From: Bacillus sp. V5-8f
GTDB lineage: Bacteria > Bacillota > Bacilli > Bacillales > DSM-1321
Direction of reading: 5' to 3'
NCBI RefSeq assembly: GCF_002863565.1
Contig: NZ_PGUW01000005.1
Coordinates: 372,001-436,000, forward strand
Length of the DNA: 64,000 nt
Each line of letters starts with the position of its first letter. Position 1 is the stretch's first letter. The notes under the pieces are model-generated. The model made no database searches. It saw nothing but the letters and a program-made list of their open reading frames with translations, and was not told the origin of the DNA. Shown here piece by piece: positions 1 to 64,000 of this stretch. A program made the translations under genes and the position numbers.

Positions 1-411
1 GTTTTTTATATATCCATCCTTTTCGGCACTTAACCTTTCATGGTTGATTTTCTTTAGGTCCCCGCCGTTGCTGTTGATTAAATCGTTTGTTCCGATAAAA
101 ACAATGAAATAATCGGCTTTATCAAGCTTGCTTTTGATGCGGGCATCTGAAAGCTGCTTCAAAACTCCCTCTGTTTCCTGACCAGTAATTCCATAGTTCC
201 AGACTCTGAATTTTTCTTTGCTGCTCGGTTCATTCAGTGCATTTTCCAAACCATCGACATATCCTTCCCCGTTTTTATCACCATAGCCGAACGTGAGTGA
301 ATCACCCAACGCCATAATAATCGGATCATTCTTCTTTGCTTGAGATTGAAAAGAAAACCAAACTACAGAGATTACTATAAATATGATTAATACAATCGAT
401 AATTTCTTCAT
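1..411 (-). CDS. SGNH/GDSL-family lipase/esterase-like protein (C-terminus beyond window)
   Basis: The gene runs off the left edge, so only about 137 N-terminal residues are visible. The ATG at 411 opens a hydrophobic N-terminal stretch that looks like a signal peptide or anchor (MKKLSIVLIIFIVISVVWF). It is followed by ALGDSLTFGYG, the block I motif of SGNH hydrolases with the nucleophile serine in GDSL context. Further on, the sequence FIGTNDL matches the GxND block III. The family hydrolyses ester or acyl bonds on lipids or polysaccharides, and the leader suggests an exported or membrane-anchored enzyme, as in the Bacillus YpmR-like group. The substrate cannot be told. The catalytic Asp/His block would lie outside the window. 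Confidence 0.8.
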   Translation of the reverse strand, partial: MKKLSIVLIIFIVISVVWFSFQSQAKKNDPIIMALGDSLTFGYGDKNGEGYVDGLENALNEPSSKEKFRVWNYGITGQETEGVLKQLSDARIKSKLDKADYFIVFIGTNDLINSNGGDLKKINHERLSAEKDGYIKN

Positions 412-530
412 GACAGACTCCTTTACTATTATTCCGGTATACGAAACCCAATTTGTTATACCCGAAAAGAGAGTCCGCTTAACACATCGATGGCTCGAGT
501 GTCACAACTACACAGATGCGTACCTGTGCA

Positions 531-563
531 TAAAAAATGCTGTCCTGCATGAAGCAAGACAGC
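531..563 (-). terminator. Terminator after the Spo0E-like gene
   Basis: A 10-bp hairpin (arms 539-548 and 554-563) has a G-T wobble when read on the minus strand and is followed on that strand by TTTTTT. It lies 34 nt beyond the stop of the small Spo0E-like gene. Confidence 0.65.
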
Positions 564-596
564 TCTTTTTCCAATTTATATGTATCAATTTCCTAA

Positions 597-770
597 TTAA
601 CAAACTTTGGAATAAGTGTGTTTTCCAAATAAAAATGCATTCATCAATTCATCTAGTTCCTGACTTGCCTTTATTGTATCTGGGCTAGTGAAGCCAGAAG
701 CATGTGCCAAGTTTATCATTTCTTCCCTCTTTTGCTCTATCTCTATTAGTATGTACTCCGCCAGTACCAT
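597..770 (-). CDS. Spo0E-family aspartyl-phosphate phosphatase (57 aa)
   Basis: This small reading frame encodes a 57-residue peptide of the Spo0E type. Spo0E-like phosphatases are small two-helix proteins that dephosphorylate Spo0A~P and so delay sporulation. The visible signature is a first helix with IEIEQKREEMINLA, a short turn, and a second helix with SQELDELMNAF; SQELD is the family motif that carries the catalytic region. The length is typical of the family. The start is ATG at 768-770, preceded on the minus strand by AAAGGAATTGGG. A hairpin terminator follows at 531-563, so it appears to be monocistronic. The exact target (Spo0A or another response regulator) is inferred from the family only. 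Confidence 0.85.
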   Translation of the reverse strand: MVLAEYILIEIEQKREEMINLAHASGFTSPDTIKASQELDELMNAFLFGKHTYSKVC

Positions 771-993
771 TATCCCAATTCCTTTCTATATTTCTATATA
801 TTAACAATGATTTTAATGGGAGAACAAAGAATACACAAGCCTTATTGCCCATAAAATTTGAACTTTTTGCGACAATGTGAGAATTCATTATACAGTTGCA
901 ATCTTCTTTATGTAAAAAGAACATAATCGGAAAGGAAAAAATCCACAAAACAACAATGGCAATCGCTGGCTATAATAGGTACGTGAGCCAGGG
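771..993. other. Intergenic stretch with no recognisable gene
   Basis: Only short overlapping frames with no family resemblance are present. It presumably holds the promoters of the Spo0E-like gene (leftward) and of the toxin-like locus (rightward). Confidence 0.4.
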
Positions 994-1020
994 TTTCCTT
1001 TCCAATCAACATGATATAAT
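994..1020 (+). promoter_or_regulatory. Extended -10 promoter of the toxin-like locus
   Basis: TGATATAAT at 1012-1020 gives a perfect TATAAT with an upstream TG, an extended -10. The -35 (TTTCCT, 994-999) is poor and the spacing short, so recognition would rest on the extended -10. Confidence 0.45.
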
Positions 1021-1055
1021 AAAGGATCAATAGAATACGGTTTCTGAAGGGTGGT

Positions 1056-1083
1056 CATCATCCCCCTATGGAAGGGGGTGATG
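1056..1083 (+). promoter_or_regulatory. Hairpin sequestering the toxin ribosome binding site
   Basis: CATCATCCCCC (1056-1066) pairs with GGGGGTGATG (1074-1083) with one bulged base. This buries the strong AAGGGGGTGATG Shine-Dalgarno just upstream of the ATG at 1088. Occlusion of the SD is usual in type I toxin mRNAs. Confidence 0.55.
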
Positions 1084-1087
1084 CTGT

Positions 1088-1159
1088 ATGACAGTGTTTG
1101 AAGCGTTAATGCTTTACTTGTCTTTTACAAGCTTAATCGCGGGGGATCCTGTCAAATGA
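1088..1159 (+). CDS. Putative short holin-like type I toxin peptide (23 aa)
   Basis: A 23-codon frame starts MTVFEALML, the N-terminal signature of the Bacillus holin-like toxin group (Hol_Tox, related to TxpA/BsrG-type peptides). A very strong Shine-Dalgarno sits inside a hairpin. The normal family members continue into a full transmembrane helix with a basic tail. Here the frame ends early after SLIAGDPVK, so this may be a decayed or unusually short copy. Two strong hairpins follow (1168-1208 and 1256-1291), matching the architecture in which an antitoxin RNA is transcribed convergently over the toxin 3' end. The peptide is probable by motif and context; toxicity is inference. Confidence 0.5.
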   Translation: MTVFEALMLYLSFTSLIAGDPVK

Positions 1160-1167
1160 TCATAAAA

Positions 1168-1208
1168 AATAATCCACCTTTGAGCCTGCAAGCATAAGGT
1201 GGATTATT
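1168..1208. terminator. 13-bp perfect hairpin, probably an antitoxin/toxin RNA end
   Basis: AATAATCCACCTT (1168-1180) pairs perfectly with 1196-1208 over a 15-nt loop. The minus-strand side runs into ATTTTTTATG, so it could end an antisense RNA coming from the right. Confidence 0.6.
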
Positions 1209-1255
1209 TCCGCTTTTGTAGCTGATCGCCCTTCACAGGGGACCGTCTATTGCAT

Positions 1256-1291
1256 GACCGTTCGGTGTTACCAGCACCGGCGGTCTTTTTT
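1256..1291 (+). terminator. Terminator of the toxin-like mRNA
   Basis: GACCG..CGGTG pairs with CACCG..CGGTC (1256-1267 with 1275-1285) and is followed by TTTTTT. Confidence 0.7.
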
Positions 1292-1373
1292 AATGTATCA
1301 CTATTCTATTTGCATTATTCCCGAAACAAATGGATGATACCAATGAAAACATTATCGGCACAGCCAAAATTTC

Positions 1374-1397
1374 AAACCGCTCGTATACGGGCGGTTT
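1374..1397 (-). terminator. Terminator of niaP
   Basis: AAACCGC (1374-1380) pairs with GCGGTTT (1391-1397) just past the niaP stop. On the minus strand it is followed by an A/T-rich tract (GAAATTTTGG), which is not a clean T-run. Confidence 0.5.
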
Positions 1398-1404
1398 CTC
1401 CTTT

Positions 1405-2616
1405 TTACCCAGCGAGCTCCGTATTTTTTGTTTCTTTCCCAAAAATCCCAACAACTAGTGCGCCGATCAGCACGGCTATCGTAAAGATGGTAAAAATGTT
1501 TGTTACCGAAGAATTCTGCGCGACCATGTAACCGACCAAAAGAGGGCCAAGTATCCCGCCAATCCGGCCGACAGCCGCAGCCATTCCCGCACCTGTCCCC
1601 CGGATGGAAGTTGGATACTGCTCTGGTGTATAAGCATATAACGCGCCCCATGCTCCAAGATTGAAAAAAGAAAGAAAAATTCCAGAAATAATCAAGAAAG
1701 ACAATTCCTCGGCCGTTCCGAAAAAATATGCACTTATGGCTGTCCCTATCAAATAGGTTACCAGCACGAATTTTCTGCCCATCCTCTCAATAAACCACGC
1801 AGCGGTGAAATAGCCTGGGAGCTGCGCAAGCGTCATGATCAACACATATTGAAAGCTTTTGATCATGCTGAACCCCTTTAATGTCATCACACTTGGAAGC
1901 CACAAAAACATTCCATAATAAGAAAAGACTACACAAAACCAAAGGATCCATAGTGTAAGGGTTTGGCGCAGATGCTCTTTGGCCCACACACTCTTAATAT
2001 TATGCGAAATAGATGGCTTTTTTTCTTTTTGTTGGAAAACAAAACGCGGTGAATCCGGTAAATCCCTACGGATAAACAGTGCATATAACGCCGGTAAAGC
2101 ACTTAATAAAAGGGCAATCCGCCAGCCATATTCCGGAATGACGAAATACGAGATCAAAGCAGCAATGAGCCAGCCTACAGCCCAGAAACTTTCGAGCAAG
2201 ACTACAACCCGTCCTCTTCTTTCGGCCGGAACACTTTCAGAAACAAGGGTTGAGGCTACTGGGAGCTCCCCGCCAAGCCCCATTCCAATGAAGAATCTCA
2301 ATATTAAAAAGAGCGCAAAAGATGAAACCAAGGCCGACAGTCCGCTGCCTATCGAAAATAACAATAGTGTAATCATGAAAACAGCTTTTCTGCCAATCCG
2401 GTCAGCCAGAATTCCAAAAACAAACGCACCAGCCGCCATACCGATAGAATTCATGCTTCCAATCCATCCTACTTCCCCGGGTGAAAGGGCCCAATCCTGT
2501 GCAAGCGCAACCACAATAAAAGAAAGCATGCCGACATCCATAGCATCAAACATCCATCCCGTACCAGCTATGCCTAGTAGCTTGCGTTCTGAAATCGTTT
2601 TTTGTTTTTTGACCAT
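1405..2616 (-). CDS. niaP: Niacin transporter NiaP (MFS)
   Basis: A 403-residue major facilitator that I recognise as the Bacillus NiaP/YceI type, which imports nicotinate (and probably nicotinamide) for NAD salvage. It shows the aromatic-acid:H+ symporter style layout. A D-A-M-D motif in TM1 (about residues 24-27) is typical of substrate binding in this group. ADRIGRK between TM2 and TM3 (about 71-77) is the MFS signature loop, and RFFIGMGLGGELPVAST follows in TM4. Twelve hydrophobic segments fit the length. The ATG at 2616 has GGAGG 7 nt upstream. It is divergent from the neighbouring GGDEF/EAL gene and has its own terminator. I could not identify a NiaR box with certainty. Confidence 0.85.
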   Translation of the reverse strand: MVKKQKTISERKLLGIAGTGWMFDAMDVGMLSFIVVALAQDWALSPGEVGWIGSMNSIGMAAGAFVFGILADRIGRKAVFMITLLLFSIGSGLSALVSSFALFLILRFFIGMGLGGELPVASTLVSESVPAERRGRVVVLLESFWAVGWLIAALISYFVIPEYGWRIALLLSALPALYALFIRRDLPDSPRFVFQQKEKKPSISHNIKSVWAKEHLRQTLTLWILWFCVVFSYYGMFLWLPSVMTLKGFSMIKSFQYVLIMTLAQLPGYFTAAWFIERMGRKFVLVTYLIGTAISAYFFGTAEELSFLIISGIFLSFFNLGAWGALYAYTPEQYPTSIRGTGAGMAAAVGRIGGILGPLLVGYMVAQNSSVTNIFTIFTIAVLIGALVVGIFGKETKNTELAG

Positions 2617-2861
2617 AGTAACCTCCAGGTGCCCTAATCTCGAAAATAATCTCTCACCTATTTTACCTATTATTCCACATTTCTACTACTTAAAAAATTT
2701 TGATAGTCAGAAATTTTTTCCAAAATTACAAACTTTTCTGGTACAATAGCCTTACTTTCATCTGTAACTCTTGGAAAGAAATTAAGAGACAACGTTTCTC
2801 TCCTATCATCTTGATGCTTTTTCTGAAGAGCCGGGAGGTCATTCACATAAATATTTACTAT

Positions 2862-5222
2862 ATGATTGTTGCGGTCCTCTTTTCTATCCTTACTAGCTAT
2901 TTGTGTTTGTTTGAAAAACGACGTTTAGAAAAAGGCACTGAACTATTAACAAGGGCGATTGGAATCGGGATATCCTTTTGGATGGCACAAATATTTGTAT
3001 CCCTTTCTTTTCAATTGCAAACCAGTTTATACTACATAGCTGTTTATTTTCCGTTTTTTATGCTGATAGGTATAATTACCTCATTTTTTTTACTTAGGTC
3101 TATGAAACAACAACAGCTTCGAAAAAACGGCAGGTTCATACCGATTATGCTTGCAGTTATCGCCATGATCTCTCTTGTCTATTTCGCCCTGGCATATCTT
3201 CATTTTGCCGATTTCCTATCACTGCAGATTAGCCGGCTGGCCATAACCCTCCTGTTTATTACAGGGGTAACCATGGCAGGAGTGAAATTCATGATTCAGT
3301 TCACTCGTGAACAACGCAGCAGGCTTGCTTTTATATGGAAATTGGCGGGTTCTGTTACGTCGGGAATTGCTTTAGCAGGCCTTCCGTATTTAATGATTTT
3401 TTCTACAACCAATTTAGAAACATGGTTTGAAAATAATATTAGCGGCATCCCATTGATTCTTTATTGTTTTCAGTTGTTGATTATGATTTTGTTATTCGTG
3501 CTTCCCGATTTATTAAGGGAAAAGCAAATTGTTGAGCAGGAAAAAAGAATGGAGGAACACATACATAACTATGAAGCTTTGTTTAATCACCATCCGAACC
3601 CCGTGTTCCTGGTTGGCAAGGATGGAAACTTCCTGACCGCCAACCGCGAATTCATTTCCTGGTCAAAGATTCCCAAAGAATCTATCATCGGAAAGAATAT
3701 ATTAGACTTTGTCGCAGAAAAAGATATCAAAAAAGCAATAGGGTATATGGAGAATTCCTTCAAAGGGAATGCAAACCATTTTGAGATATCAGGAATCAGT
3801 GCCGAGAGAAAAATATATGAAACACGCGTTACATCGATTCCAATGTGGAGCAACGAGCAGATAACAGGTGTTTATGGAATCGTGCAGGACATCACAAAAG
3901 CAAAGGCCAATGAGAAAAAAATTACATATCTCGCCTATCATGATGAATTAACAGGATTACCAACACGCCGTGCTTTCTTTGAAAAAATTAGCTCCCTCGA
4001 GGCTTCCTATCAAACGAAAGGCAATGAATTTTCAGTTTTATATATTGATCTGGATAAATTTAAAGAGCTAAACGACCTTTTTGGCCATTCTTTTGGCGAT
4101 GAAGCATTGAAAGAGGCTGTATTGCGCATTAAGCAGTGTTTACCAGAACGTACTTTCCTAGCAAGGATGGGCGGGGATGAGTTTAGCCTCCTTCTCCCCG
4201 GATTAACTGAACATGATGACATTGGCAAAATTGCGGCCAGCATCGTTGAAACAATCAGAAAACCGTTTATTATCAGCAAACATGAATACGTTCTCACGGC
4301 AAGTGTAGGTGCGGCTATATATCCAGAGCACGGCATTAGTCAGGAAAGCATTGTAAAAAGTGCTGATACCGCTATGTACTATGCAAAGGAACATGGCAAA
4401 AACAACTATAAAATCTTTACTGACGAACTTGAACAAAGCAGCAAACGAAAATATATTGTTAGCAATGAATTGCGAAGTGCAATCGTTAAAAAAGAGTTTG
4501 AAGTGCATTACCAGCCGAAGGTAACGCTGACCTCCGGCGAAATTTCAGGTGCAGAGGCCTTGGTCCGCTGGATTCATCCGGAAATCGGTATTGTTGGCCC
4601 AAACGAGTTCATTCCAATAGCCGAAGAAAATGGATTGATCATTGAAATTGAGGATATTGTCATTGAAAGGGTTTTCCGGCAGCTAAAGTCGTGGAAGGAT
4701 GAACACACAAAACCACTGCCGATTGCAATTAACCTATCGCAGCGCCATTTTTACCAGGAAAATATTGTCGATAAATTCAAGTCTTTTCTTGATGAATATG
4801 AGCTTGATCCAAATTTACTGGAAATAGAAATTACGGAAACGATCATGATGGATCAAAATCCTGCTGTTATTAACCGATTGCACGGACTTCGGGATCTTGG
4901 CATAAAAATCAGCATGGATGACTTTGGGACTGGCTACAGTTCACTCAGCTATATACAAAGGCTCCCGATTGATAAGCTAAAGATCGACCGTTCATTTATC
5001 ACAGATCTTTCAAACAATGAAGACAGCCAGGCAATCGTTTCTCTCATTCTTTCCATGGCTGAGTACCTGAACCTCGAAGTTGTTGCAGAGGGCATTGAAG
5101 ACCAAAGTCAGCTGAAATTCCTCCAAGACCTCAAATGCAGTGAAGGCCAGGGATTCCTGTTCAGCAAGCCGCTTGCCATAAATGACTTTCAGAAACTACT
5201 GAAACAAACAGCGAACGTATGA
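2862..5222 (+). CDS. Membrane PAS-GGDEF-EAL c-di-GMP enzyme (DgcW/YkoW-like)
   Basis: A bifunctional-looking cyclic-di-GMP protein of about 786 residues. The N-terminal ~225 residues are a membrane sensor of several hydrophobic helices, positioned like the MHYT sensor of Bacillus YkoW but without clear MHYT motifs. A PAS domain follows (from about 236, YEALFNHHPNPVFLV). Next is a diguanylate cyclase domain with intact MGGDEF (about 435-440), then an EAL phosphodiesterase domain. The EAL domain has EALVRW (about 564), EIEITE, DDFGTGYSSL, KIDRSFI and VAEGIE, so both active sites look complete. The reading frame extends upstream to 2700. I prefer the ATG at 2862, which begins the first membrane helix. 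A GGGAGG lies 24 nt upstream, too far for that ATG, so the true start is uncertain. A terminator follows. Confidence 0.85.
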   Translation: MIVAVLFSILTSYLCLFEKRRLEKGTELLTRAIGIGISFWMAQIFVSLSFQLQTSLYYIAVYFPFFMLIGIITSFFLLRSMKQQQLRKNGRFIPIMLAVIAMISLVYFALAYLHFADFLSLQISRLAITLLFITGVTMAGVKFMIQFTREQRSRLAFIWKLAGSVTSGIALAGLPYLMIFSTTNLETWFENNISGIPLILYCFQLLIMILLFVLPDLLREKQIVEQEKRMEEHIHNYEALFNHHPNPVFLVGKDGNFLTANREFISWSKIPKESIIGKNILDFVAEKDIKKAIGYMENSFKGNANHFEISGISAERKIYETRVTSIPMWSNEQITGVYGIVQDITKAKANEKKITYLAYHDELTGLPTRRAFFEKISSLEASYQTKGNEFSVLYIDLDKFKELNDLFGHSFGDEALKEAVLRIKQCLPERTFLARMGGDEFSLLLPGLTEHDDIGKIAASIVETIRKPFIISKHEYVLTASVGAAIYPEHGISQESIVKSADTAMYYAKEHGKNNYKIFTDELEQSSKRKYIVSNELRSAIVKKEFEVHYQPKVTLTSGEISGAEALVRWIHPEIGIVGPNEFIPIAEENGLIIEIEDIVIERVFRQLKSWKDEHTKPLPIAINLSQRHFYQENIVDKFKSFLDEYELDPNLLEIEITETIMMDQNPAVINRLHGLRDLGIKISMDDFGTGYSSLSYIQRLPIDKLKIDRSFITDLSNNEDSQAIVSLILSMAEYLNLEVVAEGIEDQSQLKFLQDLKCSEGQGFLFSKPLAINDFQKLLKQTANV

Positions 5223-5224
5223 CC

Positions 5225-5267
5225 AAAGAACAAGTGATGGAGCCTTAGCCTTCACTTGTTCTTTTTT
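5225..5267 (+). terminator. Terminator of the GGDEF/EAL gene
   Basis: A perfect 13-bp stem (AAAGAACAAGTGA, 5225-5237, with 5252-5264) is followed by a T-run. Confidence 0.85.
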
Positions 5268-5303
5268 GATTAACGCCGATGGGATATTTGGTGTGACTTT
5301 CGA

Positions 5304-5465
5304 TTTGTTGTAAACATGCGTAAATAGCTAGGCCAACATTCGGGTTTGTTGGGTACATTCCAGATGTTGCGAAAGAACCGGGTTTGTTGCAAAATTCCGG
5401 ATTGCGTTGCGAACGCCCTAGGTTTGTTGCAACATCCCACATTTCATTAGAAAAGAGTTTGTTGC
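5304..5465. repeat. Degenerate TTTGTTGCA-type repeat array
   Basis: TTTGTTG recurs at 5304, 5345, 5393, 5423 and 5458, with weaker copies (GATGTTG 5363, TGCGTTG 5403) between. It is often followed by CAACAT or CAAAATTCCGG. The spacings are near multiples of ten. The array lies in the gap between the convergent GGDEF/EAL and helD genes. No open frame, hairpin or known element explains it. Confidence 0.6.
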
Positions 5466-5517
5466 AAAATATTGGAATCAATTATGACCGGTTTGTGTGT
5501 TTAATTTTTATCGTTTC

Positions 5518-7866
5518 CTATAGACAACCATTTTTCCAACTTTTTCTCTCATATAAATCGGCAGAAATTCCTTCAAGGAATGGAGTAATCTCGCCCGGAC
5601 TGCAGATATAAAGCTCGTGCATCGCCCTTGTGCATGCTGTATAGAAAAGCCTCCGTTCACTTTCCTTTTCGTAGCTTGCCCGCGAACCGTCATAAATGAT
5701 AACGGCATCAAATTCGATTCCCTTTGCTAAATAGCATGGAATGACCACTACTCCCGCTTCGTAATTCGTTTTCCCTTTTCCAATCAGTCTTACCTGCATA
5801 ATGTCACTTAAGTGAGTATACGCCTCTTTACTTTCGGCTGCAGTTTTGCATATGATGGCGATCGTTTGATGACCTAGCGACTTCAGATGAGTAATCACAG
5901 AAGCCAAACAATGAGTGATTTCCCTCTTTTCTGTAACTTCCACAACGACGGGCTTATTTCCATGCCTATTAAAAGGCTGTATGTCATTTCCCCCATTAGT
6001 CAGCATATCCCGGGTAAATTCCACAAGTTCACGCGTAGAACGGTAGCTTCTCGTCAAAACGATTTTTTCTGTTTCCTCGTCTTTATATAAGGTCTTCAAC
6101 ACATCGAGCCCCTCTTCATTTCCATGCGCAAAGATCGTTTGATTCAAATCACCAAGTACAGTCATTTTGCTTCGCGGGAACAATCTTTTTATAAAAGCAA
6201 ACTGGAATGGCGAGTAATCCTGGGCTTCATCAATGAAAACATGGCGAATCAAGGTGTTGGTTTTAAAACCTAACAACTTCTCTTTGAAAAATAAATAAGG
6301 AGTGGCATCTTCATAATAAAGTTCACCGGCATCAAGCTTTGTCACCGTATCTTTGCTGATTTGTCCCCAATCCTCCGCTATACCAGACGCCGCTTTCCCC
6401 AGAAAAAGTTTACGGTAAAGTTCAGCAACATCAAGGAAAGCAAATTCTTTTACCTTTTTATAAAGCGGACGATACCGCCTTTTTACAACTGAAGCTGCCA
6501 ACACCTGCTGCTCCTGATCAAAATCATCAAAACTATCCTGTTCCGCTTGTTTGTTTTTATTGACCTTTTGATAGCTTTTCATATACTCTTCTTTGCTTAA
6601 GTATTGGATTTCTTCTTCGACCCAGGACTTCTTCATCTCTTTTTTCTCATAGTGCCTGAGCTCCTTTTTTAGCCATTCGGAAACTAGCAACAGCCTGTTC
6701 GGGATGGGCAGGGTAAGGCTTAGTCCGTAAAAATGGTCATGGATGGATTGAGCAGAAACCAGGATTTTCTTCCTGAACATGACATCCTTAAAAATAAGCC
6801 CGGCTTCCATTAATGAATTATAATAATCTTCAATCATTTCCAGGAAGCCAAGAGAAGATTTAACAGCAATCCCTTTGAGCCTCGATTCATAGCCGGGCTG
6901 ATCGTTAGATGCCAGTACGAATTCCGTTTGCGCAAATACATCTTCTACGTTAAATTCGTCATCAAGCATTTTCTCGATATATTGCTGGAGGGTACTTTGC
7001 TGCATATTTTCCTCCCCAAGTTCGGGAAGAACATTGGCAATATAGCTGTTGAATAGGGGGTTTGGTGAGAACAATAAAATGTGATCCGCAGTAAGTCGCT
7101 CCCGATACCGGTAAATAAGATAGGCCACACGCTGGAGCGCTGCAGAAGTTTTCCCGCTGCCAGCGGCACCCTGGACAACAAGCAAACGCTTGCCCTCACT
7201 TCGAATGATAAGGTTTTGTTCTCTTTGGATAGTAGCCACGATGCTTTTCATTTGGGCATTAGCCTGGCCTCCAAGAACCTCCTGAAGCAGTTCATCTCCT
7301 ATGGTGACCCCAGTATCGAATACACTGATCAGTTTCCCTTTCCGTATGATATACTGCCTCTTTAATTCAACGCGTCCAGTTATCTTGCCAAAGGGGGCTT
7401 GATATTCTGCAGGCCCAATCGAGTAATCATAATAAACGCTTGAAATGGGAGCCCGCCAGTCATGGACCAGGAATGCTTCCGATTCTTCATCATAAAAGGA
7501 ACCAATTCCTATATAGATGCTTTCTACTTCTTCCTCTCCATGTTCGATAAAGTCGATTCTCCCAAAATAAGGAGAATTTCTTAATCTATCGAGAATATGT
7601 AGCTGTTTAGTGGAATGACGATGCCTGCGCTCCCTTTCACTAAGCAGCTCTGATTGCTGCTTGATGCTCGTAAATGTTTCACCGATATCATCAGGATGAT
7701 CAAGGTTTACCGTCACATCCTCCCAAAAGTGCTTTCTGATAGCAACGATTTCATCACTTGCTCCTACGATTTCCTTTTGCAACACTTGTATTTGTTTCGT
7801 CACCTTATCAGTAACCTCATCCACCCGTTTTTGTTCCTTTTCCAGTCCCACTTCCCGCTCACTCAT
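5518..7866 (-). CDS. helD: RNA polymerase recycling helicase HelD
   Basis: A 782-residue superfamily 1 (UvrD/Rep-like) ATPase that matches Bacillus HelD in length and organisation. HelD binds core RNA polymerase, prises open the DNA and RNA channels and releases stalled enzyme from nucleic acid. The N-terminal ~100 residues are a charged coiled-coil arm, used in HelD to reach the secondary channel. The Walker A motif GAAGSGKT lies at about 233-240. The Walker B region VFIDEAQDYSPFQ lies at about 570, and later motifs include LTRSYRSTREL and KGIEFDAVIIYD. The ATG at 7866 has AAAAGGAGAG upstream. It appears to be monocistronic. No obvious terminator was seen before the repeat array at 5304-5465. 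Confidence 0.92.
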   Translation of the reverse strand: MSEREVGLEKEQKRVDEVTDKVTKQIQVLQKEIVGASDEIVAIRKHFWEDVTVNLDHPDDIGETFTSIKQQSELLSERERRHRHSTKQLHILDRLRNSPYFGRIDFIEHGEEEVESIYIGIGSFYDEESEAFLVHDWRAPISSVYYDYSIGPAEYQAPFGKITGRVELKRQYIIRKGKLISVFDTGVTIGDELLQEVLGGQANAQMKSIVATIQREQNLIIRSEGKRLLVVQGAAGSGKTSAALQRVAYLIYRYRERLTADHILLFSPNPLFNSYIANVLPELGEENMQQSTLQQYIEKMLDDEFNVEDVFAQTEFVLASNDQPGYESRLKGIAVKSSLGFLEMIEDYYNSLMEAGLIFKDVMFRKKILVSAQSIHDHFYGLSLTLPIPNRLLLVSEWLKKELRHYEKKEMKKSWVEEEIQYLSKEEYMKSYQKVNKNKQAEQDSFDDFDQEQQVLAASVVKRRYRPLYKKVKEFAFLDVAELYRKLFLGKAASGIAEDWGQISKDTVTKLDAGELYYEDATPYLFFKEKLLGFKTNTLIRHVFIDEAQDYSPFQFAFIKRLFPRSKMTVLGDLNQTIFAHGNEEGLDVLKTLYKDEETEKIVLTRSYRSTRELVEFTRDMLTNGGNDIQPFNRHGNKPVVVEVTEKREITHCLASVITHLKSLGHQTIAIICKTAAESKEAYTHLSDIMQVRLIGKGKTNYEAGVVVIPCYLAKGIEFDAVIIYDGSRASYEKESERRLFYTACTRAMHELYICSPGEITPFLEGISADLYERKSWKNGCL

Positions 7867-8102
7867 ACAATCTCTCCTTTTAACACTTGTGGCTTCGATT
7901 CTTTACACACTAAATGAAACAATTTTATAAGTACATTTCCCCGTATACAAAGGACATATAGATATATATTACCTTCAAATGGAAAAATTTGAAACTTTGT
8001 TGAGGGTACCGCTTCTAGTATAGATCTCATATCTGGATTTATTTATACCTTCTTATCCATGATTACTGTCTCTTGCTGTTGTAATCTGTCGGTAGTTATT
8101 AA

Positions 8103-8131
8103 TTGAAAATTAAAAATAATTTGTTTATGAT
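8103..8131 (+). promoter_or_regulatory. Sigma-A promoter of dhaS
   Basis: TTGAAA (8103-8108), a 17-nt spacer and TATGAT (8126-8131) form a good sigma-A promoter 87 nt upstream of the dhaS start. Confidence 0.7.
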
Positions 8132-8143
8132 AATGGTTGAGAG

Positions 8144-8157
8144 TGCAAACGGTTACA
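8144..8157 (+). promoter_or_regulatory. cre-like CcpA site in the dhaS leader
   Basis: TGCAAACGGTTACA fits the cre consensus TGWAANCGNTNWCA with one mismatch. It lies just downstream of the -10, a roadblock or repression position. Confidence 0.65.
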
Positions 8158-8217
8158 AGCTCTTGACTTTCAACATGATTTGGGCAGATACCATTACGAC
8201 TATTCGAGGAGGTATTT

Positions 8218-9705
8218 ATGGCAAATCTAACACTAGAAATCAGCGAAAAACTACAAAAATTTCTTCAAGGACCGAAAAAGCTCTATATTAACGGTCAGTT
8301 TGTCGAAAGCGCTTCAAGAAAAACTTTTGCTACACCGAACCCGGCAACTGGAGAGACCCTGGCTGAAGTATACGAAGCGGACCAGGCGGATATCGACTTA
8401 GCTGTAAAAGCGGCACGGAAGGCATTCGATGAAGGCCCTTGGTCTAAAATGGGAACAGCTGCAAGAAGCCGGTTAATGTACAAGCTGGCAGATCTAATGG
8501 AAGAAAATAAAACAGAACTAGCGCAATTGGAAACATTGGATAATGGAAAACCAATCAACGAGACAACCCATGCGGACATTCCGCTGGCTATTGAACATAT
8601 GAGATATTACGCCGGCTGGGCCACGAAAATCGTCGGCCAAACCATTCCGGTAAACGGCAATTATTTTAACTATACAAGGCATGAGGCTGTCGGTGTGGTC
8701 GGGCAGATCATCCCTTGGAACTTCCCTCTTCTCATGGCTATGTGGAAGCTGGGTGCTGCCCTGGCTACAGGCTGTACCGTAGTGTTGAAGCCTGCCGAGC
8801 AAACTCCGATGTCGGCTCTTTATCTGGCAGAATTAATTGAAGAAGCCGGTTTCCCAGAAGGGGTCATCAATATCGTTCCAGGGTTTGGTGAAACTGCAGG
8901 AGACGCTCTTGTGAACCACAAATTGGTCGACAAGATTGCCTTCACCGGATCCACTGAAGTAGGAAAGATGATCATGAGAAATGCTTCCAATTCATTAAAA
9001 AGGGTTACCCTTGAGCTTGGTGGAAAATCTCCGAACATCATCCTGCCTGATGCCGATTTAACAAGAGCGATCCCTGGCGCCCTTAACGGTGTCATGTTTA
9101 ATCAAGGGCAAGTATGCTGCGCTGGATCCCGTGTATTCATCCAAAAGAAGCATTATGATAATGTGGTGGCTGACATGGCATCCCATGCCAAAAATATTAG
9201 GCAGGGTGCCGGCCTAAGTCCAGAAACTCAAATCGGTCCTCTTGTTTCACAGGAACAGCAGGACCGAGTCCTCGGCTATATTGAAAAAGGAATGAACGAA
9301 GGCGCCGAAGTACTCGTTGGCGGCAGCAAGCCGCAGGACGAAGGATATTTCGTCTCGCCGACAATCTTTGCAGCCGTTAAGGACGAAATGACAATCGCAC
9401 GTGAAGAAATCTTTGGCCCTGTTATCGCTGCAATGCCGTTTGAAGACCTCGACGAAGTAATTAAACGTGCCAATGAAAGTGACTATGGCCTGGCTGCCGG
9501 GCTATGGACACGCGATATCTCCAATGCCCATTATGTCGCTAGTAAGCTTCGTGCTGGCACCGTCTGGGTAAACTGCTACAATGCCTTTGACGCAGCTTCC
9601 CCATTCGGAGGGTTTAAGTCCTCCGGCATCGGCCGTGAAATGGGTTCTTACGCACTAAATAACTATACAGAAGTAAAGAGCGTTTGGATTAATCTGGATA
9701 AATAA
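8218..9705 (+). CDS. dhaS: NAD(P)+-dependent aldehyde dehydrogenase DhaS
   Basis: A 495-residue class 1/2-type aldehyde dehydrogenase, the same length as Bacillus DhaS. It oxidises aldehydes to carboxylates with NAD(P)+ in the cytosol. Visible elements are IIPWNFP (about 164-170) at the coenzyme site, AFTGSTEVG (241-249) of the Rossmann fold, and LELGGKSPN with general base Glu266. [10 protein letters not shown] carries the catalytic cysteine (about Cys300). The ATG follows GAGGAGGTATTT at ideal spacing. It has a sigma-A promoter with a cre-like site and a strong terminator, so it is a single-gene unit probably subject to carbon catabolite control. The natural substrate is not evident. Confidence 0.9.
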
Positions 9706-9713
9706 TGGTTATA

Positions 9714-9745
9714 AGCCGGCTTTCTCAGGAGGGCCGGCTTTTTTG
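9714..9745 (+). terminator. Terminator of dhaS
   Basis: AGCCGGC (9714-9720) pairs with GCCGGCT (9733-9739), followed by TTTTTT. Confidence 0.9.
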
Positions 9746-9892
9746 ACTACCCGCTGCGTTTGGATAATTGTTAAGAAAAAACAGTCCCCCTACTACCTTA
9801 AATTGGTAAAAGTTGCGATTAATGTCATCAGTGAAATGATTGGCGAAACGCTAGATGGATCCCGACATTCTAAAAAAATAATTTCAAATTAG

Positions 9893-9917
9893 GGAGGGAA
9901 TCTTATGATATCCCTCC
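9893..9917. repeat. Small inverted repeat in the ampS upstream region
   Basis: GGAGGGA (9893-9899) is mirrored by TCCCTCC (9911-9917). The 9746-10040 gap holds nothing else I can name. It could be a weak minus-strand terminator or part of the ampS leader. Confidence 0.4.
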
Positions 9918-10040
9918 TTTGTAATTAAAATTAAGGCCTCCCCTGATTGTGTAACCTTCACAAGCAAGGTCAGAAAAGTTTCTTTTTTTAAAAACAATCG
10001 CTAAAATATTAATAAAGATTTTGGAAAAGGAGACGATGCT

Positions 10041-11273
10041 ATGATTAACTTTCAAACAAATTTGGATAAATACGCTGAGCTTGCCGTAAAGGTTGGGGTT
10101 AACATCCAAAAAGGTCAAACGCTTGTTGTTAATACTACCTTGGAAGGTGCTGGGCTTGTCCGGCTGATTGCCAAAAAAGCTTATGAAATCGGAGCACGCA
10201 ATGTAGTCGTAAATTGGTCGGACGATACTGTAAACCGGACAAAATTTGATCTGGCGCCAGAAGATGTGTTCCAGGAATATCCTGAACATCGCGCGAAGGA
10301 AACGATTGAGCTGGCTGAGAAGGGAGCAGCTTTTATATCTGTCATTTCATCCAGTCCCGACTTGCTGAAAGGGGTAAAGCCTGAGCGGATTGCAAACTCA
10401 CAAAAGGCCTCCGGTACAGCGCTAAAAAAATTCCGCCAATATATCCAATCTGACAAAGTCAGCTGGACAATCGTCGCGGTCCCTTCACAAGGATGGGCCG
10501 ACAAAGTATTCCCCGATGCCCCGCAAGAAGAAAGAATACATAAATTATGGGATGCAATTTTTAACGCGACTCGTGTGTATTCCGATGACCCGGTTGCAGC
10601 ATGGAAAAAACACGATGAGACACTACACGAGAAAGTTAATTATTTAAATAGCAAACATTATAAAAAACTCCATTACAAAGCACCAGGAACAGATTTAACA
10701 ATCGAACTTCCTGATAAGCACATTTGGGTCGGAGCGGGCAGTATCAATGAAAAAGGCCATGAATTCATGGCAAACATGCCAACTGAAGAAGTCTTTACGG
10801 TTCCTGTTAAAACTGGCGTTAACGGAACGGTTGCAAGCACAAAGCCTCTAAGCTATGCCGGGAATATTATTGATAATTTCTCTATTACCTTTGAAAATGG
10901 ACGAATTGTCGGCGTAAAGGCAGAAGAAGGAGAAGAAATCCTAAAACAATTGGTAGAAACGGATGAAGGTTCCCATTACCTAGGAGAGGTTGCGCTCGTT
11001 CCGTATAATTCACCAATTTCACAGTCAAATATTTTATTTTTCAACACATTATTTGATGAAAATGCTTCTAACCATCTCGCCATTGGCAGCGCTTATGCGT
11101 TTTGTATTGAAGGAGGCAAAAAAATGTCGGCGGAAGAGCTTGCAGAAAATGGATTGAACGAAAGCCTCACTCATGTTGACTTCATGATCGGTTCCCGTGT
11201 AATGGATATCGACGGAATTAAGGAAGACGGCAGTACGGACCCTATTTTCCGCAACGGGGATTGGGCGTTTTAA
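10041..11273 (+). CDS. ampS: M29-family aminopeptidase AmpS
   Basis: A 410-residue cytosolic metallo-aminopeptidase of family M29 (thermophilic aminopeptidase T/PepS/AmpS), the usual length. These enzymes use two metal ions to remove N-terminal residues from short peptides. The sequence has the family N-domain (MINFQTNLDKYAELAVKVG) and the C-terminal metal-site region. That region includes GSINEKGHEFMANMPTEE, SHYLGEVALVP, FFNTLFDENASNH and LTHVDFMIGS, which supply the conserved Glu, His and Asp ligands. The ATG follows AAAAGGAGACGATGCT. A perfect hairpin terminator follows the stop, so it is probably monocistronic. Confidence 0.9.
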   Translation: MINFQTNLDKYAELAVKVGVNIQKGQTLVVNTTLEGAGLVRLIAKKAYEIGARNVVVNWSDDTVNRTKFDLAPEDVFQEYPEHRAKETIELAEKGAAFISVISSSPDLLKGVKPERIANSQKASGTALKKFRQYIQSDKVSWTIVAVPSQGWADKVFPDAPQEERIHKLWDAIFNATRVYSDDPVAAWKKHDETLHEKVNYLNSKHYKKLHYKAPGTDLTIELPDKHIWVGAGSINEKGHEFMANMPTEEVFTVPVKTGVNGTVASTKPLSYAGNIIDNFSITFENGRIVGVKAEEGEEILKQLVETDEGSHYLGEVALVPYNSPISQSNILFFNTLFDENASNHLAIGSAYAFCIEGGKKMSAEELAENGLNESLTHVDFMIGSRVMDIDGIKEDGSTDPIFRNGDWAF

Positions 11274-11301
11274 TCAAGCAAGCTACCACAACTATTTATG
11301 G

Positions 11302-11332
11302 CCATGTGCAGTTGAATGCACATGGTTTTTTA
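11302..11332 (+). terminator. Terminator of ampS
   Basis: CCATGTGCA (11302-11310) pairs with TGCACATGG (11317-11325), followed by TTTTTTAT. Confidence 0.9.
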
Positions 11333-11340
11333 TCGTGTAG

Positions 11341-11622
11341 TTGTTTTTTTCCTACCACTCACGGTCCAGATCCCCGACCGATTTGGGAGACCTGCCCAAA
11401 CCTCTGGCCTTCTTACTGAATATACTAAAGGAAAAGCGTAAGAAACAGGTGATCGAATTGAGAAAGCTTAAGTTGAGATTATTAAACATGCGCGCGAGGA
11501 AGCTGGGCAATCGGAATAAATATAACCACAGTTACTGGGATCATTTTGGCGACGATTTATTCTATGACGACCGTTTGAAATATAAAAACGGAGTGAGGTA
11601 CCAATCTTATAAATGGAAATAA
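11341..11622 (+). CDS. Small basic hypothetical protein
   Basis: This open frame between two terminators has a lysine/arginine-rich middle (KEKRKKQVIELRKLKLRLL) and a Tyr/Asp/His-rich C-terminus (NHSYWDHFGDDLFYDD). I do not recognise it. The frame opens at TTG 11341 with no ribosome binding site, and its first ~38 residues look unlike protein. A more credible start is the TTG near 11458, preceded by CAGGTG, giving a product of about 54 residues. A perfect terminator at 11629-11659 directly after the stop supports a real transcript. It could also be a non-coding remnant. Confidence 0.4.
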   Translation: MFFSYHSRSRSPTDLGDLPKPLAFLLNILKEKRKKQVIELRKLKLRLLNMRARKLGNRNKYNHSYWDHFGDDLFYDDRLKYKNGVRYQSYKWK

Positions 11623-11628
11623 CACGTT

Positions 11629-11659
11629 ACAGCCTTGTGCCGACCCAAGGCTGTTTTTG
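11629..11659 (+). terminator. Terminator after the small hypothetical gene
   Basis: ACAGCCTTG (11629-11637) pairs with CAAGGCTGT (11646-11654), followed by a T-run. Confidence 0.85.
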
Positions 11660-11893
11660 TTTAGTAATAACCATGGGAAAATTTCCAGATACTTAGATTT
11701 TCTCCTTCATAAAGGAAATCTTCCTTACCTGTTGCTTAGAATATCGAGTAGAAATGAGCTCCCACCTCCCTCTCGCAATATAAGAAGCGCTTAATCAAAG
11801 GTGCCTCCTTTTTTATTTTGAAGCAGGACTTTTTAAAATGTCCCGGAAAAAGGATACACTATTATTATCTTTATTCTGAAAAGGAGTTTTACC

Positions 11894-12886
11894 ATGCAGC
11901 TAAGCGTACTCGACCAATCTCCTATTTCAAAGGGTTCCAATGCCCGCATCGCGTTGCAGCAAACATTGGAACTTGCCAAAGCGGCTGAACAGCTTGGGTA
12001 CACCCGTTTCTGGGTCGCTGAACACCATAATACGAATGGTTTGGCGAGCTCTTCCCCCGAGATTTTAATCTCCCATATTGCATCACATACCAAGCATATT
12101 CGTGTCGGTTCAGGCGGAGTGCTTCTTCCCCAATACAGCCCATATAAAGTAGCGGAAAACTTCCGCACCCTGGAAGCTCTTTTCCCTGGACGTATCGACC
12201 TTGGCATAGGCCGTTCACCCGGTGGTGCCGCCGATACACGCTTGGCACTCACAGATTCGATAAGAAAAAGCTTGAATGAATTTCCACGCCAGTTAAGGGA
12301 TTTAAAAGGTTTTTTATCTGATTCCCTGCCTGAAGGCCATCCATATGTAAATGTAAAAGCAGCCCCAGTAACGGAATCTCATCCTGATTTATGGCTTCTA
12401 GGCATTTCCCATCGCGGTGCGCGGATGGCAGCAGAAAACGGTATTTCCTTTACATATGGCCACTTTATTTCACCAGGAGAAGGACGCAGGGCTGCTGATG
12501 AATATATGTCAAAATTCCAGCCCTCCCCCATGCTTTCCGAGCCTAAAATGAATGTATGCATTTTCGTTGTATGTGCAGAAACACAGGAGCAAGCAGAGGA
12601 ATTAGCTTTAAGCCAGGATACTTGGCTGCTGAAGGTCGGGAAAAATGAAGATACCCAGGTTCCATCTATAGAGGAGGCAAAAAACACCTTTCTTATCGAA
12701 GAAGACAAACGAATCATCCGGAATAACCGCCGCAGGACGATTGTTGGAACTCCGGAAAAAGTAAAGGAAGAGCTAATGTTGCTGCAGGAAATTTATCAGA
12801 CGGATGAATTTATGGTGATAACCAATATCTATGACTTCCAAGCAAAACTGCGTTCATACCATCTGCTCGCCGAAACCATGCTATGA
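11894..12886 (+). CDS. LLM-class flavin-dependent oxidoreductase (YwcH/YceB-like)
   Basis: A 330-residue protein of the bacterial luciferase-like monooxygenase family, class MsnO8-type. The family signature is strong: LSVLDQSPISKG at the N-terminus, GYTRFWVAEHHNT (about 36-48), SSPEILISHIASHTKHIRVGSGGVLLP and LDLGIGRSPGG-type residues near 105. These proteins bind reduced FMN or F420-like flavin and act on unknown small substrates. Bacillus has several uncharacterised paralogues (YwcH, YceB, YvbT). The ATG follows AAAAGGAGTTTTACC. It appears to be a single gene, and its substrate cannot be told. Confidence 0.85.
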   Translation: MQLSVLDQSPISKGSNARIALQQTLELAKAAEQLGYTRFWVAEHHNTNGLASSSPEILISHIASHTKHIRVGSGGVLLPQYSPYKVAENFRTLEALFPGRIDLGIGRSPGGAADTRLALTDSIRKSLNEFPRQLRDLKGFLSDSLPEGHPYVNVKAAPVTESHPDLWLLGISHRGARMAAENGISFTYGHFISPGEGRRAADEYMSKFQPSPMLSEPKMNVCIFVVCAETQEQAEELALSQDTWLLKVGKNEDTQVPSIEEAKNTFLIEEDKRIIRNNRRRTIVGTPEKVKEELMLLQEIYQTDEFMVITNIYDFQAKLRSYHLLAETML

Positions 12887-13023
12887 TATAGAATTTTTCT
12901 TAATTTAGAAGCAAACTTTTATTGCTGATAGTGATGTTCAGATGGATTACATGTTGCTTTTAATGTTATAACTGCTATATGTTATTCAACTGCCCTACAT
13001 AAAAAATGTAATTGTATGTGAAA

Positions 13024-13067
13024 GGTAACAAAAAAAAGAAAGAAAATTGTTCTTTTTTGTTGTTACC
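13024..13067. repeat. A-rich inverted repeat between two genes
   Basis: GGTAACAAAAAAAAGAA and its near-complement ending TTGTTGTTACC form an AT-rich stem of about 17 bp with one mismatch. It may end the upstream LLM transcript, but there is no T-run after it. Apart from this and the palindrome at 13104-13121, the 12887-13182 gap looks empty. Confidence 0.4.
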
Positions 13068-13103
13068 ATTATAAAATTCGGTTTGACCTGGAATGCGTTT
13101 CAT

Positions 13104-13121
13104 ACTTTACAATCGTAAAGT
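13104..13121 (+). promoter_or_regulatory. Palindromic operator-like site before the HAD phosphatase
   Basis: ACTTTAC-AATC-GTAAAGT is a perfect 7-bp inverted repeat. It sits 17 nt downstream of a TTGACC (13083-13088) that could be a -35, so the palindrome covers the expected -10. This is a repressor-like position, but the regulator is unknown. Confidence 0.4.
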
Positions 13122-13182
13122 GGATTTGTATGTTACATCTTACAAGATTTTATCAGATCATTATTAGAAAGCAGGAACGAGA

Positions 13183-13962
13183 ATGACAAAACAAAGCGTT
13201 ATATTCTTTGATATTGATGGTACCTTGCTAAATCACGATAAAGAATTGCCTCTTTCAACTAAGGAAGCAATTTTTACATTAAAGGAAAAAGGGCATGTAG
13301 TGGCAATTGCGACAGGACGAGCACCTTTTTTATTCGAGAATTTACGCAGAGAATTAGAAATAGATACCTTTGTTAGTTACAACGGACAATATGTTGTTTT
13401 AAATGGCGAAGTGTTATATACAAACCCGTTAAATATTGAGTCGCTTGAAAAACTGACAGAAGCAGCACTTCAGAATAACCATCCTGTTGTGTTTATGGAC
13501 CATGAAGAATGGACGGCGAATGTACCAGAACATGACTACATTACAGAAAGCATTCACACATTGAAAGTTGAGCGTTTTCCTATACATGACCCGCATTATT
13601 ACAAAGGACGCAAACTATATCAAAGTCTCCTGTTCTGTCCAGAAGGAGAAGAGAAACAGTATGAACAGGCGTTCCCAGACTTTGATTTTGTAAGATGGCA
13701 TCCTGTATCTGTGGATGTACTTCCACAAGGCGGGTCAAAAGCCAAAGGAATTGAAAAAATCGTGGAGAAATTAGGTTTTACTCCTGAACAGCAATATGCT
13801 TTTGGTGATGGGCTGAATGATATGGAGATGCTCTCTAGCGTAAAAAATAGTGTCGCAATGGGAAATGCAGAAGAAAAAGTAAAAGCAGTGGCAAAGTATG
13901 TTACAAAGTCTGTCCAAGATGACGGAATCCTTCATGGTCTTAAAATGGTTGGCCTATTATAG
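13183..13962 (+). CDS. HAD-IIB (Cof-like) sugar phosphatase
   Basis: A 259-residue haloacid-dehalogenase phosphatase of the Cof/IIB subfamily, resembling Bacillus YkrA. All four HAD motifs are visible: FFDIDGTLL with nucleophile Asp10 and acid Asp12, AIATGR (motif II Thr), the lysine in GGSKAKGI (motif III), and FGDGLNDMEML (motif IV Mg2+ ligands). The cap of about 100 residues lies between motifs II and III. Such enzymes dephosphorylate sugar phosphates or FMN-like metabolites in the cytosol. The ATG follows AGCAGGAACGAGA. A perfect palindrome lies over the presumed promoter, and a strong bidirectional terminator follows. Confidence 0.88.
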   Translation: MTKQSVIFFDIDGTLLNHDKELPLSTKEAIFTLKEKGHVVAIATGRAPFLFENLRRELEIDTFVSYNGQYVVLNGEVLYTNPLNIESLEKLTEAALQNNHPVVFMDHEEWTANVPEHDYITESIHTLKVERFPIHDPHYYKGRKLYQSLLFCPEGEEKQYEQAFPDFDFVRWHPVSVDVLPQGGSKAKGIEKIVEKLGFTPEQQYAFGDGLNDMEMLSSVKNSVAMGNAEEKVKAVAKYVTKSVQDDGILHGLKMVGLL

Positions 13963-13974
13963 AAGCATTTCAAA

Positions 13975-14010
13975 AAAAGGCAAATTTCCTTAGCTGGAAA
14001 TTTGCCTTTT
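13975..14010. terminator. Bidirectional terminator
   Basis: A perfect 15-bp stem (13975-13989 with 13996-14010) has A/T tracts on both sides. It serves the HAD gene from the left and the DUF2653 operon from the right. Confidence 0.9.
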
Positions 14011-14016
14011 CTAACG

Positions 14017-14310
14017 TTATTTGCCTTTAATATGGGCAATAATCCCTTCTTCTTCATCGAGCACAAGCTCAATTCCGGAATACGGATTCATATGGAGCAC
14101 CTGGTCAAGCCATCCGCGAAGGGCTTCAATCAGGTTTTGGGTGATTAACACCTGTTTTCGATCGCCGACATATACCTCCGCTGAAAATCCGTAATCATCG
14201 TCGTACATTAATTCAACTTCGACTTCCTGAGGCTTGATTTGCCTTTTTTCTGCGATATAGATACAAACCGCATTAATGATATCCTGTTCTGGAATGATTA
14301 ACGTCTCCAT
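14017..14310 (-). CDS. DUF2653 family protein (YxcD-like)
   Basis: A 97-residue acidic protein resembling Bacillus YxcD (DUF2653). It has no signal peptide or membrane segment and no catalytic motif I can point to. Features include the N-terminal helix with CIYIAEKRQIKP, a Tyr/Asp-rich strand (MYDDDYGFSAEVYV) and a C-terminal IELVLDEEEGIIAHIKGK. The ATG at 14310 lies inside the end of the upstream gene (13-nt overlap), so the two are translationally coupled and co-transcribed. The function is unknown. The pairing with a small secreted/membrane protein suggests an envelope role, which is inference. Confidence 0.75.
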   Translation of the reverse strand: METLIIPEQDIINAVCIYIAEKRQIKPQEVEVELMYDDDYGFSAEVYVGDRKQVLITQNLIEALRGWLDQVLHMNPYSGIELVLDEEEGIIAHIKGK

Positions 14311-14732
14311 TGGTTATCATCCTGGCGTCTCCGATTATTTCTCAGCATTCTAAATACTGCGCGGATGATAGCGATAAGCGCAATAATGGCGATTAAGTTA
14401 ACTAAAAATCCGATAATAGCACCAAAAGCCCCCAAGTTTCCTAACATGCCGCCAAGCAGGAACCCTGCCAACCCTCCAAATAGCATGCCGCGCATGAAGC
14501 CGCCTCTTTTTTGAACTGACCGGGTAAAGTTATTATTAGGACGGTTTACATTATTATTCTGTCTGTTTTGAAAATTACTTGATGGGTTATTGTTGTTATA
14601 CCCTCGCTTGCCCGATTTGTAGGATTTCGCGCTAGCCACTTGATCATGGCCGCTGTTGTAAACAACGCTGCCTACAGGTGTAAAAGCAAGTGAAAACATT
14701 AAAACTGCTGCAGTGAGTATCTTTTTTACCAT
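14298..14732 (-). CDS. Exported/membrane Asn-rich and Gly-rich small protein
   Basis: A 144-residue protein. The ATG at 14732 (VKKIL...) follows TTGGAGGACAATACT and starts a signal peptide (about residues 1-35, ending near ASAKS). Next comes a low-complexity Asn/Arg-rich segment (YNNNNPSSNFQNRQNNN, about 42-65). A glycine-rich hydrophobic stretch (GMLFGGLAGFLLGGMLG) and a second hydrophobic helix (LVNLIAIIALIAIIRAV) follow, and the tail is basic. It looks like a membrane protein with a low-complexity extracytoplasmic linker. I do not recognise a named family. It overlaps the DUF2653 gene and forms one operon with it. Confidence 0.75.
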   Translation of the reverse strand: MVKKILTAAVLMFSLAFTPVGSVVYNSGHDQVASAKSYKSGKRGYNNNNPSSNFQNRQNNNVNRPNNNFTRSVQKRGGFMRGMLFGGLAGFLLGGMLGNLGAFGAIIGFLVNLIAIIALIAIIRAVFRMLRNNRRRQDDNQWRR

Positions 14733-14974
14733 AGTATTGTCCTCCAATTTTTTGTGATATACGTTGGTGATTTTTTCGGCACTATTCTTTTATCGGCAAT
14801 AGTATATACGGGCTAGGTGCAAAAAAGTTTCACTTTTTTTCATTTTTTATATTCTTTTATGCCATTATTTTTTCCTATTAAAGGGTTGTTTAAACAGGTA
14901 AATGTCAGAAAAAATTAATAGATTGCTATTAATTAGGAAAAAGGCAGGGAAACCCCCGCCTGCATTTGAAACTA

Positions 14975-16243
14975 TTATTCTAAGATCCTTACAACACGGC
15001 CGTTAAACTTCTTTGCATAGTAGCCGCTTGACATGTTTGCAATGGCGATTCCGGTTGAGCTTTGGGATCCGATGAATTTACCGCCACCGAGATAGATGCC
15101 TACATGGCCATCTTTTTTATACGTATTGAAGAATACCAGATCACCAGGAAGGGCTTGGCTAAGTGTAATCTGGCGTCCAGCATGCTTTTGAATATCCGTA
15201 TGAGCTCCTAACTTGATTCCTGCCTGGGCAAAGGCCCAAGAAGTGAACGCCGAGCAATCGAATCGTCCGTTTGCAATATCGGATGCTGTCCTGCCGCCTC
15301 CGAATACATACACAGAGTTTCCGATATATTTATTGCCGGCATTGACAACAATTGACCTGGCTCCGGAACCTTTATACGAAACGCCAGGCGAATTGTTGTT
15401 CGAGCCTGTGGAAGCAATCGACCGCAGCTTAGCGGCACGTTCCTCAGCTGCCTTAATCGCAGCCTGTCGCTTGGCTTCAAGCTGCATCTCCTCTTGAAGC
15501 TTTGTTTGCTGAGCAGCAAGTACGGTATCCTTCTTCTGGAGGTTCGCCTTCAAAGCAAGCGCAAGCTTTTGTTTTTCATTCAGCTCACTCTTCACCAATT
15601 TCGCCTGATTTTCCTGCTCTTTAATCTGGGCCATCATTCCTTCAAGCTCCAGCTTATAATCAGTTAGGTCGGTAAGCTTTTGCTCAACGTCGGATTTCTT
15701 TGCTTCCAATTCTGATTTGTCGGCTTCATGCTGCTGAATGATTTCACGGTCCGCTTCAACAATTGTTGCAACAGCACCTACACGGTCGATAAAATCCCGG
15801 AAGCTTGTGGAACCGAGCAGCACTTCAAGATAGTTGACATCTCCACCGGTTTCCTGGAATGAAAGCGCCCTTTCTTTCAGGATTTCGTTACGCCTTTCGA
15901 TTCTATCTTCCAATTCTGCAACTTGCACCTTAAGTGTGTCTATATCAGTTTTTGTATCAGAAATTTTTTCTTTTGTTTCTGTTATTTTACTAGTATTATC
16001 CTTGATTGCTGTTTCAATTCGTTTAATTTGGATGTTCAGCTGGTCCTGCTTTTGCTTCAGAAATGTGATTTCTTGATTTGCATTCTCAATCTTGCCCTTA
16101 ATTTCTGAACGGTCGTTTGCAACTTTATTCTGCTGGTCTTTTATTTCATTGATCGGTGCAGCTTTAGCTGCCGGAATGGTGAATACGCTGCCAGTTCCAA
16201 GTAATATGGCAGTTTGTAACGCGATTAACCTTCTTTTCAACAC
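14975..16243 (-). CDS. cwlO: NlpC/P60 D,L-endopeptidase with coiled coil (CwlO-like)
   Basis: A secreted peptidoglycan hydrolase of about 422 residues with the CwlO layout. A signal peptide (LIALQTAILLGTGSVFTIPAAKA) is followed by a long coiled coil (about 40-280). The coiled coil contains RRNEILKERALSFQETGGDVNYLEVLLGSTSF-like segments typical of CwlO, where FtsEX controls activity. A short linker and a C-terminal NlpC/P60 domain complete the protein. The catalytic Cys is in FDCSAFTSWAF (about 330) and the His in DGHVGIYLGG (about 380). It cleaves the D-Glu-mDAP bond during cell elongation. The frame is open to a TTG at 16270. I chose GTG 16243 because GGGG lies 7 nt upstream, and TTG 16240 is also possible. 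A WalR box lies upstream. Confidence 0.85.
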   Translation of the reverse strand: MLKRRLIALQTAILLGTGSVFTIPAAKAAPINEIKDQQNKVANDRSEIKGKIENANQEITFLKQKQDQLNIQIKRIETAIKDNTSKITETKEKISDTKTDIDTLKVQVAELEDRIERRNEILKERALSFQETGGDVNYLEVLLGSTSFRDFIDRVGAVATIVEADREIIQQHEADKSELEAKKSDVEQKLTDLTDYKLELEGMMAQIKEQENQAKLVKSELNEKQKLALALKANLQKKDTVLAAQQTKLQEEMQLEAKRQAAIKAAEERAAKLRSIASTGSNNNSPGVSYKGSGARSIVVNAGNKYIGNSVYVFGGGRTASDIANGRFDCSAFTSWAFAQAGIKLGAHTDIQKHAGRQITLSQALPGDLVFFNTYKKDGHVGIYLGGGKFIGSQSSTGIAIANMSSGYYAKKFNGRVVRILE

Positions 16244-16467
16244 TCTCGTTCCCCGCTTTCTCCAGGCCAAACTCTGTATCTATATGTTAAAGGAGTAGTC
16301 ATTTTCTAGATTATACAGCAGTTCGACACGTAATCATTTGCTTTTAGTTTTGCACTGTTCATTCTGCCTGTGAATATGTATCTACGAAACAGGCAGCGAA
16401 ATTCTCAGAATGCTGTCAATTTCTGTTGAAACTAGTTAATATCTACTAAGTTATTTAGGCTGAAATT

Positions 16468-16522
16468 AGTATATCATCAATCATTGGCAAAATTGTAATA
16501 GAACCATTACATTTATGTTACA
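16468..16522 (-). promoter_or_regulatory. WalR box and -10 for the cwlO-like gene
   Basis: On the minus strand TGTAAC-ATAAA-TGTAAT (16506-16522) is a perfect WalR direct repeat (TGTWAH-N5-TGTWAH). It is followed 32 nt later by a TATACT -10 (16468-16473). The box is centred near -53, as in WalR-activated autolysin genes. The untranslated leader would be about 220 nt. Confidence 0.7.
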
Positions 16523-16614
16523 AGAATTACAATCCGATACAAAATTCCGTTTTTAATCTCTTTAAAAGAAAGGCTAGCCCTGTATAGATCAGCCTAACCA
16601 GTTTTAACATGAAT

Positions 16615-17505
16615 TTATTTCCCAACTAAATACTTTCTACGCGATAAAACATAAAAAATAATCAGAATAGCTGCCGTCATTAAGAATGAAAGCATAGGAT
16701 TCACATCTGTTACTTTAAAGATTGACGGGAGTTCCCCGCCTACTGATTGCTCGTCTGAAATGAACCAGAACAAAAACATATTATTAGCAGCATGGGCTCC
16801 AATTGAAAGCTCAAGGCTGCCTATTTTTACGGCAATCCAAGTAAGCATAAAACCAGTGAAAATATAATCCAAGCCTACCCATACTGCCGAACGTCCCATC
16901 TCCGGATTCGAAAAGTGGAGGGAACCGAATATGGCAGCGATGATGATAGATAAGGTAATAGGGCTGGCAATCTTTTTGGCGAACCACTGCAACAGGAAGC
17001 CCCTGAAGAATAACTCTTCGACTGTCGTCTGGATTGGGACCAGGAAAAGGACCACAAGAAACAAATAAAAGAAAGCACCCCAGGAAAAATTATTAAGTAC
17101 CGTATCACCTGGGAAAATTATAAAATCAAGCACTTGGAACGCTATCATTAAACCAAAGAATACGGCAAACCCCCAACCAGCTTGTTTCCAATCTATTTTT
17201 GGCCGTGCTGTTACAAGTGTCCGCAGCTTCCGTTTGTGAATCACCTTTATAACGAACCATAAACCGAGCATCCAGACAACATTCATTAAATTACTGTATA
17301 GCAGATCATTCGTAGGACTTACGCCGATAAACGAGTCGGAAGTTCCCTGCATGTAAGCAGGTAACGTTCCCTTCATGCTCATCTCAATCATGCCGAGAAC
17401 CCCGTAAATGAGGCTCCCTAATATAACGGAAATAATAATTATGATTAATGAAAGAACATACCTCTTCCAGCTATTTCTCCCGGGTACATTAAATAGATAG
17501 TGAAT
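16615..17505 (-). CDS. CPBP-family intramembrane metalloprotease, probable ATT start
   Basis: A membrane protein of the CPBP (CAAX protease/bacteriocin-processing, Abi) family. The catalytic motifs are intact: EELFFRG (EExxxR), the histidine in FGSLHFSNP, and the last motif SIGAHAANN (HxxxN). The first ATG (17391) would give 258 residues, but it lacks a Shine-Dalgarno and cuts off a first membrane helix. The frame continues upstream without a stop through WKRYVLSLIIIIISVILG to an ATT at 17503-17505. AAGGAGAGA lies 7 nt before that ATT, and no ATG, GTG or TTG occurs between. I therefore annotate an ATT start (296 residues, about eight membrane helices). The substrate is unknown. Confidence 0.75.
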   Translation of the reverse strand: MHYLFNVPGRNSWKRYVLSLIIIIISVILGSLIYGVLGMIEMSMKGTLPAYMQGTSDSFIGVSPTNDLLYSNLMNVVWMLGLWFVIKVIHKRKLRTLVTARPKIDWKQAGWGFAVFFGLMIAFQVLDFIIFPGDTVLNNFSWGAFFYLFLVVLFLVPIQTTVEELFFRGFLLQWFAKKIASPITLSIIIAAIFGSLHFSNPEMGRSAVWVGLDYIFTGFMLTWIAVKIGSLELSIGAHAANNMFLFWFISDEQSVGGELPSIFKVTDVNPMLSFLMTAAILIIFYVLSRRKYLVGK

Positions 17506-17905
17506 ATAAATCTCTCCTTAACTTCGACTTTTTAGAATTATCTTAAAATACAGTATACATACCTCTATTCCTTCCCTCGGTTTTTGCCTGGGAAAGGCCT
17601 GAATCTGCCTTTTCTATTATATCATTCACTGATCTGTCATCAATATCATATAGTAATACCAATTGTTATTTGTACTCCTAAAGGGTTAATAGATTGGTTC
17701 AATATCGGCACGCTGCAAGTAAAAAAAGCTAGATTATCAACCTCGGATCTGATAAATTTGCAGGCAAATTCAACCTTACATAACTAAGAAACCACGATTC
17801 TATATTGGCTAATATTATTAAATCTGAGGTGTCCAGCCAGTTATTTTTAGCCTCTTGAAAAACTACTAATCTTATTCGTTTCCCAGCTTTTAAAGGATAA
17901 AAGCA
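17506..17905. other. Intergenic region without a recognisable gene
   Basis: No frame with protein character or ribosome binding site was seen. A short stretch around 17730-17770 (CCTCGGATCTGATAAATTTGC) weakly resembles the 20-nt repeat family found at 34.3 and 43.8 kb. The promoter of the CPBP gene should lie near 17510-17560. Confidence 0.35.
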
Positions 17906-17935
17906 AAGAAGAGGCATGTCAGACGGCCTCTTCTT
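17906..17935 (-). terminator. Terminator of the EAL-HTH-MCP operon
   Basis: AAGAAGAGGC (17906-17915) pairs perfectly with 17926-17935. On the minus strand it is followed by TTGCTTTTATCC. It lies 28 nt past the chemoreceptor stop. Confidence 0.7.
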
Positions 17936-17963
17936 CATTGGTCCATATATAAATCATTATTTC

Positions 17964-19673
17964 CTATACTTTAAATTTACTTAACATCTCTTGCAAGTCT
18001 ACAGCTCTTTGGGTCAATGAACTGGCAGAGGCTGTGATTTCTTCCATGGAGGCAAGCTGTTCTTGTGTGGAGGCAGCTACACTTTGTGAATGGCCGGATG
18101 TTTCCCTCGATATTTCCGAGATTCCTGCTACAGCAGTAGATACCTCCTGTGCACTTTTGGAGATGTGCAGGGAAGTAGAAGCCATCTCATCAACCTGCCC
18201 CTGTATATTTACCAAAGATAGCATAATTTCCTGAAAGCTTTTTTCCGTTTTCCCGATGACAACCAATCCCTCTTCCACATCCGATTGCACTTGGCCAATC
18301 GACGCTGTTGAACGTTGCATGTCTGATTGGATTTCTTTAATCAGATCAGCAATCTGGGAAGAAGAAGCTTGGGATTGTTCAGCAAGTTTCCGCACTTCAT
18401 CAGCAACAACTGCAAAACCCTTCCCGTTCTCTCCAGCACGGGCAGCTTCTATCGCAGCGTTTAAAGCCAGTAGATTCGTTTGATTGGCGATACCCGTAAT
18501 CACCTGCGTTATTTCTCCGATTTCCCGGGATCTTCTTTCCAGCAGGCTAAGTACTTCACTGCTTACTTGGACGGATTGCTGAATCGCATGAATTTGCCTG
18601 GCTGTCGAGCCTATATGTTCGCCTCCCTGGGATGCCTTGCCGTTTACAAGGGAGCCTGCCTCTGATACAGCAGAAGCATTTGCGGCAATTTTTTCGATTC
18701 CTTTCGTAACCTCCGCTACAGACAGGGAAGTTTCTTCTACGTTTTCAGTCTGGCTTTCCGCGCCATTCGCCACTTCCTGGATTGCTTCGGTAATTTGTTC
18801 TGTGGCCTTGCTGGTTTGTTCAGCCCCGGCTGATAATTCCTGTGCTGTCGCAGCAACATGCTCTGATGTTTCATATATCGCATGAATCATATTCCGGATA
18901 TTGTCTTTCATTAGATTATAGCTGGATGCAAGATCGCTTAATTCATCTCCATTTTTATCGGCCACTTCAATGGTGAAATCTCCATTTCCCGCATGAACGA
19001 GAGCATCTGAAATCGTTGTTAGTCTCTTTTTTAAGTTTCGCGTAAACCAGAAAATAACCAAACAAGAAATAATGATGACGATAACTAGGGTGTATAGGAA
19101 TGTCTTTAAGATTGCGGAGGTGATGCTCTGAACAATTTTATCCGATGCCCCTACATAAAATATACCTATTGTTTTTCCACTTATGTCCTTTAAAGGCATA
19201 TATGCCGTTTGATAGTGCTTTCCAGCTACATCGGCGTCGCCGTAAAAATTCTCCCCATCCTTTAATACACGGCTTCCAACCTCTGGCGAGATTTTTGTTC
19301 CGATTGCCCGCTCCCCATTTACCATAACATTGGTAGAAACCCTTGTATCCTGTTGGAAAATAGTTACAGTATCTCCCGTGTCACTCCCGATCTTATCAAC
19401 AGCTTCAAAGTTGCCGTTCATTAGAGCAGACCCTTTGTATAATTGCCCATCTTTGATAGCCCAGTCACCAGGATATTTGTTATTCATATACCGGTAAGCC
19501 AGACCCAAATCACCTTTTGCTTTTTCTACGGCAAATTGTTTGATGCCTGACCCAATTTGCTGAACGAGGGCAGCACCTACTGTTATAGATAAAAAGACCA
19601 GGATGGATAAAACCATCAAATTGATCTTTGCACCTAGCTTTAATGTTAATTTCCTTTTTTGCTTGCTCATCAT
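17964..19673 (-). CDS. Methyl-accepting chemotaxis protein with extracellular single-Cache domain
   Basis: A 569-residue transmembrane chemoreceptor. A short cytoplasmic tail precedes TM1 (about 18-40). An extracellular domain of about 150 residues follows, with the sCache-like pattern [12 protein letters not shown] near its end. TM2 (about 190-212), a HAMP domain ([25 protein letters not shown]) and the signalling coiled coil come next. The hairpin tip [33 protein letters not shown] sequence is fully conserved, so it should couple to CheA/CheW. It is the last gene of a three-gene operon, 11 nt after the HTH gene, which places taxis or methylation signalling together with a c-di-GMP domain and a DNA-binding protein. 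TAAGGAGATGT precedes the start. The ligand is unknown. Confidence 0.92.
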
Positions 19674-19684
19674 ACATCTCCTTA

Positions 19685-20302
19685 TTAAAGAAAACCAATA
19701 TTCTGTGAATCCTTCAGCCTACCGTATTTGCGTTGCACACTAACAATAGAACGATTAAGCCGACCGGCAACTTCCTTGGCGGAGTATCCTTCCGAAAACA
19801 GGACTAACAGCTTTTCTTCTTCCTTAATGCTCCATGCCTTATAATTTGCCGTTTTTTCTTTTTTTCTTTCTCCTGCCACCCAGCAAGGTTCGGGAATGAT
19901 CGATTGGTATTCGATTTTTGAAAAGTCCAGCTTCTCTCTATTTACTTCGGCCCACTGCCAAAAATCTTCAGGATGAATTAAGTAAAACTTTTTTGTTGTT
20001 CTTGTTATTTTTTTAGTACAATTTAGTCCATGCCTTGAAATCCAGCCTCTAACAGTAGCAGGATCCACCTTCAAAGCTTTGGCTAGTTCATAGGTTGTTA
20101 AATATCCGGTCTGTGCCTTTGTATTAGAAATGCCAATCCGCTTCATTTTGCTCAACAACGCCTGCTCGGTACGTCCCAGCTGTCTTGCAATGGTTGAAAG
20201 CTTCATGATACCTACCTGTTCTTTAAGAAATTCAATTTCTACTTCTGTCCAATTCTTTCTCAAATGTCTCACCTTTTTGCTAAATTCTACGATTGTTTTC
20301 AT
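19685..20302 (-). CDS. Multi-HTH DNA-binding protein (two SANT/Myb-like plus one MerR-like helix-turn-helix)
   Basis: A 205-residue cytosolic protein made almost wholly of predicted DNA-binding helices. The N-terminal Myb/SANT-like unit is [17 protein letters not shown]...[21 protein letters not shown] (about 18-60). A central excisionase/MerR-like HTH is [22 protein letters not shown] (about 70-92). A C-terminal second SANT-like unit is [13 protein letters not shown]...[22 protein letters not shown] (about 155-197). Similar modules occur in Bacillus RsfA/YlbO-type and phage regulators, but I do not recognise this combination. The start overlaps the EAL gene stop by ATGA, so the two are translationally coupled. 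The chemoreceptor follows. Regulation of motility, chemotaxis or c-di-GMP genes is an inference from this operon. Confidence 0.75.
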
Positions 20303-21030
20303 TGCCCACTCTGTTTCATTGCTTCTAACGGCATAGGTCTCTCCAATACGTACCCCTGTCCGAACCGGACCTTGAGGACCTTTGCCATAGCAAGGTCTAC
20401 CGGTGTCTCGATTCCTTCCAAAACCACTTCAATTCCAAACGATTTGCAATAGTTTACCAGGAAAGATACCATCGCTTGCTTCTCAAGGTTTTTTGAGAGT
20501 TCCGTCGAAAAATAACGGTCCAGCTTTATATAATCCGGCTTGAACTCTATGATTTTTTGTAAGGAAGCAGCACCTTTCCCGACATCATCCATAGCAATTA
20601 AAAAGCCTTGATTCTTGATCCTTTCCACCATGTTTTTTAATTGGGGAATGTGCCAGATTTCCTCCTCAGCATATGATTCATTTAATTCAAAAACGACCTG
20701 GCGGACAATATTGGGATTCCCCTTTTTGACAGACTCTATAAACGTTAAAAAATCATGGTTAATTACGGTAGAAGGAAACACATTTACAAACAATTTTTTA
20801 TCTCGCAGAAAAGGTAAAGATTCAATAGCTTGTAAAATGGAAATCGTATCAAGCGTAGATAAACAATTATTCTTTCGGGCATAGGAAAAAAAGTGTTCAG
20901 GATTTTCGAAATATTCATGACGCAGCAGAGCTTCGTACCCATATATGCCCCATTCTCTTAAATCCCATAGTGATTGATAATGGTGGTGAATGTGGTCTTC
21001 TAATGTTCCAGCTACAGCTGTTTTGTCCAT
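20299..21030 (-). CDS. Stand-alone EAL-domain protein (c-di-GMP phosphodiesterase or sensor)
   Basis: A 243-residue protein consisting only of an EAL domain. Recognisable positions are YGYEALLR (catalytic Glu33), FVNVFPST (metal-binding Asn), VFELNES (Glu), MDDVGKGAASL (in place of DDFGTGYSSL, both Asp retained), DYIKLDR (Lys), VLEGIET (Glu) and GQGYVLERPMP. All main metal and catalytic residues are present, but loop 6 is altered (V for F, K for T, AA for YS), so activity may be low or controlled. The ATG at 21030 follows AAAGGAG. The frame itself is open to a TTG at 21051. It is the first gene of the EAL-HTH-MCP operon. Confidence 0.85.
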   Translation of the reverse strand: MDKTAVAGTLEDHIHHHYQSLWDLREWGIYGYEALLRHEYFENPEHFFSYARKNNCLSTLDTISILQAIESLPFLRDKKLFVNVFPSTVINHDFLTFIESVKKGNPNIVRQVVFELNESYAEEEIWHIPQLKNMVERIKNQGFLIAMDDVGKGAASLQKIIEFKPDYIKLDRYFSTELSKNLEKQAMVSFLVNYCKSFGIEVVLEGIETPVDLAMAKVLKVRFGQGYVLERPMPLEAMKQSGQ

Positions 21031-21285
21031 AACATCACCCACTCCTTTCAAGTAATCACTAGGATTTTCTACCTAACCGTCCAAGTGGTTTAATAGGAAT
21101 ATATGAATATTTTCAAAAATTGTCCAATCCCTTTAAGACATAATATTCTTGGTTTCAATCCTTAAAATAGTCCTTTTGAGCATAAAAAAAGACCTATCAT
21201 GCAAAAATTTACAAATTTTTTTAAAATAATCCTGAAATCCAGGGTCATAATGTCATGGGGGCTAGGCAAACTTTTCTCCATTGTG

Positions 21286-21320
21286 AAAAAATAAAACGGC
21301 TGCCGACTTTGTCGACAGCC
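21286..21320 (-). terminator. Terminator of the LytTR response regulator transcript
   Basis: GGCTGCCGAC (21298-21307) pairs with GTCGACAGCC (21311-21320) with one mismatch. On the minus strand it is followed by GTTTTATTTTTTC. Confidence 0.8.
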
Positions 21321-21331
21321 TTGATAACCTC

Positions 21332-21368
21332 GGTAGTTGGGGGCTCTCCCCCTGAGAAAGTAGGACGT
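21332..21368 (+). other. 5S rRNA-like fragment (helix IV/loop E region)
   Basis: These 37 nt closely match the 3' part of Bacillus 5S rRNA as I remember it: GGTAGTTGGGGG, a short loop, CCCCCTG, then AGAAAGTAGGACGT in place of TGAGAGTAGGACGT. Both strands of loop E and helix IV are kept. Helix I and the 5' half of 5S are absent. It lies between the end of the LytTR gene and its terminator, in the opposite orientation. Confidence 0.55.
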
Positions 21369-21389
21369 TCAAAACTACAGGTATTACCT

Positions 21390-22100
21390 TTATATTGACT
21401 TATAATATTGCAATTCACTCAGTTTATGCTTTGAGATCTTAGCAGTTTCCCGATAATTTTTGAAATATGCTATATACATTTGCCCGCAGGCTTCTATTTT
21501 TGATAAGTAATCCAGATTGATGATATAAGATCTGTGCGATGCCATAAATCTTGTATCTAGTAACTTTTCAAGAGATGTTAAAGCTTCTTTTGCTTCTATT
21601 TTATTATGAATAGTATGAATGAGGGACTTTCTGTCGGTTCTCTCGATGAAATATATTTCTTCGAACGGGATAAACGTAATACTATTTTGCTGCTTAATCA
21701 TCAAGTTTTTATGGCTTACCGCTTCATTTTCATAATTTTTATTTAATACTTGGCCAGCCCTTTCAAGAGCGGCATACAACCGGGTTCTCTCAATGGGTTT
21801 GAGGATATAGTCGATGGCGCTGACATCAAAGGCCTCCAGCGCATATTCATCATTGCCTGTAATGAAAATGACCTGCAAATCCGGAAAGAGCTCCTTGCAG
21901 GATTTGATCGCTTCCATTCCGTTTAAAAGCGGCATTCCGATGTCAACCAGGGCCACATCAGGCCTATCTGTCACGATCCGGCGTATTAGTTCTTCTCCGT
22001 TAACTGCTTCCCCCGTAACCTTGTAATTCGGAATAGACTCAATGAAGTGTTTTATTAACTTTCTTGAGGAAGGATCATCCTCGGCAATCAAAATGTTCAA
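21390..22100 (-). CDS. LytTR-family response regulator, orphan
   Basis: A 236-residue two-component regulator. The receiver domain has the acidic pair in IAEDDPSSR, phospho-acceptor Asp53 in ALVDIGMPLLNG, Thr in IFITGNDEY and Lys in DYILKPIER. A linker leads to a C-terminal LytTR DNA-binding domain (about 145-236). It includes IPFEEIYFIERTDRKSLIHT, EALTSLEKLLDTRFMASHRSYIINLDYLSKI and the final ELQYYKSI. LytTR regulators bind paired direct repeats and often control cell-wall, competence or bacteriocin genes. I chose the TTG at 22100, which follows GAGGAATTA; the frame opens further upstream without a good ribosome site. No histidine kinase gene is adjacent. It ends in a strong terminator. Confidence 0.85.
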   Translation of the reverse strand: MNILIAEDDPSSRKLIKHFIESIPNYKVTGEAVNGEELIRRIVTDRPDVALVDIGMPLLNGMEAIKSCKELFPDLQVIFITGNDEYALEAFDVSAIDYILKPIERTRLYAALERAGQVLNKNYENEAVSHKNLMIKQQNSITFIPFEEIYFIERTDRKSLIHTIHNKIEAKEALTSLEKLLDTRFMASHRSYIINLDYLSKIEACGQMYIAYFKNYRETAKISKHKLSELQYYKSI

Positions 22101-22333
22101 TAATTCCTCACCCCCTTGTATAATATTTAATAAAATACCCAATCAAAATGAGGATATCCTTTATGTATAAAAGCAATAATAACAATGCACAAGTTAATTG
22201 GAAACAATTTCTGCATTTATTATCGGGTTTTTATACTATTATTATAGTAGTTATACAAGTATATCAAAATAGTCAAAACTAGGTAATTTTCCTTATGTTT
22301 ACGATTAAATAATAAATTTTTCGAGGTGCCAAA

Positions 22334-22852
22334 TTGAAAGAAATACTTTTAATCTTATTGTTGCAGCTAGCGTATGTTCCCCTATTAACATTACGAACTA
22401 TTTTCCTGGTCAAAAATATTACAGTTCTTGCTTCCATTATGGGCGTTTTTGAAATGCTGATTTATGTATTCGGCTTGTCCTTAGTGTTCAGCGGTGACCA
22501 AAGCATCTTGGCGATGGTCGTTTATGCGGTCGGGTTTGGGATTGGAATCGTGTTTGGAACTAAAATTGAGCAGAAGCTCGCGATAGGTTATATTAATGTG
22601 ACAGTAAATACCCAGCATAAAAATAAAGAACTAATCGATACTTTGCGGATCAACGGATTCGGTGTTACCCTCTACGTTGGAGAAGGCAGGGATAGCAACC
22701 GATACCGGATGGAAATCCTGACAAAACGAAACCGTGAGGATGAATTGATTTCCACCGTCGAAAAATTTGAGCCAAAAGCATTCATCATTTCTTATGAGCC
22801 GCGGCGGTTTAAAGGCGGATTTTTATTGGATCGAATGAAGAAGCATAGTTAA
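22334..22852 (+). CDS. UPF0316/DUF2179 membrane protein (YebE-like)
   Basis: A 172-residue protein with three N-terminal membrane helices. These are LLILLLQLAYVPLLTLRTIFLV, ITVLASIMGVFEMLIYVFGLSLVF and ILAMVVYAVGFGIGIVFGTKIEQKLAIG. A cytoplasmic DUF2179-type domain of about 80 residues follows (VNTQHKNKELIDTLRINGFGVTLYVGEGR...EILTKRNREDELISTVEKFEPKAFIISYEPRRFKGG). It matches the Bacillus YebE/UPF0316 family, whose C-terminal fold is seen in other small-ligand-binding membrane proteins. The biochemical role is not known. The start is a TTG preceded by CGAGGTG. It is transcribed alone and ends at a perfect terminator. Confidence 0.8.
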   Translation: MKEILLILLLQLAYVPLLTLRTIFLVKNITVLASIMGVFEMLIYVFGLSLVFSGDQSILAMVVYAVGFGIGIVFGTKIEQKLAIGYINVTVNTQHKNKELIDTLRINGFGVTLYVGEGRDSNRYRMEILTKRNREDELISTVEKFEPKAFIISYEPRRFKGGFLLDRMKKHS

Positions 22853-22856
22853 ATGT

Positions 22857-22890
22857 AAAAGAGACTGTCTTTTTTTGGACAGTCTCTTTT
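22857..22890 (+). terminator. Terminator of the UPF0316 gene
   Basis: A perfect 13-bp stem AAAAGAGACTGTC (22857-22869) with 22878-22890, flanked by T-runs. Confidence 0.9.
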
Positions 22891-23022
22891 CGTGTTTAAG
22901 GAGCTAAATCCGCTGAAAGGTTGCTCCATATTATTTACTTGCACGAACTTTGGGTTTGGGTTATATGCCTTGGGTTGAAGGACATTCCACTAGCCTGCAC
23001 TTTGGATTTTTTCCTTCACGTT

Positions 23023-24579
23023 TTATTTTATTAATTCCTTTTCCTTTAAAAATTCTCTCGCCACTTCCCTCGGGTCTTCTTTATCCAAATCCACCCGTGC
23101 GTTCATTTCTGCCATGTCCTTCTCAGATATTTGGCCCGCAAGTTTATTGACGACTTCTTTTAATTTAGGAAACTTTTTCAATGTGTCTTCGCGAACAACA
23201 GGTGCTGCATAATAAGGAGGGAAGAATTTTTTATCATCTTCCAGCACCTTCAGATTGAAACGTACAATTCTGCCATCGGTTGTGTAAGCAGGAATGGCAT
23301 CTACTTCTCCTTCTTTTACAGCAGAGTACATTAGATTTGGATCAAGGCTGCGTTTTTCACTAAAACTCATGTTATAGGTTTTAACAAAAGCATCAAATCC
23401 ATCTTCGCGCTCATAAAAATCAGTCGGTCCTCCAAATCTTAATCCGGATGCTTTTGGAACAAATTCTGAAATGGTTTTTGCACCCGACTGTTTAAAGCTT
23501 TCCGCATTAAGGGCAAGCGCATAGGTATTTTCAAAGCCTAATGGTTTTAGCCATTCTAAATTGTATTGTTCGCTATATCCTTTTTTTACCCTATTGTATA
23601 TTTCATCCGCACTGTCTTCAGGCCTGTACTCTTCTTTAAGGATCGTCATTAGGCCTGTTCCTGTATATTCTACGAACATATCAATATCGCCTTTTCGAAT
23701 CGCCTGGGTGATAATAGGAGTTTCTCCCAGCCCTTCCTGTACCGTTACATTATAGTCTGTTTGGTCCTTCACATATTCAGCGATGATATGAGGGAGAATA
23801 TATTGCTCAGTCCATTTTTTCCCAGAAATTACGATGGTGTCTTCCGTGTTTCCTCCTCGCAATCCAATGAACAAAGCTACTGCAGCAATTGGCACAAAGA
23901 TCAAGCTTAGTTTTTTCCACGAAATTTTCTTTCGGGACTTAGGGTCTGTTGCCGTTTCGATCCGTTTTAAAATAAGATCAATAACAATAGCTAGGAATGC
24001 AGCGGGAATAGCTCCTGCAAGGACAAGTTCGTTTCTTGCAGTCGATAATCCACGGTAAATTAAATCACCTAGACCTCCTGCGCCGATAAACGCCGCCAAA
24101 GTAGCAACACCAATCGTCAAGACAGTCGCTGTCCTAAGCCCAGCCATAATGATGGGCAACGCAAGAGGCAATTCAATCATGCGTAAAATCTGGTTCTTTG
24201 TCATTCCCATTCCCCGGCCGGCTTCAACAGCTGATTGGTCGACACCGGTTATTCCTGTGAAGGTGTTTCGCAGGATTGGCAGTAGGGCATAGATAGTTAG
24301 AGCAATAATGGCTGTTATATTCCCAATTCCAAACAGCGGCAATAAAAAGCCGAATAATGCAAGACTCGGTATGGTTTGGAAAATAGAGGCCACACCAATC
24401 ACTGGTTCAGCCAATTTTTTTCTTCTCGCAATAAAAATCCCGACCGGTATAGCGATTAGAGTTGCAATCACAAGTGACACAAGCGATAAAAATAAGTGCT
24501 GCTGTAGTGCTTCAAGTATTTCCGGCCACCTTGTTTGGAATGTATTCACAAGATTGACAAAAAAGTTTTCTTTATTCAT
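23023..24579 (-). CDS. opuFB: OpuF-type compatible-solute ABC transporter, permease fused to binding protein
   Basis: A 518-residue fusion. Residues about 20-220 form the permease, with the EAA loop near VEAGRGMGMTKNQILRMIELPLALPIIMAGLR and glycine-rich helices. A further membrane segment (LIFVPIAAVALFIGL) leads to an extracellular substrate-binding domain of about 275 residues (from TIVISGKKWTEQYILPHIIAEYV). This TMD-SBP arrangement is that of OpuF, first described in Bacillus infantis, and of related QAT-family importers. They take up glycine betaine, proline betaine and similar osmoprotectants. It overlaps the ATPase gene by 8 nt, so it is translationally coupled. The substrate choice is inferred from the family. 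Confidence 0.85.
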   Translation of the reverse strand: MNKENFFVNLVNTFQTRWPEILEALQQHLFLSLVSLVIATLIAIPVGIFIARRKKLAEPVIGVASIFQTIPSLALFGFLLPLFGIGNITAIIALTIYALLPILRNTFTGITGVDQSAVEAGRGMGMTKNQILRMIELPLALPIIMAGLRTATVLTIGVATLAAFIGAGGLGDLIYRGLSTARNELVLAGAIPAAFLAIVIDLILKRIETATDPKSRKKISWKKLSLIFVPIAAVALFIGLRGGNTEDTIVISGKKWTEQYILPHIIAEYVKDQTDYNVTVQEGLGETPIITQAIRKGDIDMFVEYTGTGLMTILKEEYRPEDSADEIYNRVKKGYSEQYNLEWLKPLGFENTYALALNAESFKQSGAKTISEFVPKASGLRFGGPTDFYEREDGFDAFVKTYNMSFSEKRSLDPNLMYSAVKEGEVDAIPAYTTDGRIVRFNLKVLEDDKKFFPPYYAAPVVREDTLKKFPKLKEVVNKLAGQISEKDMAEMNARVDLDKEDPREVAREFLKEKELIK

Positions 24580-25726
24580 TTCTTCCTACGTCTCCTTCCA
24601 CAGGTGCCGGTGGTGCAATTTTCATTCCTGCCAATCCTCTCATCATGGTGGAGCGTGTAATAAGCCCTACCAATTTTTCGTTTTGTAAGACAGGTATAAG
24701 GACGGCCCCTTTTGCAAAGAGTTCAGCGACATCAGTATAAGGTGTGTCGGCTTCCACAGTTTGAATATCACGATCCATAATTTCCTGCAAGGTTTTGTCT
24801 TCCTCCGCATAGTAACGTTCCACATTATCAATGGTGGCGATTCCGAGCAGTTGGTTTTGCTGGTTGGTTACAAGCAGGGTGTCAACCTTATAGGTTTTCA
24901 TTGTTTTAAGGGACTGTGCAAGACCCCGTGTTGGACGTGCAGTCACCACTTTGTTCAACATAAGATCCGCTGCAACCGGAGGAGAGTTATCCCAGGCTTC
25001 CAGACGTTCTTCCCCAATAAAACCTTTCACGAATTCATTTTTTGGATGGCGGAGTATTCTCTCCGGTGTATCAAACTGTACGATTTCACCATCCTTCATA
25101 ATGGCAATCCTGTCAGCGATCTTGATTGCTTCGTCCATATCATGGGTAACAAAAACGATCGTTTTCTTAATGTCCTCCTGCAGATTCACCAGCTCATCCT
25201 GAAGCTGCTCACGGCTGATTGGATCTAGTGCAGAGAAAGGTTCATCCATCAGGATAATCGGAGGTTCCGCTGCCAACGCCCGGATAACGCCTACACGCTG
25301 CTGCTGGCCCCCACTCAATTCGGCAGGAAAACGTGTCTTATATTCATCAGGATCTAAACCGACCATATTCAGGAGTTGATCCACTTTACTCTCATACCGT
25401 TCCGGATCCCATCCTTTTAATCTAGGTACAAGCGTAATATTCTCCTCAATGGTCAAATGGGGTAAAAGGCCGATCTGCTGTATAACATAACCGATATTTC
25501 TTCGAAGCTGGACAGGATCAATGTTAGAAATGTCTTCCCCATTTATTAAGATTCTGCCGCTAGTCGGCTCAATTAACCGATTTATCATCCTCATCGTAGT
25601 AGTTTTCCCGGAGCCGCTGGGACCGATTAAAGCAACTAGCTCCCCTTCTTCAATGTGAAAATCAATATCCTTCAACGCAACAAATCCATCCGGATATTTT
25701 TTTCCAACATGTTCAAAAGTAATCAA
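24572..25726 (-). CDS. opuFA: OpuF-type ABC transporter ATP-binding protein with tandem CBS domains
   Basis: A 384-residue ATPase of the OpuA/OpuC/OpuF class. It has Walker A GPSGSGKTTT (about 36-45), a Q-loop (YVIQQIGLLPH), the signature LSGGQQQR, Walker B IILMDEPFSALD and the H-loop VTHD. After the nucleotide-binding domain come two CBS motifs (about 255-375). These sense ionic strength or c-di-AMP in osmoprotectant importers. The start is a TTG at 25726 with only a weak ribosome site (TAGGCGA). It is the first gene of a two-gene operon with the fused permease/binding protein. Confidence 0.88.
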   Translation of the reverse strand: MITFEHVGKKYPDGFVALKDIDFHIEEGELVALIGPSGSGKTTTMRMINRLIEPTSGRILINGEDISNIDPVQLRRNIGYVIQQIGLLPHLTIEENITLVPRLKGWDPERYESKVDQLLNMVGLDPDEYKTRFPAELSGGQQQRVGVIRALAAEPPIILMDEPFSALDPISREQLQDELVNLQEDIKKTIVFVTHDMDEAIKIADRIAIMKDGEIVQFDTPERILRHPKNEFVKGFIGEERLEAWDNSPPVAADLMLNKVVTARPTRGLAQSLKTMKTYKVDTLLVTNQQNQLLGIATIDNVERYYAEEDKTLQEIMDRDIQTVEADTPYTDVAELFAKGAVLIPVLQNEKLVGLITRSTMMRGLAGMKIAPPAPVEGDVGRNE

Positions 25727-25910
25727 TAAAAATCGCCTACTTTCCTAAAACTTGCGTAGCTATGAAGTGCGTGCCTATTACTTAGGTAATTTCCCAATTA
25801 GAGTAAATTAAAAATGATAGATTCTTGGGAATAAAACGCATCGGATTGTGGTATTTCATCAGGAATTGAAAAGGATGGCAAATAAATAATTTAGCGGAGT
25901 TTTTCCCTAA

Positions 25911-26132
25911 CACCGGGGACTTACAGGTAAGGGAACTGTTTTAGAATCGTTCCGTGAATTAGAAAAAGAAAGGGAAACGATTAGAGGCTTTCATGAAGTC
26001 GAACCCATCTCAAAAACAGGAAATATGGTTGCACGAATCACAATTATTAATCGATCAAACCAAACCGACAATCAATTAAGACAAATGTATGTAACTTATC
26101 TTCCAAAACTCTTGGCCAATTATCTGACATAA
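25911..26132 (+). pseudogene. Open frame without start, possible gene remnant
   Basis: A 74-codon stretch is free of stops and has protein-like composition (ESFRELEKERETIRGFHEV, VARITIINRSNQTDNQ, MYVTYLPKLLANYLT). There is no ATG, GTG or TTG start with a ribosome site at its beginning, and a TAA lies directly upstream. I do not recognise a family. It could be the 3' end of a decayed gene, or chance. The rest of the 25727-26220 gap contains nothing else I can name. Confidence 0.3.
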
Positions 26133-26220
26133 CCTATGCTTCATTCATGATGCGACACAGCAATAAACACAATCCTATGAAGTATCTTTACCCGTGATGA
26201 AGACCTGGCAAACCCCTTTT

Positions 26221-26254
26221 TATAAAAAAAGAAGAGATTCAACAAATGAATCTC
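26221..26254 (-). terminator. Terminator of the M50-like gene
   Basis: GAGATTCA (26234-26241) pairs with TGAATCTC (26247-26254). On the minus strand it is followed by TTCTTTTTTTATA. Confidence 0.85.
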
Positions 26255-26255
26255 C

Positions 26256-26774
26256 TTACCTATCATTCTCTTCATCTGAACGCCAAAGAAGATCATCCGA
26301 GGATTTACCTTGGACTTTATCCTTCCAAAGCTGCCAAACCGCCTTCCCGTCAGAAGGAGTGCCGCTCGGGTAATTCATCGGAAAAATAGACCAGAAAAGC
26401 GCAATAAATGAGAAATAAACAAACTGGTACCACCAAACACTTGGTTCTAGCACTCTCATATAAATAAGAATATTGACAGCTGCAATACTGATTCCGTTGA
26501 AAATAGCACCGCCAAGCAATATAAAAGTGTTGGTTAACCGATTATTAAATTTAATCATCGTGAATTCACAACCGCCTGCCCAAAAGTAGTACTGGCGGAT
26601 TTCAAATTTTAAAAAGCTGAACAGCTTTTTGCCATGCCCGATTACTACCTTCTTCTCTTTGCCGCCAAAAAGAGTAACAAAAAACAAATGGCCCGATAAA
26701 TGAATGATCGTCACCACAGGATAGATCAAGAAAAAAGCGAGGAAAAACTTCCAAAAGTCATTAAAACCAAACAT
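26256..26774 (-). CDS. Membrane protein resembling an M50 protease but lacking the catalytic Glu
   Basis: A 172-residue integral membrane protein whose first helix reads VVTIIHLSGHLFFVTLFGGKEKK. This lines up with the M50 site-2-protease motif HExGHxxxAxLFG but has HLSGH, so the two zinc-binding histidines remain and the catalytic glutamate is missing. Next comes VIGHGKKLFSF, which parallels the SIGFGPKLF that follows the motif in M50 enzymes. A C-terminal SDGKAVWQLW is reminiscent of the LDGG motif. Three more hydrophobic helices are present. The similarity is by eye and the protein is small. It may be a non-catalytic, substrate-binding relative or an unrelated membrane protein. AGGAGG precedes the ATG, and a terminator follows. 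Confidence 0.65.
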   Translation of the reverse strand: MFGFNDFWKFFLAFFLIYPVVTIIHLSGHLFFVTLFGGKEKKVVIGHGKKLFSFLKFEIRQYYFWAGGCEFTMIKFNNRLTNTFILLGGAIFNGISIAAVNILIYMRVLEPSVWWYQFVYFSFIALFWSIFPMNYPSGTPSDGKAVWQLWKDKVQGKSSDDLLWRSDEENDR

Positions 26775-26915
26775 GCTACAGACCTCCTAAGCTGATGACT
26801 TCCGGCCCACGGTTTCATATCTACCCTGTGTGAATTCAAATAACCTAGAAGTTTTTTCATTGGAAGATGGTAGTTAAAAATTCTTTATAGTCTTGCTGCC
26901 TGTTGTAAGAAAAAT

Positions 26916-26942
26916 AAGGATAGCCATTAATCTGCTATCCTT
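26916..26942 (-). terminator. Terminator of the NitT/TauT-type ABC operon
   Basis: AAGGATAGC (26916-26924) pairs with GCTATCCTT (26934-26942), followed on the minus strand by ATTTTTC. Confidence 0.85.
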
Positions 26943-27013
26943 TGTTATAGCTTAATATCCCGCCGTCTTTACTAAGAGGTGGACGGACCCTACCCTCTTC
27001 AATTCACAGCATT

Positions 27014-27790
27014 CTATGACAAATTAATCTGCCGCTTGCCAATCTTCTGTTCGTTTTTTTCTTGCCATAACAGGAAGAGAAAGGTAAAGAAAAAGGCAAT
27101 AAAAATAATGAAGATAATGATGGCAAGTATAGAAGATGGCTGATTTAGGGACATATAATGTACTAATCGATGCCCCAATCCTTCGTAGGAAGCAAACATT
27201 TCAGCCAAAGTCAATCCTAAAAAGCAAAGACTAAAGCACATACGAAGACCTACTACTAGTTGAGGCATAATGGCAGGAATAAGGATTTGCCTAGTTTTTT
27301 GCAAGAAAGACATTTTGTACGACTTTGCCAGCTTCAAATATATTTCTGGAATCGTCCTTGTTGCCTCCATGCAGATAATCATGATGGGGAATACCCCATG
27401 AAAAACCGAAAAAGCTACCCTTCCCTGTATGGTTAATCCAAATATTAATAGAAATATAGGATAGAGTGTTACCTTTGGGATGGAATATAATCCGAGTATT
27501 AATGGAGACAGTGTTTTGGTCCAGAAAGCACTTAATCCTATAAAAAAGCCAAGAACAGTTCCTAAAATGGCTGCAATGATAAAAGAAATGATCAATGTGA
27601 GGACGGTATTCCCCATATCACCCAACCAATTATTCGCATTTTCTTTCAATTCGACTACACTTTGCCAAGGAGATGCCATTGCGGGTTCTCCCAGCATTAA
27701 ATAAATAATCTCCCATAACAGGATAATCGTAACCGGGACCATATATCTCCCAAATGTATACCACTTTTCAAGTGACGCATTGGCTTTCAA
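27014..27790 (-). CDS. ABC transporter permease (SsuC/TauC/ThiX type), second permease
   Basis: A 258-residue permease with about six membrane helices. Its EAA-like coupling loop (YLKLAKSYKMSFLQKTRQILIPAIMPQLVVGLR, about 150-185) is typical of the NitT/TauT importer family. The start is TTG 27790 with GGAGGAGACCTGC upstream. It is last in the operon SBP-ATPase-permease 1-permease 2. It differs from permease 1, so the membrane domain is probably a heterodimer. The shared operator element ties the operon to the GntR-linked CoA-transferase and lyase genes. The cargo is unknown; a small organic acid or the acid degraded by those enzymes is my inference. Confidence 0.85.
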   Translation of the reverse strand: MKANASLEKWYTFGRYMVPVTIILLWEIIYLMLGEPAMASPWQSVVELKENANNWLGDMGNTVLTLIISFIIAAILGTVLGFFIGLSAFWTKTLSPLILGLYSIPKVTLYPIFLLIFGLTIQGRVAFSVFHGVFPIMIICMEATRTIPEIYLKLAKSYKMSFLQKTRQILIPAIMPQLVVGLRMCFSLCFLGLTLAEMFASYEGLGHRLVHYMSLNQPSSILAIIIFIIFIAFFFTFLFLLWQEKNEQKIGKRQINLS

Positions 27791-27827
27791 GCAGGTCTCC
27801 TCCTTTCAATGTATAGTAACAACAACA

Positions 27828-28577
27828 TCATGAATTCCTTCTATAGGCTCGTGATTCTATATATCCAAGCACCACATTAACAATCAGTGCGATCATGATT
27901 ACCAGAAGCACCGAACCATACATACCGTTCATATCAAAGTTGTTATAGGCGTACGAAATCGTGTAGCCTAATCCACGTGAGGATAATATAAATTCAGTAG
28001 CGATTACCCCAATAATCGAATAGGCAGCAGCGAGCTTGATCCCTGTAAAAATAGACGGCCACGCAGCTGGAAAATAAATGTGTATAAGCATTTGACGAAA
28101 TGAAAGATTGCAAGAACGACCGACCTTAACTAACACCTTTCTAATCTCACGAAAACCAATGGCTGTGTTAGTGATTACTGCCGGAAGTGAAAAAAACAAC
28201 CCAATCATGACAACTGGCAGCGGCCCGATTCCGAGGATACTAATAAAAATAGGGTAAAGTGCAAAAAAGGGAATGGCATAGAATAACATTAAATACGGCT
28301 GGAGAACATGGTGGGCAAACTCAGAACGCCATAGAATAACACCAAAAAGAATTCCAAAAAGAATGGCACCTATGAAGCTTGTGATAATCTCTAGTGCCGT
28401 TACCGCAAAATGGTTCGTAACATATTCGGGATTAGTTAGATTTTCTATCATGTTCATGAACATAGTGGAAAAGGGGATAAACGTAAATGAATCAAGCCAT
28501 TGACTTCGGGTGCTCACTTCATAGAGTACCAGCAAGGAAACGATAATAAGAATTTGTGTAAGCCGATCCCGTTTCAT
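27828..28577 (-). CDS. ABC transporter permease (SsuC/TauC/ThiX type), first permease
   Basis: A 249-residue membrane protein of the BPD_transp_1 family with six hydrophobic helices. Its coupling loop IRKVLVKVGRSCNLSFRQMLIHIYFPAAWPSIFTGIKLA (about 140-178) contacts the ATPase. The start codon overlaps the ATPase stop (TAATG, 1 nt), which couples translation and helps keep subunits in equal ratio. Permease 2 follows after 37 nt. Two distinct permease genes are uncommon in this family, where most systems use a homodimer. Confidence 0.85.
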   Translation of the reverse strand: MKRDRLTQILIIVSLLVLYEVSTRSQWLDSFTFIPFSTMFMNMIENLTNPEYVTNHFAVTALEIITSFIGAILFGILFGVILWRSEFAHHVLQPYLMLFYAIPFFALYPIFISILGIGPLPVVMIGLFFSLPAVITNTAIGFREIRKVLVKVGRSCNLSFRQMLIHIYFPAAWPSIFTGIKLAAAYSIIGVIATEFILSSRGLGYTISYAYNNFDMNGMYGSVLLVIMIALIVNVVLGYIESRAYRRNS

Positions 28578-29389
28578 TATCCTACCACCCGATTATTTTT
28601 ATTGGTATAATCCGGTTGTTTCATTAAAGACTCTTCTTCAAGACTTGACCAAAGCTTTTGTGTTATTTCAGCAAATTCTGGGGTCGTTAAAGCAGCTGCA
28701 TCCCTAGGTTTTGGCAATGTACTTTTGATAAGATGCTTAACCTTTCCTGGCCTGGCTGACAAAACTACAATTTTATCAGATAAAAGCGCCGCTTCTTGAA
28801 TGCTATGCGTGACCAGAACCACTGTGGCTTTTGTTTGTTCTACTATTTTCAGCAGCTCTCCACCCAGTATTAAGCGCGTCTGCTCATCCAATGCACCGAA
28901 TGGTTCATCCATAACGACAATTTCCGGTTGAGTAACCAGGGTCCTGGCAATAGCAACACGCTGCCTCATTCCTCCTGATAATTCATATGGATAAGAGTTT
29001 TCAAACCCTTTTAAACCGACAAGTTCTATCATCCTATAAGCCTGTTCTCTATACTCCTTCTTGGATCGCCCTTGCATTTGCAGTCCGAAGGCAACGTTTT
29101 CCAATACAGTCCTCCAAGGAAAGGTAGATTCCTCCTGAAACACGATTCCTATTGATTTTTGAGGACCAGTCACAATGTCACCTTTAATTTTTACAGCACC
29201 CGTGGTAGGCTGCCGCAGTCCAGATAAAATTTCCAATAAGGTCGTTTTTCCACAACCACTTGGACCAACAATAGAAATAAATTCCCCTTGTTGTACTGTA
29301 AAGTCAATGTTTTGTAACGCAATCACTTCTTTAGCATCACTTGAATAAATTTTTGTTAAATTCTCCACTCTCATTAATGGTTCAACCAT
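28577..29389 (-). CDS. ABC transporter ATP-binding protein (NitT/TauT family)
   Basis: A 270-residue ATPase with a complete motif set: Walker A GPSGCGKTTL (about 39-48), Q-loop GIVFQEESTFPW, signature LSGGMRQR, Walker B IVVMDEPFGALD, D-loop and H-loop VTHSIQEA. The residues after SGG (MRQR) and the FQE...PW segment are typical of SsuB/TauB/ThiZ-type proteins. It powers the two permeases encoded downstream. GGGGCGAGCATAA precedes the ATG. A hairpin at 29427-29472 between it and the binding-protein gene would favour higher expression of the latter. Confidence 0.88.
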   Translation of the reverse strand: MVEPLMRVENLTKIYSSDAKEVIALQNIDFTVQQGEFISIVGPSGCGKTTLLEILSGLRQPTTGAVKIKGDIVTGPQKSIGIVFQEESTFPWRTVLENVAFGLQMQGRSKKEYREQAYRMIELVGLKGFENSYPYELSGGMRQRVAIARTLVTQPEIVVMDEPFGALDEQTRLILGGELLKIVEQTKATVVLVTHSIQEAALLSDKIVVLSARPGKVKHLIKSTLPKPRDAAALTTPEFAEITQKLWSSLEEESLMKQPDYTNKNNRVVG

Positions 29390-29426
29390 TTATGCTCGCC
29401 CCTTTGCTCCTGGAATGAAGGTATAG

Positions 29427-29472
29427 GCCGTAGCCGTCCCACGCCAAACAGCTGGACATGTGCGGCTACGGC
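29427..29472 (-). terminator. Intra-operon hairpin after the binding-protein gene
   Basis: GCCGTAGCCG (29427-29436) pairs perfectly with CGGCTACGGC (29463-29472) with no T-run. It is probably a partial attenuator or mRNA stabiliser that raises binding-protein levels over the membrane subunits. Confidence 0.6.
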
Positions 29473-29480
29473 AGAGGAAA

Positions 29481-30545
29481 CTATTTATTTGTACTTAGCT
29501 CGGATGGATCAAGCCTTTGATCTTCTGGAAGGAATTGCATATCCAATATCTCTTCCCAGACAATTTCCTGTCCTTTCTTGAGGGTATTTGCAAGCTGCAT
29601 TCCCTTTACTACATTCTCCATTGAAGCCGCCTCAATTTTGCTTCCCCAATGCTTCTGTTGTGCCAAGTCTTTTAGCGCAGCCACCGATGCGGCCTCATCA
29701 ATTTCAGCGTTTTTCGCAAAAATCTTTCCAGCTTCTTCAGGGTTCGCATAAACCCACTCTACAGATTTTTGGTAGGCAGCAAGGAATCTTTTCACAAGTC
29801 CCGGATTTTCTTTAATCACCTGTGGACTAGTGATGATAACGCTCTGCTGGTAGTTGGATAAGTGTTCAGAAACACGGAACAAGGTTTTCCAATCATTTTT
29901 CTGGACGGAGTAAGCTGGTTCCAACATTAATGTTGCGTCCACTTCCCCTTCTTTAAGTAACGTAAGACCTTCACTGACACCTCCAGATGCCACCATTTTT
30001 AGTGATTTCGGATCAATGCCAGCCTCATCCAAGACTAGCTGTGAGGTAGTTTCTGATACAGAGCCCGGATTGGTAAACGCCCAAGTCTTTCCAACTAAGT
30101 CTTCTATTTTACTAATCTTGTCGTCCTTACGGGTTACGTACACCAAATCACTCACACTTTGTACTCCGCCGCCTACAATCTTTAATGGTGCACCAGCTAG
30201 GTATGACTGAAGGACTGCAGAGGTAGAAACATCCCCAAACGGAAGATCCCCTGAGAGTACATTACGTACCGTTGTTCCTCCACCTGCACTGCCCACAATC
30301 GTTTTTAGCTTAATGCCCTCTTCCTCGAAAAATCCTTTTTCTATCCCAATGTTATAAGGGACGCCATATAGCCCTGTAGGATAGTGGGTTACGGAAATTT
30401 CTATCTCATCAACTTTCCCTTTACCTTCGCTTTTACTTTTAGCAGTTCCACTTGCTGCATCATTACCGCCACAGCCAGCTAATACAATTAAGAGCAACCC
30501 AAGCATCACACCCATAAATTTTTTCATGATTAATGTTGTCCTCAT
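29481..30545 (-). CDS. ABC transporter substrate-binding lipoprotein (NMT1/TauA-like)
   Basis: A 354-residue lipoprotein. The signal sequence ends in a lipobox LIVLAGCG (lipidated Cys about 25). The mature part has the NMT1/SsuA-like fold pattern: VTHYPTGLYGVPYNIGIEKGFFEEEGIKL, a Gly-rich ligand loop GSAGGGTTVRNVLSGDLPFGDVSTS, and VGKTWAFTNPGS. It is tethered outside the membrane and delivers its ligand to the two permeases. AGGAGGGGGTATTTAA before the ATG is a near-perfect ribosome site. The promoter region carries the 18-bp element shared with the CoA-transferase gene. The family includes sulfonate-, pyrimidine- and aromatic/organic-acid-binding proteins; I cannot name the ligand. Confidence 0.85.
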   Translation of the reverse strand: MRTTLIMKKFMGVMLGLLLIVLAGCGGNDAASGTAKSKSEGKGKVDEIEISVTHYPTGLYGVPYNIGIEKGFFEEEGIKLKTIVGSAGGGTTVRNVLSGDLPFGDVSTSAVLQSYLAGAPLKIVGGGVQSVSDLVYVTRKDDKISKIEDLVGKTWAFTNPGSVSETTSQLVLDEAGIDPKSLKMVASGGVSEGLTLLKEGEVDATLMLEPAYSVQKNDWKTLFRVSEHLSNYQQSVIITSPQVIKENPGLVKRFLAAYQKSVEWVYANPEEAGKIFAKNAEIDEAASVAALKDLAQQKHWGSKIEAASMENVVKGMQLANTLKKGQEIVWEEILDMQFLPEDQRLDPSELSTNK

Positions 30546-30698
30546 TTAAATACCCCCTCCTATTTTTTATATATAGATAGCGCTTTCATTTTTCTTTATT
30601 AATCCCTCCTGTATTGTTTTATTGGTGTTTCCCACTCTATGAAGTTACTTATGAATAGTTAAGGGTGAAGTAGGAAAAACTGCTTTTTTTTGAAATTG

Positions 30699-30716
30699 TA
30701 TCACTTTGTATACAAT
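30699..30716 (-). promoter_or_regulatory. GntR operator before the ABC operon
   Basis: Read on the minus strand this is ATTGTATACAAAGTGATA, identical over 18 bp to the element before the CoA-transferase gene (32642-32659) and in the same orientation to its gene. Its core TTGTATACAA is palindromic, the form bound by FCD-type GntR regulators. Confidence 0.7.
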
Positions 30717-30880
30717 TCGTCTATCTATTTTACTGAAAATTTAGACAAATAAAAATAGTTAGAATACTTATCATATAATCCGACTACTTTCTTGTTATTT
30801 CCACATTATTATTCGGTTATTTATTGCAAAAAACAATCTGAATGTTAAATTATGTAGAGGATTTTTCGGATTCAAAGGTC

Positions 30881-30917
30881 CATTATAAAATTCTTGTTTT
30901 ATCAGAATTTTATAATG
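30881..30917. repeat. Perfect 14-bp AT-rich inverted repeat
   Basis: CATTATAAAATTCT (30881-30894) is mirrored exactly by AGAATTTTATAATG (30904-30917). It lies downstream of the lyase stop. It may end that transcript or be a protein site. TATAAAATTCTG recurs near 32671 in the CoA-transferase leader. Confidence 0.5.
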
Positions 30918-30925
30918 TATACATT
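30914..30925. promoter_or_regulatory. Additional TGTATACA palindrome
   Basis: AATGTATACATT is a variant of the TTGTATACAA operator between the lyase and ABC operons. It may be an auxiliary GntR site. Confidence 0.4.
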
Positions 30926-30959
30926 TGTTAAGCTGACTCTTTTCGGTTCTTGCATGGAT

Positions 30960-31841
30960 TTATATTCCTGCTTTCATAAGCATACCATCTAGCGGACGTT
31001 CTATGATTATTTCCATCCACTTAGCAATATTGATTAATAGTTCAAGGTTGGTTTGGGTCTCTGCCCCCATTTTATGAAACATATTTACCATGTCTTCCGT
31101 ACATACATTACCAACTGCTTTAGGGGCGAATGGACAGCCTCCTAACCCGGCAATAGAAGAATCAAAACGCCTTACCCCCGCTTGGTATCCTGCTAGTGTA
31201 TTGGCAAGGCCCAATCCGCGGGTATTATGGAAATGAAGCCCAAGCGTAACATTTGACCCAAAGTTTTCTTTAAATAATAAAACGATTCGCTGAACCTGTA
31301 CAGGATTTGCCATCCCAGTAGTATCAGCAAGTGTAATTTCAGTACAGCCAGCATTCAAAAAGGCTTCTGCAACCTGCAGGATCCTTGTTTCAGGCACTTC
31401 ACCCTCAAAAGGACAGCCAAAAGCTGTACCGAGCACACCGGCCACTCCTTTCCCAGCTTTTACTCCTTCATCAATAACCGCTGTCAGTTCCTTAACGGCT
31501 TGTTCTACTGTCCTTTTTGCATTTTTCATATTAAACTGGTCGCTTGTTGCTGTTACAACATGTAAAAAATCCACTTCAGAGTTTAATGCCCTCTCTAAAC
31601 CTGAACGGCTCAGTACAAGCCCGCCATATCTAACGTCCTTCCTCTTCGGGACATATTTCATCACTTCTTCAGCATCAGCCATTTGGGGTACGACCTTAGG
31701 ATTTACAAACGAAACAGCTTCAATATTTCTAAGTCCTGCATCAATTAATTTCTTGATCAATTCTACTTTTATCTCAGTTGAAACAATTTTCCCTTCATTT
31801 TGCAATCCATCTCGCGGGCCTACCTCACATATTTCTATCAT
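30960..31841 (-). CDS. HMG-CoA lyase family protein
   Basis: A 293-residue TIM-barrel lyase of the HMGL-like family, close in size to Bacillus YngG. It has the N-terminal EVGPRDGLQNE (substrate/metal Asp, about 6-16), FHNTRGLGLAN (His ligands of the divalent metal), and the family signature with catalytic Cys, GLGGCPFAPKAVGN (about 231-244). The reaction type is retro-Claisen cleavage of a 3-hydroxyacyl-CoA such as HMG-CoA or citramalyl-CoA to acetyl-CoA plus a keto product. Its ATG shares one base with the gntR stop, and AAAGGAGG lies inside the end of gntR. With the divergent CoA-transferase it could form a two-step route from a free hydroxy acid; this is inference. Confidence 0.85.
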   Translation of the reverse strand: MIEICEVGPRDGLQNEGKIVSTEIKVELIKKLIDAGLRNIEAVSFVNPKVVPQMADAEEVMKYVPKRKDVRYGGLVLSRSGLERALNSEVDFLHVVTATSDQFNMKNAKRTVEQAVKELTAVIDEGVKAGKGVAGVLGTAFGCPFEGEVPETRILQVAEAFLNAGCTEITLADTTGMANPVQVQRIVLLFKENFGSNVTLGLHFHNTRGLGLANTLAGYQAGVRRFDSSIAGLGGCPFAPKAVGNVCTEDMVNMFHKMGAETQTNLELLINIAKWMEIIIERPLDGMLMKAGI

Positions 31842-32509
31842 TAGGCTTCCTCCTTTGTTAAAAACTGAAATTCTATGCTATCCAGGTGTTTAAATACATG
31901 GTCTCTCCCCTGGTAAATATGTTCCTGGAGAGCGATCCGGGCTCTTTCAGCATCCTTGCTCTTAATTGCTTCCAGCACAGCATTATGCGTTTCATGGGAG
32001 CGTCTTATTTGCGAAGGTTTATACCAATAAAAGGAACGAAATATTAGTGGCACTACAACCACTTTGGAAATGTGATAGGAAATCTGTTGATTTTTCGAAG
32101 CGGCAACAATTGATTCATGGAAATCCTGATTGACAGTAACGATTTCATCGATGCTATCGCTATTAGAATTAAGATATCTGTCAATGGTCTGGCCATAACG
32201 CTGGTTCGCTTCTTCCATCCTCTGCATATCCTCATCAGTCCGGTGGATGGCAGCCTGGCTTGCAGCATAACCCTCTAAAAGCGATCTGATATCATAAATT
32301 TGGCGAATATCTTCTTTGGTAAACTGACGCACAATGACACCTCGTTTTAAAGGTGTTATGAGGTCTTCTGCCTCCAGCTGTTTAATGGCTTCTCTAATTG
32401 GTGTCCTGCTTATTCCTAATTCCTTAGCGAGGAATTCCTCGGTTAACCTAAATCCAGGTTCAAATCTCCCATGGATAATCGATTCTTTTATGAATTTATA
32501 GGGATCCAT
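31841..32509 (-). CDS. GntR-family (FadR/FCD) transcriptional regulator
   Basis: A 222-residue repressor-like protein. The N-terminal winged helix reads IIHGRFEPGFRLTEEFLAKELGISRTPIREAIKQLEAEDLI (about 10-52). The C-terminal FCD domain is all-helical with metal/ligand-binding residues (DIRSLLEGYAA, NQDFHESIV, HNAVLEAI, ARIALQEHI). The frame is open further upstream, but the ATG at 32509 follows GAGGTGTTAAAT and fits the family start. It is co-transcribed with the lyase gene and divergent from the CoA-transferase gene. A TTGTATACAA palindrome lies about 20 nt before its start, and copies precede both other units. It therefore very probably represses itself and the local genes until an acyl-CoA or acid inducer binds. 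Confidence 0.88.
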   Translation of the reverse strand: MDPYKFIKESIIHGRFEPGFRLTEEFLAKELGISRTPIREAIKQLEAEDLITPLKRGVIVRQFTKEDIRQIYDIRSLLEGYAASQAAIHRTDEDMQRMEEANQRYGQTIDRYLNSNSDSIDEIVTVNQDFHESIVAASKNQQISYHISKVVVVPLIFRSFYWYKPSQIRRSHETHNAVLEAIKSKDAERARIALQEHIYQGRDHVFKHLDSIEFQFLTKEEA

Positions 32510-32528
32510 ATTTAACACCTCTACCTTG

Positions 32529-32540
32529 ATTGTATACAAT
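32529..32540 (-). promoter_or_regulatory. GntR autoregulatory operator
   Basis: ATTGTATACAAT is a perfect 12-bp palindrome directly upstream of the gntR start, matching the core found at 30699-30716 and 32642-32659. Confidence 0.7.
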
Positions 32541-32641
32541 AGTATTTTGAATTGCAATAATATTAAAAATCCTATGTGATTTTAGCGAATTCCAGATAAA
32601 AAATCTTTAATTTTTGTAAAAAGAAAAGTTTTGTTTGATTT

Positions 32642-32659
32642 ATTGTATACAAAGTGATA
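32642..32659 (+). promoter_or_regulatory. GntR operator before the CoA-transferase gene
   Basis: ATTGTATACAAAGTGATA is identical to the minus-strand element upstream of the ABC operon. Confidence 0.7.
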
Positions 32660-32727
32660 ATTTATTACTATAAAATTCTGAAAATTCAACCTATAATATT
32701 ACTCTATAATTGAAAGGAAGGATAAAT

Positions 32728-33939
32728 ATGAATAAGGAACAAAAAGGACAACTTCCTTTAGAAGGAGTACGTGCCATTGAATTAGGAACTCTTTTAGCTG
32801 GCCCTTTCTCAGGCAGGCTTCTTGCTGATTTTGGCGCTGAGGTTATAAAGGTGGAGCCGCCAAATATAGCAGACCCTATGAGAAATTGGGGAAAGGCAAA
32901 AGAAGGTGTCGGGCTTTGGTGGCCAATTCAATCCAGGAATAAGAAGTCGATTACACTAAATTTACGCCTTGAAGAAGGACAAAATATTTTAAAAGAATTG
33001 ATAAAAGATGCAGATATTCTAATTGAAAACTTCCGGCCGGGAACAATGGAAAAATGGAACCTTTCTTATGAAACGTTGGCAGAAATTAATCCAAAGCTAA
33101 TAATGGTGAGGACTTCAGGATTTGGCCAGACTGGACCTTACAAGCATCGTGCCGGATTTGGCAGCGTTGGTGAAGCAATGGGTGGCATCCGGTATGTTAC
33201 TGGCTTCGAGGATCGCCCGCCATCAAGAATCGGAGTTTCCCTAGGTGATACCCTAGCTGCCCTCTTTGCAACGATTGGATGTTTGGTGGCACTGCATGAA
33301 AGAGAAAAGTCGGGAATAGGACAAGTGGTAGACACTGCTCTTTATGAGTCCGTTTTCTCGGTTATGGAAAGCCTGGTTCCCGATTATCTCCTCGCAGGTT
33401 ATATTAGAGAAAGAATGGGAAATATCCTGCCTGGTGTAGCGCCTTCTAATATTTATTATACAAATGACGGAATATATATCGTGATTGGAGCAAATGCTGA
33501 TGGTGTATTTAGAAGACTATGTGAAGCGATGGAACAGCCTGAATTAGCAGACGATCCCCGTTTTGCGACCCACCATGCCAGAGCAGCAAATATGAAGATG
33601 CTGGATGCGATGATTGAAGAATGGACTAAAACTCTTCCAGCCAAACAAGCCTTGGAGCGATTAGAAGAAAAGGGTGTACCCTCAGGCCTCATCTATTCGG
33701 CTAAAGATATTGTGGAAGATCCGCATTATAAAGAACGCGAAATGATCATTTCAGTAGAACACCCGGAGCTAGGCGAGTTTCCAATGCCTGGCGTTGTGCC
33801 AAAGCTAAGCCGAACCCCTGGAAAAGTAAAACATGTCGGGCCTGAGAAAATGGGTAAACACAATGACGAAATATACAAACAATTACTAGGATTTGATGAT
33901 CAAAAAATGCATAACCTTAAGGAAAACAATGTTATATAA
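32728..33939 (+). CDS. Class III (CaiB/BaiF) CoA-transferase
   Basis: A 403-residue family III CoA-transferase. It shows the N-terminal GVRAIELGTLLAGPFSGRLLADFGAEVIKVEPP (CoA-binding Rossmann part, about 10-42). Further motifs are SRNKKSITLNL, LIENFRPGTMEKWNLSYE and the catalytic aspartate in GQVVDTALYESVF. It moves CoA from an acyl-CoA donor to a free carboxylic acid through an enzyme-anhydride intermediate. ATG 32728 follows AAAGGAAGG; the frame opens 18 nt earlier without a ribosome site. It is divergent from gntR-lyase and carries the shared operator, so it likely activates the imported acid that the lyase then cleaves. The substrate is not evident. Confidence 0.88.
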   Translation: MNKEQKGQLPLEGVRAIELGTLLAGPFSGRLLADFGAEVIKVEPPNIADPMRNWGKAKEGVGLWWPIQSRNKKSITLNLRLEEGQNILKELIKDADILIENFRPGTMEKWNLSYETLAEINPKLIMVRTSGFGQTGPYKHRAGFGSVGEAMGGIRYVTGFEDRPPSRIGVSLGDTLAALFATIGCLVALHEREKSGIGQVVDTALYESVFSVMESLVPDYLLAGYIRERMGNILPGVAPSNIYYTNDGIYIVIGANADGVFRRLCEAMEQPELADDPRFATHHARAANMKMLDAMIEEWTKTLPAKQALERLEEKGVPSGLIYSAKDIVEDPHYKEREMIISVEHPELGEFPMPGVVPKLSRTPGKVKHVGPEKMGKHNDEIYKQLLGFDDQKMHNLKENNVI

Positions 33940-34308
33940 AAGTGGTGGTGGTTCCATCTTTGTTACTTACTGAAGGTTCCAAGCACCAAGCATAAGCCAG
34001 TTATTAGAGTCCTTAACTATTGGGTTTGCAGGAACCGCCTGTAAATTTAATGTTAAGGATTTACTATTTCTACTAAATAAGATTATTTATATAGTGGATG
34101 ATTGTTTAGATTTAATGAATGCTCCGTTACCTGAGATCTATATGAGAGAATAGCAAACAGAGACGAATTCGTCCTGTCATCTCTTTTCCATTAAAAGATT
34201 ACCCCATCTGTAACGATAGTCCACCATCGCTAATCATTCACCGAAATTCAGCCGATTTGTTGCAGCATTCATCCAAACGGATTGGAATCCAGCTAATACT
34301 AGAATTTA
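33940..34308. other. Intergenic region with no supported gene
   Basis: A 60-codon frame without a start (33974-34153, ending PLPEIYMRE) is the only open stretch and matches nothing I know. A TTTGTTGCA motif near 34257 resembles the units of the array at 5.3 kb. Confidence 0.35.
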
Positions 34309-34376
34309 CTGATATATTCGGCGTTTGGCTGATATATCTGGAATTTGCTGATATATCCCAAATTCGCCTGATATAT
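34309..34376 (+). repeat. Array of 20-nt degenerate repeats (CTGATATAT)
   Basis: CTGATATAT occurs at 34309, 34329, 34348 and 34368, spacing 20, 19 and 20. It is separated by variable GGAATTTG-like spacers. The array lies in the convergent gap between the CoA-transferase and MFS genes. The same core, in reverse orientation and with the same 20-nt period, occurs at 43.8-44.0 kb. Confidence 0.7.
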
Positions 34377-34410
34377 TGGGTACTGGGCTTTCTAATGGAA
34401 GTTTAATAGA

Positions 34411-34440
34411 AAAAAACCTTAACGGCAAGCCGTTAAGGTT
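34411..34440 (-). terminator. Terminator of the MFS polyol-type permease gene
   Basis: AACCTTAACGG (34415-34425) pairs perfectly with 34430-34440. On the minus strand it is followed by TTTTTTC. Confidence 0.85.
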
Positions 34441-34515
34441 AAGCGTTCTCATTATTAGTTACTGCCAAAATCGAGGATCATAATTACTGCTTCAAAAATA
34501 CTTGAGTAGGGTGTC

Positions 34516-35802
34516 CTAATTTACACTAGCCGTCCTGTTGACAACCTCTTTGCCTTCTGCTTGCTTTTCTTCTTCCGGCAGCTTCATAAATTTCATCAAT
34601 ATAGCACCGCTAAAGTAAAGGATTGAGAATACCCATGCTAGTCCTTCTGCTCCAATACTGTTGATAAACAAACCAACGAGTGCTGGTGCAATAAAGTAAG
34701 ACATGCCTGCACCAAAGCTAACGATTGCCATGGCAGAACCTTTTTGTTCTGGCGCCAGAGCAGCTACAAGGGCAGAAAGCGGGACGAATCCGCAAAGCAC
34801 AATTCCAAAGATAATTGCCACTAAGATCATAGCCCAGAAATTATGGCCAACAACGTGTGGTGTATAAAACAGAACGAGTGTCATGATACCGCAGCCAACA
34901 CTGCCAAGCCACATGACCGTCTTGCGCCACCCGAACCATTTGTCACTGATGTATGGAATGATCAGATTAAAAACGATGTTCGCAAACCAAAAGGTTCCCC
35001 AGATGGTCAGCCATTCCCCGGTTGAATATTTATATTCAGAAGCTAAATAAATCGGGAAGAAGATCGGAAGGGCCCCTACACCGACTGAATTGATGATACG
35101 GACCAGCCCGCCAATTGCCACTTTCGGTTTTTCGATACAAATTGTAAATCCGCTTAATAGGCTTTTTAGTTTTTCCTTTGCGTCACCCTTATCCTCACTG
35201 ACCTTTTCATTGCCGACCACTAAAAGTCCAACAATTCCACCAACCAGTACCCAGGCAACAGCACTCCATAAAAGTCCCATGTACCCAATCTTATCAGTCA
35301 TAAAAGCCGGGAAATAACTTCCCACCACATATAGTCCGCCGCTCCATGCAGCCCAGAACAGGCCCACTGCTGTAGCCAAAATACGCTGAGGGCTGCGATA
35401 TGTCACCCAGACTAAAAACGAATAACAAAAGAAAGGATAGCCAATCCCGCGCAGCGCATAGGTTGGCAGCATCGCGGCAAAATTATGCTGCTTTAATCCC
35501 AGTTCAATGAAAAGGATCTGGCCTACAAGCCAGGTGATGAGACCTATAAGCATAACCTTTCTTGGTCCCCATATTTCTGTAAGTACTCCTGAAAAATAAG
35601 CAGCGATCGCTAATACTGCTCCATATGCCGTAAAAAGAGTTGCTGCCTGTTGGACCGTCAATCCCTGTTCAATTAAATATGGAGATAGCCACGCGTGTTC
35701 GAGTCCATCACCCGCCATAAAGATGAGCATTGCAACAAAGCCCCAAATCATTTTACCGGGCAGGCCGGCCTTGCCCTGCTGCTGTTCTGTAATCGCATTC
35801 AT
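34516..35802 (-). CDS. MFS transporter, polyol-permease-like
   Basis: A 428-residue major facilitator with 12 hydrophobic helices. The start region WGFVAMLIFMAGDGLEHAWLSPYLIEQGL and the loop GVLTEIWGPRKVM resemble the polyol permease group (ribitol/arabinitol RbtT and DalT). The C-terminus is hydrophilic (EEEKQAEGKEVVNR). ATG 35802 is preceded by GAGGTGACTAAA. It is the last gene downstream of the first keto-sugar block (TIM-B1, Gfo-B1, Gfo-A1, TIM-A1). A very strong inverted repeat (35880-35924) separates it from TIM-A1. It probably imports a sugar or polyol handled by the block; the substrate assignment is inference. Confidence 0.8.
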   Translation of the reverse strand: MNAITEQQQGKAGLPGKMIWGFVAMLIFMAGDGLEHAWLSPYLIEQGLTVQQAATLFTAYGAVLAIAAYFSGVLTEIWGPRKVMLIGLITWLVGQILFIELGLKQHNFAAMLPTYALRGIGYPFFCYSFLVWVTYRSPQRILATAVGLFWAAWSGGLYVVGSYFPAFMTDKIGYMGLLWSAVAWVLVGGIVGLLVVGNEKVSEDKGDAKEKLKSLLSGFTICIEKPKVAIGGLVRIINSVGVGALPIFFPIYLASEYKYSTGEWLTIWGTFWFANIVFNLIIPYISDKWFGWRKTVMWLGSVGCGIMTLVLFYTPHVVGHNFWAMILVAIIFGIVLCGFVPLSALVAALAPEQKGSAMAIVSFGAGMSYFIAPALVGLFINSIGAEGLAWVFSILYFSGAILMKFMKLPEEEKQAEGKEVVNRTASVN

Positions 35803-35864
35803 TTTAGTCACCTCGGAATCTTATGTTTACTTCTCTTGATGCATTGTTAGTCCATGTAAGTTAA

Positions 35865-35924
35865 GGATGGTACCATCCAGTGATTCGATACAGGTACCTG
35901 TTTAAAGTACCTGTATCGAATCAC
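35865..35924. repeat. Perfect 18-bp inverted repeat plus adjacent palindrome
   Basis: GTGATTCGATACAGGTAC (35880-35897) is mirrored exactly at 35907-35924 around a 9-nt loop. GGATGGTACCATCC (35865-35878) is a second palindrome beside it. No T-run follows, so it may act as an RNA processing or stability element between TIM-A1 and the MFS gene. Confidence 0.7.
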
Positions 35925-35933
35925 CGAAGTGTG

Positions 35934-36905
35934 TTATGCCCACCACATTTCGGTTAGCTGCTCTTTAAACAGTGCTCCCTTTAACAAAGAAATAGCCTTT
36001 CCCAATCCTTCATCAATGGAAGCCAGCATATCTTCATGCTCAATAGAAATAACATAGTCATAGCCGACAGCACGAAGAGTGCTCACGATGTCTTTCCAGG
36101 TCTTTTCATCTTGGCCATAACCTACTGACCTAAACGTCCAGGAACGATTTAATACATCACTGTAATGTTTAGTGTCCAATACGCCATTCACACTAATATT
36201 CGCCTTGTCCAAATACGTATCTTTCGCATGGAAATGGAAGATTGCTTCCTCTTTTCCTAGAGCTTTAATGGCTTCCACAGGATTGATTCCTTGCCATAAC
36301 AGGTGGCTCGGATCAAAATTTGCACCAATGGATGGTCCTGCATGTTCTCTCAATTTTAATAACGTTTCAGGGTTATATACGACAAAGCCTGGATGCATTT
36401 CAAAGGCAATTTGCTTAATCCCATGCTGTTCTGCATACTTTGCCTCTTCCTTCCAGTATGGAATGACGACCTCATTCCATTGCCAATCCAAAACCTCTGT
36501 ATATTCAGGAGGCCAAGAGCAAGTCACCCAGTTTGGAAACTTCGCATGGGCATGATCTCCCGGGCATCCTGAAAACCCATTTATAACCGGGATTTCCAAG
36601 CGTTCCGCCAGCAATACAGTCTTCCGCCAGGTTTCATGTGCCGCTTCGGCCACCTTTTTATCCGGATGAAGCGGATTGCCATGATTGCTTAGCCCGCTTA
36701 TGATCATTCCCCTGCTTTCAACGGCTTTTTTGAAGGCCTTTAATTTTTCCGGGCTTTCCAAAAGCTCGTCAGGATTACAATGGCTGTTTCCTGGATAATT
36801 ACCAGTACCAAGTTCTACTGCTTCAACACCCATTCCAGCTAGTTTATCTAACATTTCTTCAAAAGGCAGATTTTGATAAAGAACCGTAAAAACCCCTAAT
36901 TTCAT
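35934..36905 (-). CDS. TIM-barrel sugar isomerase/epimerase-family protein (TIM-A, copy 1)
   Basis: A 323-residue xylose-isomerase-like TIM barrel (AP endonuclease 2 family). The start MKLGVFTVLYQNLPFEEMLDKL follows AGGAGGGGTAATC. Probable divalent-metal ligands are the Glu in AFEMHPGF, Asp/His in NFDPSHLLW, His in FHFHAKD and Glu in ISIEHED. The usual length of this subgroup is kept. In keto-sugar pathways such proteins catalyse elimination, hydration or epimerisation of 3-keto-glycosides. It is near-identical in layout to the second copy at 50824-51795, down to the C-terminal EMWWA. It begins 2 nt after Gfo-A1, so the two are co-translated. The exact reaction is inferred. Confidence 0.85.
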   Translation of the reverse strand: MKLGVFTVLYQNLPFEEMLDKLAGMGVEAVELGTGNYPGNSHCNPDELLESPEKLKAFKKAVESRGMIISGLSNHGNPLHPDKKVAEAAHETWRKTVLLAERLEIPVINGFSGCPGDHAHAKFPNWVTCSWPPEYTEVLDWQWNEVVIPYWKEEAKYAEQHGIKQIAFEMHPGFVVYNPETLLKLREHAGPSIGANFDPSHLLWQGINPVEAIKALGKEEAIFHFHAKDTYLDKANISVNGVLDTKHYSDVLNRSWTFRSVGYGQDEKTWKDIVSTLRAVGYDYVISIEHEDMLASIDEGLGKAISLLKGALFKEQLTEMWWA

Positions 36906-36907
36906 GA

Positions 36908-38080
36908 TTACCCCTCCTGGTGTCTCCGAACTTTGACCCATTTTTGTTGTTCGTGGCTTTCTAAGATGGCATCTGTAATGCACATGGATACATGCCCATC
37001 GGCAAAAGTAGCAAAATTCGCCTCATCATGTTCGGGATCTTTGCCATCGCGAATGAATGAGTAGAAATTTAACATGACATTTTTCAAGGCATCAGGCCAT
37101 CCTTCATTGTGTCCCCCCGGATGGTGGATTGCACTTTGTGCTTCAGGCAAGAATAATGCTGGATCAGCAAGAAGGGTTTCATTTGGTTTATCACGATGTC
37201 CGATCCATAGTTGAGCTGGTTCCTCCTGATTCCAGAAAGCCGAGCTTTTGCTTCCATTGATTTCAAAGCTTAGTCTGTTTTTGCGTCCAGCACTTACCTG
37301 GGAAACCGTAAACACACCTCTTGAGCCATCTTCAAAACGGACAAGAACCGATGCATAATCTTCTGTGTTAATCTCAACATCTTCATATTTCATGGCCTCG
37401 TCTTTTTGAGCACCAAACGTCGATACATTTGATTTTGGTTTCTTTCTCACTGGAAGGACTGTCACTAAATCAGCGAAAACTTCGACAATTTTTTTGCCAG
37501 TTACATATTGGACCGTGTCACACCAGTGTGAACCGATATCCGCAATTGCGCGTGATTTTCCACCTGCTTCAGGAGCCAACCGCCAGTTAAAGTCAGTCTC
37601 ATATAAAAGCCAATCCTGTAAATAACTGCCGTGCACCAGATTTACCTTCCCTAGCTGATCATGCTTGACCATAGCGGTTAACTGTTTGACAATCGGGTAT
37701 TGGCGGTAATTAAAATTTACGCCATGCACAACCTTGTGTTCCTTTGCTAATGCAAGGAGCTCTGCAGATTCTTCACTGGACACAGCCAGCGGTTTTTCAG
37801 ACAGCACATGCTTTCCGGCTAAAATGGCTTCTTTATTGATCTCAAAATGAAGGTTATTCGGTGTACAATTGTGCACCACTTGTATTTCATCATCCTGAAG
37901 CATCTCGCGATAATCAGCATAGGCTTTAGGAATGCCCAGTTCAGCTGCCTTTTCTTTAGCAGCCTCCAGGCTGGACGCTGCCAGCCCGACAACTTCCACA
38001 AATCCAAGCCTTCTTATGGCTTCAATATGGGTAGGCCCTATAAAACCGGTTCCAATTACACCAACTTTAATTTTTTCCAT
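36908..38080 (-). CDS. Gfo/Idh/MocA-family oxidoreductase (Gfo-A, copy 1)
   Basis: A 390-residue NAD(P)-dependent sugar dehydrogenase. The N-terminal Rossmann fold shows GVIGTGFIGPTHIEAIRRL (dinucleotide motif, about 7-25) and the family SEKPLA (Lys-Pro catalytic/coenzyme motif, about 94-99). The C-terminal alpha/beta domain holds the substrate pocket, with DIGSHWCDTVQYVTG carrying the conserved Asp/His. Proteins of this type oxidise a ring hydroxyl of sugars or inositols to a ketone. It follows AAGGAGGACAAGGACC and sits between Gfo-B1 and TIM-A1. A close paralogue is at 51799-52968. I cannot tell which carbon is oxidised. Confidence 0.88.
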   Translation of the reverse strand: MEKIKVGVIGTGFIGPTHIEAIRRLGFVEVVGLAASSLEAAKEKAAELGIPKAYADYREMLQDDEIQVVHNCTPNNLHFEINKEAILAGKHVLSEKPLAVSSEESAELLALAKEHKVVHGVNFNYRQYPIVKQLTAMVKHDQLGKVNLVHGSYLQDWLLYETDFNWRLAPEAGGKSRAIADIGSHWCDTVQYVTGKKIVEVFADLVTVLPVRKKPKSNVSTFGAQKDEAMKYEDVEINTEDYASVLVRFEDGSRGVFTVSQVSAGRKNRLSFEINGSKSSAFWNQEEPAQLWIGHRDKPNETLLADPALFLPEAQSAIHHPGGHNEGWPDALKNVMLNFYSFIRDGKDPEHDEANFATFADGHVSMCITDAILESHEQQKWVKVRRHQEG

Positions 38081-38159
38081 GGTCCTTGTCCTCCTTAATT
38101 AAACGACGGTTTTGTTATTTAACAAAGATGTTATTAGCCGCAGGAGCTTTTTTAATAAA

Positions 38160-38183
38160 GGCTGCCGCAACAGGGCAGCAGCC
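38160..38183 (-). terminator. Intra-operon hairpin between Gfo-B1 and Gfo-A1
   Basis: GGCTGC (38160-38165) pairs with GCAGCC (38178-38183), followed on the minus strand by TTTATT. Likely a partial terminator. In copy 2 the ABC genes occupy exactly this junction. Confidence 0.55.
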
Positions 38184-38207
38184 GTTAGAATAATAAACGT
38201 TAACGGA

Positions 38208-39392
38208 TTATTTTTTTTCTAAATCGTTAATATTTACCCATTGGCCTTTTTCGGCTGATTCAAGAATCGCATCAGCAATAAGCTCAATACGGTATCCGTC
38301 ATTAAAGTTTGGTGAAAATTGTGTTTCTTCTTCTGCGATTGCTTTAAAGAAGTCATGCGTTTCAATTATTTTTGTTTCTCCATATCCGATACCTAATGCA
38401 GGGATTGGCCATAAAGCTTCTCCGTATGGAGTAGCAGGACCTGTATAAACGGTTCTGAAGCCCTTCGCATCACTTGGATCATCCGCAAAGCTTACTTGCA
38501 GTTCATCACGGCGCTCATAGTTGAAGTATAAGGATCCTTTTTCACCATGGATTTCAAAAGTCAGGAAGTTATTGCGTCCCCAGGCATTACGTGTTGCTTC
38601 GATGGATCCGATGGCACCGTTTTCAAACTTGACCATTGTAATGAACTCATCATCTACATCGACTTTGCCTTTCGGTACATCCACTTCACTGCTTTTCACC
38701 GTACCGAGCTTATCAATGCCGCCTGTTTGTAATGGTCTTTCCGGAATCCAAGTTCTAGTCATGGCATTTACATCTGAAATTTCACCAACCAGGTAGCGTG
38801 CAAAATCTACAACGTGTGTTCCGATATCGCCTAGTGCGCCTGAACCTGCAATTTTCTTTTGAAAACGCCAAGATAACGGTGAATTTGGATCAGCAGACCA
38901 ATCTTGCAGATATGTTCCACGGAAGCTGAGGATTTTTCCGATTCTTCCTTCTTCAATGTATTTTTTCGCGAGTGCAACAGCAGGAGTTCTTCTGTAGTTG
39001 AAAGCAACCGCATGTTTAACGCCTGCAGCCTTAACTGCCTCTAACATTTCTTTCGCTTCGGCAGCGCCCAGTGCCAACGGCTTTTCAGAAATGATGTGCT
39101 TGCCTGCTTTTGCCGCAGCAATCGCAATCTCGGCATGGGTATTGTTTGGAGTTACAATATCAATAACATCGATTTCAGGATTGTTTACTACCTCTCTCCA
39201 ATCAGTGGAGTAATGTTCAAATCCCAATCTTGCCGCTGCATCCTTGGCTAATTCTTCTTTTACATCCACTACTGTGTGGCGGTGCGGGATAGCAGGAGCA
39301 GGCCAAAAGAACATTGGCATTGCTGCGTATGCAAGTGAGTGTGCCTTTCCCATGAATCCTCCGCCAATCATACCTACGTTTAATTTTTTCAT
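38208..39392 (-). CDS. Gfo/Idh/MocA-family oxidoreductase, levoglucosan-dehydrogenase-like (Gfo-B, copy 1)
   Basis: A 394-residue NAD-dependent dehydrogenase. ATG 39392 follows GAGGGGGATATCGAAA and starts MKKLNVGMIGGGFMGKAH (Rossmann motif). Then come TPNNTHAEIAI, SEKPLAL (about 98-104) and FNYRRTPAVALAKK. SGALGDIGTHVVDFARYLVG supplies the catalytic Asp/His, and later RNAWGRNNFLTFEIHG and IPALGIGYGE appear. To my recollection this pattern is close to levoglucosan dehydrogenase (LgdA) of actinobacteria, which oxidises C3 of 1,6-anhydroglucose. That comparison is from memory and should be treated as a lead. The second copy is at 55626-56816. It is transcribed after TIM-B1. Confidence 0.85.
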   Translation of the reverse strand: MKKLNVGMIGGGFMGKAHSLAYAAMPMFFWPAPAIPHRHTVVDVKEELAKDAAARLGFEHYSTDWREVVNNPEIDVIDIVTPNNTHAEIAIAAAKAGKHIISEKPLALGAAEAKEMLEAVKAAGVKHAVAFNYRRTPAVALAKKYIEEGRIGKILSFRGTYLQDWSADPNSPLSWRFQKKIAGSGALGDIGTHVVDFARYLVGEISDVNAMTRTWIPERPLQTGGIDKLGTVKSSEVDVPKGKVDVDDEFITMVKFENGAIGSIEATRNAWGRNNFLTFEIHGEKGSLYFNYERRDELQVSFADDPSDAKGFRTVYTGPATPYGEALWPIPALGIGYGETKIIETHDFFKAIAEEETQFSPNFNDGYRIELIADAILESAEKGQWVNINDLEKK

Positions 39393-39500
39393 TTTCGATA
39401 TCCCCCTCAAATTGAATGGATGTTCAAAGTGTTTTTTAATCGCTTACAAAACTAGTAAGCTTTATTTCTCATATTTTAAACCGCTTCTAAATTCTTTAAA

Positions 39501-40310
39501 TTATTTCTCAAATTTTAATAAAAACTTACGGCTAATTTCTGCACCTTTTTTAGGATCTGCATAGCTGTCAAGTTCCACAGTGATCCAATCATCATAATTG
39601 TTTTCGTTTAACAGCCTTACCATTTCATCGAATTTTTGGTGCCCTTCACCTAATGGCAAGAATTCACCATTTGCAAAGTCCTTAAAGTGGATATATTTAA
39701 TCCGGTCTGCGTACTTTTTAACAACCTCTACAGGATCTCCGCCACCTGCTTCGATATGAGCCGTATCCGGGCATAAATTAATAGTTGTCAAAGCCATAAG
39801 CTTGTCCAGTTGGTCCGGAGCTTCCACATTCGTACCTAAATGCGGATGATAGCTTGGAATGAGATTATTTTTTTCTGCAATCGCTGCCACTTTATCGAGG
39901 GCGTTGGCTAAATCAGCGTAATCGCTTTCTTTAATGCCATTGGCACGTACTGCCCCTCCGCCAATAACCAGGTGTCTCGCGCCTAATTCAGAAGCTAGAG
40001 CCGCCACTTCTTCAATTTTTTGCAATTCTTCTACTAAAACGTCTGGGTAGATGAAATTCCCCCCGGTGTAAACACCGATGAACTCTAAAGAATATTGCTC
40101 AAGCAAAGATTTAAATTCTTCTTTTCTATCTTTGTATTGCATCAAGTTTCCATCGAATAGTTCAAACCCTGTGTACCCTGCTTCTGAGATATCTTTTAAG
40201 GCTTCTTCTGTTGAGCCATTCGCAAGATAATAAAGATCCTTTATTGAAGTTACCCCGGCTGGATGCCCTACAACACCGCCCCAAGTATTGGTTTGATAGC
40301 CAAATTTCAT
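39501..40310 (-). CDS. TIM-barrel sugar isomerase/epimerase-family protein (TIM-B, copy 1)
   Basis: A 269-residue IolE/IolH-like TIM barrel. The start MKFGYQTNTWGGVVGHPAG follows CGGAGGAGCAGAACA. Probable metal ligands are the Glu in GFELFDGN, the His in SYHPHLGTN, Asp/His in CPDTAHIEAGG, His in IKYIHFKD and Glu in ITVELDSY. Members act as isomerases, epimerases, dehydratases or keto-glycoside lyases on sugars. It is the first gene of copy 1 of the four-gene block. The region upstream has three TGTAATCGATTACA operators. The paralogue at 58076-58882 is the first gene of copy 2 in the same relative position. Confidence 0.87.
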   Translation of the reverse strand: MKFGYQTNTWGGVVGHPAGVTSIKDLYYLANGSTEEALKDISEAGYTGFELFDGNLMQYKDRKEEFKSLLEQYSLEFIGVYTGGNFIYPDVLVEELQKIEEVAALASELGARHLVIGGGAVRANGIKESDYADLANALDKVAAIAEKNNLIPSYHPHLGTNVEAPDQLDKLMALTTINLCPDTAHIEAGGGDPVEVVKKYADRIKYIHFKDFANGEFLPLGEGHQKFDEMVRLLNENNYDDWITVELDSYADPKKGAEISRKFLLKFEK

Positions 40311-40392
40311 TGTTCTGCTCCTCCGTTTCCTTCCTGGTGTAAGTACAAGATGTCTTTATTTGGTGTTTTTTGGTTAAAACACCTCATGTTAG

Positions 40393-40406
40393 TGTAATCG
40401 ATTACA
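40393..40406 (-). promoter_or_regulatory. LacI-type operator, TIM-B1 operon, proximal
   Basis: A perfect palindrome TGTAATCGATTACA (extended to 16 bp GTGTAATCGATTACAC). On the minus strand it lies between a TTGCAA and a TACACT, so it may sit inside the promoter. Confidence 0.75.
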
Positions 40407-40467
40407 CAAAATTTGCAACTTTATTTGCTAATTACCCAATTTAGAAAGCTTTTAATCTTCTGTTTAC

Positions 40468-40481
40468 TGTAATCGATTACA
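40468..40481 (-). promoter_or_regulatory. LacI-type operator, TIM-B1 operon, middle
   Basis: TGTAATCGATTACA, perfect palindrome, 75 bp from the proximal copy. Confidence 0.72.
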
Positions 40482-40541
40482 TTGAAGAATAAAAAAACTC
40501 TTATTATTAGGTTGTTTTTATTCTCTTAACTACGATATTAG

Positions 40542-40555
40542 TGTAATCGATTACA
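40542..40555 (-). promoter_or_regulatory. LacI-type operator, TIM-B1 operon, distal
   Basis: TGTAATCGATTACA, perfect palindrome, 74 bp from the middle copy. The even ~75-bp spacing of three sites (about seven helical turns each) suits DNA looping. Confidence 0.72.
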
Positions 40556-40988
40556 TTTTTAATTTCAACTATTTTTAACTATTTTATTTAATTTGTTTCA
40601 TAATTTCGTTCATAGCAGTAAAGAAACTTAATCCTTTGCATTGGCATCCTACTATTGGGCGTGTTGGATCTCCGGTTCAAACGCAAGCTAGAATTCCCCT
40701 GCACTCAAAGTCCCTACCATTGCAGGTTTTTGTATCCTACACGGTGTACATATGGCAATAACTCCTCGATTCTATTAAGCTTATAGACCATGAACATGGT
40801 TTTCTGTCAAACTCCCCCATTTCGAAAAATAACCCGGGCAGTACCTTACTAAATACATGACAAAATAGGACTTTCTGTTATAAAAGGACATAAAAAGGCA
40901 AAGAAATCACTGGGAAGGTTTACTTTTTAAATGAAGGCTATTCCCTTTTTTTAAAAATTCCTAACTTGGCACAAATTATAAGTTTTAT

Positions 40989-41042
40989 ATGTAAACTTCA
41001 CATAAAAACCAGTTGACATTATTTTTACCATTCTATTATGCT
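40989..41042 (+). promoter_or_regulatory. BirA-type operator and sigma-A promoter of bioYB
   Basis: ATGTAAAC (40989-40996), N15 and GTTGACAT (41012-41019) form an inverted repeat (7 of 8) of the BirA operator type. It overlaps the -35 TTGACA (41013-41018). After 18 nt comes TATGCT (41037-41042). BirA-biotinyl-AMP would block the promoter when biotin is plentiful. Confidence 0.65.
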
Positions 41043-41077
41043 GAATATATAAAAAACTTCTTAAAGGAGACATCTTC

Positions 41078-41662
41078 ATGAAACGCAAAATGAAAACAAT
41101 TGAACTAACACTGGTTGCCGTGTTTGTGGCTTTAATGGCTATCGGTGCCAATACATCGTTCCTGGTAGTTGGCGGCGTTCCAATTACTTTACAAACCTTC
41201 TTTGCCATTTTGGCCGGTGCCATTCTTGGAAGCAGGCTTGGTGCCATCGCAATGGTGGTATACGCGTTGGTCGGAATGGTCGGTGCTCCTGTATTCGCCC
41301 AATTTACCGGCGGGATCTCGATTCTTGTAAAACCGACTTTCGGCTTTATCATTTCTTTCATTTTCGTAGCATACATCGTTGGAAAAATGGTTGAAAGAAA
41401 CCGAAGCTTGCCTAGCTATGTAATTGCTGCTCTAGTAGGGATGGCAGTGAACTACCTATTCGGAACGAACTGGATGTACTTTGCTTATGATTTATGGGCG
41501 GGTGCGCCAGAAGGATTCTCTTATAAAATGGCCTGGTTGTGGATGGTTGCCCCGCTTCCAAAGGATATCATCCTATCTATAGCCGCAGCATTTTTTGCCC
41601 ATCGCATGGAGAGAACGGTATTGTCGAGAAGTAATTTCAGGAATGTGAAAAAAGCCGCTTAA
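41078..41662 (+). CDS. bioY: Biotin transporter S component BioY
   Basis: A 194-residue integral membrane protein of the BioY family with six hydrophobic helices. It has the family segments ALMAIGANTSFLVVGGVPITLQTFFAILAGAILGSRLGA and FAQFTGGISILVKPTFGFIISF. It captures biotin with very high affinity and works alone or with the ECF energising module. AAAGGAGACATCTTC precedes the ATG. It is the first gene of a two-gene operon with bioB, directly downstream of a BirA-type operator, so uptake and synthesis are controlled together. Confidence 0.92.
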   Translation: MKRKMKTIELTLVAVFVALMAIGANTSFLVVGGVPITLQTFFAILAGAILGSRLGAIAMVVYALVGMVGAPVFAQFTGGISILVKPTFGFIISFIFVAYIVGKMVERNRSLPSYVIAALVGMAVNYLFGTNWMYFAYDLWAGAPEGFSYKMAWLWMVAPLPKDIILSIAAAFFAHRMERTVLSRSNFRNVKKAA

Positions 41663-41682
41663 AAAAGAAGGGAGCAATTGAA

Positions 41683-42684
41683 ATGGGAGATTGGAAACAG
41701 CTTGCAGGTAAAGTTTTGGATGGCTACGAACTGACCGATGAAGAGGCTTTATCGATTTTGGAAAGCCCTGATGAACAGCTTTTAGAGCTGCTTCAGGGTG
41801 CCTATACGATACGTCGCCATTATTATGGCAACAAGGTAAAATTAAATATGATTATTAACACAAAATCCGGCCTGTGCCCGGAAAACTGCGGTTACTGCTC
41901 CCAATCAAGTGTATCGACAGCACCGATCGAAAAATACCGCATGGTTGACAAGGATTCGATTTTAAAAGGCGCAGAACAGGCCTATAACCTTGACGTAGGT
42001 ACCTATTGTATCGTCGCCAGCGGAAGAGGTCCTAGCAATAAAGACGTCGACACCGTTGTTTCAGCAGTAGAGGAAATAAAGGAGAAATACAACCTGAAGG
42101 TTTGTGCTTGCCTGGGACTTTTAAAGCCTGAACAGGCTGCCAGGCTAAAAGAGGCCGGGGTTGACCGCTATAACCATAATATCAACACTTCTGAAAGTCA
42201 CCATGAATCCATTACAACCTCCCATACATACCAAGACAGGGTAAACACCGTAGAGCTTATTAAAAAAGCTGGGATCTCTCCTTGTTCGGGTGTTATTGTA
42301 GGCATGAGAGAAACCAAACAAGATGTCATTGATATGGCAAGAAGTTTGCGTGCACTCGATGCCGACTCCATCCCTGTTAACTTCTTGCACGCAATTGACG
42401 GAACTCCTCTTGAAGGAACCGATGAGCTTGAACCTAAATACTGTCTAAAGGTACTCTGCCTAATGCGCTACATCAACCCGACAAAGGAGATTCGTATTTC
42501 TGGAGGAAGAGAAGTGAACCTTAGAAGCCTGCAGCCGCTGGGACTTTATCCGGCGAACTCCATCTTTGTAGGCAACTACCTGACAACTGCCGGACAAGAG
42601 AGCACGGCTGACCATCAAATGCTTAAGGATTTAGGGTTTGAGATTGATTTCGTGAAGCATGATACAACCGCTGTTTTGAGCTAA
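41683..42684 (+). CDS. bioB: Biotin synthase BioB (radical SAM)
   Basis: A 333-residue radical SAM enzyme that inserts sulfur into dethiobiotin, the last step of biotin synthesis. The [4Fe-4S] SAM cluster motif is CPENCGYC (Cys65, Cys69, Cys72). The ligands of the [2Fe-2S] sulfur donor lie in the barrel: the Cys of KVCACLG, the Cys near SPCSGVIVGM and the Arg of KEIRISGGREVNL. The length is normal. It begins 21 nt after bioY with AAGGGAGCAATTGAA. No other bio genes are in the window, so dethiobiotin is made from genes elsewhere or scavenged. A perfect terminator follows. Confidence 0.95.
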   Translation: MGDWKQLAGKVLDGYELTDEEALSILESPDEQLLELLQGAYTIRRHYYGNKVKLNMIINTKSGLCPENCGYCSQSSVSTAPIEKYRMVDKDSILKGAEQAYNLDVGTYCIVASGRGPSNKDVDTVVSAVEEIKEKYNLKVCACLGLLKPEQAARLKEAGVDRYNHNINTSESHHESITTSHTYQDRVNTVELIKKAGISPCSGVIVGMRETKQDVIDMARSLRALDADSIPVNFLHAIDGTPLEGTDELEPKYCLKVLCLMRYINPTKEIRISGGREVNLRSLQPLGLYPANSIFVGNYLTTAGQESTADHQMLKDLGFEIDFVKHDTTAVLS

Positions 42685-42691
42685 CAGATAT

Positions 42692-42724
42692 AAGGCTGTC
42701 GAAGAAATTTCGACAGCCTTTCCT
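42692..42724 (+). terminator. Terminator of bioYB
   Basis: AAGGCTGTCGAA (42692-42703) pairs with TTCGACAGCCTT (42709-42720). Confidence 0.88.
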
Positions 42725-42729
42725 ATTGC

Positions 42730-42843
42730 TTACATCTTAGCTTTTGCCAGCGCAGGCTGCAGCTCCTATATATTCTGAGATAACACTTGAGCGGAAAAAG
42801 AGAATTCTTCCATCGTTGCTAGGGATTCCTGGCTTGTGAAAGG
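42730..42843 (-). pseudogene. C-terminal remnant of a chemoreceptor gene
   Basis: On the minus strand the frame reads TSQESLATMEEFSFSAQVLSQN, then an in-frame TAG, then ELQPALAKAKM and a stop. This corresponds to the very end of a methyl-accepting chemotaxis protein (family pattern [11 protein letters not shown]...SAQ.LS...ELQ). Nothing upstream continues it. Only the last ~37 codons survive, with a nonsense mutation. The rest of the 42844-43200 gap contains no gene I can support. Confidence 0.6.
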
Positions 42844-43200
42844 ATTGCAAGTAATTTATTTAGCATTCTATTAGTTGCAATCTCTAAATAACAGATTACA
42901 TCCCCTGATTTATTAACTTTTGTTTCTTTACTATTTGGTCTCCTCCCGCAACCCTGTTCACGCCTTTGAAACAGTTTGGAGCGGGCAAGAAACCATTCCA
43001 TTAATAAGGTAGAATCGGAAGCGGTAATTCTTGGTACCATTACCAACACAATCGAAGAGCCCATCTGCTCGGTTGTTTCCCGGGAAACTATATGCATCAC
43101 TTCTTTTTACCGCCCAGCAGTGCTGGCCGCTTTTGAAGCAGGTTTATTTTAAAAAAAAATGTGCAAACACTTTTATAATGGGAACTGATACATATTTTTC

Positions 43201-43692
43201 CTAAAGTTTTCTAACTCTAATCGGACTCACCATTAAAAGAGCAAGGAAGATTGTAATATAGGCATTGCTGTATTGAAACGCACCCATTAATGCCATAATC
43301 AGACCAGCCAGGGTAATCGGGATACCGACAAAGTAACCAACGGTAGGATTCGCGTTAAATCTGGCTAATCTAAGTGCCCCCATTGTTGGATAAATCATGA
43401 AAGCAAATGACGTTACCCATGAATGTGGTGTTAATGTATAAAATATCAATATAGGGGCAACACCAAAGCTGATAATATCCGCTAAAGAATCCAGTCCTAC
43501 CCCCAACTCGCTACTCACTTTCAGCCTTCTTGCGATACGTCCATCAAACAAATCTAAAAATGCGGCCAGGAAAATTAGTAATGCCGCTAGCCGCAAATAG
43601 CCGTTCATGTTTGCGGTGATCGAGAAAATGCCGCATAATAAATTTCCTAAGGTAAATAAGTTCGGGATTGTTTTGACGATTGGATTTGACAC
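43201..43692 (-). CDS. pssA: CDP-diacylglycerol-serine O-phosphatidyltransferase PssA
   Basis: A 163-residue membrane enzyme of the CDP-alcohol phosphatidyltransferase family. The full signature DGx2ARx8Gx3Dx3D is present in FDGRIARRLKVSSELGVGLDSLADIIS. The start pattern IPNLFTLGNLLCGIFSI is typical of Bacillus PssA. It makes phosphatidylserine, the precursor of phosphatidylethanolamine. I chose GTG 43692, which follows AGGCGGCCTATT; the upstream GTG at 43710 has no ribosome site. It stands alone here, with no psd gene beside it. The C-terminus is slightly shorter than in some homologues (ends SPIRVRKL). Confidence 0.88.
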   Translation of the reverse strand: MSNPIVKTIPNLFTLGNLLCGIFSITANMNGYLRLAALLIFLAAFLDLFDGRIARRLKVSSELGVGLDSLADIISFGVAPILIFYTLTPHSWVTSFAFMIYPTMGALRLARFNANPTVGYFVGIPITLAGLIMALMGAFQYSNAYITIFLALLMVSPIRVRKL

Positions 43693-43840
43693 AATAGGCC
43701 GCCTTTCCACTATAGAAGGAAACTAATATTTTTTTAGGTTTCCTACTAATGCCCTTAATATACGCAGATTTCTATTGGACCGATGCACTATACATATTGT
43801 AATGAACGTCTCAGATCCAATACGACACTTCAAAATCTTG

Positions 43841-44044
43841 GATATATAACGACAGCTTGGCGAAGTCTATAAAATATGAGTCAAACCTCGGATATATGAG
43901 CCAATCCCCTAGTATATCAGCCAAATCCCAAACTATATCAACCAACATGCCCCGAAGGACATTTAACTTCCCTGATTCCGAGTTTTTGTCCTTCATGTCC
44001 GCAATGCACCTGAAATATATTAGCCAAACCTCAGATATATCAAC
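43841..44044 (-). repeat. Second array of 20-nt degenerate repeats
   Basis: Cores of the type GATATATGAGCC / GTATATCAGCC start at 43841, 43871, 43891, 43911, 43931 and then 44011 and 44031. All differ by multiples of 10 and mostly by exactly 20. On the minus strand the unit reads GGCTGATATAT, the same core as at 34.3 kb. The region 43693-44113 holds no supported gene. Confidence 0.7.
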
Positions 44045-44050
44045 GAAATT

Positions 44051-44089
44051 AAAAAGGGGCTAACTCCGTTTAAAAACAAAGCTAACCCC
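44051..44089 (-). terminator. Terminator of the first ABM-containing operon
   Basis: On the minus strand GGGGTTAGC pairs with GTTAGCCCC through two G-U wobbles and is followed by TTTTTAATTT. Confidence 0.65.
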
Positions 44090-44113
44090 ACAACAAAAAA
44101 ATTTCTCACAATA

Positions 44114-44407
44114 TTAATTTATTGCTGACGCCTCAAATAATTCAACCTTTATCGGTTCACTCAAGACATTCGGTACTTCCTTGGAAAACTGTTTAAAATG
44201 GGCTGTGTCTTCGTGCTCTTTAATTGCAGCGCCGTCCTTCCACTTCTCTAAAAACACAAATGAGTTTGGCTGCCGGGGATCTTCATAGAATTGATAGCTG
44301 ATATTGCCCTCTTCAGCTTGCGAAAGCGCGGTCACTTCTTTAGCTATATCAAGAAATTCCTGGCGTTTGTTAGAATCTACTTTCAAAAATGCATGGATAA
44401 TAATCAT
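44114..44407 (-). CDS. Antibiotic biosynthesis monooxygenase (ABM/YgiN-like), copy 1
   Basis: A 97-residue ferredoxin-like protein of the ABM family. It has the N-terminal strand MIIIHAFLKV, the central GNISYQFYEDP with the FVFLEKWKD motif (about 50-60), and the helix HEDTAHFKQF. Dimeric members act as quinol monooxygenases or small stress proteins; many have no known substrate. It is the last gene of the operon TIM-C2, zinc dehydrogenase, TIM-C1, ABM. A paralogue of equal length is at 62858-63151 beside the OYE and OsmC genes. AGGGGGTATTATCC precedes the ATG. Confidence 0.82.
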   Translation of the reverse strand: MIIIHAFLKVDSNKRQEFLDIAKEVTALSQAEEGNISYQFYEDPRQPNSFVFLEKWKDGAAIKEHEDTAHFKQFSKEVPNVLSEPIKVELFEASAIN

Positions 44408-44437
44408 GGATAATACCCCCTGGAATAATTTTATCTT

Positions 44438-45268
44438 TTATACCTGTGCTGCTAATTCTTTCATATGTTTAATGGATTGTTCCGTAAAATCATCAAAAAT
44501 ATTGCTTTCTCCATGAAGCCCCGATGCTACATATGGATTTGAAACGGCTGGCAAAAATTCCATTGTGATATAACCATTATAATTTTTTTCTTTTAGGAAA
44601 GAAATGACCGGTTTAAAGTCAGTTTGGCCCAGTCCTGCTGCTTCTCTTGTATTATCTGCAATATGAACATGCCCCAAATGAGGAAGAATTTTCGTTAAAA
44701 TCTCAATATTATCGCGTTCTTCTATGCTCATATGGAATAGGTCGGCCATCATCTTTACACTCTCATGGTTGATTTCCTCAACGAACCGCAACGCTAAATT
44801 TAAATTGTTCACAAGATAGGTCTCATAACGATTTAGCGCTTCAATCACAAGGGTGATGTTTTGTTCTTTTGCATATGGTGCAACTTCCTTCACACTTGAA
44901 AGTGCATGATTCCACTCTTGCTCTACACTAGTTTCCGGACTTAGTTTACCTACACAAGTTGGAACCACAATGACTGTGGAAGCATTGAGATTTTTGGCTA
45001 AATCGATACATTTTTTTACATACTGTATAGCATTCTCTCTAATTTTCTCATTTGATGAGGAAAGATCTCTTTCCGGACTATATATTCCACAGATTGAACT
45101 ACATACCAAGCCATACTCGCTTAACAGTTTCTTCGTTTCAGTTAAATCTATGGAATCTGGTTCACCAGCTAATTCCACCCCCTGGTAACCATACTTTTTT
45201 AATCTAATCAAACTATCTTCTAAAGATTCATCACCGAAAATCCACTGTGTTACGCTATATTTAAACAT
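44438..45268 (-). CDS. TIM-barrel sugar isomerase/epimerase-family protein (TIM-C, copy 1)
   Basis: A 276-residue TIM barrel of the xylose-isomerase-like superfamily, start MFKYSVTQWIFGDESLEDSL after AAGGAGTGATTTCT. Likely metal ligands are Glu in TLVIEALNRYE, Asp/His in MMADLFHMSIEE, His in LGHVHIADNTREA and Glu in GYITMEFLP. The order of motifs resembles hydroxypyruvate isomerase/tagatose-epimerase-like proteins. It is related to TIM-C2 (46457-47281): both share the CSSICGIYSPERDLSSS-like segment and the C-terminal FDDFTEQSI/YDQYTEESI. A hairpin lies between it and the zinc dehydrogenase gene. The substrate is unknown. Confidence 0.82.
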   Translation of the reverse strand: MFKYSVTQWIFGDESLEDSLIRLKKYGYQGVELAGEPDSIDLTETKKLLSEYGLVCSSICGIYSPERDLSSSNEKIRENAIQYVKKCIDLAKNLNASTVIVVPTCVGKLSPETSVEQEWNHALSSVKEVAPYAKEQNITLVIEALNRYETYLVNNLNLALRFVEEINHESVKMMADLFHMSIEERDNIEILTKILPHLGHVHIADNTREAAGLGQTDFKPVISFLKEKNYNGYITMEFLPAVSNPYVASGLHGESNIFDDFTEQSIKHMKELAAQV

Positions 45269-45320
45269 AGAAATCACTCCTTATGGTGAACCTATTATTA
45301 TATAACCTGTGTACCAAAGG

Positions 45321-45346
45321 GAAAAAGCGGAACGATTCATTCCGCT
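45321..45346 (-). terminator. Hairpin between the zinc dehydrogenase and TIM-C1
   Basis: AGCGGAA (45326-45332) pairs with TTCCGCT (45340-45346), followed on the minus strand by TTTTTCCC. Probably a partial intra-operon terminator. Confidence 0.6.
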
Positions 45347-45368
45347 ATCCCGCCTTTCGGTTTCTCTA

Positions 45369-46460
45369 TTACCCTTTAATTTTCGCGATAATTTTGATTG
45401 TGCCTTTATTTTTATCGGCCTCTAAAATACCATCCTCTAACTGATCCAGCGTGATCGTTTTACTGATGATATCACTAGGGTTAAACCTTTTAGATGAAAT
45501 AAGCTGAATCGCTTTTACCCATGTGCCATAAGTACCTGCATAGGAACCAACGATTGTTAATTCCTTGCTATAAATTTCAAAAGGTTTAATTTCCAATGTA
45601 TGATCTGCAGGAGCAGCACCATATGCAACAAGAGTTCCGCCTCTTCTAACCATTTCGAAGGCTTGTTTGTATGTTGGCATTGCACCTACTACTTCAAATA
45701 CGACATCAGCGCCTCTTCCTTCAGTCAAATTCAATACCTCTTGAACAGGATCTTTTTCTGAGGCATCAATTACAAAATCTACTCCTAAATCCTTGGCCTT
45801 TTGAAGACGTGTTTTATTCATTTCTGAAAGAATTACCCTGCTTGCGCCATTTAACTTAGCCATAATGGCATGAGCCAATCCCATTGGGCCAGCACCTATG
45901 ATCGCAACAGTATCTCCCATCTTAACATTTGCACGCTCTTGGCCCCTGATTACGCAGGCGAGGGGTTCAATGTAAGCTCCTTCTTCCCAGGTCATGCCTT
46001 CTGGCAATTTATAAATATTGTTTTCTGGCGCTTTAACATACTCTGCAAAAGCTCCATTAATATGAACGCCAAGCTGGGTAATGTTCTCGCAGAAAAGCTT
46101 TTGTCCGGTACGGCAATAGTAGCAGTTGCCACAGCTTATATTAATATCAGCTGTGACACGGTCACCAACAGCTACACTAGTAACCGCAGAGCCTACCATT
46201 ACTACTTCCCCTGCAAACTCATGTCCCTGAATTAATGGCATCGGAGCTGGAAAGTGTCCGTTATAAATATGTGGATCGGTTCCACAAATCCCACAAGCTT
46301 TAACCTGAATCAAAACTTCATTTTCCTTAATTTCCGGCACGGGGACATTCTCAATTCGCAGGTCCTTTGCGGCATGTGTAACCGCAGCTTTCATTTCTTT
46401 TTTATCAAAAGTTCCTAGGTTATTGTCCAATACTGCATTATTAGTGTTCTGTGTCATCAT
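45369..46460 (-). CDS. Zinc-dependent medium-chain alcohol/polyol dehydrogenase
   Basis: A 363-residue MDR enzyme of the sorbitol/threonine dehydrogenase type. The catalytic zinc site is CGICGTDPHIYNGH...IQGHEFAGEV (about 56-90). The structural zinc loop is CGNCYYCRTGQKLFC (four Cys, about 110-124). The Rossmann segment is AIIGAGPMGLAHAIMAK, and DRVTADINIS is also typical. It oxidises a secondary alcohol of a sugar or polyol with NAD(P)+. The start overlaps the TIM-C2 stop by ATGA, so they are co-translated. The N-terminal ~25 residues before MKAAVTHAAKDLRIE are an extension not usual in the family. The substrate is unknown; the context indicates the local sugar pathway. Confidence 0.88.
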   Translation of the reverse strand: MMTQNTNNAVLDNNLGTFDKKEMKAAVTHAAKDLRIENVPVPEIKENEVLIQVKACGICGTDPHIYNGHFPAPMPLIQGHEFAGEVVMVGSAVTSVAVGDRVTADINISCGNCYYCRTGQKLFCENITQLGVHINGAFAEYVKAPENNIYKLPEGMTWEEGAYIEPLACVIRGQERANVKMGDTVAIIGAGPMGLAHAIMAKLNGASRVILSEMNKTRLQKAKDLGVDFVIDASEKDPVQEVLNLTEGRGADVVFEVVGAMPTYKQAFEMVRRGGTLVAYGAAPADHTLEIKPFEIYSKELTIVGSYAGTYGTWVKAIQLISSKRFNPSDIISKTITLDQLEDGILEADKNKGTIKIIAKIKG

Positions 46461-47281
46461 GCTTCCTCCTTAAATAAGTTCTTTAGGAAAACGATTGATT
46501 CTTCAGTGTATTGATCATAGAACTCTTCACATCTAATCCCATTGAATGGATCAGCAAATGCAGGCAATAGCTCCATTGTTAAGTATCCGCTGTAGTTAAT
46601 ATCTTTTAAAGCCTTAGCTATTGGCTTGAAATCAATATGTCCTCTTCCTGGAGCCGCTCTATTGCTATCTGCTATATGTAGATGGTAAAGCTTATCACCC
46701 GCCAAACGGATTGCATCAGCAATGTCTACCTCTTCTATATTCATATGATACGTATCGCCCATACACCCTACGCTTAGTAAGTCAATGCGGTTTACCAGAT
46801 CAAGAGACTGTTCCATTCTATTAATTAAATAATTCTCGTAACGATTCCATGGTTCGACTGTTATTCTTACACCGTGTTCCCCTGCATATAAGCCCGCTTC
46901 TTTAATACCTTCTACCGCCCAAGCAAGCTCTGTTTCCCGGTCAGCTTCCTGGTGTATTTTCATGCAAGCAGTCGGTGTTAGCGAAATCCCGCCTGCACCA
47001 ATGGATGATGCGAAATCAACACAGCTTTTAAGATAGTCAACGGCATTCCTTCTGATATTTTTATCACTAGATACGACATCTCGTTCCGTATTATAAATGG
47101 CACAAATAGTTGAGGCAGCGATATTATGCTTGCTGAGCAGTTCCTTAATCAGACCGGCATCCTGTTTTTCCGGCTCCCCGACAAATTCTACTCCGTCATA
47201 ACCGAACCGTGCTAGACGTGCAATGCTTGTTTCAATATCTTCTCCTGCGTATACAAGTGTATTGTAACTATACTTAATCAT
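46457..47281 (-). CDS. TIM-barrel sugar isomerase/epimerase-family protein (TIM-C, copy 2)
   Basis: A 274-residue TIM barrel starting MIKYSYNTLVYAGEDIETSIARLARFGYDGVEF after AAGGAGCGAATGTC. Probable metal ligands are Glu in ITVEPWNRYE, Asp/His in CMGDTYHMNIEE, His in LYHLHIADSNR and Glu in GYLTMELLP. It is related to TIM-C1, so a third TIM subfamily is also present twice in this region. It is the first gene of its operon. A perfect TGTAATCGATTACA operator lies 69 bp upstream of the start. The reaction is probably isomerisation, epimerisation or lyase chemistry on a keto-sugar. Confidence 0.83.
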   Translation of the reverse strand: MIKYSYNTLVYAGEDIETSIARLARFGYDGVEFVGEPEKQDAGLIKELLSKHNIAASTICAIYNTERDVVSSDKNIRRNAVDYLKSCVDFASSIGAGGISLTPTACMKIHQEADRETELAWAVEGIKEAGLYAGEHGVRITVEPWNRYENYLINRMEQSLDLVNRIDLLSVGCMGDTYHMNIEEVDIADAIRLAGDKLYHLHIADSNRAAPGRGHIDFKPIAKALKDINYSGYLTMELLPAFADPFNGIRCEEFYDQYTEESIVFLKNLFKEEA

Positions 47282-47349
47282 GACATTCGCTCCTTTTTCG
47301 GGAATTGGACGGCAAATGACATCGTGCATCCATTTGCCGTCTTGTAATG

Positions 47350-47363
47350 TGTAATCGATTACA
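47350..47363 (-). promoter_or_regulatory. LacI-type operator before the TIM-C2 operon
   Basis: Perfect palindrome TGTAATCGATTACA between SBP-1 and TIM-C2. Confidence 0.72.
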
Positions 47364-47423
47364 AAACTCTCTAACAAATTGATCCATTTATCATGGGCAA
47401 CTAAAAAACTAACTCAGAAACTA

Positions 47424-48596
47424 TTACTCTGCTGCTTTCTGGATGACTTCCGGCGCTTCCTGGCGATAAGCCATTTTCCAAGCGTCCAATACATTGTCCT
47501 TTGTTACACTTAAGCCTGGCACTGCAACAAATGGAGGAACTTCTTTACCTAGAAGCGAGTAACCAGCTAGTATTCCTTGTGCAATCCCTTGTTCGTATGG
47601 AAGTTGGGCGCCAAGACCCTTAACATTTCCACCTGAAGCAATTTCTAAAGCAACATTTGTACCTAAATCAACCGTAGTAATGACCAGATCCTCGTTACCA
47701 GCAGTACGCGCTGCAGATAAAACACCTTCAGCCGGCACATCCCAAATCGCAAAAATGCCATCTAAATCTTTGTGTCTGGCTAACATACCTGAAGCAACTT
47801 TTTCTGCGTCGTTTGGTGTAGTGATACCGCCGCTGGCTACAATTTCAATATCAGGATATTTTTCTTTGATTGTTTTTTCAAAAGCCTCTCTTCTTTGATT
47901 GTTTACAAAGAAGTCAACATCATGGAAGATTACACCGACTTTCCCTTTCCCGCCAAGCTCTTTCCCCATGATTTCACCGGCGGCCGTACCGTTTCCGTAA
48001 TTGTCTGAAGCAACAACGCTCACATAATCCTTACCTGCCTGTAACCCAACTGGCATGCTATCCATAAATACTAGCTTTACCCCTGCTGCAGCTGCTTTTT
48101 TAAAGGCCTCTGCAGTAGAAACAGGATCGACAGGAAGGCTTACAATTACATCTGGCTTTTTCGCTAAAATGGTTTCAATATCTGAAATCTGTTTTTCCGG
48201 TTTAAACTGTCCATCGGTCACTGCAACCACTTCGATACCCATTCTTTCAAAAGATGCCTTTAACCCATTTATGATAGCTGTGGAGAAGTCATTTCCTGCA
48301 TAATGCATGGCAATAGCCGCTTTATATTTTCCTTCTTTAATTTTTTCAAGATCAGCTTCCGACAGCTGGAATTCCTTTGCGTTTACTGCAGTCTCACCAT
48401 GAGGACCTTTACTGATAATTTCTTTATCGCTAGGAATATCTGGATTAATAGTAAGCGGACCTGTCTTTGACACAGATACTTCCTTTATGTTGCTCTCTCC
48501 GTCTTTTTTATCGGTGCTGGATTGCTGGCCGCAGCCTGCAAGTGCTACACTTATGGCTAAAGGAACGATCATCAGCTTTGATAACAATTTTTTCAT
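47424..48596 (-). CDS. Sugar ABC transporter substrate-binding lipoprotein, SBP-1
   Basis: A 390-residue lipoprotein of the ribose-binding (periplasmic-binding/LacI-like) class. ATG 48596 follows GGAGGGACTTAGT. The signal sequence ends with lipobox VALAGCG. A variable linker precedes the ligand-binding part, which has KAAIAMHYAGNDFSTAIINGLKA, DIETILAKKPDVIVSLPVDP and VSVVASDNYGNG. It is a close paralogue of SBP-2 (49112-50284) and SBP-3 (56860-58035). All three share the unusual pre-domain TINP(D/E)IP...KGP(H/N)GE. Only one ATPase/permease pair is in the window, so the three may feed a common transporter. Two operator/cre-like sites lie upstream. Confidence 0.88.
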   Translation of the reverse strand: MKKLLSKLMIVPLAISVALAGCGQQSSTDKKDGESNIKEVSVSKTGPLTINPDIPSDKEIISKGPHGETAVNAKEFQLSEADLEKIKEGKYKAAIAMHYAGNDFSTAIINGLKASFERMGIEVVAVTDGQFKPEKQISDIETILAKKPDVIVSLPVDPVSTAEAFKKAAAAGVKLVFMDSMPVGLQAGKDYVSVVASDNYGNGTAAGEIMGKELGGKGKVGVIFHDVDFFVNNQRREAFEKTIKEKYPDIEIVASGGITTPNDAEKVASGMLARHKDLDGIFAIWDVPAEGVLSAARTAGNEDLVITTVDLGTNVALEIASGGNVKGLGAQLPYEQGIAQGILAGYSLLGKEVPPFVAVPGLSVTKDNVLDAWKMAYRQEAPEVIQKAAE

Positions 48597-48735
48597 ACTA
48601 AGTCCCTCCAAATTATGTATTGCCTTTCGGATTTCTAATAGCGGATTCACCCATACAATTTGTGATACGTTTTAATTTGACAATTCCCAGTGATGAGCAT
48701 CACCACCTTACATTCTTTTAAAAATTCTACCGATA

Positions 48736-48749
48736 TGTAATCGGTTACA
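48736..48749 (-). promoter_or_regulatory. LacI-type operator before SBP-1
   Basis: TGTAATCGGTTACA, one mismatch from the palindromic operator. It also fits the cre consensus. Confidence 0.6.
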
Positions 48750-48798
48750 AAAATAACAGGAAAATGCCTCCTTTTTCTAGTGATTTCTCATATATTAT

Positions 48799-48812
48799 TG
48801 TAATCGTTTTCA
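48799..48812 (-). promoter_or_regulatory. cre-like site before SBP-1
   Basis: TGTAATCGTTTTCA fits the CcpA cre consensus TGWAANCGNTNWCA fully but is not palindromic like the other operators, so catabolite repression is the likelier role. Confidence 0.5.
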
Positions 48813-49050
48813 TAGAGATAGGCAATTATTTTTTTGAAGATTCCTAAATTAACAAAATTATAACTTATCCATTCGTAGGGAATTTTATAGAAAAATTAAC
48901 AGGTAAGTGTTTAGGCTTCATATTAAACTAACCTCTCCCACTTACTGATCAGTCAATTTTTGTTCTTATACGACTAACAGATTAACCAACAGCGTTATAA
49001 TGCAGTAGTTTATTGACTTCTTTAAAATCCTGTGCGACTACTACGAACCA

Positions 49051-49078
49051 AAAAGGCTGCTCAAATGAGCAGCCTTTT
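49051..49078 (-). terminator. Terminator of SBP-2
   Basis: AAAAGGCTGCTC (49051-49062) pairs perfectly with GAGCAGCCTTTT (49067-49078). The remainder of the 48597-49111 gap holds the SBP-1 promoter region and no gene. Confidence 0.88.
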
Positions 49079-49111
49079 CGTTTATTGCTTTACAATGAAG
49101 GTATATCTCTC

Positions 49112-50284
49112 TTATTTTGCAGCACCTTTAATAGAATCTGGTGCTTCTGAATGGTATACAAGCTTCCATGCATCAAGGATATTTTCACTTGTTACCTTTA
49201 ACGCAGGAACTGCTACATATGGCGGAGTTTCTTTACCGAGAAGAGCATGGCCTGCTAAAATGGCTTCTGCTATCCCTTGGTCAAATGGAAGCTGGGCCCC
49301 CAGACCTTTAATGATTCCATCCTGAGCAATTTCAACAGCAACGTTCGTTCCAAGATCGATTGTTGTTACAACAATATCTTTACCAGATGTACGCACAGCA
49401 GACAAAACACCTTCAGCTGGTACGTCCCATACTGCAAAAATTCCATCCAGATCAGGATTTTTCGTCAGCATCCCTGAAGCGACCTTTTCCCCTTGGTTAG
49501 GATCAGTAATACCTCCGCGGGCAACAATCTTCATATCTGGATACTTTTCCTTTAATGTCGCTTCAAAAGCATCTGTACGCTGCTTTGTTACAAAGAAGTC
49601 TGCGTCATGGAAAACAACACCGATTTTCCCTTTTTTGTTAAGCTTTTCAGCCATAATGTCTGCAGCCTGTATACCATTTCCATAGTTGTCTGCAGAAACA
49701 ACACTTACATAATCCTTGCCAGCTACAAGCCCGCTTGGAGCATTATCCATGAATACAAGTTTCACACCCGCTGCTGCCGCTTTTTTGTATGCATCAGCCG
49801 TAGAAACTGGATCAACTGGAATACTTACGATAATATCAGGCTTTTTAGCTAAAACTGTTTCGATATCAGATACTTGTTTTTCCGCCTTGAATTGGGCATC
49901 GGTTACCGCTACAACGTTAATTCCCATTCTCTCAAATGTTGCCTTCAAACCGTTGATTTGAGCTGTTGCCCAGTCATTTCCCGCATAGTGCATCACAAGA
50001 GCAGCCGTATATTTACCTTCTTTGATCTTAGCAATCTCATCTTCAGTAAGTTGTAAAGTTTTGGCTGATACCGCTTCTTCACCATGAGGTCCCTTACTTT
50101 TGATTTCCTGGTCTCCAGGAAGATCCGGATTAATGGTGATTGGACCAGTTGCAGAAACATCATTTCCAGTTTTAACACTATCTTCTTCTTCCTTAGTGCC
50201 GGAAGAGCTTCCCTGGCTGCAACCCATTAGTGCCAGGCTGCTAATGATCAGAATCATAATAAACGCAGATAATACTTTTTTCAT
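49112..50284 (-). CDS. Sugar ABC transporter substrate-binding lipoprotein, SBP-2
   Basis: A 390-residue paralogue of SBP-1. ATG 50284 follows CAGGGGGTCTATAT. The signal sequence has lipobox SLALMGCS. The ligand-binding part (from about residue 90) has TAALVMHYAGNDWATAQINGLKATFERMG, KKPDIIVSIPVDPVSTADAYKKAAAAG, DNAPSGLVAGKDYVSVVSADNYGNG and a C-terminal EAILAGHALLGKETPPYVAVPALKV. It is transcribed alone, between two terminators and two operator variants. This is unusual for a binding protein and suggests it is expressed independently to adjust transporter specificity. The ligand is unknown. Confidence 0.88.
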   Translation of the reverse strand: MKKVLSAFIMILIISSLALMGCSQGSSSGTKEEEDSVKTGNDVSATGPITINPDLPGDQEIKSKGPHGEEAVSAKTLQLTEDEIAKIKEGKYTAALVMHYAGNDWATAQINGLKATFERMGINVVAVTDAQFKAEKQVSDIETVLAKKPDIIVSIPVDPVSTADAYKKAAAAGVKLVFMDNAPSGLVAGKDYVSVVSADNYGNGIQAADIMAEKLNKKGKIGVVFHDADFFVTKQRTDAFEATLKEKYPDMKIVARGGITDPNQGEKVASGMLTKNPDLDGIFAVWDVPAEGVLSAVRTSGKDIVVTTIDLGTNVAVEIAQDGIIKGLGAQLPFDQGIAEAILAGHALLGKETPPYVAVPALKVTSENILDAWKLVYHSEAPDSIKGAAK

Positions 50285-50416
50285 ATATAGACCCCCTGTT
50301 CTGTTAAATCCCATGTTCTTCCCATTTAATCTTTGTTGAACCCCTATTGTTCTTCCATTATTACTGCCGAATCTGATCTATGTAGCAGGGATCACCCCCT
50401 AAAAAATTTTTGTTTT

Positions 50417-50430
50417 TGCAAACGATTACA
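50417..50430 (-). promoter_or_regulatory. Operator/cre-like site before SBP-2, proximal
   Basis: TGCAAACGATTACA: the right half matches the LacI-type operator exactly and the left half is degenerate. It also resembles a cre. Confidence 0.5.
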
Positions 50431-50662
50431 TTTTTGAGCAAATCAGATATATTGCTAATGACTCGCCAAATATCTTGATAAAGACCACTCTGTTGATTAG
50501 AAGCTTCGATGCTATGTATTTTGGCTCTAAGATTAATATAAGTCTTCCAATCTAGTTAAAAGTATTAAGGGTAAAAATAATACAAAACTAGGACGTACAT
50601 TATCGTCCCCTAAACAGTTCCAACTGTTTACGTATTATTTAGTACTCATTACCTATTTTAAT

Positions 50663-50676
50663 TGTAAACGATTACA
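50663..50676 (-). promoter_or_regulatory. LacI-type operator before SBP-2, distal
   Basis: TGTAAACGATTACA, one base from the perfect palindrome. The 50285-50782 gap otherwise contains no gene. Confidence 0.58.
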
Positions 50677-50782
50677 ATTAGTAAATCAATATATGCCCCC
50701 AAAATTTTTGAATGAAAATATTTCCTCATAGAAACACATTTTTTTTGCATATTACCAACGAAACACTTATTGAAGAAATCAC

Positions 50783-50815
50783 AAAAATCCTATCATTACT
50801 ATCGATAGGATTTTT
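50783..50815 (-). terminator. Terminator of the copy-2 keto-sugar operon
   Basis: AAAAATCCTATC (50783-50794) pairs perfectly with GATAGGATTTTT (50804-50815) just past the TIM-A2 stop. Confidence 0.9.
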
Positions 50816-50823
50816 ATATGCTT

Positions 50824-51795
50824 TTAAGCCCACCACATTTCGGACATTTCCTCTTTAAAGAGGATATTTTTTAATAGAGCAATTGCCTTGCTTAATCCCT
50901 CATCAGTAGATGCAAGCATATCTTCATGTTCAATGGACACAACATAGTCATAGCCAACTGCACGAAGGGCACTGATCATATCCTTCCACATTTTTTCGTC
51001 ATGTCCATAACCGACTGATCTAAAGGTCCAGGAACGATCTAAAATTTGGCTGTAATGCTTAGTATCTAGTACTCCATTGATACTTATATTGGCTTTATCC
51101 AGATAAGTGTCTTTCGCATGGAAATGGAAAATCGCCTTCTCACGGCCAAGCTTTTTAATTGCCTCTACTGGATCGATTCCCTGCCAGACCAAATGGCTTG
51201 GGTCAAAATTGGCACCAATGCTTTCCCCAGCCTGTTCGCGAAGTCTCAGTAATGTTTCTGGATTATAAACGACAAATCCAGGATGCATTTCAAAGGCGAT
51301 TTGGTTGATTCCATGTGATTTTGCAAACTGCGCTTCTTCCTTCCAATATGGGATTACCATTTCATTCCACTGCCAATCCAGGATTTCTATATATTCAGGA
51401 GGCCAAGAGCAGGTTACCCAGTTTGGATACTTTGCGTTCTCATGGTCTCCTGGACAGCCAGAAAAACCATTGATGACTGGAACTTCCAATCTTTCAGCCA
51501 ATAATACCGTCTTTCTCCATGTTTCATGAGCAAGGGCTGCAGCCTTTTTATCAGGATGCAATGGATTGCCGTGACAGCTTAAACCGCTGATGCTTATACT
51601 TCTGCTTTCTAGTGCCTTTTGAAACGATTTGATTTTTTCGGGACTTTCAAGTAGTTCATCCGGATTGCAATGGCTGTTACCCGGATAATTTCCTGTTCCT
51701 AATTCTACAGTTTCAACACCCATGCCGCTCAATTTTTCAAGCATCTCCTCAAAAGAGAGATTTTGGTAGAGCGGTGTGAATACACCCAGTTTCAT
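50824..51795 (-). CDS. TIM-barrel sugar isomerase/epimerase-family protein (TIM-A, copy 2)
   Basis: 323 residues, the same length as copy 1 (35934-36905), and near-identical through the core. Shared segments include VELGTGNYPGNSHCNPDELL, VINGFSGCPGDH, AFEMHPGFVVYNPETLL, GANFDPSHL, FHFHAKDTYLDKANIS and the tail EMWWA. All presumed metal ligands are kept. AGGAGGTGTAGTTT precedes the ATG, and the gene starts 3 nt after Gfo-A2. It is the last gene of copy 2 and is followed directly by a terminator, whereas copy 1 continues into the MFS gene. Retention of both copies suggests a dosage benefit or different substrates. Confidence 0.85.
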   Translation of the reverse strand: MKLGVFTPLYQNLSFEEMLEKLSGMGVETVELGTGNYPGNSHCNPDELLESPEKIKSFQKALESRSISISGLSCHGNPLHPDKKAAALAHETWRKTVLLAERLEVPVINGFSGCPGDHENAKYPNWVTCSWPPEYIEILDWQWNEMVIPYWKEEAQFAKSHGINQIAFEMHPGFVVYNPETLLRLREQAGESIGANFDPSHLVWQGIDPVEAIKKLGREKAIFHFHAKDTYLDKANISINGVLDTKHYSQILDRSWTFRSVGYGHDEKMWKDMISALRAVGYDYVVSIEHEDMLASTDEGLSKAIALLKNILFKEEMSEMWWA

Positions 51796-51798
51796 AAA

Positions 51799-52968
51799 CT
51801 ACACCTCCTGATTACTGTAAACCTTTACCCATTTTTGATGGGCGTTGCTTTCAAAAATAGCATCATTAATGCACATGGACACATGTCCATCCTCGAATGT
51901 TGCAAAGTCAGGCTGATCCTTCAATGGATCTTTCCCTTCCCTTATAAACGAGTAGAAATTCAACATCATATTTTTCAGCGCATCAGGCCATCCCTCATTA
52001 TGGCCTCCTGGATGATGAATCGAGCCCCTAGCTTCAGGCGTGAATAAAGCTGGATCCGCTAATAGAACTTCATTCGGCTTATCTCTATGCCCCATCCACA
52101 ATTTTTCCGGTTCCTCTTGATTCCAGAAAGCAGAGCTTTTACTTCCATCCAGCTCAAAGCTGAGACGGTTTTTTCGGCCGGCACTTACCTGGGAAACAGT
52201 AAATACTCCCTTTGTACCATCGTTGAACCGAACCAGAACAGAAGCATAATCCTCAGTTTCAATTGATACATCCTCATATTCTACTTGTTCATTGCCTTGG
52301 GAAAAAGTAGCAACAGTTGTTTTAGGCTTCTTTCTAACAGGCAGCACCGTAGAAAAGTCGGCGAAAACTTCTATGATTTTCTTTCCAGTCACAAACTGGA
52401 CCGTATCACACCAATGGGAGCCTATATCTGCTATTGCCCTTGTATTTCCTCCCTGCTTCGGATCCAGGCGCCAGTTAAAATCCGTTTCGTACATTAACCA
52501 ATCCTGAAGATAACTACCGTGAACAAGGTTTACTCTTCCAAATTCACCATTTTGAACTAACGCTCTTAAATTCCTGATGGACGCATGCTGGCGATAATTG
52601 AAATTTACCGCATGAACAACGTTATGTTTTTTTGCCAATTCAACAAGCTCGGCCGATTCTTTGCTATCCATTGCAAGCGGCTTTTCCGATAAGACATGTT
52701 TACCGGCCAAAATGGCTTCTTTGTTGATCGTGAAATGAAGATGATTCGGTGTACAGTTATGTATTACATTGATTTCACAATCATTCAATAATTCCCGATA
52801 ATCTCCGTAAGCCTTTGGAATATTTAACTCGGATGCTGCCTTTTCAGCTGACTCCCTGCTGCTGCCGGCGATGCCGACAACTTCAACAAAGCCAAGGCGC
52901 CTGATCGCTTCAATGTGAGTAGGCCCAATGAATCCTGTACCGATAATACCCACTTTAATAGTTTCCAT
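51799..52968 (-). CDS. Gfo/Idh/MocA-family oxidoreductase (Gfo-A, copy 2)
   Basis: 389 residues, a close paralogue of 36908-38080. It keeps GIIGTGFIGPTHIEAIRRLGF, NCTPNHLHFTINKEAIL, SEKPLAM, VHGSYLQDWLMYETDFNWRL and DIGSHWCDTVQFVTGKK. Compared with copy 1 the middle region differs (for example NTRAIAD for KSRAIAD, and a shorter linker after KKPKTTVATFSQ), mostly in surface positions. GGTGGGGATACATTC precedes the ATG. A strong terminator hairpin (53016-53050) separates it from the upstream permease gene, so it may also be served by another promoter or by read-through. Confidence 0.87.
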   Translation of the reverse strand: METIKVGIIGTGFIGPTHIEAIRRLGFVEVVGIAGSSRESAEKAASELNIPKAYGDYRELLNDCEINVIHNCTPNHLHFTINKEAILAGKHVLSEKPLAMDSKESAELVELAKKHNVVHAVNFNYRQHASIRNLRALVQNGEFGRVNLVHGSYLQDWLMYETDFNWRLDPKQGGNTRAIADIGSHWCDTVQFVTGKKIIEVFADFSTVLPVRKKPKTTVATFSQGNEQVEYEDVSIETEDYASVLVRFNDGTKGVFTVSQVSAGRKNRLSFELDGSKSSAFWNQEEPEKLWMGHRDKPNEVLLADPALFTPEARGSIHHPGGHNEGWPDALKNMMLNFYSFIREGKDPLKDQPDFATFEDGHVSMCINDAIFESNAHQKWVKVYSNQEV

Positions 52969-53015
52969 GAATGTATCCCCACCTTCCCAGACTTTTTCAT
53001 TTCTTTTAAAAAATG

Positions 53016-53050
53016 TGGCTCATTCGTTATATACAGTGACGAATGAGCCA
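53016..53050 (-). terminator. Terminator after the ABC permease, inside the copy-2 block
   Basis: TGGCTCATTCGT (53016-53027) pairs perfectly with 53039-53050 and is followed on the minus strand by CATTTTTTAA. Confidence 0.85.
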
Positions 53051-53089
53051 GCATTATTTTCTGTTTCTAGTTTTTATTTCCCCAGATTG

Positions 53090-54082
53090 TTACTTTTTAA
53101 GCGTTTTTCTTCCAAACGCTACTGCGATGATAATGATAAGTCCTCGTACGATCTGCTGCTGGCTGACGTCAAGTCCCATAATGATTAGACCGTTATTAAT
53201 CACACCCATCATTAAAGATCCGACTACTGTTCCAATTACAGTTCCTACTCCACCCGATAAAGCTGTTCCGCCAAGAATAACGGCAGCAATTACAGATAAC
53301 TCATCGCCTTCCCCAAAGGTAAAGCGGCCTGCGTGCATACGTCCGGCATACAGGATACCTGCGAATCCCGCCATCAATCCTGTACCGATGAATACAAGCA
53401 ATTTAATCTTTCCAGTTTTAATACCAGAGAATTTTGCAGCATTTTCGTTACCACCGGTTGCAAGTGTTTGGCGACCAAATGGTGTTTTGCGAAGAAGGAT
53501 ATGTCCGATTATTGCTACAATAATTGTCCAAATCAGCAAGATTGGAATCGGTCCGATATCCCCGGAACCAAATACGTAGTTAAACGTAGCATCAACGATT
53601 GGTACAGGAGCCGTGTCTGTAATCCACATCGCCAAACCTTTTACAATTCCCATCATACCGAGAGTTACAAGGAACGATGGAATCGATACCTTTGTAATAA
53701 GCAAACCATTGATTAATCCAATTACTAAACCTGTTCCTAAACCAACGACCAATCCGCCAATTAACCCATATCCCGCTTGCAATGCCAAAGCTGCTGTCAA
53801 AGCAGATAGCGCAGTAATGGAACCTACAGAGAGATCGATCTCACCGGTACTTATAACAAAAGTCATAGCAACAGCCATAATCGTGATCATTGCTGACTGA
53901 CGAGCGATATTCAGCATGTTGTTAGTTGTTAAAAACCCATCATCAAATAACATAATTGAGAAGTAAATTAGGACGCCCACAAAAGCAAAGTATACAATGT
54001 AGTTGCGCCATTCAAACGTCTTTCCTGTTTTGTACGTTGTTGTATTTAATGAGTTATTAACCTTAATATCCTTGGATTGCAT
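53090..54082 (-). CDS. Ribose-type sugar ABC transporter permease (RbsC-like)
   Basis: A 330-residue permease of the BPD_transp_2 family with about nine hydrophobic helices. The family motifs are MTFVISTGEIDLSVGSITALSA (about 80-100) and the region GGNENAAKFSGIKTGKIKLLVFIGTGLMAGFAGILYAGRM. The C-terminal LGGTALSGGVGTVIGTVVGSLMMGVINNGL is also typical. It forms the membrane channel as a homodimer with the ATPase encoded upstream, whose gene end overlaps its start by 20 nt. GAGGAGGAGCTTCAAC precedes the ATG. With SBP-1, -2 and -3 it forms the only ribose-type transporter in the window. Confidence 0.9.
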   Translation of the reverse strand: MQSKDIKVNNSLNTTTYKTGKTFEWRNYIVYFAFVGVLIYFSIMLFDDGFLTTNNMLNIARQSAMITIMAVAMTFVISTGEIDLSVGSITALSALTAALALQAGYGLIGGLVVGLGTGLVIGLINGLLITKVSIPSFLVTLGMMGIVKGLAMWITDTAPVPIVDATFNYVFGSGDIGPIPILLIWTIIVAIIGHILLRKTPFGRQTLATGGNENAAKFSGIKTGKIKLLVFIGTGLMAGFAGILYAGRMHAGRFTFGEGDELSVIAAVILGGTALSGGVGTVIGTVVGSLMMGVINNGLIIMGLDVSQQQIVRGLIIIIAVAFGRKTLKK

Positions 54083-55562
54083 GTTGAAGCTCCTCCTCCG
54101 AATTAATCTCCCTTCTCTTCAGTTCCTTCACCACTTTCCCTTCATGGAGGACGATGACTCTGTCACTTACCGCCAATAGTTCAGGGAGTTCGGATGAAAT
54201 AACTATCACTGCTTTACCGCTATCAGCAAGCTCACGCACAATATCGAGGATTTCTGTCTTTGCCCCGATATCCACCCCAATGGTAGGTTCATCTAATATA
54301 AGAACTTCAGGGTCATTGGCCAGCCATTTTGCCAGCACAATCTTTTGCTGATTACCGCCTGATAACAGCCCGGCAGTTTTGAAGATATTATCGGTTTTAA
54401 TTTTTAACTTTTGTACTAGCTGATTGGACAGCTCGTTGGCCTTGCGCTCATCGACAAAGAGCCCTTTTTTCACTTTTGAGAGGATAGGTAGAATCATATT
54501 ATCCTTTACGCTGTGTTCAAGGACCAATCCCTGCATCCTTCTGTCCTCAGGTATAAGAGCAAGTCCTGCCTTTACGGCATCCTCAGGGTTTTTGATGGTA
54601 CGTTTTACTCCATTTATTTCGATATCACCACTGTCCATGGAGTCAATTCCAAAGATGGCTCGGGCAATCTCTGATCTTCCGCTTCCCATTAAACCGGCAA
54701 AACCAAGAATTTCACCTGGCTGAAGCGTAAAGCTGACACCATTAACCTTTGTACCGGACACTAAATTGTTCACTTTGAGAATAGGCTTTGAGTCTGCAGG
54801 ATAAGAGCGCTCCACCCATTCAAATGCCTTATCCATCTCAGCGCCTACAATGTGCTGGACAACTGTATCCATGCTGATATCTTTAATATTTTCAGTAACC
54901 GCGTTTTTCCCGTCACGTAATATCGTAATTCGATCACACACTTCGAAAATTTCATCCATACGGTGTGATATATATATAATCGAAATTCCCTTGCGCTTTA
55001 ACTTCTCGATGAAAGAAAAGAGAACTTCCGTTTCCTTCTTGGTCAATGAGGATGATGGTTCATCCATAATCAGAATCTTTGCTTCTTGGGAAAGCGCTTT
55101 TGCGATTTCGGTCATTTGCCAATATCCTACGCCAAGATCCTGGACAACATCATTTGGGTTGATATCCACTTCCAATTCTTCTAATAAAACCCTTGTCTTT
55201 TTAATGCCTTCTTTATCATTGAGGAGCCCTAAAGAGTTCTTTGATTCTCTTGTCAAATAGATATTTTCTGCCACCGTTAACGTTGGTATTAAACTGAATT
55301 CCTGAAAGATCATGGAGATATAATTATCTCGAGCGTCCTGCATGTTATTTATTTCTACTTTTTTTCCTTCTATGAAAATTTCTCCGCCATCAGCCTGATA
55401 AACTCCTGTTAGCGTTTTCATTAATGTGGACTTTCCAGCGCCATTTCCTCCCATTAAGGCGTGTACCTCACCTTTTTTGACGGAAAAATCAACTGAATCC
55501 AAAACAGTAATCCCATTAAATGCTTTTGATATGTTTTTCATCTCAAGAATAGGCTGTTCCAA
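54063..55562 (-). CDS. Ribose-type sugar ABC transporter ATPase (RbsA-like, two nucleotide-binding domains)
   Basis: A 499-residue protein with two fused ATPase domains, as in RbsA/MglA. Domain 1 has Walker A GGNGAGKST (about 39-47), the region YWQMTEIAKAL in the signature position and Walker B ILIMDEPSSSL. Domain 2 has the degenerate Walker A GLMGSGRSEIARA, signature LSGGNQQK and Walker B VLILDEPTIGVDIGAK. TTG 55562 is the likely start because AAGAAGGTG lies 6 nt upstream. The GTG at 55571 lies within that ribosome site. It sits between Gfo-B2 and the permease, bracketed by hairpins at 55584-55611 and 53016-53050. Confidence 0.9.
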   Translation of the reverse strand: MEQPILEMKNISKAFNGITVLDSVDFSVKKGEVHALMGGNGAGKSTLMKTLTGVYQADGGEIFIEGKKVEINNMQDARDNYISMIFQEFSLIPTLTVAENIYLTRESKNSLGLLNDKEGIKKTRVLLEELEVDINPNDVVQDLGVGYWQMTEIAKALSQEAKILIMDEPSSSLTKKETEVLFSFIEKLKRKGISIIYISHRMDEIFEVCDRITILRDGKNAVTENIKDISMDTVVQHIVGAEMDKAFEWVERSYPADSKPILKVNNLVSGTKVNGVSFTLQPGEILGFAGLMGSGRSEIARAIFGIDSMDSGDIEINGVKRTIKNPEDAVKAGLALIPEDRRMQGLVLEHSVKDNMILPILSKVKKGLFVDERKANELSNQLVQKLKIKTDNIFKTAGLLSGGNQQKIVLAKWLANDPEVLILDEPTIGVDIGAKTEILDIVRELADSGKAVIVISSELPELLAVSDRVIVLHEGKVVKELKRREINSEEELQHAIQGY

Positions 55563-55583
55563 TTCATTCACCTTCTTTTTTAG

Positions 55584-55611
55584 AAAAGGCTACTCGGGGT
55601 GAGCAGCCTTT
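55584..55611 (-). terminator. Hairpin between Gfo-B2 and the ABC ATPase
   Basis: AAAAGGCT..CTC (55584-55595) pairs with GAG..AGCCTTT (55601-55611); the one mismatch is a G-U pair in the minus-strand RNA, and TTTTCT follows. Probably an intra-operon partial terminator. Confidence 0.65.
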
Positions 55612-55625
55612 ATAAAATTGTACAA

Positions 55626-56816
55626 TCACTGTCCTACTTTTACTGCAGAATTATTAATGTTTACCCATTCACCTTTTTCAGCTGATTCAAGGATTGCGTC
55701 TGCAATTAGTTCGATTCGGTATCCATCGTTAAAGTTAGGAGAAACCTGTGTATTCTCAACAATCGCTTTAAAGAAGTCATGGGTTTCAATGATCTTTGTT
55801 TCCCCATAGCCGATACCCAGCGCTGGAATTGGCCATAGCGCTTCACCATAAGGTGTAGCCGGTCCTGTATAGACGGTTCTGAAACCTTTTGCATCACTTG
55901 GATCGTCCGCGAAGGAAACTTGAAGCTCATCACGGTTCTCGTAGTTAAAGAATAAGGAACCTTTCGTGCCATGAATTTCAAAAGTCAGGAAGTTATTGCG
56001 GCCCCATGCATTACGGGTTGCTTCAATGCTTCCAATAGCACCGTTTTCAAATTTAACCAATGTAATGAATTCATCATCAACATCTACTTTTCCTTTTGGT
56101 ACATCCTCATCACTGCTTTTTACAGTTCCCAGCTTGTCAACGCCACCAGTTTGAATTGGTCTTTCCGGAATCCAAGTTCTTGTAACTGCGTTTACATCTG
56201 AAATTTCACCCACAAGATAACGTGCAAAGTCTACAACATGTGTACCGATATCCCCAAGAGCACCTGAACCAGCAATTTTCTTTTGGAAGCGCCAAGAAAG
56301 CGGTGAATTCGGATCTGCAGACCAGTCCTGAAGATATGTTCCACGGAAGTTAAGAATTTGTCCAATTCTTCCTTCTTCAATGTATTTTTTTGCAAGAGCT
56401 ACTGCAGGTGTTCTTCTATAGTTGAAGGCAACCGCATGTTTAACGCCTGCAGCTTGAACCGCCTCAAGCATCTCTTTCGCTTCTTCTGCACCCAACGCCA
56501 ATGGCTTTTCGGAAATAACGTGCTTCCCTGCTTTTGCGGCCGCAATTGCAATTTCCGCATGCGTATTGTTTGGTGTAACGATATCAATAACATCGATTTC
56601 TGGATCGTTAACAACAGCTCTCCAATCAGTAGAATAGTTGTCAAAACCCAATTTTGCAGCAGCGTCTTTTGCCAGCTCCTCTGTTACATCCACTACTGTG
56701 TGGCGGTGCGGAATCGCTGGTGCGGGCCAGAAAAACATTGGCATTGCTGCATATGCAAGAGCATGAGCTTTCCCCATAAATCCTCCGCCAATCATACCTA
56801 CGTTTAGCTTTTTCAT
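55626..56816 (-). CDS. Gfo/Idh/MocA-family oxidoreductase, levoglucosan-dehydrogenase-like (Gfo-B, copy 2)
   Basis: 396 residues and almost the same as copy 1 (38208-39392) along its length: MKKLNVGMIGGGFMGKAHALAYAAMP, DIVTPNNTHAEIAIAAAKAGKH, SEKPLALG, the SWRFQKKIAGSGALGDIGTHVVDF segment, and IPALGIGYGETK. Differences cluster at the C-terminus (EKGEWVNINNSAVKVGQ) and in a few exposed positions. AGGAGGACATTTCAT precedes the ATG. It is the third gene of copy 2, after TIM-B2 and SBP-3. Such close identity points to recent duplication or ongoing gene conversion. Confidence 0.87.
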   Translation of the reverse strand: MKKLNVGMIGGGFMGKAHALAYAAMPMFFWPAPAIPHRHTVVDVTEELAKDAAAKLGFDNYSTDWRAVVNDPEIDVIDIVTPNNTHAEIAIAAAKAGKHVISEKPLALGAEEAKEMLEAVQAAGVKHAVAFNYRRTPAVALAKKYIEEGRIGQILNFRGTYLQDWSADPNSPLSWRFQKKIAGSGALGDIGTHVVDFARYLVGEISDVNAVTRTWIPERPIQTGGVDKLGTVKSSDEDVPKGKVDVDDEFITLVKFENGAIGSIEATRNAWGRNNFLTFEIHGTKGSLFFNYENRDELQVSFADDPSDAKGFRTVYTGPATPYGEALWPIPALGIGYGETKIIETHDFFKAIVENTQVSPNFNDGYRIELIADAILESAEKGEWVNINNSAVKVGQ

Positions 56817-56859
56817 ATGAAATGTCCTCCTACAATTAGATTATTAGTTTTTGAATTTA

Positions 56860-58035
56860 CTAATTTATTGCTTTTTGAATGGTATCAGGCGCATCCTGCC
56901 TGTACACCAGCTGCCACGATTTCAGAACATTGTCCTTTGTAACACTTAACGATGGCACAGCTACATACTCTGGAGCTTGTTTGCCTACTAAAGCGTATCC
57001 AGCTAAGATGGCTTCTGAAACACCCTGATCATAAGGCAATTGTGCACCAAGGCCCTTCACGACGCCGCCAATCGCAGTCTCTAATGCCACATTTGTTCCT
57101 AAATCTATGGTTGTGATAACCAAATCTTCCCTGTCAAAAATCCTTGCTGCAGCCAACACACCCTCCGCCGGTACATCCCATACTGAGAAGATTCCGTCTA
57201 AATCCGGGTTCCTTGTAAGCATGCCGGAAGCTACCAGTTCAGTTTTGTTAGGATCGGTGATTCCACCACGGGCAACAATTTTGATATGTGGATATTTTTC
57301 TTTGATTCTTTTTTCAAACGCTTCTGTCCGCTGTTTCGTTACGAAGAAATCAGCTGCATGAAAGATAACGCCTACCTTTCCTTTTTCACCCAGCTTTTTG
57401 GCCATGATATCCGCTGCTGCGACCCCGTTCCCATAATTGTCAGCCGAGACAACGCTTATATAATCCTTGCCAGCTTTCAAACCAGAAGGCGGGTTATCCA
57501 TAAATACCAGCTTGATTCCTTTCTTTGCAGCCCGTTTGTACGCATCTGCAGTCGAAACAGGGTCTACTGGAATGCTTACGATTATATCAGGGGACTTAGC
57601 CATAACAGTTTCTATATCCGAAACCTGCTTTTCAACCTTGAATTGGGCATCTGTCACAGCTATTACTTTTATCCCCATCGTTTTAAATGTTGCTTTCAAA
57701 CCATTGATTTGTGCGTTGGACCAGTCATTCCCGGCATAATGCATGACAATTGCGGCTGTATATTTTCCTGCTTTGATCTTTTTAAGATCTTCCTTAGTAA
57801 GTTTCAAAGTTTTGGCAGATACAGCTTCTTCTCCATTTGGACCTTTACTTTGAATTTTTTGTCCGTCAGGAATCTCCGGGTTAATCGTAATGGAACCGGA
57901 GCTGTCCGTTTTTTGTACAGTAACTGGGCTTGTCTTGCTATTATCCGCCTCGGAGCCCTGGTCTTGTACACATCCCGAAAGCATTAAACCACTAGCGAGA
58001 AGAGCAATTGATGTCATTGATATCAGCTTTTTCAT
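56860..58035 (-). CDS. Sugar ABC transporter substrate-binding lipoprotein, SBP-3
   Basis: A 391-residue lipoprotein, paralogue of SBP-1 and SBP-2. The signal sequence has lipobox LMLSGCV; GAGGGGCTTAAA precedes the ATG. Shared segments are ITINPEIPDGQ, KGPNGEEAVSAKTLKL, AIVMHYAGNDWSNAQINGLKATF, SPDIIVSIPVDPVSTADAY and VSVTKDNVLKSW-like endings. It is richer in lysine in exposed positions than SBP-2. Unlike the other two it lies inside the copy-2 operon, between TIM-B2 and Gfo-B2, close to the ATPase and permease. It is therefore the most likely cognate binding protein of that transporter. Confidence 0.88.
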   Translation of the reverse strand: MKKLISMTSIALLASGLMLSGCVQDQGSEADNSKTSPVTVQKTDSSGSITINPEIPDGQKIQSKGPNGEEAVSAKTLKLTKEDLKKIKAGKYTAAIVMHYAGNDWSNAQINGLKATFKTMGIKVIAVTDAQFKVEKQVSDIETVMAKSPDIIVSIPVDPVSTADAYKRAAKKGIKLVFMDNPPSGLKAGKDYISVVSADNYGNGVAAADIMAKKLGEKGKVGVIFHAADFFVTKQRTEAFEKRIKEKYPHIKIVARGGITDPNKTELVASGMLTRNPDLDGIFSVWDVPAEGVLAAARIFDREDLVITTIDLGTNVALETAIGGVVKGLGAQLPYDQGVSEAILAGYALVGKQAPEYVAVPSLSVTKDNVLKSWQLVYRQDAPDTIQKAIN

Positions 58036-58075
58036 TTTAAGCCCCTCTTATTTCTGTAATAAATTCAACCTGTAA

Positions 58076-58882
58076 TTATTCGAATTGTGACAGGTATTTG
58101 CGGCTGATCTCAGCACCCTTTTTCGGATTTTCGTAGCTGTCTAATTCTACGGTGATCCAGCCATCAAAGCCTGATTCATTTAAGATTTGGATCATTTCAT
58201 CAAACTTTTGATGCCCAGCTCCCAAAGGAAGGAACTCACCGTCTTGATAGTCTTTTAGATGAACATATTTGATTCGGTCAATGTATTTTCTAATTACTTC
58301 TACTGGATCTCCGCCGCCAGCCTCAATATGTGCAGTATCAGGCACTAGATTAATAGATGTTAGTGGCATTAATTGATCCAGCTGTTCAGGTGATTCAACA
58401 TTCGTCCCTAAATGAGGGTGGTAACTTGGAATTAAATTGTATTTTTCAGCGATCTTAACTACCTCGTTTAAAGCGTCGCCCAAATCCTTGTAATCGCTTT
58501 CTAATATGCCATTGGCACGGACTGCTCCTCCACCGACAACAAGATGCTGTGCCCCAAGTTCAGAGGCCAGAGCAGCTACCTCTTCTATTTTTATAAGCTC
58601 TTCTTTTAGGATATCAGGGAAAATAAAGTTTCCTCCTGTATATACTCCAATGAATTCAAGAGAGGTTTCTTCCAACAGAGCCTTAAATTCGTCTTTTTTC
58701 TCTTTATATTGCATTAAATTCCCATCAAATATTTCAAAGCCTTTGTAACCGGCTGCACTTATGTCCCGTAATGCTTCTTCCGTTGAACCGTTAGCAAGGT
58801 AGTATAGATCTTTCACCGAAGTAACGCCAGCTGGGTGTCCGACTACTCCTCCCCAAGTATTGGTTTGGTATCCTAATTTCAT
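58076..58882 (-). CDS. TIM-barrel sugar isomerase/epimerase-family protein (TIM-B, copy 2)
   Basis: 268 residues, close paralogue of copy 1 (39501-40310). It shares MKLGYQTNTWGGVVGHPAGVTS, LKDISEAGY/RDISAAGY, FIGVYTGGNFI, VGGGAVRANGI, SYHPHLGTNVE, PDTAHIEAGGGDPVEV and the end GAEISRKYL. The same presumed metal ligands are kept. GGAGGGAATGCAAG precedes the ATG. It is the first gene of the copy-2 operon, with a perfect TGTAATCGATTACA operator about 100 bp upstream. It is preceded by the LacI-type regulator gene in the same direction. Confidence 0.87.
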   Translation of the reverse strand: MKLGYQTNTWGGVVGHPAGVTSVKDLYYLANGSTEEALRDISAAGYKGFEIFDGNLMQYKEKKDEFKALLEETSLEFIGVYTGGNFIFPDILKEELIKIEEVAALASELGAQHLVVGGGAVRANGILESDYKDLGDALNEVVKIAEKYNLIPSYHPHLGTNVESPEQLDQLMPLTSINLVPDTAHIEAGGGDPVEVIRKYIDRIKYVHLKDYQDGEFLPLGAGHQKFDEMIQILNESGFDGWITVELDSYENPKKGAEISRKYLSQFE

Positions 58883-58981
58883 CTTGCATTCCCTCCATTA
58901 TAAGTATCAGAGTGTTTGAAATTGGTAGATGTGTAAATTCCACTTGCGGAACTCCCTCACCTCCCTAACGATCACTTTAAT

Positions 58982-58995
58982 TGTAATCGATTACA
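58982..58995 (-). promoter_or_regulatory. LacI-type operator before the copy-2 operon
   Basis: Perfect palindrome TGTAATCGATTACA between the regulator gene and TIM-B2. Confidence 0.75.
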
Positions 58996-59019
58996 AAATA
59001 CTTATTAAAAATAGTAAAG

Positions 59020-60015
59020 TCAAACACTTTTACTCGAATCTCTAACAATCAACTTATCTTCCAAAATGTATTGATTTTTATCAAGCTCATCCTTGTTGAT
59101 TAATTTAATTAATAATTGGATCGCTTTTTTTCCAATTTCATAGGATGGCTGGGCGATCGTTGTTAATGAAGGCTCAAAAATGGACGCAAATTTTATGTCA
59201 TCGAAGCCAACAACTGATATATCTTTTGGAACACCCAAGCCTTTTGATTTAACGGCTTTTATTGCTCCAATTGCCATTTCATCGTTAGCTGCGAAAATAG
59301 CAGTTGGCGGAACATTCAGCGCCAGGAGTTTTTGCATGACATTATAACCGCTTTCAAAAGTAAAATCGCCTTCCTGCACTAAAAGTGAATCCATTGGAAT
59401 GCCATGCTGGGCCATTGCCTGTTGAAACCCTTTCAGCCGGTCCCTTCCCAATACACTGTCAAATGGGCCGGTGATCGTGGCAATCCGTTTATGCCCTAGT
59501 GAAATCAAATGTTCGGTTGCTTTTCTTGCACTGCTGACATTGTCTATCGAAACTGTGGGGATTGTTGTTCCTTCCGTATATTCACATGCAATGACAACGG
59601 GATATTGTTTCGCTACATCCTCCACAACTTCTCCATCAACTCTGGCTGTCAGCAAGATCATTCCATCTGCTTTTTTCTGGCGCAATATATTTAAGTATCC
59701 GCTTTCACGTTCAGCGTCATTAAGAGTATCTCCCAGTAAAACTTGGTAACCACTGTCGATAGCGACGGATTCTATTCCGCGAAGCACCTTGGAGAAAAAA
59801 GTATTGGTTATGTCAGGAACAACCACGAGAATCGTTTTTGTTTCCAATCTTCTAAGCTGTCTAGCCAGAATATTAGGTTGATAGTTCAATGATTCAATCG
59901 CTTTTAACACTCTTTCGGTGGTATCTTTTTTCACGTTCCCCGATTTGCTAAGGACCCTAGAAACAGTGGCGGTGGAAACGTTTGCCTTTCTAGCGACATC
60001 AACTATCCTTACCAT
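59020..60015 (-). CDS. LacI-family transcriptional regulator
   Basis: A 331-residue repressor. The N-terminal HTH is VRIVDVARKANVSTATVSRVLSKSG (about 2-26), followed by the hinge helix region SLNYQPNILARQLR (about 48-61). The effector domain (about 62-331) is of the ribose-binding type, with SIDNVSSARKATEHLISLGHKRIATITGP and ANDEMAIGAIKAVKSKGLGVPKDISVVGFDD. AAAGGAATATAAT precedes the ATG. A perfect TGTAATCGATTACA lies 62 bp upstream of its own start, and further copies precede the sugar operons. It very probably represses the whole sugar region and itself; the inducer is likely a pathway intermediate. Which site it binds is inferred from the family and context. Confidence 0.9.
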   Translation of the reverse strand: MVRIVDVARKANVSTATVSRVLSKSGNVKKDTTERVLKAIESLNYQPNILARQLRRLETKTILVVVPDITNTFFSKVLRGIESVAIDSGYQVLLGDTLNDAERESGYLNILRQKKADGMILLTARVDGEVVEDVAKQYPVVIACEYTEGTTIPTVSIDNVSSARKATEHLISLGHKRIATITGPFDSVLGRDRLKGFQQAMAQHGIPMDSLLVQEGDFTFESGYNVMQKLLALNVPPTAIFAANDEMAIGAIKAVKSKGLGVPKDISVVGFDDIKFASIFEPSLTTIAQPSYEIGKKAIQLLIKLINKDELDKNQYILEDKLIVRDSSKSV

Positions 60016-60076
60016 ATTATATTCCTTTCGAATTTCAGCTTGTGTTCTAAGTAATTGTGACTATCTTTGAACTTAT

Positions 60077-60090
60077 TGTAATCGATTACA
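60077..60090 (-). promoter_or_regulatory. LacI-type operator before the regulator gene
   Basis: Perfect palindrome TGTAATCGATTACA, consistent with autoregulation. Confidence 0.72.
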
Positions 60091-60533
60091 TTTTTAATTG
60101 CAATAATTTTTTGGACTTTTATTTAAGTTATTTTTATACGGCAATCACTTTCATTTAGTTCATTGGTAACATTTTGATATGACCATGAAGGCTATCTATA
60201 TTACCTTCACATCCTGCCGATATACTACGAAAATGCTGTATAACCGCAATTGTGAATATTTGAGGATATTACGAAAAGATATGGGCAGCCATGAAAGAGA
60301 CACTTGAAGATTTGTTGACTATTGGTTTTATTGAAGCTCAAAGACTATACTTAAAAAGTAAAATTGTAAAAACAAACACGATGATGGAAGATTTGTTATG
60401 TAAAAACCGCTCAAATCATAGGAGGAGAACTGAAAAAAGGGATTTTGTATCGAACAATTGGAATAGGGACACACGGCGTTTAGAAGCTTTCCTGAAAATA
60501 CACATACATGCTCCTAATCAACAATCCATTATT
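60091..60533. other. Intergenic region, possible frameshifted remnant
   Basis: An open frame from ATG 60291 reads ETLEDLLTIGFIEAQRLYLKSK and MMEDLLCK. In a neighbouring frame AQIIGGELKKGILYRTIGIGTHGV continues to a stop, the two joined at a run of five A near 60400. This could be a decayed gene, but I do not recognise it. Nothing else is supported here. Confidence 0.25.
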
Positions 60534-60565
60534 AAAAGTGGGGATGGCATGGCCCTCCCCTTTTT
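60534..60565 (-). terminator. Terminator after the first OsmC gene
   Basis: AAAAGTGGGGATGGC pairs with GCCCTCCCCTTTT with small mismatches; the minus-strand continuation is CTTTTAATAATGG. Confidence 0.6.
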
Positions 60566-60570
60566 ACTCC

Positions 60571-60996
60571 TTAGATTTCTTTCTCTCCTTTTACTCCATT
60601 AAGGGAGTAACTCACTGATACTTGAGCATTCAAGGACTGTGAAACCGAACAATATTTGTCTTTTGATAACTGAATTGCCCTGATGACTTTATCTTCAGGC
60701 AGTTCCCCTTCCAGTGCATAATGAATATGAACATCCGTAAACCTTCTTGGATGGTCTTCTGCCCTGGATCCTTCTACTTCCATTTGAAAGGAGACAGGGT
60801 TCAAACGCATTTTTTTCAAAATAAGAATAATATCAATTCCTGTACATCCAGCGACTGCATTCAATAGCAATTCGGTAGGTCTTGCGCCGCTGTTTTTACC
60901 CCCTGATTCTTCCGCTGCATCCATTGTGATCTCATGCCCTGAAGGTGTAGTACCGGAAAAAGCCATGTCACCAGTCCATTTTACTGTTGTTTTCAA
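60571..60996 (-). CDS. OsmC/Ohr-family protein (first)
   Basis: A 141-residue OsmC-like protein. The two redox cysteines of the family are placed normally: Cys in NAVAGCTGIDIILILKKM (about 57) and Cys in KDKYCSVSQSL (about 122). GGKNSGARPTELLLNA is the active-site Arg/Glu region. Dimeric family members reduce organic hydroperoxides or act on related electrophiles. I chose TTG 60996, which follows AAGGAGTGATCAGT; the GTG further upstream falls within the ribosome site. It lies beside a second OsmC gene and an OYE gene, suggesting a shared response to reactive electrophiles or peroxides. Confidence 0.85.
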   Translation of the reverse strand: MKTTVKWTGDMAFSGTTPSGHEITMDAAEESGGKNSGARPTELLLNAVAGCTGIDIILILKKMRLNPVSFQMEVEGSRAEDHPRRFTDVHIHYALEGELPEDKVIRAIQLSKDKYCSVSQSLNAQVSVSYSLNGVKGEKEI

Positions 60997-61090
60997 ACTG
61001 ATCACTCCTTCTCATTCAACTTACATTAATATTAACTGGCTTTACATGTAACATTCTAGGATTTATTATCCATCTTTTCAAAACAAGCAC

Positions 61091-61139
61091 AAAAAGAAAG
61101 GAGCAGACTCACGATGAACATCATCGAGTGCCTGCCCCT
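61091..61139 (-). terminator. Terminator after the second OsmC gene
   Basis: A long imperfect hairpin (61101-61139) is followed on the minus strand by TTTCTTTTTG. Confidence 0.8.
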
Positions 61140-61144
61140 ATTTC

Positions 61145-61585
61145 TCAAGCTTTTGTCCAATTTGTTTCCATTGGTATGCCTGCTGCCGCAAGAGTAGCAT
61201 AGATTGGGCAACGGGAATCGGTGACCCTTTGCAGTTCATCAATGCGTTCCTGCGATTCATTCGTTTTCACTTTTGCTGCGATCGTTACGCTTTGAAAGTA
61301 GGGCTTAACATTAGGATCGCCCATAAAACCTCTGCGGTCCAATACAGCCTTAATATCAAATTCAATTCCTTGTAGATCAAACTGCATTTCCCTGGCCACA
61401 ACGTTAGCGACGATATTCTCACACCCTGAAAGTGCACTTAGTAATGTCTGCAGGGGATTAGGGCCTGAATCCTGGCCTCCCATTACCGGCGGTTCATCTA
61501 TGGTAAGTGTGTGATTACCCGCTTTTGCAATGGTTTGCAGCCCCTTTGAAGATCCCGTAACATGAAAATTTATGATATTTTCCAT
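61145..61585 (-). CDS. OsmC/Ohr-family protein (second)
   Basis: A 146-residue OsmC-family protein of a different subgroup from its neighbour. It has GGQDSGPNPLQTLLSALSGCENIVANVVAREM with the first cysteine (about 54) and TDSRCPIYATLAAAG with the second (about 125). FDIKAVLDRRGFMGDPNVKPYFQSVTI is characteristic of YhfA-like members. The likely role is thiol-based detoxification of organic hydroperoxides in the cytosol. AGGAGGTATACGAGG precedes the ATG. It follows the OYE gene by 90 nt and is probably co-transcribed with it. Confidence 0.85.
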   Translation of the reverse strand: MENIINFHVTGSSKGLQTIAKAGNHTLTIDEPPVMGGQDSGPNPLQTLLSALSGCENIVANVVAREMQFDLQGIEFDIKAVLDRRGFMGDPNVKPYFQSVTIAAKVKTNESQERIDELQRVTDSRCPIYATLAAAGIPMETNWTKA

Positions 61586-61675
61586 CCTCGTATACCTCCT
61601 GATTTGGGCAGTTTCAACATCAGTTTCATTGTGTGCCTTTTCAGCCGGAATATTCCGGTTTACGAAAAAGTCGTT

Positions 61676-62797
61676 TTAAACCCCAGGGAACCATCCAGGT
61701 GTATTAATGATCGCTTGCCACAGCGGATCTGGGATGACGAGCTCTTTTTGGGCATTTTTGTCGATCTTTGTTACGATTTCAGATTCTCGTCCTTGTTGTA
61801 CCTTCTGTACCCAATCCGGATCCATGATAAGTACACGGCCCAATGCTAAAAGGGGCACTCCGGTTTCGAGGGCTTTTAAAGCCTCATCTGCTGTATGAAT
61901 GGAGCCTACTCCTATTACAGGTACCCGCTGTCCTGCCTTTTCCATAATTAATTCGATGCGAGGGCGATTATCCTCAACACCCCGTCTTGGTTCAGACCAG
62001 AAATCTTGCAAGGAAACGTGCAGATAATCCAAGTCTTTGGCTGCCAGCGCATCAACAAACGCCAATGTATCTGCCATTGTAATTCCCGGTGTTTCAGGCT
62101 CCTCCGGTGAGAATCGGTATCCAACGATGAATGGTTCTTTTGCATACTCAGATACTGCCTTCTTCACTTCATCAATAACAGCTATTGGGAAGTTCATACG
62201 CTTTTCTAGGCTGCCGCCCCACTTGTCTTCGCGGCGATTGGAGTGCGGCGAGAAGAACTGTTGAATTAGGTAGCCGTTCGCACCATGGATCTCAACACCG
62301 TCATAGCCTGCTTCAATGGCACGGCGTGTAGCTTCACCAAAATCACGGATAATTGATTCAACTTCCGCTTCGGACAGGGCCCGGGGAACCGGCTGCCCTT
62401 CCCCTTCTGGTGCAACAGCGCTGGCACTGACAGTTTCACCATTTGGCACTAACTCTGGCGGGCACATACGTCCGCCGTGGAAGATTTGCAAGACCGCTTT
62501 TGCACCTTGCTCTTTAATAGCAGTGGCTAACTGACGTAAGCTTGGAATCAATTCGTCCCTGTCAGCACCGAATTCGCCATGGAACCCTTTACCGTTTTCA
62601 GTTACATATGTACAGGCTGTAATAACCATTCCCACTCCCTTGGAACGGCGTATATAGTAGTTTACTTCCTCATTCGTGACCGTACCATCAGGATTTGAAG
62701 AGAAATTCGTCATCGGTGCCATAACAACGCGATTCTTCAATTGAATGCCGTTACGCAAAGCAAAATTTTCAAATAAAGGTGCATACTTATTATTCAT
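61676..62797 (-). CDS. NADH:flavin oxidoreductase, Old Yellow Enzyme family (YqiG-like)
   Basis: A 373-residue FMN-dependent TIM-barrel ene-reductase. ATG 62797 follows GGAGGGATTACATA. It has the FMN-binding start NRVVMAPMTNFSSNPDGTVT, QIFHGGRMCPP (substrate His region), and the family hallmark DGVEIHGANGYLIQQFFSPHSNRREDKWGGS (about 178-208). GVGSIHTADEALKALETG is the phosphate-binding end of FMN. It reduces activated C=C bonds of enones, quinones or nitro compounds with NAD(P)H. Its grouping with two OsmC proteins and a quinol-monooxygenase-like ABM protein suggests an electrophile/quinone defence operon. The physiological substrate is unknown. Confidence 0.87.
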   Translation of the reverse strand: MNNKYAPLFENFALRNGIQLKNRVVMAPMTNFSSNPDGTVTNEEVNYYIRRSKGVGMVITACTYVTENGKGFHGEFGADRDELIPSLRQLATAIKEQGAKAVLQIFHGGRMCPPELVPNGETVSASAVAPEGEGQPVPRALSEAEVESIIRDFGEATRRAIEAGYDGVEIHGANGYLIQQFFSPHSNRREDKWGGSLEKRMNFPIAVIDEVKKAVSEYAKEPFIVGYRFSPEEPETPGITMADTLAFVDALAAKDLDYLHVSLQDFWSEPRRGVEDNRPRIELIMEKAGQRVPVIGVGSIHTADEALKALETGVPLLALGRVLIMDPDWVQKVQQGRESEIVTKIDKNAQKELVIPDPLWQAIINTPGWFPGV

Positions 62798-62857
62798 TAT
62801 GTAATCCCTCCAGATTATAAAGTGCAAAATTCACCTTATCAAAAATACCAACAAAGG

Positions 62858-63151
62858 TTAAATTTTTTCAGTTGCCCGGTACTTTTCTACTTGTATTGGT
62901 TCAAGCAAGAATTGATCCAAATCTTTGACAAAAGATTTAAAGTGCTCTGTTTGTTCATGTTGTTCAATCGCTTGGTCATCCTTCCAGACCTCTAAAAAAA
63001 CAAAGGAATTATCATGGGCAGTATCCTCAAATAATTGATAGCTAATATTCCCCGCCTCTTCCTTGGAGTGAGAAATCACTTGTTTTGAATGTTCCAGAAA
63101 AGCTTCACGCTTATTTGGTTCGACCTTCAAATGGGCATGAATGATGATCAT
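62858..63151 (-). CDS. Antibiotic biosynthesis monooxygenase (ABM/YgiN-like), copy 2
   Basis: 97 residues and clearly paralogous to the copy at 44114-44407: MIIIHAHLKVEPNKREAFL, AGNISYQLFEDTAHDNSFVFLEVWKDD, EHEQTEHFKSFVKDL. AAAGGAGAGAGGAAGAAAC precedes the ATG. It begins the likely transcription unit with the OYE gene (60 nt apart). Family members such as YgiN oxidise quinols, which fits a quinone/electrophile stress group. The paralogue in the sugar region may have a different role. Confidence 0.83.
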   Translation of the reverse strand: MIIIHAHLKVEPNKREAFLEHSKQVISHSKEEAGNISYQLFEDTAHDNSFVFLEVWKDDQAIEQHEQTEHFKSFVKDLDQFLLEPIQVEKYRATEKI

Positions 63152-63292
63152 GTTTCTTCCTCTCTCCTTTCATAAAGAATTCAATATATCTTTCCCTTTG
63201 AAATGGGATGAAAACCCTCAAATAGTATCCCAATGAGGATAGCCCTTAAAAGGATACGTTAAGGAGGATTTACATTTCATTAGTTCTTGCAA

Positions 63293-63691
63293 CTATTGAT
63301 GCTCAGCATCAAATCTTTCCACTTTTTTCTTATCAATAGCATTTACAATATTGACAGTGGCTTGTTTCTTGGGTGCGTTCCTAATTTCATTTAACTTCGC
63401 CGTCAATTGTAAAAACCACGGTTCATCCTTTGTTAACAGGGCAAGGTCAATTAAATCAAGCATCTGTTGCTCATTGACTTTTTGTGAAACGGAAAGCTTC
63501 TGAATGGATTTGCTTGCAAGGCTAATTGACTTTCCAACGATGGTTTCGTTATCGCTTTCTATCACAAATACTTTTACTAATCCCTGTAAAGAATCTACAG
63601 ATACAATATATCCAGTGACCAATTCTCCTTCTCTAGATCTCCCCATGACCCAGTCACTTGTTTCAAATTGATTTTTTCCGTTCATTGCCAT
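63293..63691 (-). CDS. IDEAL-domain protein
   Basis: A 132-residue cytosolic protein. The N-terminal half looks like a small beta-barrel (WVMGRSREGELVTGYIVSVDSLQGLVKVFVIESD). The C-terminal half carries an IDEAL domain, EQQMLDLIDLALLTKDEPWFLQLTAKLNEI (about 74-103). That is a short helical hairpin found in Firmicutes proteins such as YpiB and in some ComK-related proteins. It probably mediates protein contacts; no enzymatic motif is seen. ATG 63691 lies close after AATAGGA. A second ATG at 63685 has slightly better spacing to the same site. The function is unknown. Confidence 0.72.
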   Translation of the reverse strand: MAMNGKNQFETSDWVMGRSREGELVTGYIVSVDSLQGLVKVFVIESDNETIVGKSISLASKSIQKLSVSQKVNEQQMLDLIDLALLTKDEPWFLQLTAKLNEIRNAPKKQATVNIVNAIDKKKVERFDAEHQ

Positions 63692-63752
63692 TCCTATTCA
63701 CCATCCCTTGAAATTGTTATTAAAAAAGTTACAGTTTATATAAAAATAATAA

Positions 63753-64000
63753 TTACTGAGTTTGTCTAAGTTTTTCTAAAACAGAGTTTAACGTAATTTG
63801 GTCCAGGTATTTCTCCAGATGATTTTCAGCATCATGGAAAATTTGGTCCATGACTGCCTGAGTCCCTGATGAAACCGGACAATCTTCCTCAGGGTTTCCT
63901 GTACACCAGTTAGGTTTCAGGGACCCGCAAGATACCGAACGAAACACTTCTCCCAGAGTAGCTGCCTCCGGATCACAGTCTAGGATGTATCCTCCTCCTA
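63753..64000 (-). CDS. Rrf2-family transcriptional regulator (N-terminus beyond window)
   Basis: Only the C-terminal ~81 residues are visible, because the gene runs off the right edge. GGYILDCDPEAATLGEVFRSV is the Rrf2 beta-wing and following helix (family pattern GGGYxLxxxPxxITLxDVxxAxE). Cysteines follow in SCGSLKPNWCTGNPEEDCPVSSG, spaced like the Fe-S or redox-sensing cysteines of NsrR/RsrR/YwnA-type members, and then a helix with VMDQIFHDAENHLEKYLDQITL. It therefore probably senses nitrosative, oxidative or electrophile stress, in keeping with the OsmC and OYE genes next to it. Whether it regulates them is inference. Confidence 0.8.
   Translation of the reverse strand, partial: GGGYILDCDPEAATLGEVFRSVSCGSLKPNWCTGNPEEDCPVSSGTQAVMDQIFHDAENHLEKYLDQITLNSVLEKLRQTQ

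Follow-up and report, generated by a model that had tools for sequence, protein, structure and literature searches.

A predicted LacI-controlled levoglucosan regulon with two lgd operons and a third enzyme module in Bacillus sp. V5-8f

The gene cluster and its four-gene block

The window, a stretch of 64,000 nucleotides from Bacillus sp. V5-8f, carries a cluster of sugar-related genes and regulatory sites (Table 1), with all genes discussed here on the minus strand. A preliminary description, made from the sequence alone, had recognized a block of four genes (TIM-A, Gfo-A, Gfo-B and TIM-B) that occurs twice in equal order and strand, at 35934-40310 (copy 1) and 50824-58882 (copy 2), and had counted four Gfo oxidoreductases and six TIM barrels. 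Content, order, strand, coordinates and count all hold upon re-examination, the former being Gfo/Idh/MocA proteins and the latter PF01261 members. An MFS transporter, a LacI-family regulator, two further binding proteins and a common 14-bp operator were absent from that description. The listed reading frame of lgdB2 copy 1 runs to 36983 and overlaps lgdC, and that of TIM-C1 (to 47377) is over-extended.

Table 1. Genes, hairpins and operator sites of the cluster, in window coordinates
Feature	Position	Strand	Remarks
MFS transporter, RbtT/DalT/CsbX family	34516..35811	-	last gene of lgd copy 1; TIGR00897 496.9 bits, cut-off 375
lgdB2 copy 1 (TIM-A), putative 2-hydroxy-3-keto-glucal hydratase	35934..36905	-	323 aa from internal ATG; 83% to copy 2
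lgdC copy 1 (Gfo-A), putative glucose 3-dehydrogenase / 3-ketoglucose reductase	36908..38080	-	PF01408/PF22725; second Gfo of lgd set; 76% to copy 2
RNA hairpin 3' of lgdA copy 1	38160..38183	-	RNA folding
lgdA copy 1 (Gfo-B), levoglucosan 3-dehydrogenase by family	38208..39392	-	listed ORF to 39410; NF052479 746 bits, cut-off 650
lgdB1 copy 1 (TIM-B), putative 3-keto-levoglucosan beta-eliminase	39501..40310	-	80% to copy 2; directly upstream of lgdA
Three perfect TGTAATCGATTACA operators upstream of copy 1	40393..40555	.	83, 158, 232 bp upstream
TIM-C2, ketose-3-epimerase/YcjR-like TIM barrel, putative 3-keto-sugar epimerase or eliminase	44438..45277	-	
Zinc-dependent MDR dehydrogenase, putatively oxidizing C3 of another sugar	45369..46460	-	
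TIM-C1, ketose-3-epimerase/YcjR-like TIM barrel	46457..47281	-	274 aa as in P0121
Perfect operator upstream of TIM-C triad	47350..47363	.	
Solute-binding protein SBP3	47424..48650	-	clade found only in triad-bearing genomes
Two operator-like sites upstream of SBP3	48736..48812	.	1 and 2 mismatches
Solute-binding protein SBP2	49112..50314	-	Peripla_BP_4; 68-69% to SBP1 and SBP3
Two operator-like sites upstream of SBP2	50417..50676	.	2 and 1 mismatches
lgdB2 copy 2 (TIM-A)	50824..51795	-	PDB matches 2zds, 8ro4
lgdC copy 2 (Gfo-A)	51799..52968	-	
RNA hairpin 3' of permease	53016..53050	-	RNA folding
ABC permease (PF02653)	53090..54082	-	
ABC ATPase	54063..55571	-	two ABC domains
RNA hairpin 3' of lgdA copy 2	55584..55611	-	RNA folding
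lgdA copy 2 (Gfo-B), levoglucosan 3-dehydrogenase by family	55626..56816	-	NF052479 753 bits, cut-off 650; PDB 6a3f
Solute-binding protein SBP1	56860..58035	-	
lgdB1 copy 2 (TIM-B)	58076..58882	-	
Perfect operator upstream of copy 2	58982..58995	.	
LacI-family regulator, probably repressing every unit	59020..60015	-	
Perfect operator upstream of lacI	60077..60090	.	

Judged by their families, TIM-B, Gfo-B, Gfo-A and TIM-A are lgdB1, lgdA, lgdC and lgdB2 of the four-enzyme pathway from levoglucosan to glucose (Kuritani 2020), and the cluster almost certainly holds two lgd operons, with the full set in identical order in each copy. Both Gfo-B proteins exceed the curated equivalog cut-off of the NCBIfam levoglucosan dehydrogenase model NF052479 (650 bits), scoring 746.1 (copy 1) and 752.7 bits (copy 2). 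The copy 2 protein has 6a3f as its top PDB match (641 bits), an entry grouped with 6a3i, the solved levoglucosan dehydrogenase (PMC10066097). Residues E103 and H193 (window-protein numbering) do not vary among the 12 LgdA sequences that were aligned, both window copies included. Between close Gfo proteins substrate range can shift, even where the curated LgdA cut-off is passed.

LgdB1, LgdB2 and LgdC were assigned by family, size and place; a look for NCBIfam models of these three turned up none. The window sizes of 396, 268, 323 and 389 aa fit the 44, 30, 36 and 43 kDa reported for B. smithii. As a PF01261 protein of about 325 residues, TIM-A is related to the solved structure 8ro4, named '2-hydroxy-3-keto-glucal hydratase': for copy 2 (323 aa) the uncharacterised 2zds is the best PDB match (E 8.6e-16) and 8ro4 a distant second (E 1.5e-6 over residues 150-312), and TIM-B matches 8ro4 weakly too (E 8.9e-4). 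The 3-keto-sugar logic of the preliminary description is upheld in its levoglucosan form. Its impression that the combination was undescribed is superseded: Bacillus smithii S-2701M has this very set, lgdA/B1/B2/C (PMC7676230).

A standard inositol pathway, which the same description had named as one outcome that would refute it, was rejected as the main reading because the whole genome contains no IolE above the cut-off of the myo-inosose dehydratase model TIGR04379 (290 bits). Its five matches below the cut-off are all TIM barrels of the cluster, the best being lgdB1 with 118 bits; among 14 control genomes the model gave matches in seven and exceeded the cut-off in two.

Shared operators and the zinc dehydrogenase triad

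The units of the cluster have a 14-bp LacI-type operator motif in common. All six perfect occurrences in the 4.43 Mb genome fall within the cluster, as do 8 of the 11 places with at most one mismatch, and operators stand upstream of copy 1, copy 2, lacI, SBP2, SBP3 and the triad described below, some with one or two mismatches. A promoter scan found 44 sigma-70-like sites where 40.7 were expected and was therefore uninformative overall. We read the cluster, with a probability of about 0.8, as a LacI-controlled levoglucosan regulon composed of two lgd operons, which differ in lineage and importer type, and a third enzyme module.

This module comprises TIM-C1, a zinc dehydrogenase and TIM-C2. 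It had been described as a third TIM subfamily occurring twice with a zinc dehydrogenase; the two barrels and the dehydrogenase do lie between the lgd copies, but they form a separate module outside the repeated block, and since the barrels share merely 41% identity they are two different enzymes and no copies of each other. TIM-C1 belongs to the ketose-3-epimerase/YcjR fold class by both its fold and its E-D-H-E residues at the metal positions. Its best solved structures are ketose 3-epimerases, and both barrels are closer to these and to Thermotoga IolO than to YcjR. The zinc dehydrogenase scores highest with L-threonine 3-dehydrogenase (261 of 458 bits).

The triad is rare, occurring in 6 of 397 genomes, one of which (G201, 50% identity) has no close lgdA; a class-wide search at E <= 1e-95 retrieved it in 2 of 398, namely the window's genome and G080. 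Among 30 lgdA genomes, five carry it intact near lgdA, always as a trio and each time with lgdA within about 8 kb. With G201 left out of the 397-genome sample, a Fisher test of triad against lgdA gives 4/27 versus 1/370 (p 8e-5), or 3/26 versus 1/370 (p 1e-3) once the genome of the window is taken out; because the carrier genomes are related, the linkage statistics are not independent and both p values come out too low. In G080 a single row holds LacI, TIM-C1, the zinc dehydrogenase, ABC genes, TIM-C2, LgdC (55%) and LgdB2 (68%); LgdA and LgdB1 were not found in this genome, the LgdB1 search having five matching genomes as positive control. In G272 the triad lies 37 bp behind lgdB2, and triad and LgdB2 co-occur in the window, G012, G272 and G007. 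As LgdB3 and LgdB4 (Kaur 2023) belong to LgdA neighbourhoods without LgdB2, this co-occurrence tells somewhat against TIM-C being either of them. Among 45 binding proteins, SBP3 falls into a clade of four (support 100/99) limited to triad-bearing genomes.

We give the triad an even chance of being an alternative front end into the LgdB2/LgdC branch. It is rather unlikely, though conceivable, that it serves polyol/ketose or inositol metabolism in the manner of Thermotoga IolM/IolO and merely adjoins lgd. The models NF041097 and NF041099, for IolM and IolO of the Thermotoga type, cover a zinc dehydrogenase and an epimerase of the same wider families, and the zinc dehydrogenase matches IolM with 243 bits, while the TIM-C barrels reach 190 and 171 bits for IolO and 159 and 136 bits for D-psicose 3-epimerase (NF051856); the structural matches of TIM-C1 point the same way. 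Yet no score reaches its curated cut-off (450, 300 and 300 bits, respectively), those for IolM and IolO falling far short; the genome has no IolE over cut-off, the operator is common to triad and lgd, and the triad is arranged with lgdB2 and lgdC in G080 and with lgdB2 in G272. Nor do the annotated genes of the unit include a kinase, hydrolase or aldolase.

Origins and importers of the two lgd copies

The pairwise comparison proposed in the preliminary description gave identities of 93% for Gfo-B, 83% for TIM-A, 80% for TIM-B and 76% for Gfo-A, whereas the intergenic DNA between Gfo-B and Gfo-A does not align: blastn alignments are confined to gene stretches (71-83%) and 61 bp of the operator region (40538-40598 with 60073-60133, 82%). 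Each copy resembles its orthologues from other genomes more closely than it resembles its partner. Genome G016 carries its own orthologues of both (90-97%), and lgdB2 of copy 1 is 95% identical to its orthologue in G040. AU tests reject a pairing of the copies for LgdA (p 1.5e-4), LgdB1 (p 1.2e-10), LgdB2 (p 5.9e-7) and LgdC (p 2.1e-6). A duplication inside the genus lineage is rejected at 0.05 by three of the four genes; LgdA does not reject it (p 0.23). The trees thus indicate that the two copies are separate old lineages brought into one region and no local duplication, and the weaker similarity to the partner than to outside orthologues is what the preliminary description itself had said would refute its claim of one.

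Its further claim, that one copy had received an inserted ABC importer, probably takes the change in the wrong direction. Among the 70 lgdA genes listed, the order lgdA-ATPase-permease is the most frequent (35, in three phyla) and lgdA followed by lgdC the rarer form (7); because the interleaved order is the most frequent and spans phyla, the importer was probably not inserted into copy 2. In all 7 copy-1-type loci listed, lgdC or lgdB2 is followed by an MFS gene, and the MFS transporter of the window is likely the importer of copy 1. These counts, in which lgdA means at least 55% identity to the window's LgdA, come from a non-random sample of 59 stretches (close relatives and best hits), some incomplete and some possibly redundant (L037 resembles G007). 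An LgdA scan of contigs contributed to it: the best 80 of at least 583 relatives were kept, 35 of the 80 loci were annotated and 33 entered the count, leaving out L038 and L064 (judged by length to be the same contigs as G044 and G034) and 45 loci with LgdA identity under 50%.

The ABC pair had also been seen as bracketed by hairpins. RNA folding gives the three hairpins energies of -18.1, -21.3 and -17.8 kcal/mol (z -3.5, -7.0 and -5.7). One stands directly 3' of Gfo-B in both copies and another 3' of the permease, so that they mark gene ends and bracket no insert; borders of a mobile insert were rejected on the same ground. The Pfam hits of the 30 proteins scanned include no transposase or integrase.

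The copies could have divided substrates between them, one acting on levoglucosan and the other on another 1,6-anhydrosugar or cellobiosan. The differing importers (MFS versus ABC), the long separate histories and the use of both levoglucosan and cellobiosan by B. smithii S-2701M (PMC5840395) would suit such a division, which is nevertheless improbable: LgdA is the most conserved member of the set between the copies, both LgdA proteins score nearly equally over one and the same cut-off, and many genomes have only one of the two lgd types. That the block was duplicated locally in tandem and one copy later took up the ABC importer, as the equal order and strand, the spacing of about 10 kb and the 76-93% identity might suggest, can be dismissed, this model being already refuted as a recent event and contradicted by the AU tests on all four Lgd proteins, the separate orthologues in G016 and the wide spread of the interleaved order.

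Predicted pathway and known systems

In the regulon proposed here, levoglucosan would enter through the binding-protein-dependent ABC importer of copy 2 and the MFS permease of copy 1. LgdA would oxidize its C3, LgdB1 eliminate the 1,6-bridge to give 2-hydroxy-3-keto-glucal, LgdB2 hydrate this to 3-keto-glucose, and LgdC reduce the latter to glucose. These activities have been demonstrated for the B. smithii enzymes (Kuritani 2020, PMC7676230) and are inferred for the window proteins by family. As far as that source describes it, the B. smithii S-2701M operon contains the same four enzyme families with a LacI regulator and ABC importer genes adjoining; its figure legend names two ABC permeases, compared with one in the window. 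The window differs further in having two sets in one region, the triad, two extra binding proteins and, in copy 1, an MFS permease instead of ABC importer genes.

The wider survey of LgdA neighbourhoods by Kaur 2023 (PMC10066097) reports LgdB1 for 253 of the 265 examined, places LgdB2 chiefly among Firmicutes, and lists ABC or MFS transporters. It names LgdB3 and LgdB4, found in neighbourhoods without LgdB2, and in its accessible portion no triad of zinc dehydrogenase and ketose-3-epimerase proteins appears; the TIM-C barrels may fall within the two PF01261 clusters that it leaves without a name. The same succession of oxidation, elimination, hydration and reduction occurs in the A. tumefaciens GlycDH/OGE/HYD/Oxo and puerarin (PUE) deglycosylation operons (PMC10628242), a source that itself names the B. 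smithii operon as analogous.

For the triad, a zinc dehydrogenase, an epimerase-type TIM barrel and a Gfo dehydrogenase also come together in YcjQ/YcjR/YcjS of E. coli. The Ycj enzymes interconvert D-gulosides and D-glucosides. YcjR and TIM-C1 have the E-D-H-E metal-position residues in common; the barrels are only 25-28% identical and the dehydrogenases 29% over 228 residues, and the window has a pair of barrels where E. coli has one, with coupling to LgdB2/LgdC.

As a front end, the zinc enzyme of the triad would oxidize C3 of another sugar, and the TIM-C barrels would act beside the ketone, either epimerizing C2/C4 or removing the C1 substituent, to yield a product that LgdB2/LgdC can take over. 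Delivery of this sugar to the sole ABC importer would fall to SBP3 and perhaps SBP2. Mannosan or galactosan is a tentative guess at the substrate. Equally speculative is the idea that the triad and its own binding protein form an interchangeable front end for epimeric smoke sugars: the zinc dehydrogenase would make the 3-keto sugar and one barrel correct C4 (galactosan type), while C2 epimers (mannosan type) would converge anyway because C1-C2 elimination erases the C2 centre. With the products entering the shared LgdB2/LgdC half, the pathway would be modular, combining exchangeable oxidation and cleavage parts with a fixed hydration and reduction part.

Levoglucosan catabolism is already known, and the block found twice here is nothing unusual for it. 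Search listings of the open-licence literature gave no described pathway for the mannosan- and galactosan-type anhydrosugars of biomass burning. The triad provides a concrete, testable candidate for what additional TIM-barrel and dehydrogenase genes near lgdA do: it is rare, its operator motif points to co-regulation, a single binding-protein clade goes with it, and in G080 it shares a gene row with LgdB2/LgdC. If mannosan or galactosan is indeed its substrate, this would account for the use by soil bacteria of the other anhydrosugars from biomass burning.

Two levoglucosan operons and a third unit

All genes of the two lgd operons and of the unit between them are carried by the minus strand of a 4.43 Mb genome, and the nearest named matches of their proteins come from Peribacillus and unclassified Bacillus strains. 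Along transcription, copy 2 reads lacI, lgdB1, SBP1 (a solute-binding protein), lgdA, ABC ATPase, ABC permease, lgdC and lgdB2, and is followed by two further binding proteins, SBP2 and SBP3, and a triad of TIM-C1, a Zn-dehydrogenase and TIM-C2. A CDP-alcohol phosphatidyltransferase gene, then a bioB-like gene (radical SAM and BATS domains) and a bioY transporter gene on the opposite strand (41078-42684), separate the triad from copy 1, which reads lgdB1, lgdA, lgdC, lgdB2 and MFS permease. Two tandem small genes at 60016-61675 look OsmC-like by eye, and the first of the two, the one checked, is PF02566.

Coordinates of the lgd genes, their regulator and the copy 1 permease
Feature	Position	Strand	Remark
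lacI	59020-60015	minus	
lgdB1, copy 2	58076-58882	minus	
lgdA, copy 2	55626-56816	minus	
lgdC, copy 2	51799-52968	minus	
lgdB2, copy 2	50824-51795	minus	
lgdB1, copy 1	39501-40310	minus	
lgdA, copy 1	38208-39392	minus	
lgdC, copy 1	36908-38080	minus	
lgdB2, copy 1	35934-36905	minus	
MFS permease, copy 1	34516-35811	minus	RbtT/DalT/CsbX family, score over cut-off

With 746.1 and 752.7 bits, both LgdA proteins pass the NCBIfam levoglucosan dehydrogenase equivalog cut-off of 650. The best solved match of LgdA from copy 2 is 6a3f (641 bits), grouped in the structure search with 6a3i, the Pseudarthrobacter phenanthrenivorans levoglucosan dehydrogenase according to PMC10066097. That paper proposes E103 and H193 as catalytic, and both are invariant in 12/12 aligned LgdA sequences (in the paper's numbering). 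The barrel read here as LgdB2 matches the uncharacterised 2zds best in the PDB (E 8.6e-16), ahead of 8ro4 (E 1.5e-6), a 2-hydroxy-3-keto-glucal hydratase, which is the activity of LgdB2. LgdB1 and LgdC are putative assignments by family, size and place, and the copy 1 permease is a candidate levoglucosan permease of its family.

The preliminary description took the four-gene combination to be undescribed, but Kuritani 2020 (PMC7676230) reports the same set from Bacillus smithii: LgdA (44 kDa) for oxidation, LgdB1 (30 kDa) for elimination, LgdB2 (36 kDa) for hydration and LgdC (43 kDa) for reduction, adjoining a LacI regulator, a binding protein, an ATPase and two permeases. The locus is real and well observed, and its main element is already known.

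Origin of the two copies

Identity between the copies is 93% for LgdA, 83% for LgdB2, 80% for LgdB1 and 76% for LgdC. An lgdA-like gene (E <= 1e-170) occurs in 9/43 genomes of the family, four of which, the present one included, have two. Orthologues of both copies are found in G016 (90-97%) and of copy 1 only in G040 (87-95%); the lgd set of G007, from another genus, reaches 79-91%. In gene trees of 32, 30, 28 and 29 proteins, copy 1 clusters with G040 and the first copy of G016, and copy 2 with the second copy of G016. The AU test rejects forcing the two copies together for all four genes, LgdA, LgdB1, LgdB2 and LgdC (p 1.5e-4, 1.2e-10, 5.9e-7, 2.1e-6). For duplication inside this genus's lineage, three genes give rejection at the 0.05 level (p 0.021, 0.0075, 0.012) and LgdA does not (p 0.23). 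These closer orthologues elsewhere, together with the AU rejections, overturn the local duplication proposed earlier: each copy is an old operon, paralogous or exchanged, rather than the outcome of an insertion.

The insertion of the ABC importer into one copy is likewise improbable. On 59 stretches from close relatives and best matches there are 70 lgdA-like genes. The next genes are ATPase and permease for 35 of them; lgdC for 7, all with MFS afterwards and 6 of these via lgdB2; and MFS directly for 2. The other 26 differ, several of them lying at a stretch end or ahead of a second lgdA. Bacillales show the order lgdB1-SBP-lgdA-ATPase-permease-lgdC-lgdB2, as do Cryobacterium and Agrococcus, whose lgdC and lgdB2 are more distant; in Alphaproteobacteria the row is lgdB1-SBP-lgdA-ATPase-permease. 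On the simplest reading, copy 2 would retain the common arrangement and copy 1 would have been reduced, with an MFS permease taking the place of the importer. Of the three hairpins, two follow lgdA, one in each copy, and one follows the permease. At four loci (L119, L127, L128, L138 in genomes G148, G346, G423, G351) two diverged lgdA-like genes, 56-67% identical to those here, surround one binding protein in a row that has no lgdC.

A shared operator

The palindrome TGTAATCGATTACA occurs 15 times in the window with <=3 mismatches, against 3.4 +/- 1.8 in shuffles. All 6 perfect sites of the genome, and 8/11 with <=1 mismatch, lie inside the cluster; a reversed control pattern has zero sites genome-wide. 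Three sites with 0-2 mismatches precede lgd copy 1, two each precede SBP2 and SBP3, and one each lgd copy 2, lacI and TIM-C1, all at distances of 62-349 bp; the motif scan of the window found none before the bioY and bioB-like genes. Several of these sites overlap a promoter-like -10 hexamer, as expected if the site serves a repressor, in a promoter scan that is overall at chance level. The same motif precedes lacI and TIM-C1 in G080, a genome matching Jeotgalibacillus soli; the strict pattern is absent from the 20 kb examined in G272, G200 and G250. LacI would be the putative ligand of these sites, and the common motif suggests that the cluster units form one regulon. Degenerate CTGATATAT/TATATCAGCC unit arrays, partly at ~20 bp spacing, lie in two intergenic regions, one to each side of copy 1 (34299-34389 and 43833-44047).

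The triad and the lgd pathway

TIM-C1 and TIM-C2 occur in 5/30 lgdA-bearing genomes and the Zn-dehydrogenase in the same 5, always in the order TIM-C1, Zn-dehydrogenase, TIM-C2 and with lgdA within about 8 kb, counts that are small and come from related carriers. In G272 the triad starts 37 bp after lgdB2. The order sample comprises 397 genomes, lgdA being present in 27 (E <= 1e-170), and TIM-C1 is found in 6 of the 397 (E <= 1e-85), namely four that carry lgdA, plus G080 (75% identity) and G201 (50%); the class sample gives 2/398 (E <= 1e-95). SBP3 belongs, in a tree of 45 binding proteins, to a four-member clade (support 100/99) drawn entirely from triad genomes; of the remaining two triad genomes, G034 breaks off at the end of its contig and G080 uses a different type of importer.

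The G080 row (L136, 9265-18551) comprises lacI, TIM-C1, Zn-dehydrogenase, an SBP_bac_1 importer set, TIM-C2, LgdC (55%) and LgdB2 (68%). A search for LgdA in G080 returned at best its own LgdC (32%), and one for LgdB1 at E <= 1e-6 only its own TIM-C1 (29%), with five control genomes positive. In G080, then, the triad stands where LgdA and LgdB1 would be, together with the second half of the pathway. In G201 two barrel relatives adjoin an importer and a Gfo oxidoreductase resembling LgdC (53%); its LgdA-like gene, only 45% identical, lies elsewhere, and the barrel family at large is therefore not bound to lgdA.

Ketose-3-epimerase barrels abstract a proton adjacent to a ketone. In the mechanism we propose, the Zn-dehydrogenase would oxidise C3 of a sugar not taken by LgdA, and the barrels could then abstract a proton at C2 or C4 of the 3-keto pyranose. 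Reprotonation on the opposite face would give epimerisation, and C2 deprotonation followed by loss of the C1 oxygen would give elimination to 2-hydroxy-3-keto-glucal. Mannosan, the C2 epimer, would lead to the same enone, since the C2 configuration is lost, galactosan, the C4 epimer, would need one epimerisation, and LgdB2 and LgdC would finish to glucose. Mannosan and galactosan are guesses, from this chemistry and from their status as the other smoke anhydrosugars in PMC7676230 and PMC5840395. The G080 importer consists of an SBP_bac_1 and two BPD_transp_1 proteins. Importers of this kind usually serve oligosaccharides, so a glycoside would fit instead.

A second, distinct Zn-dehydrogenase and TIM-barrel pair, 28-31% identical to the one here, adjoins lgd genes and binding proteins at L024-L026 (G012), L031 (G040), L117 (G007), L123 (G200) and L124 (G250); recruitment of plug-in modules therefore seems to have happened repeatedly. 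We found no description of the triad in the main texts consulted from the open-licence literature. As a possible alternative front end of the lgd pathway, the triad is the part of the locus worth following.
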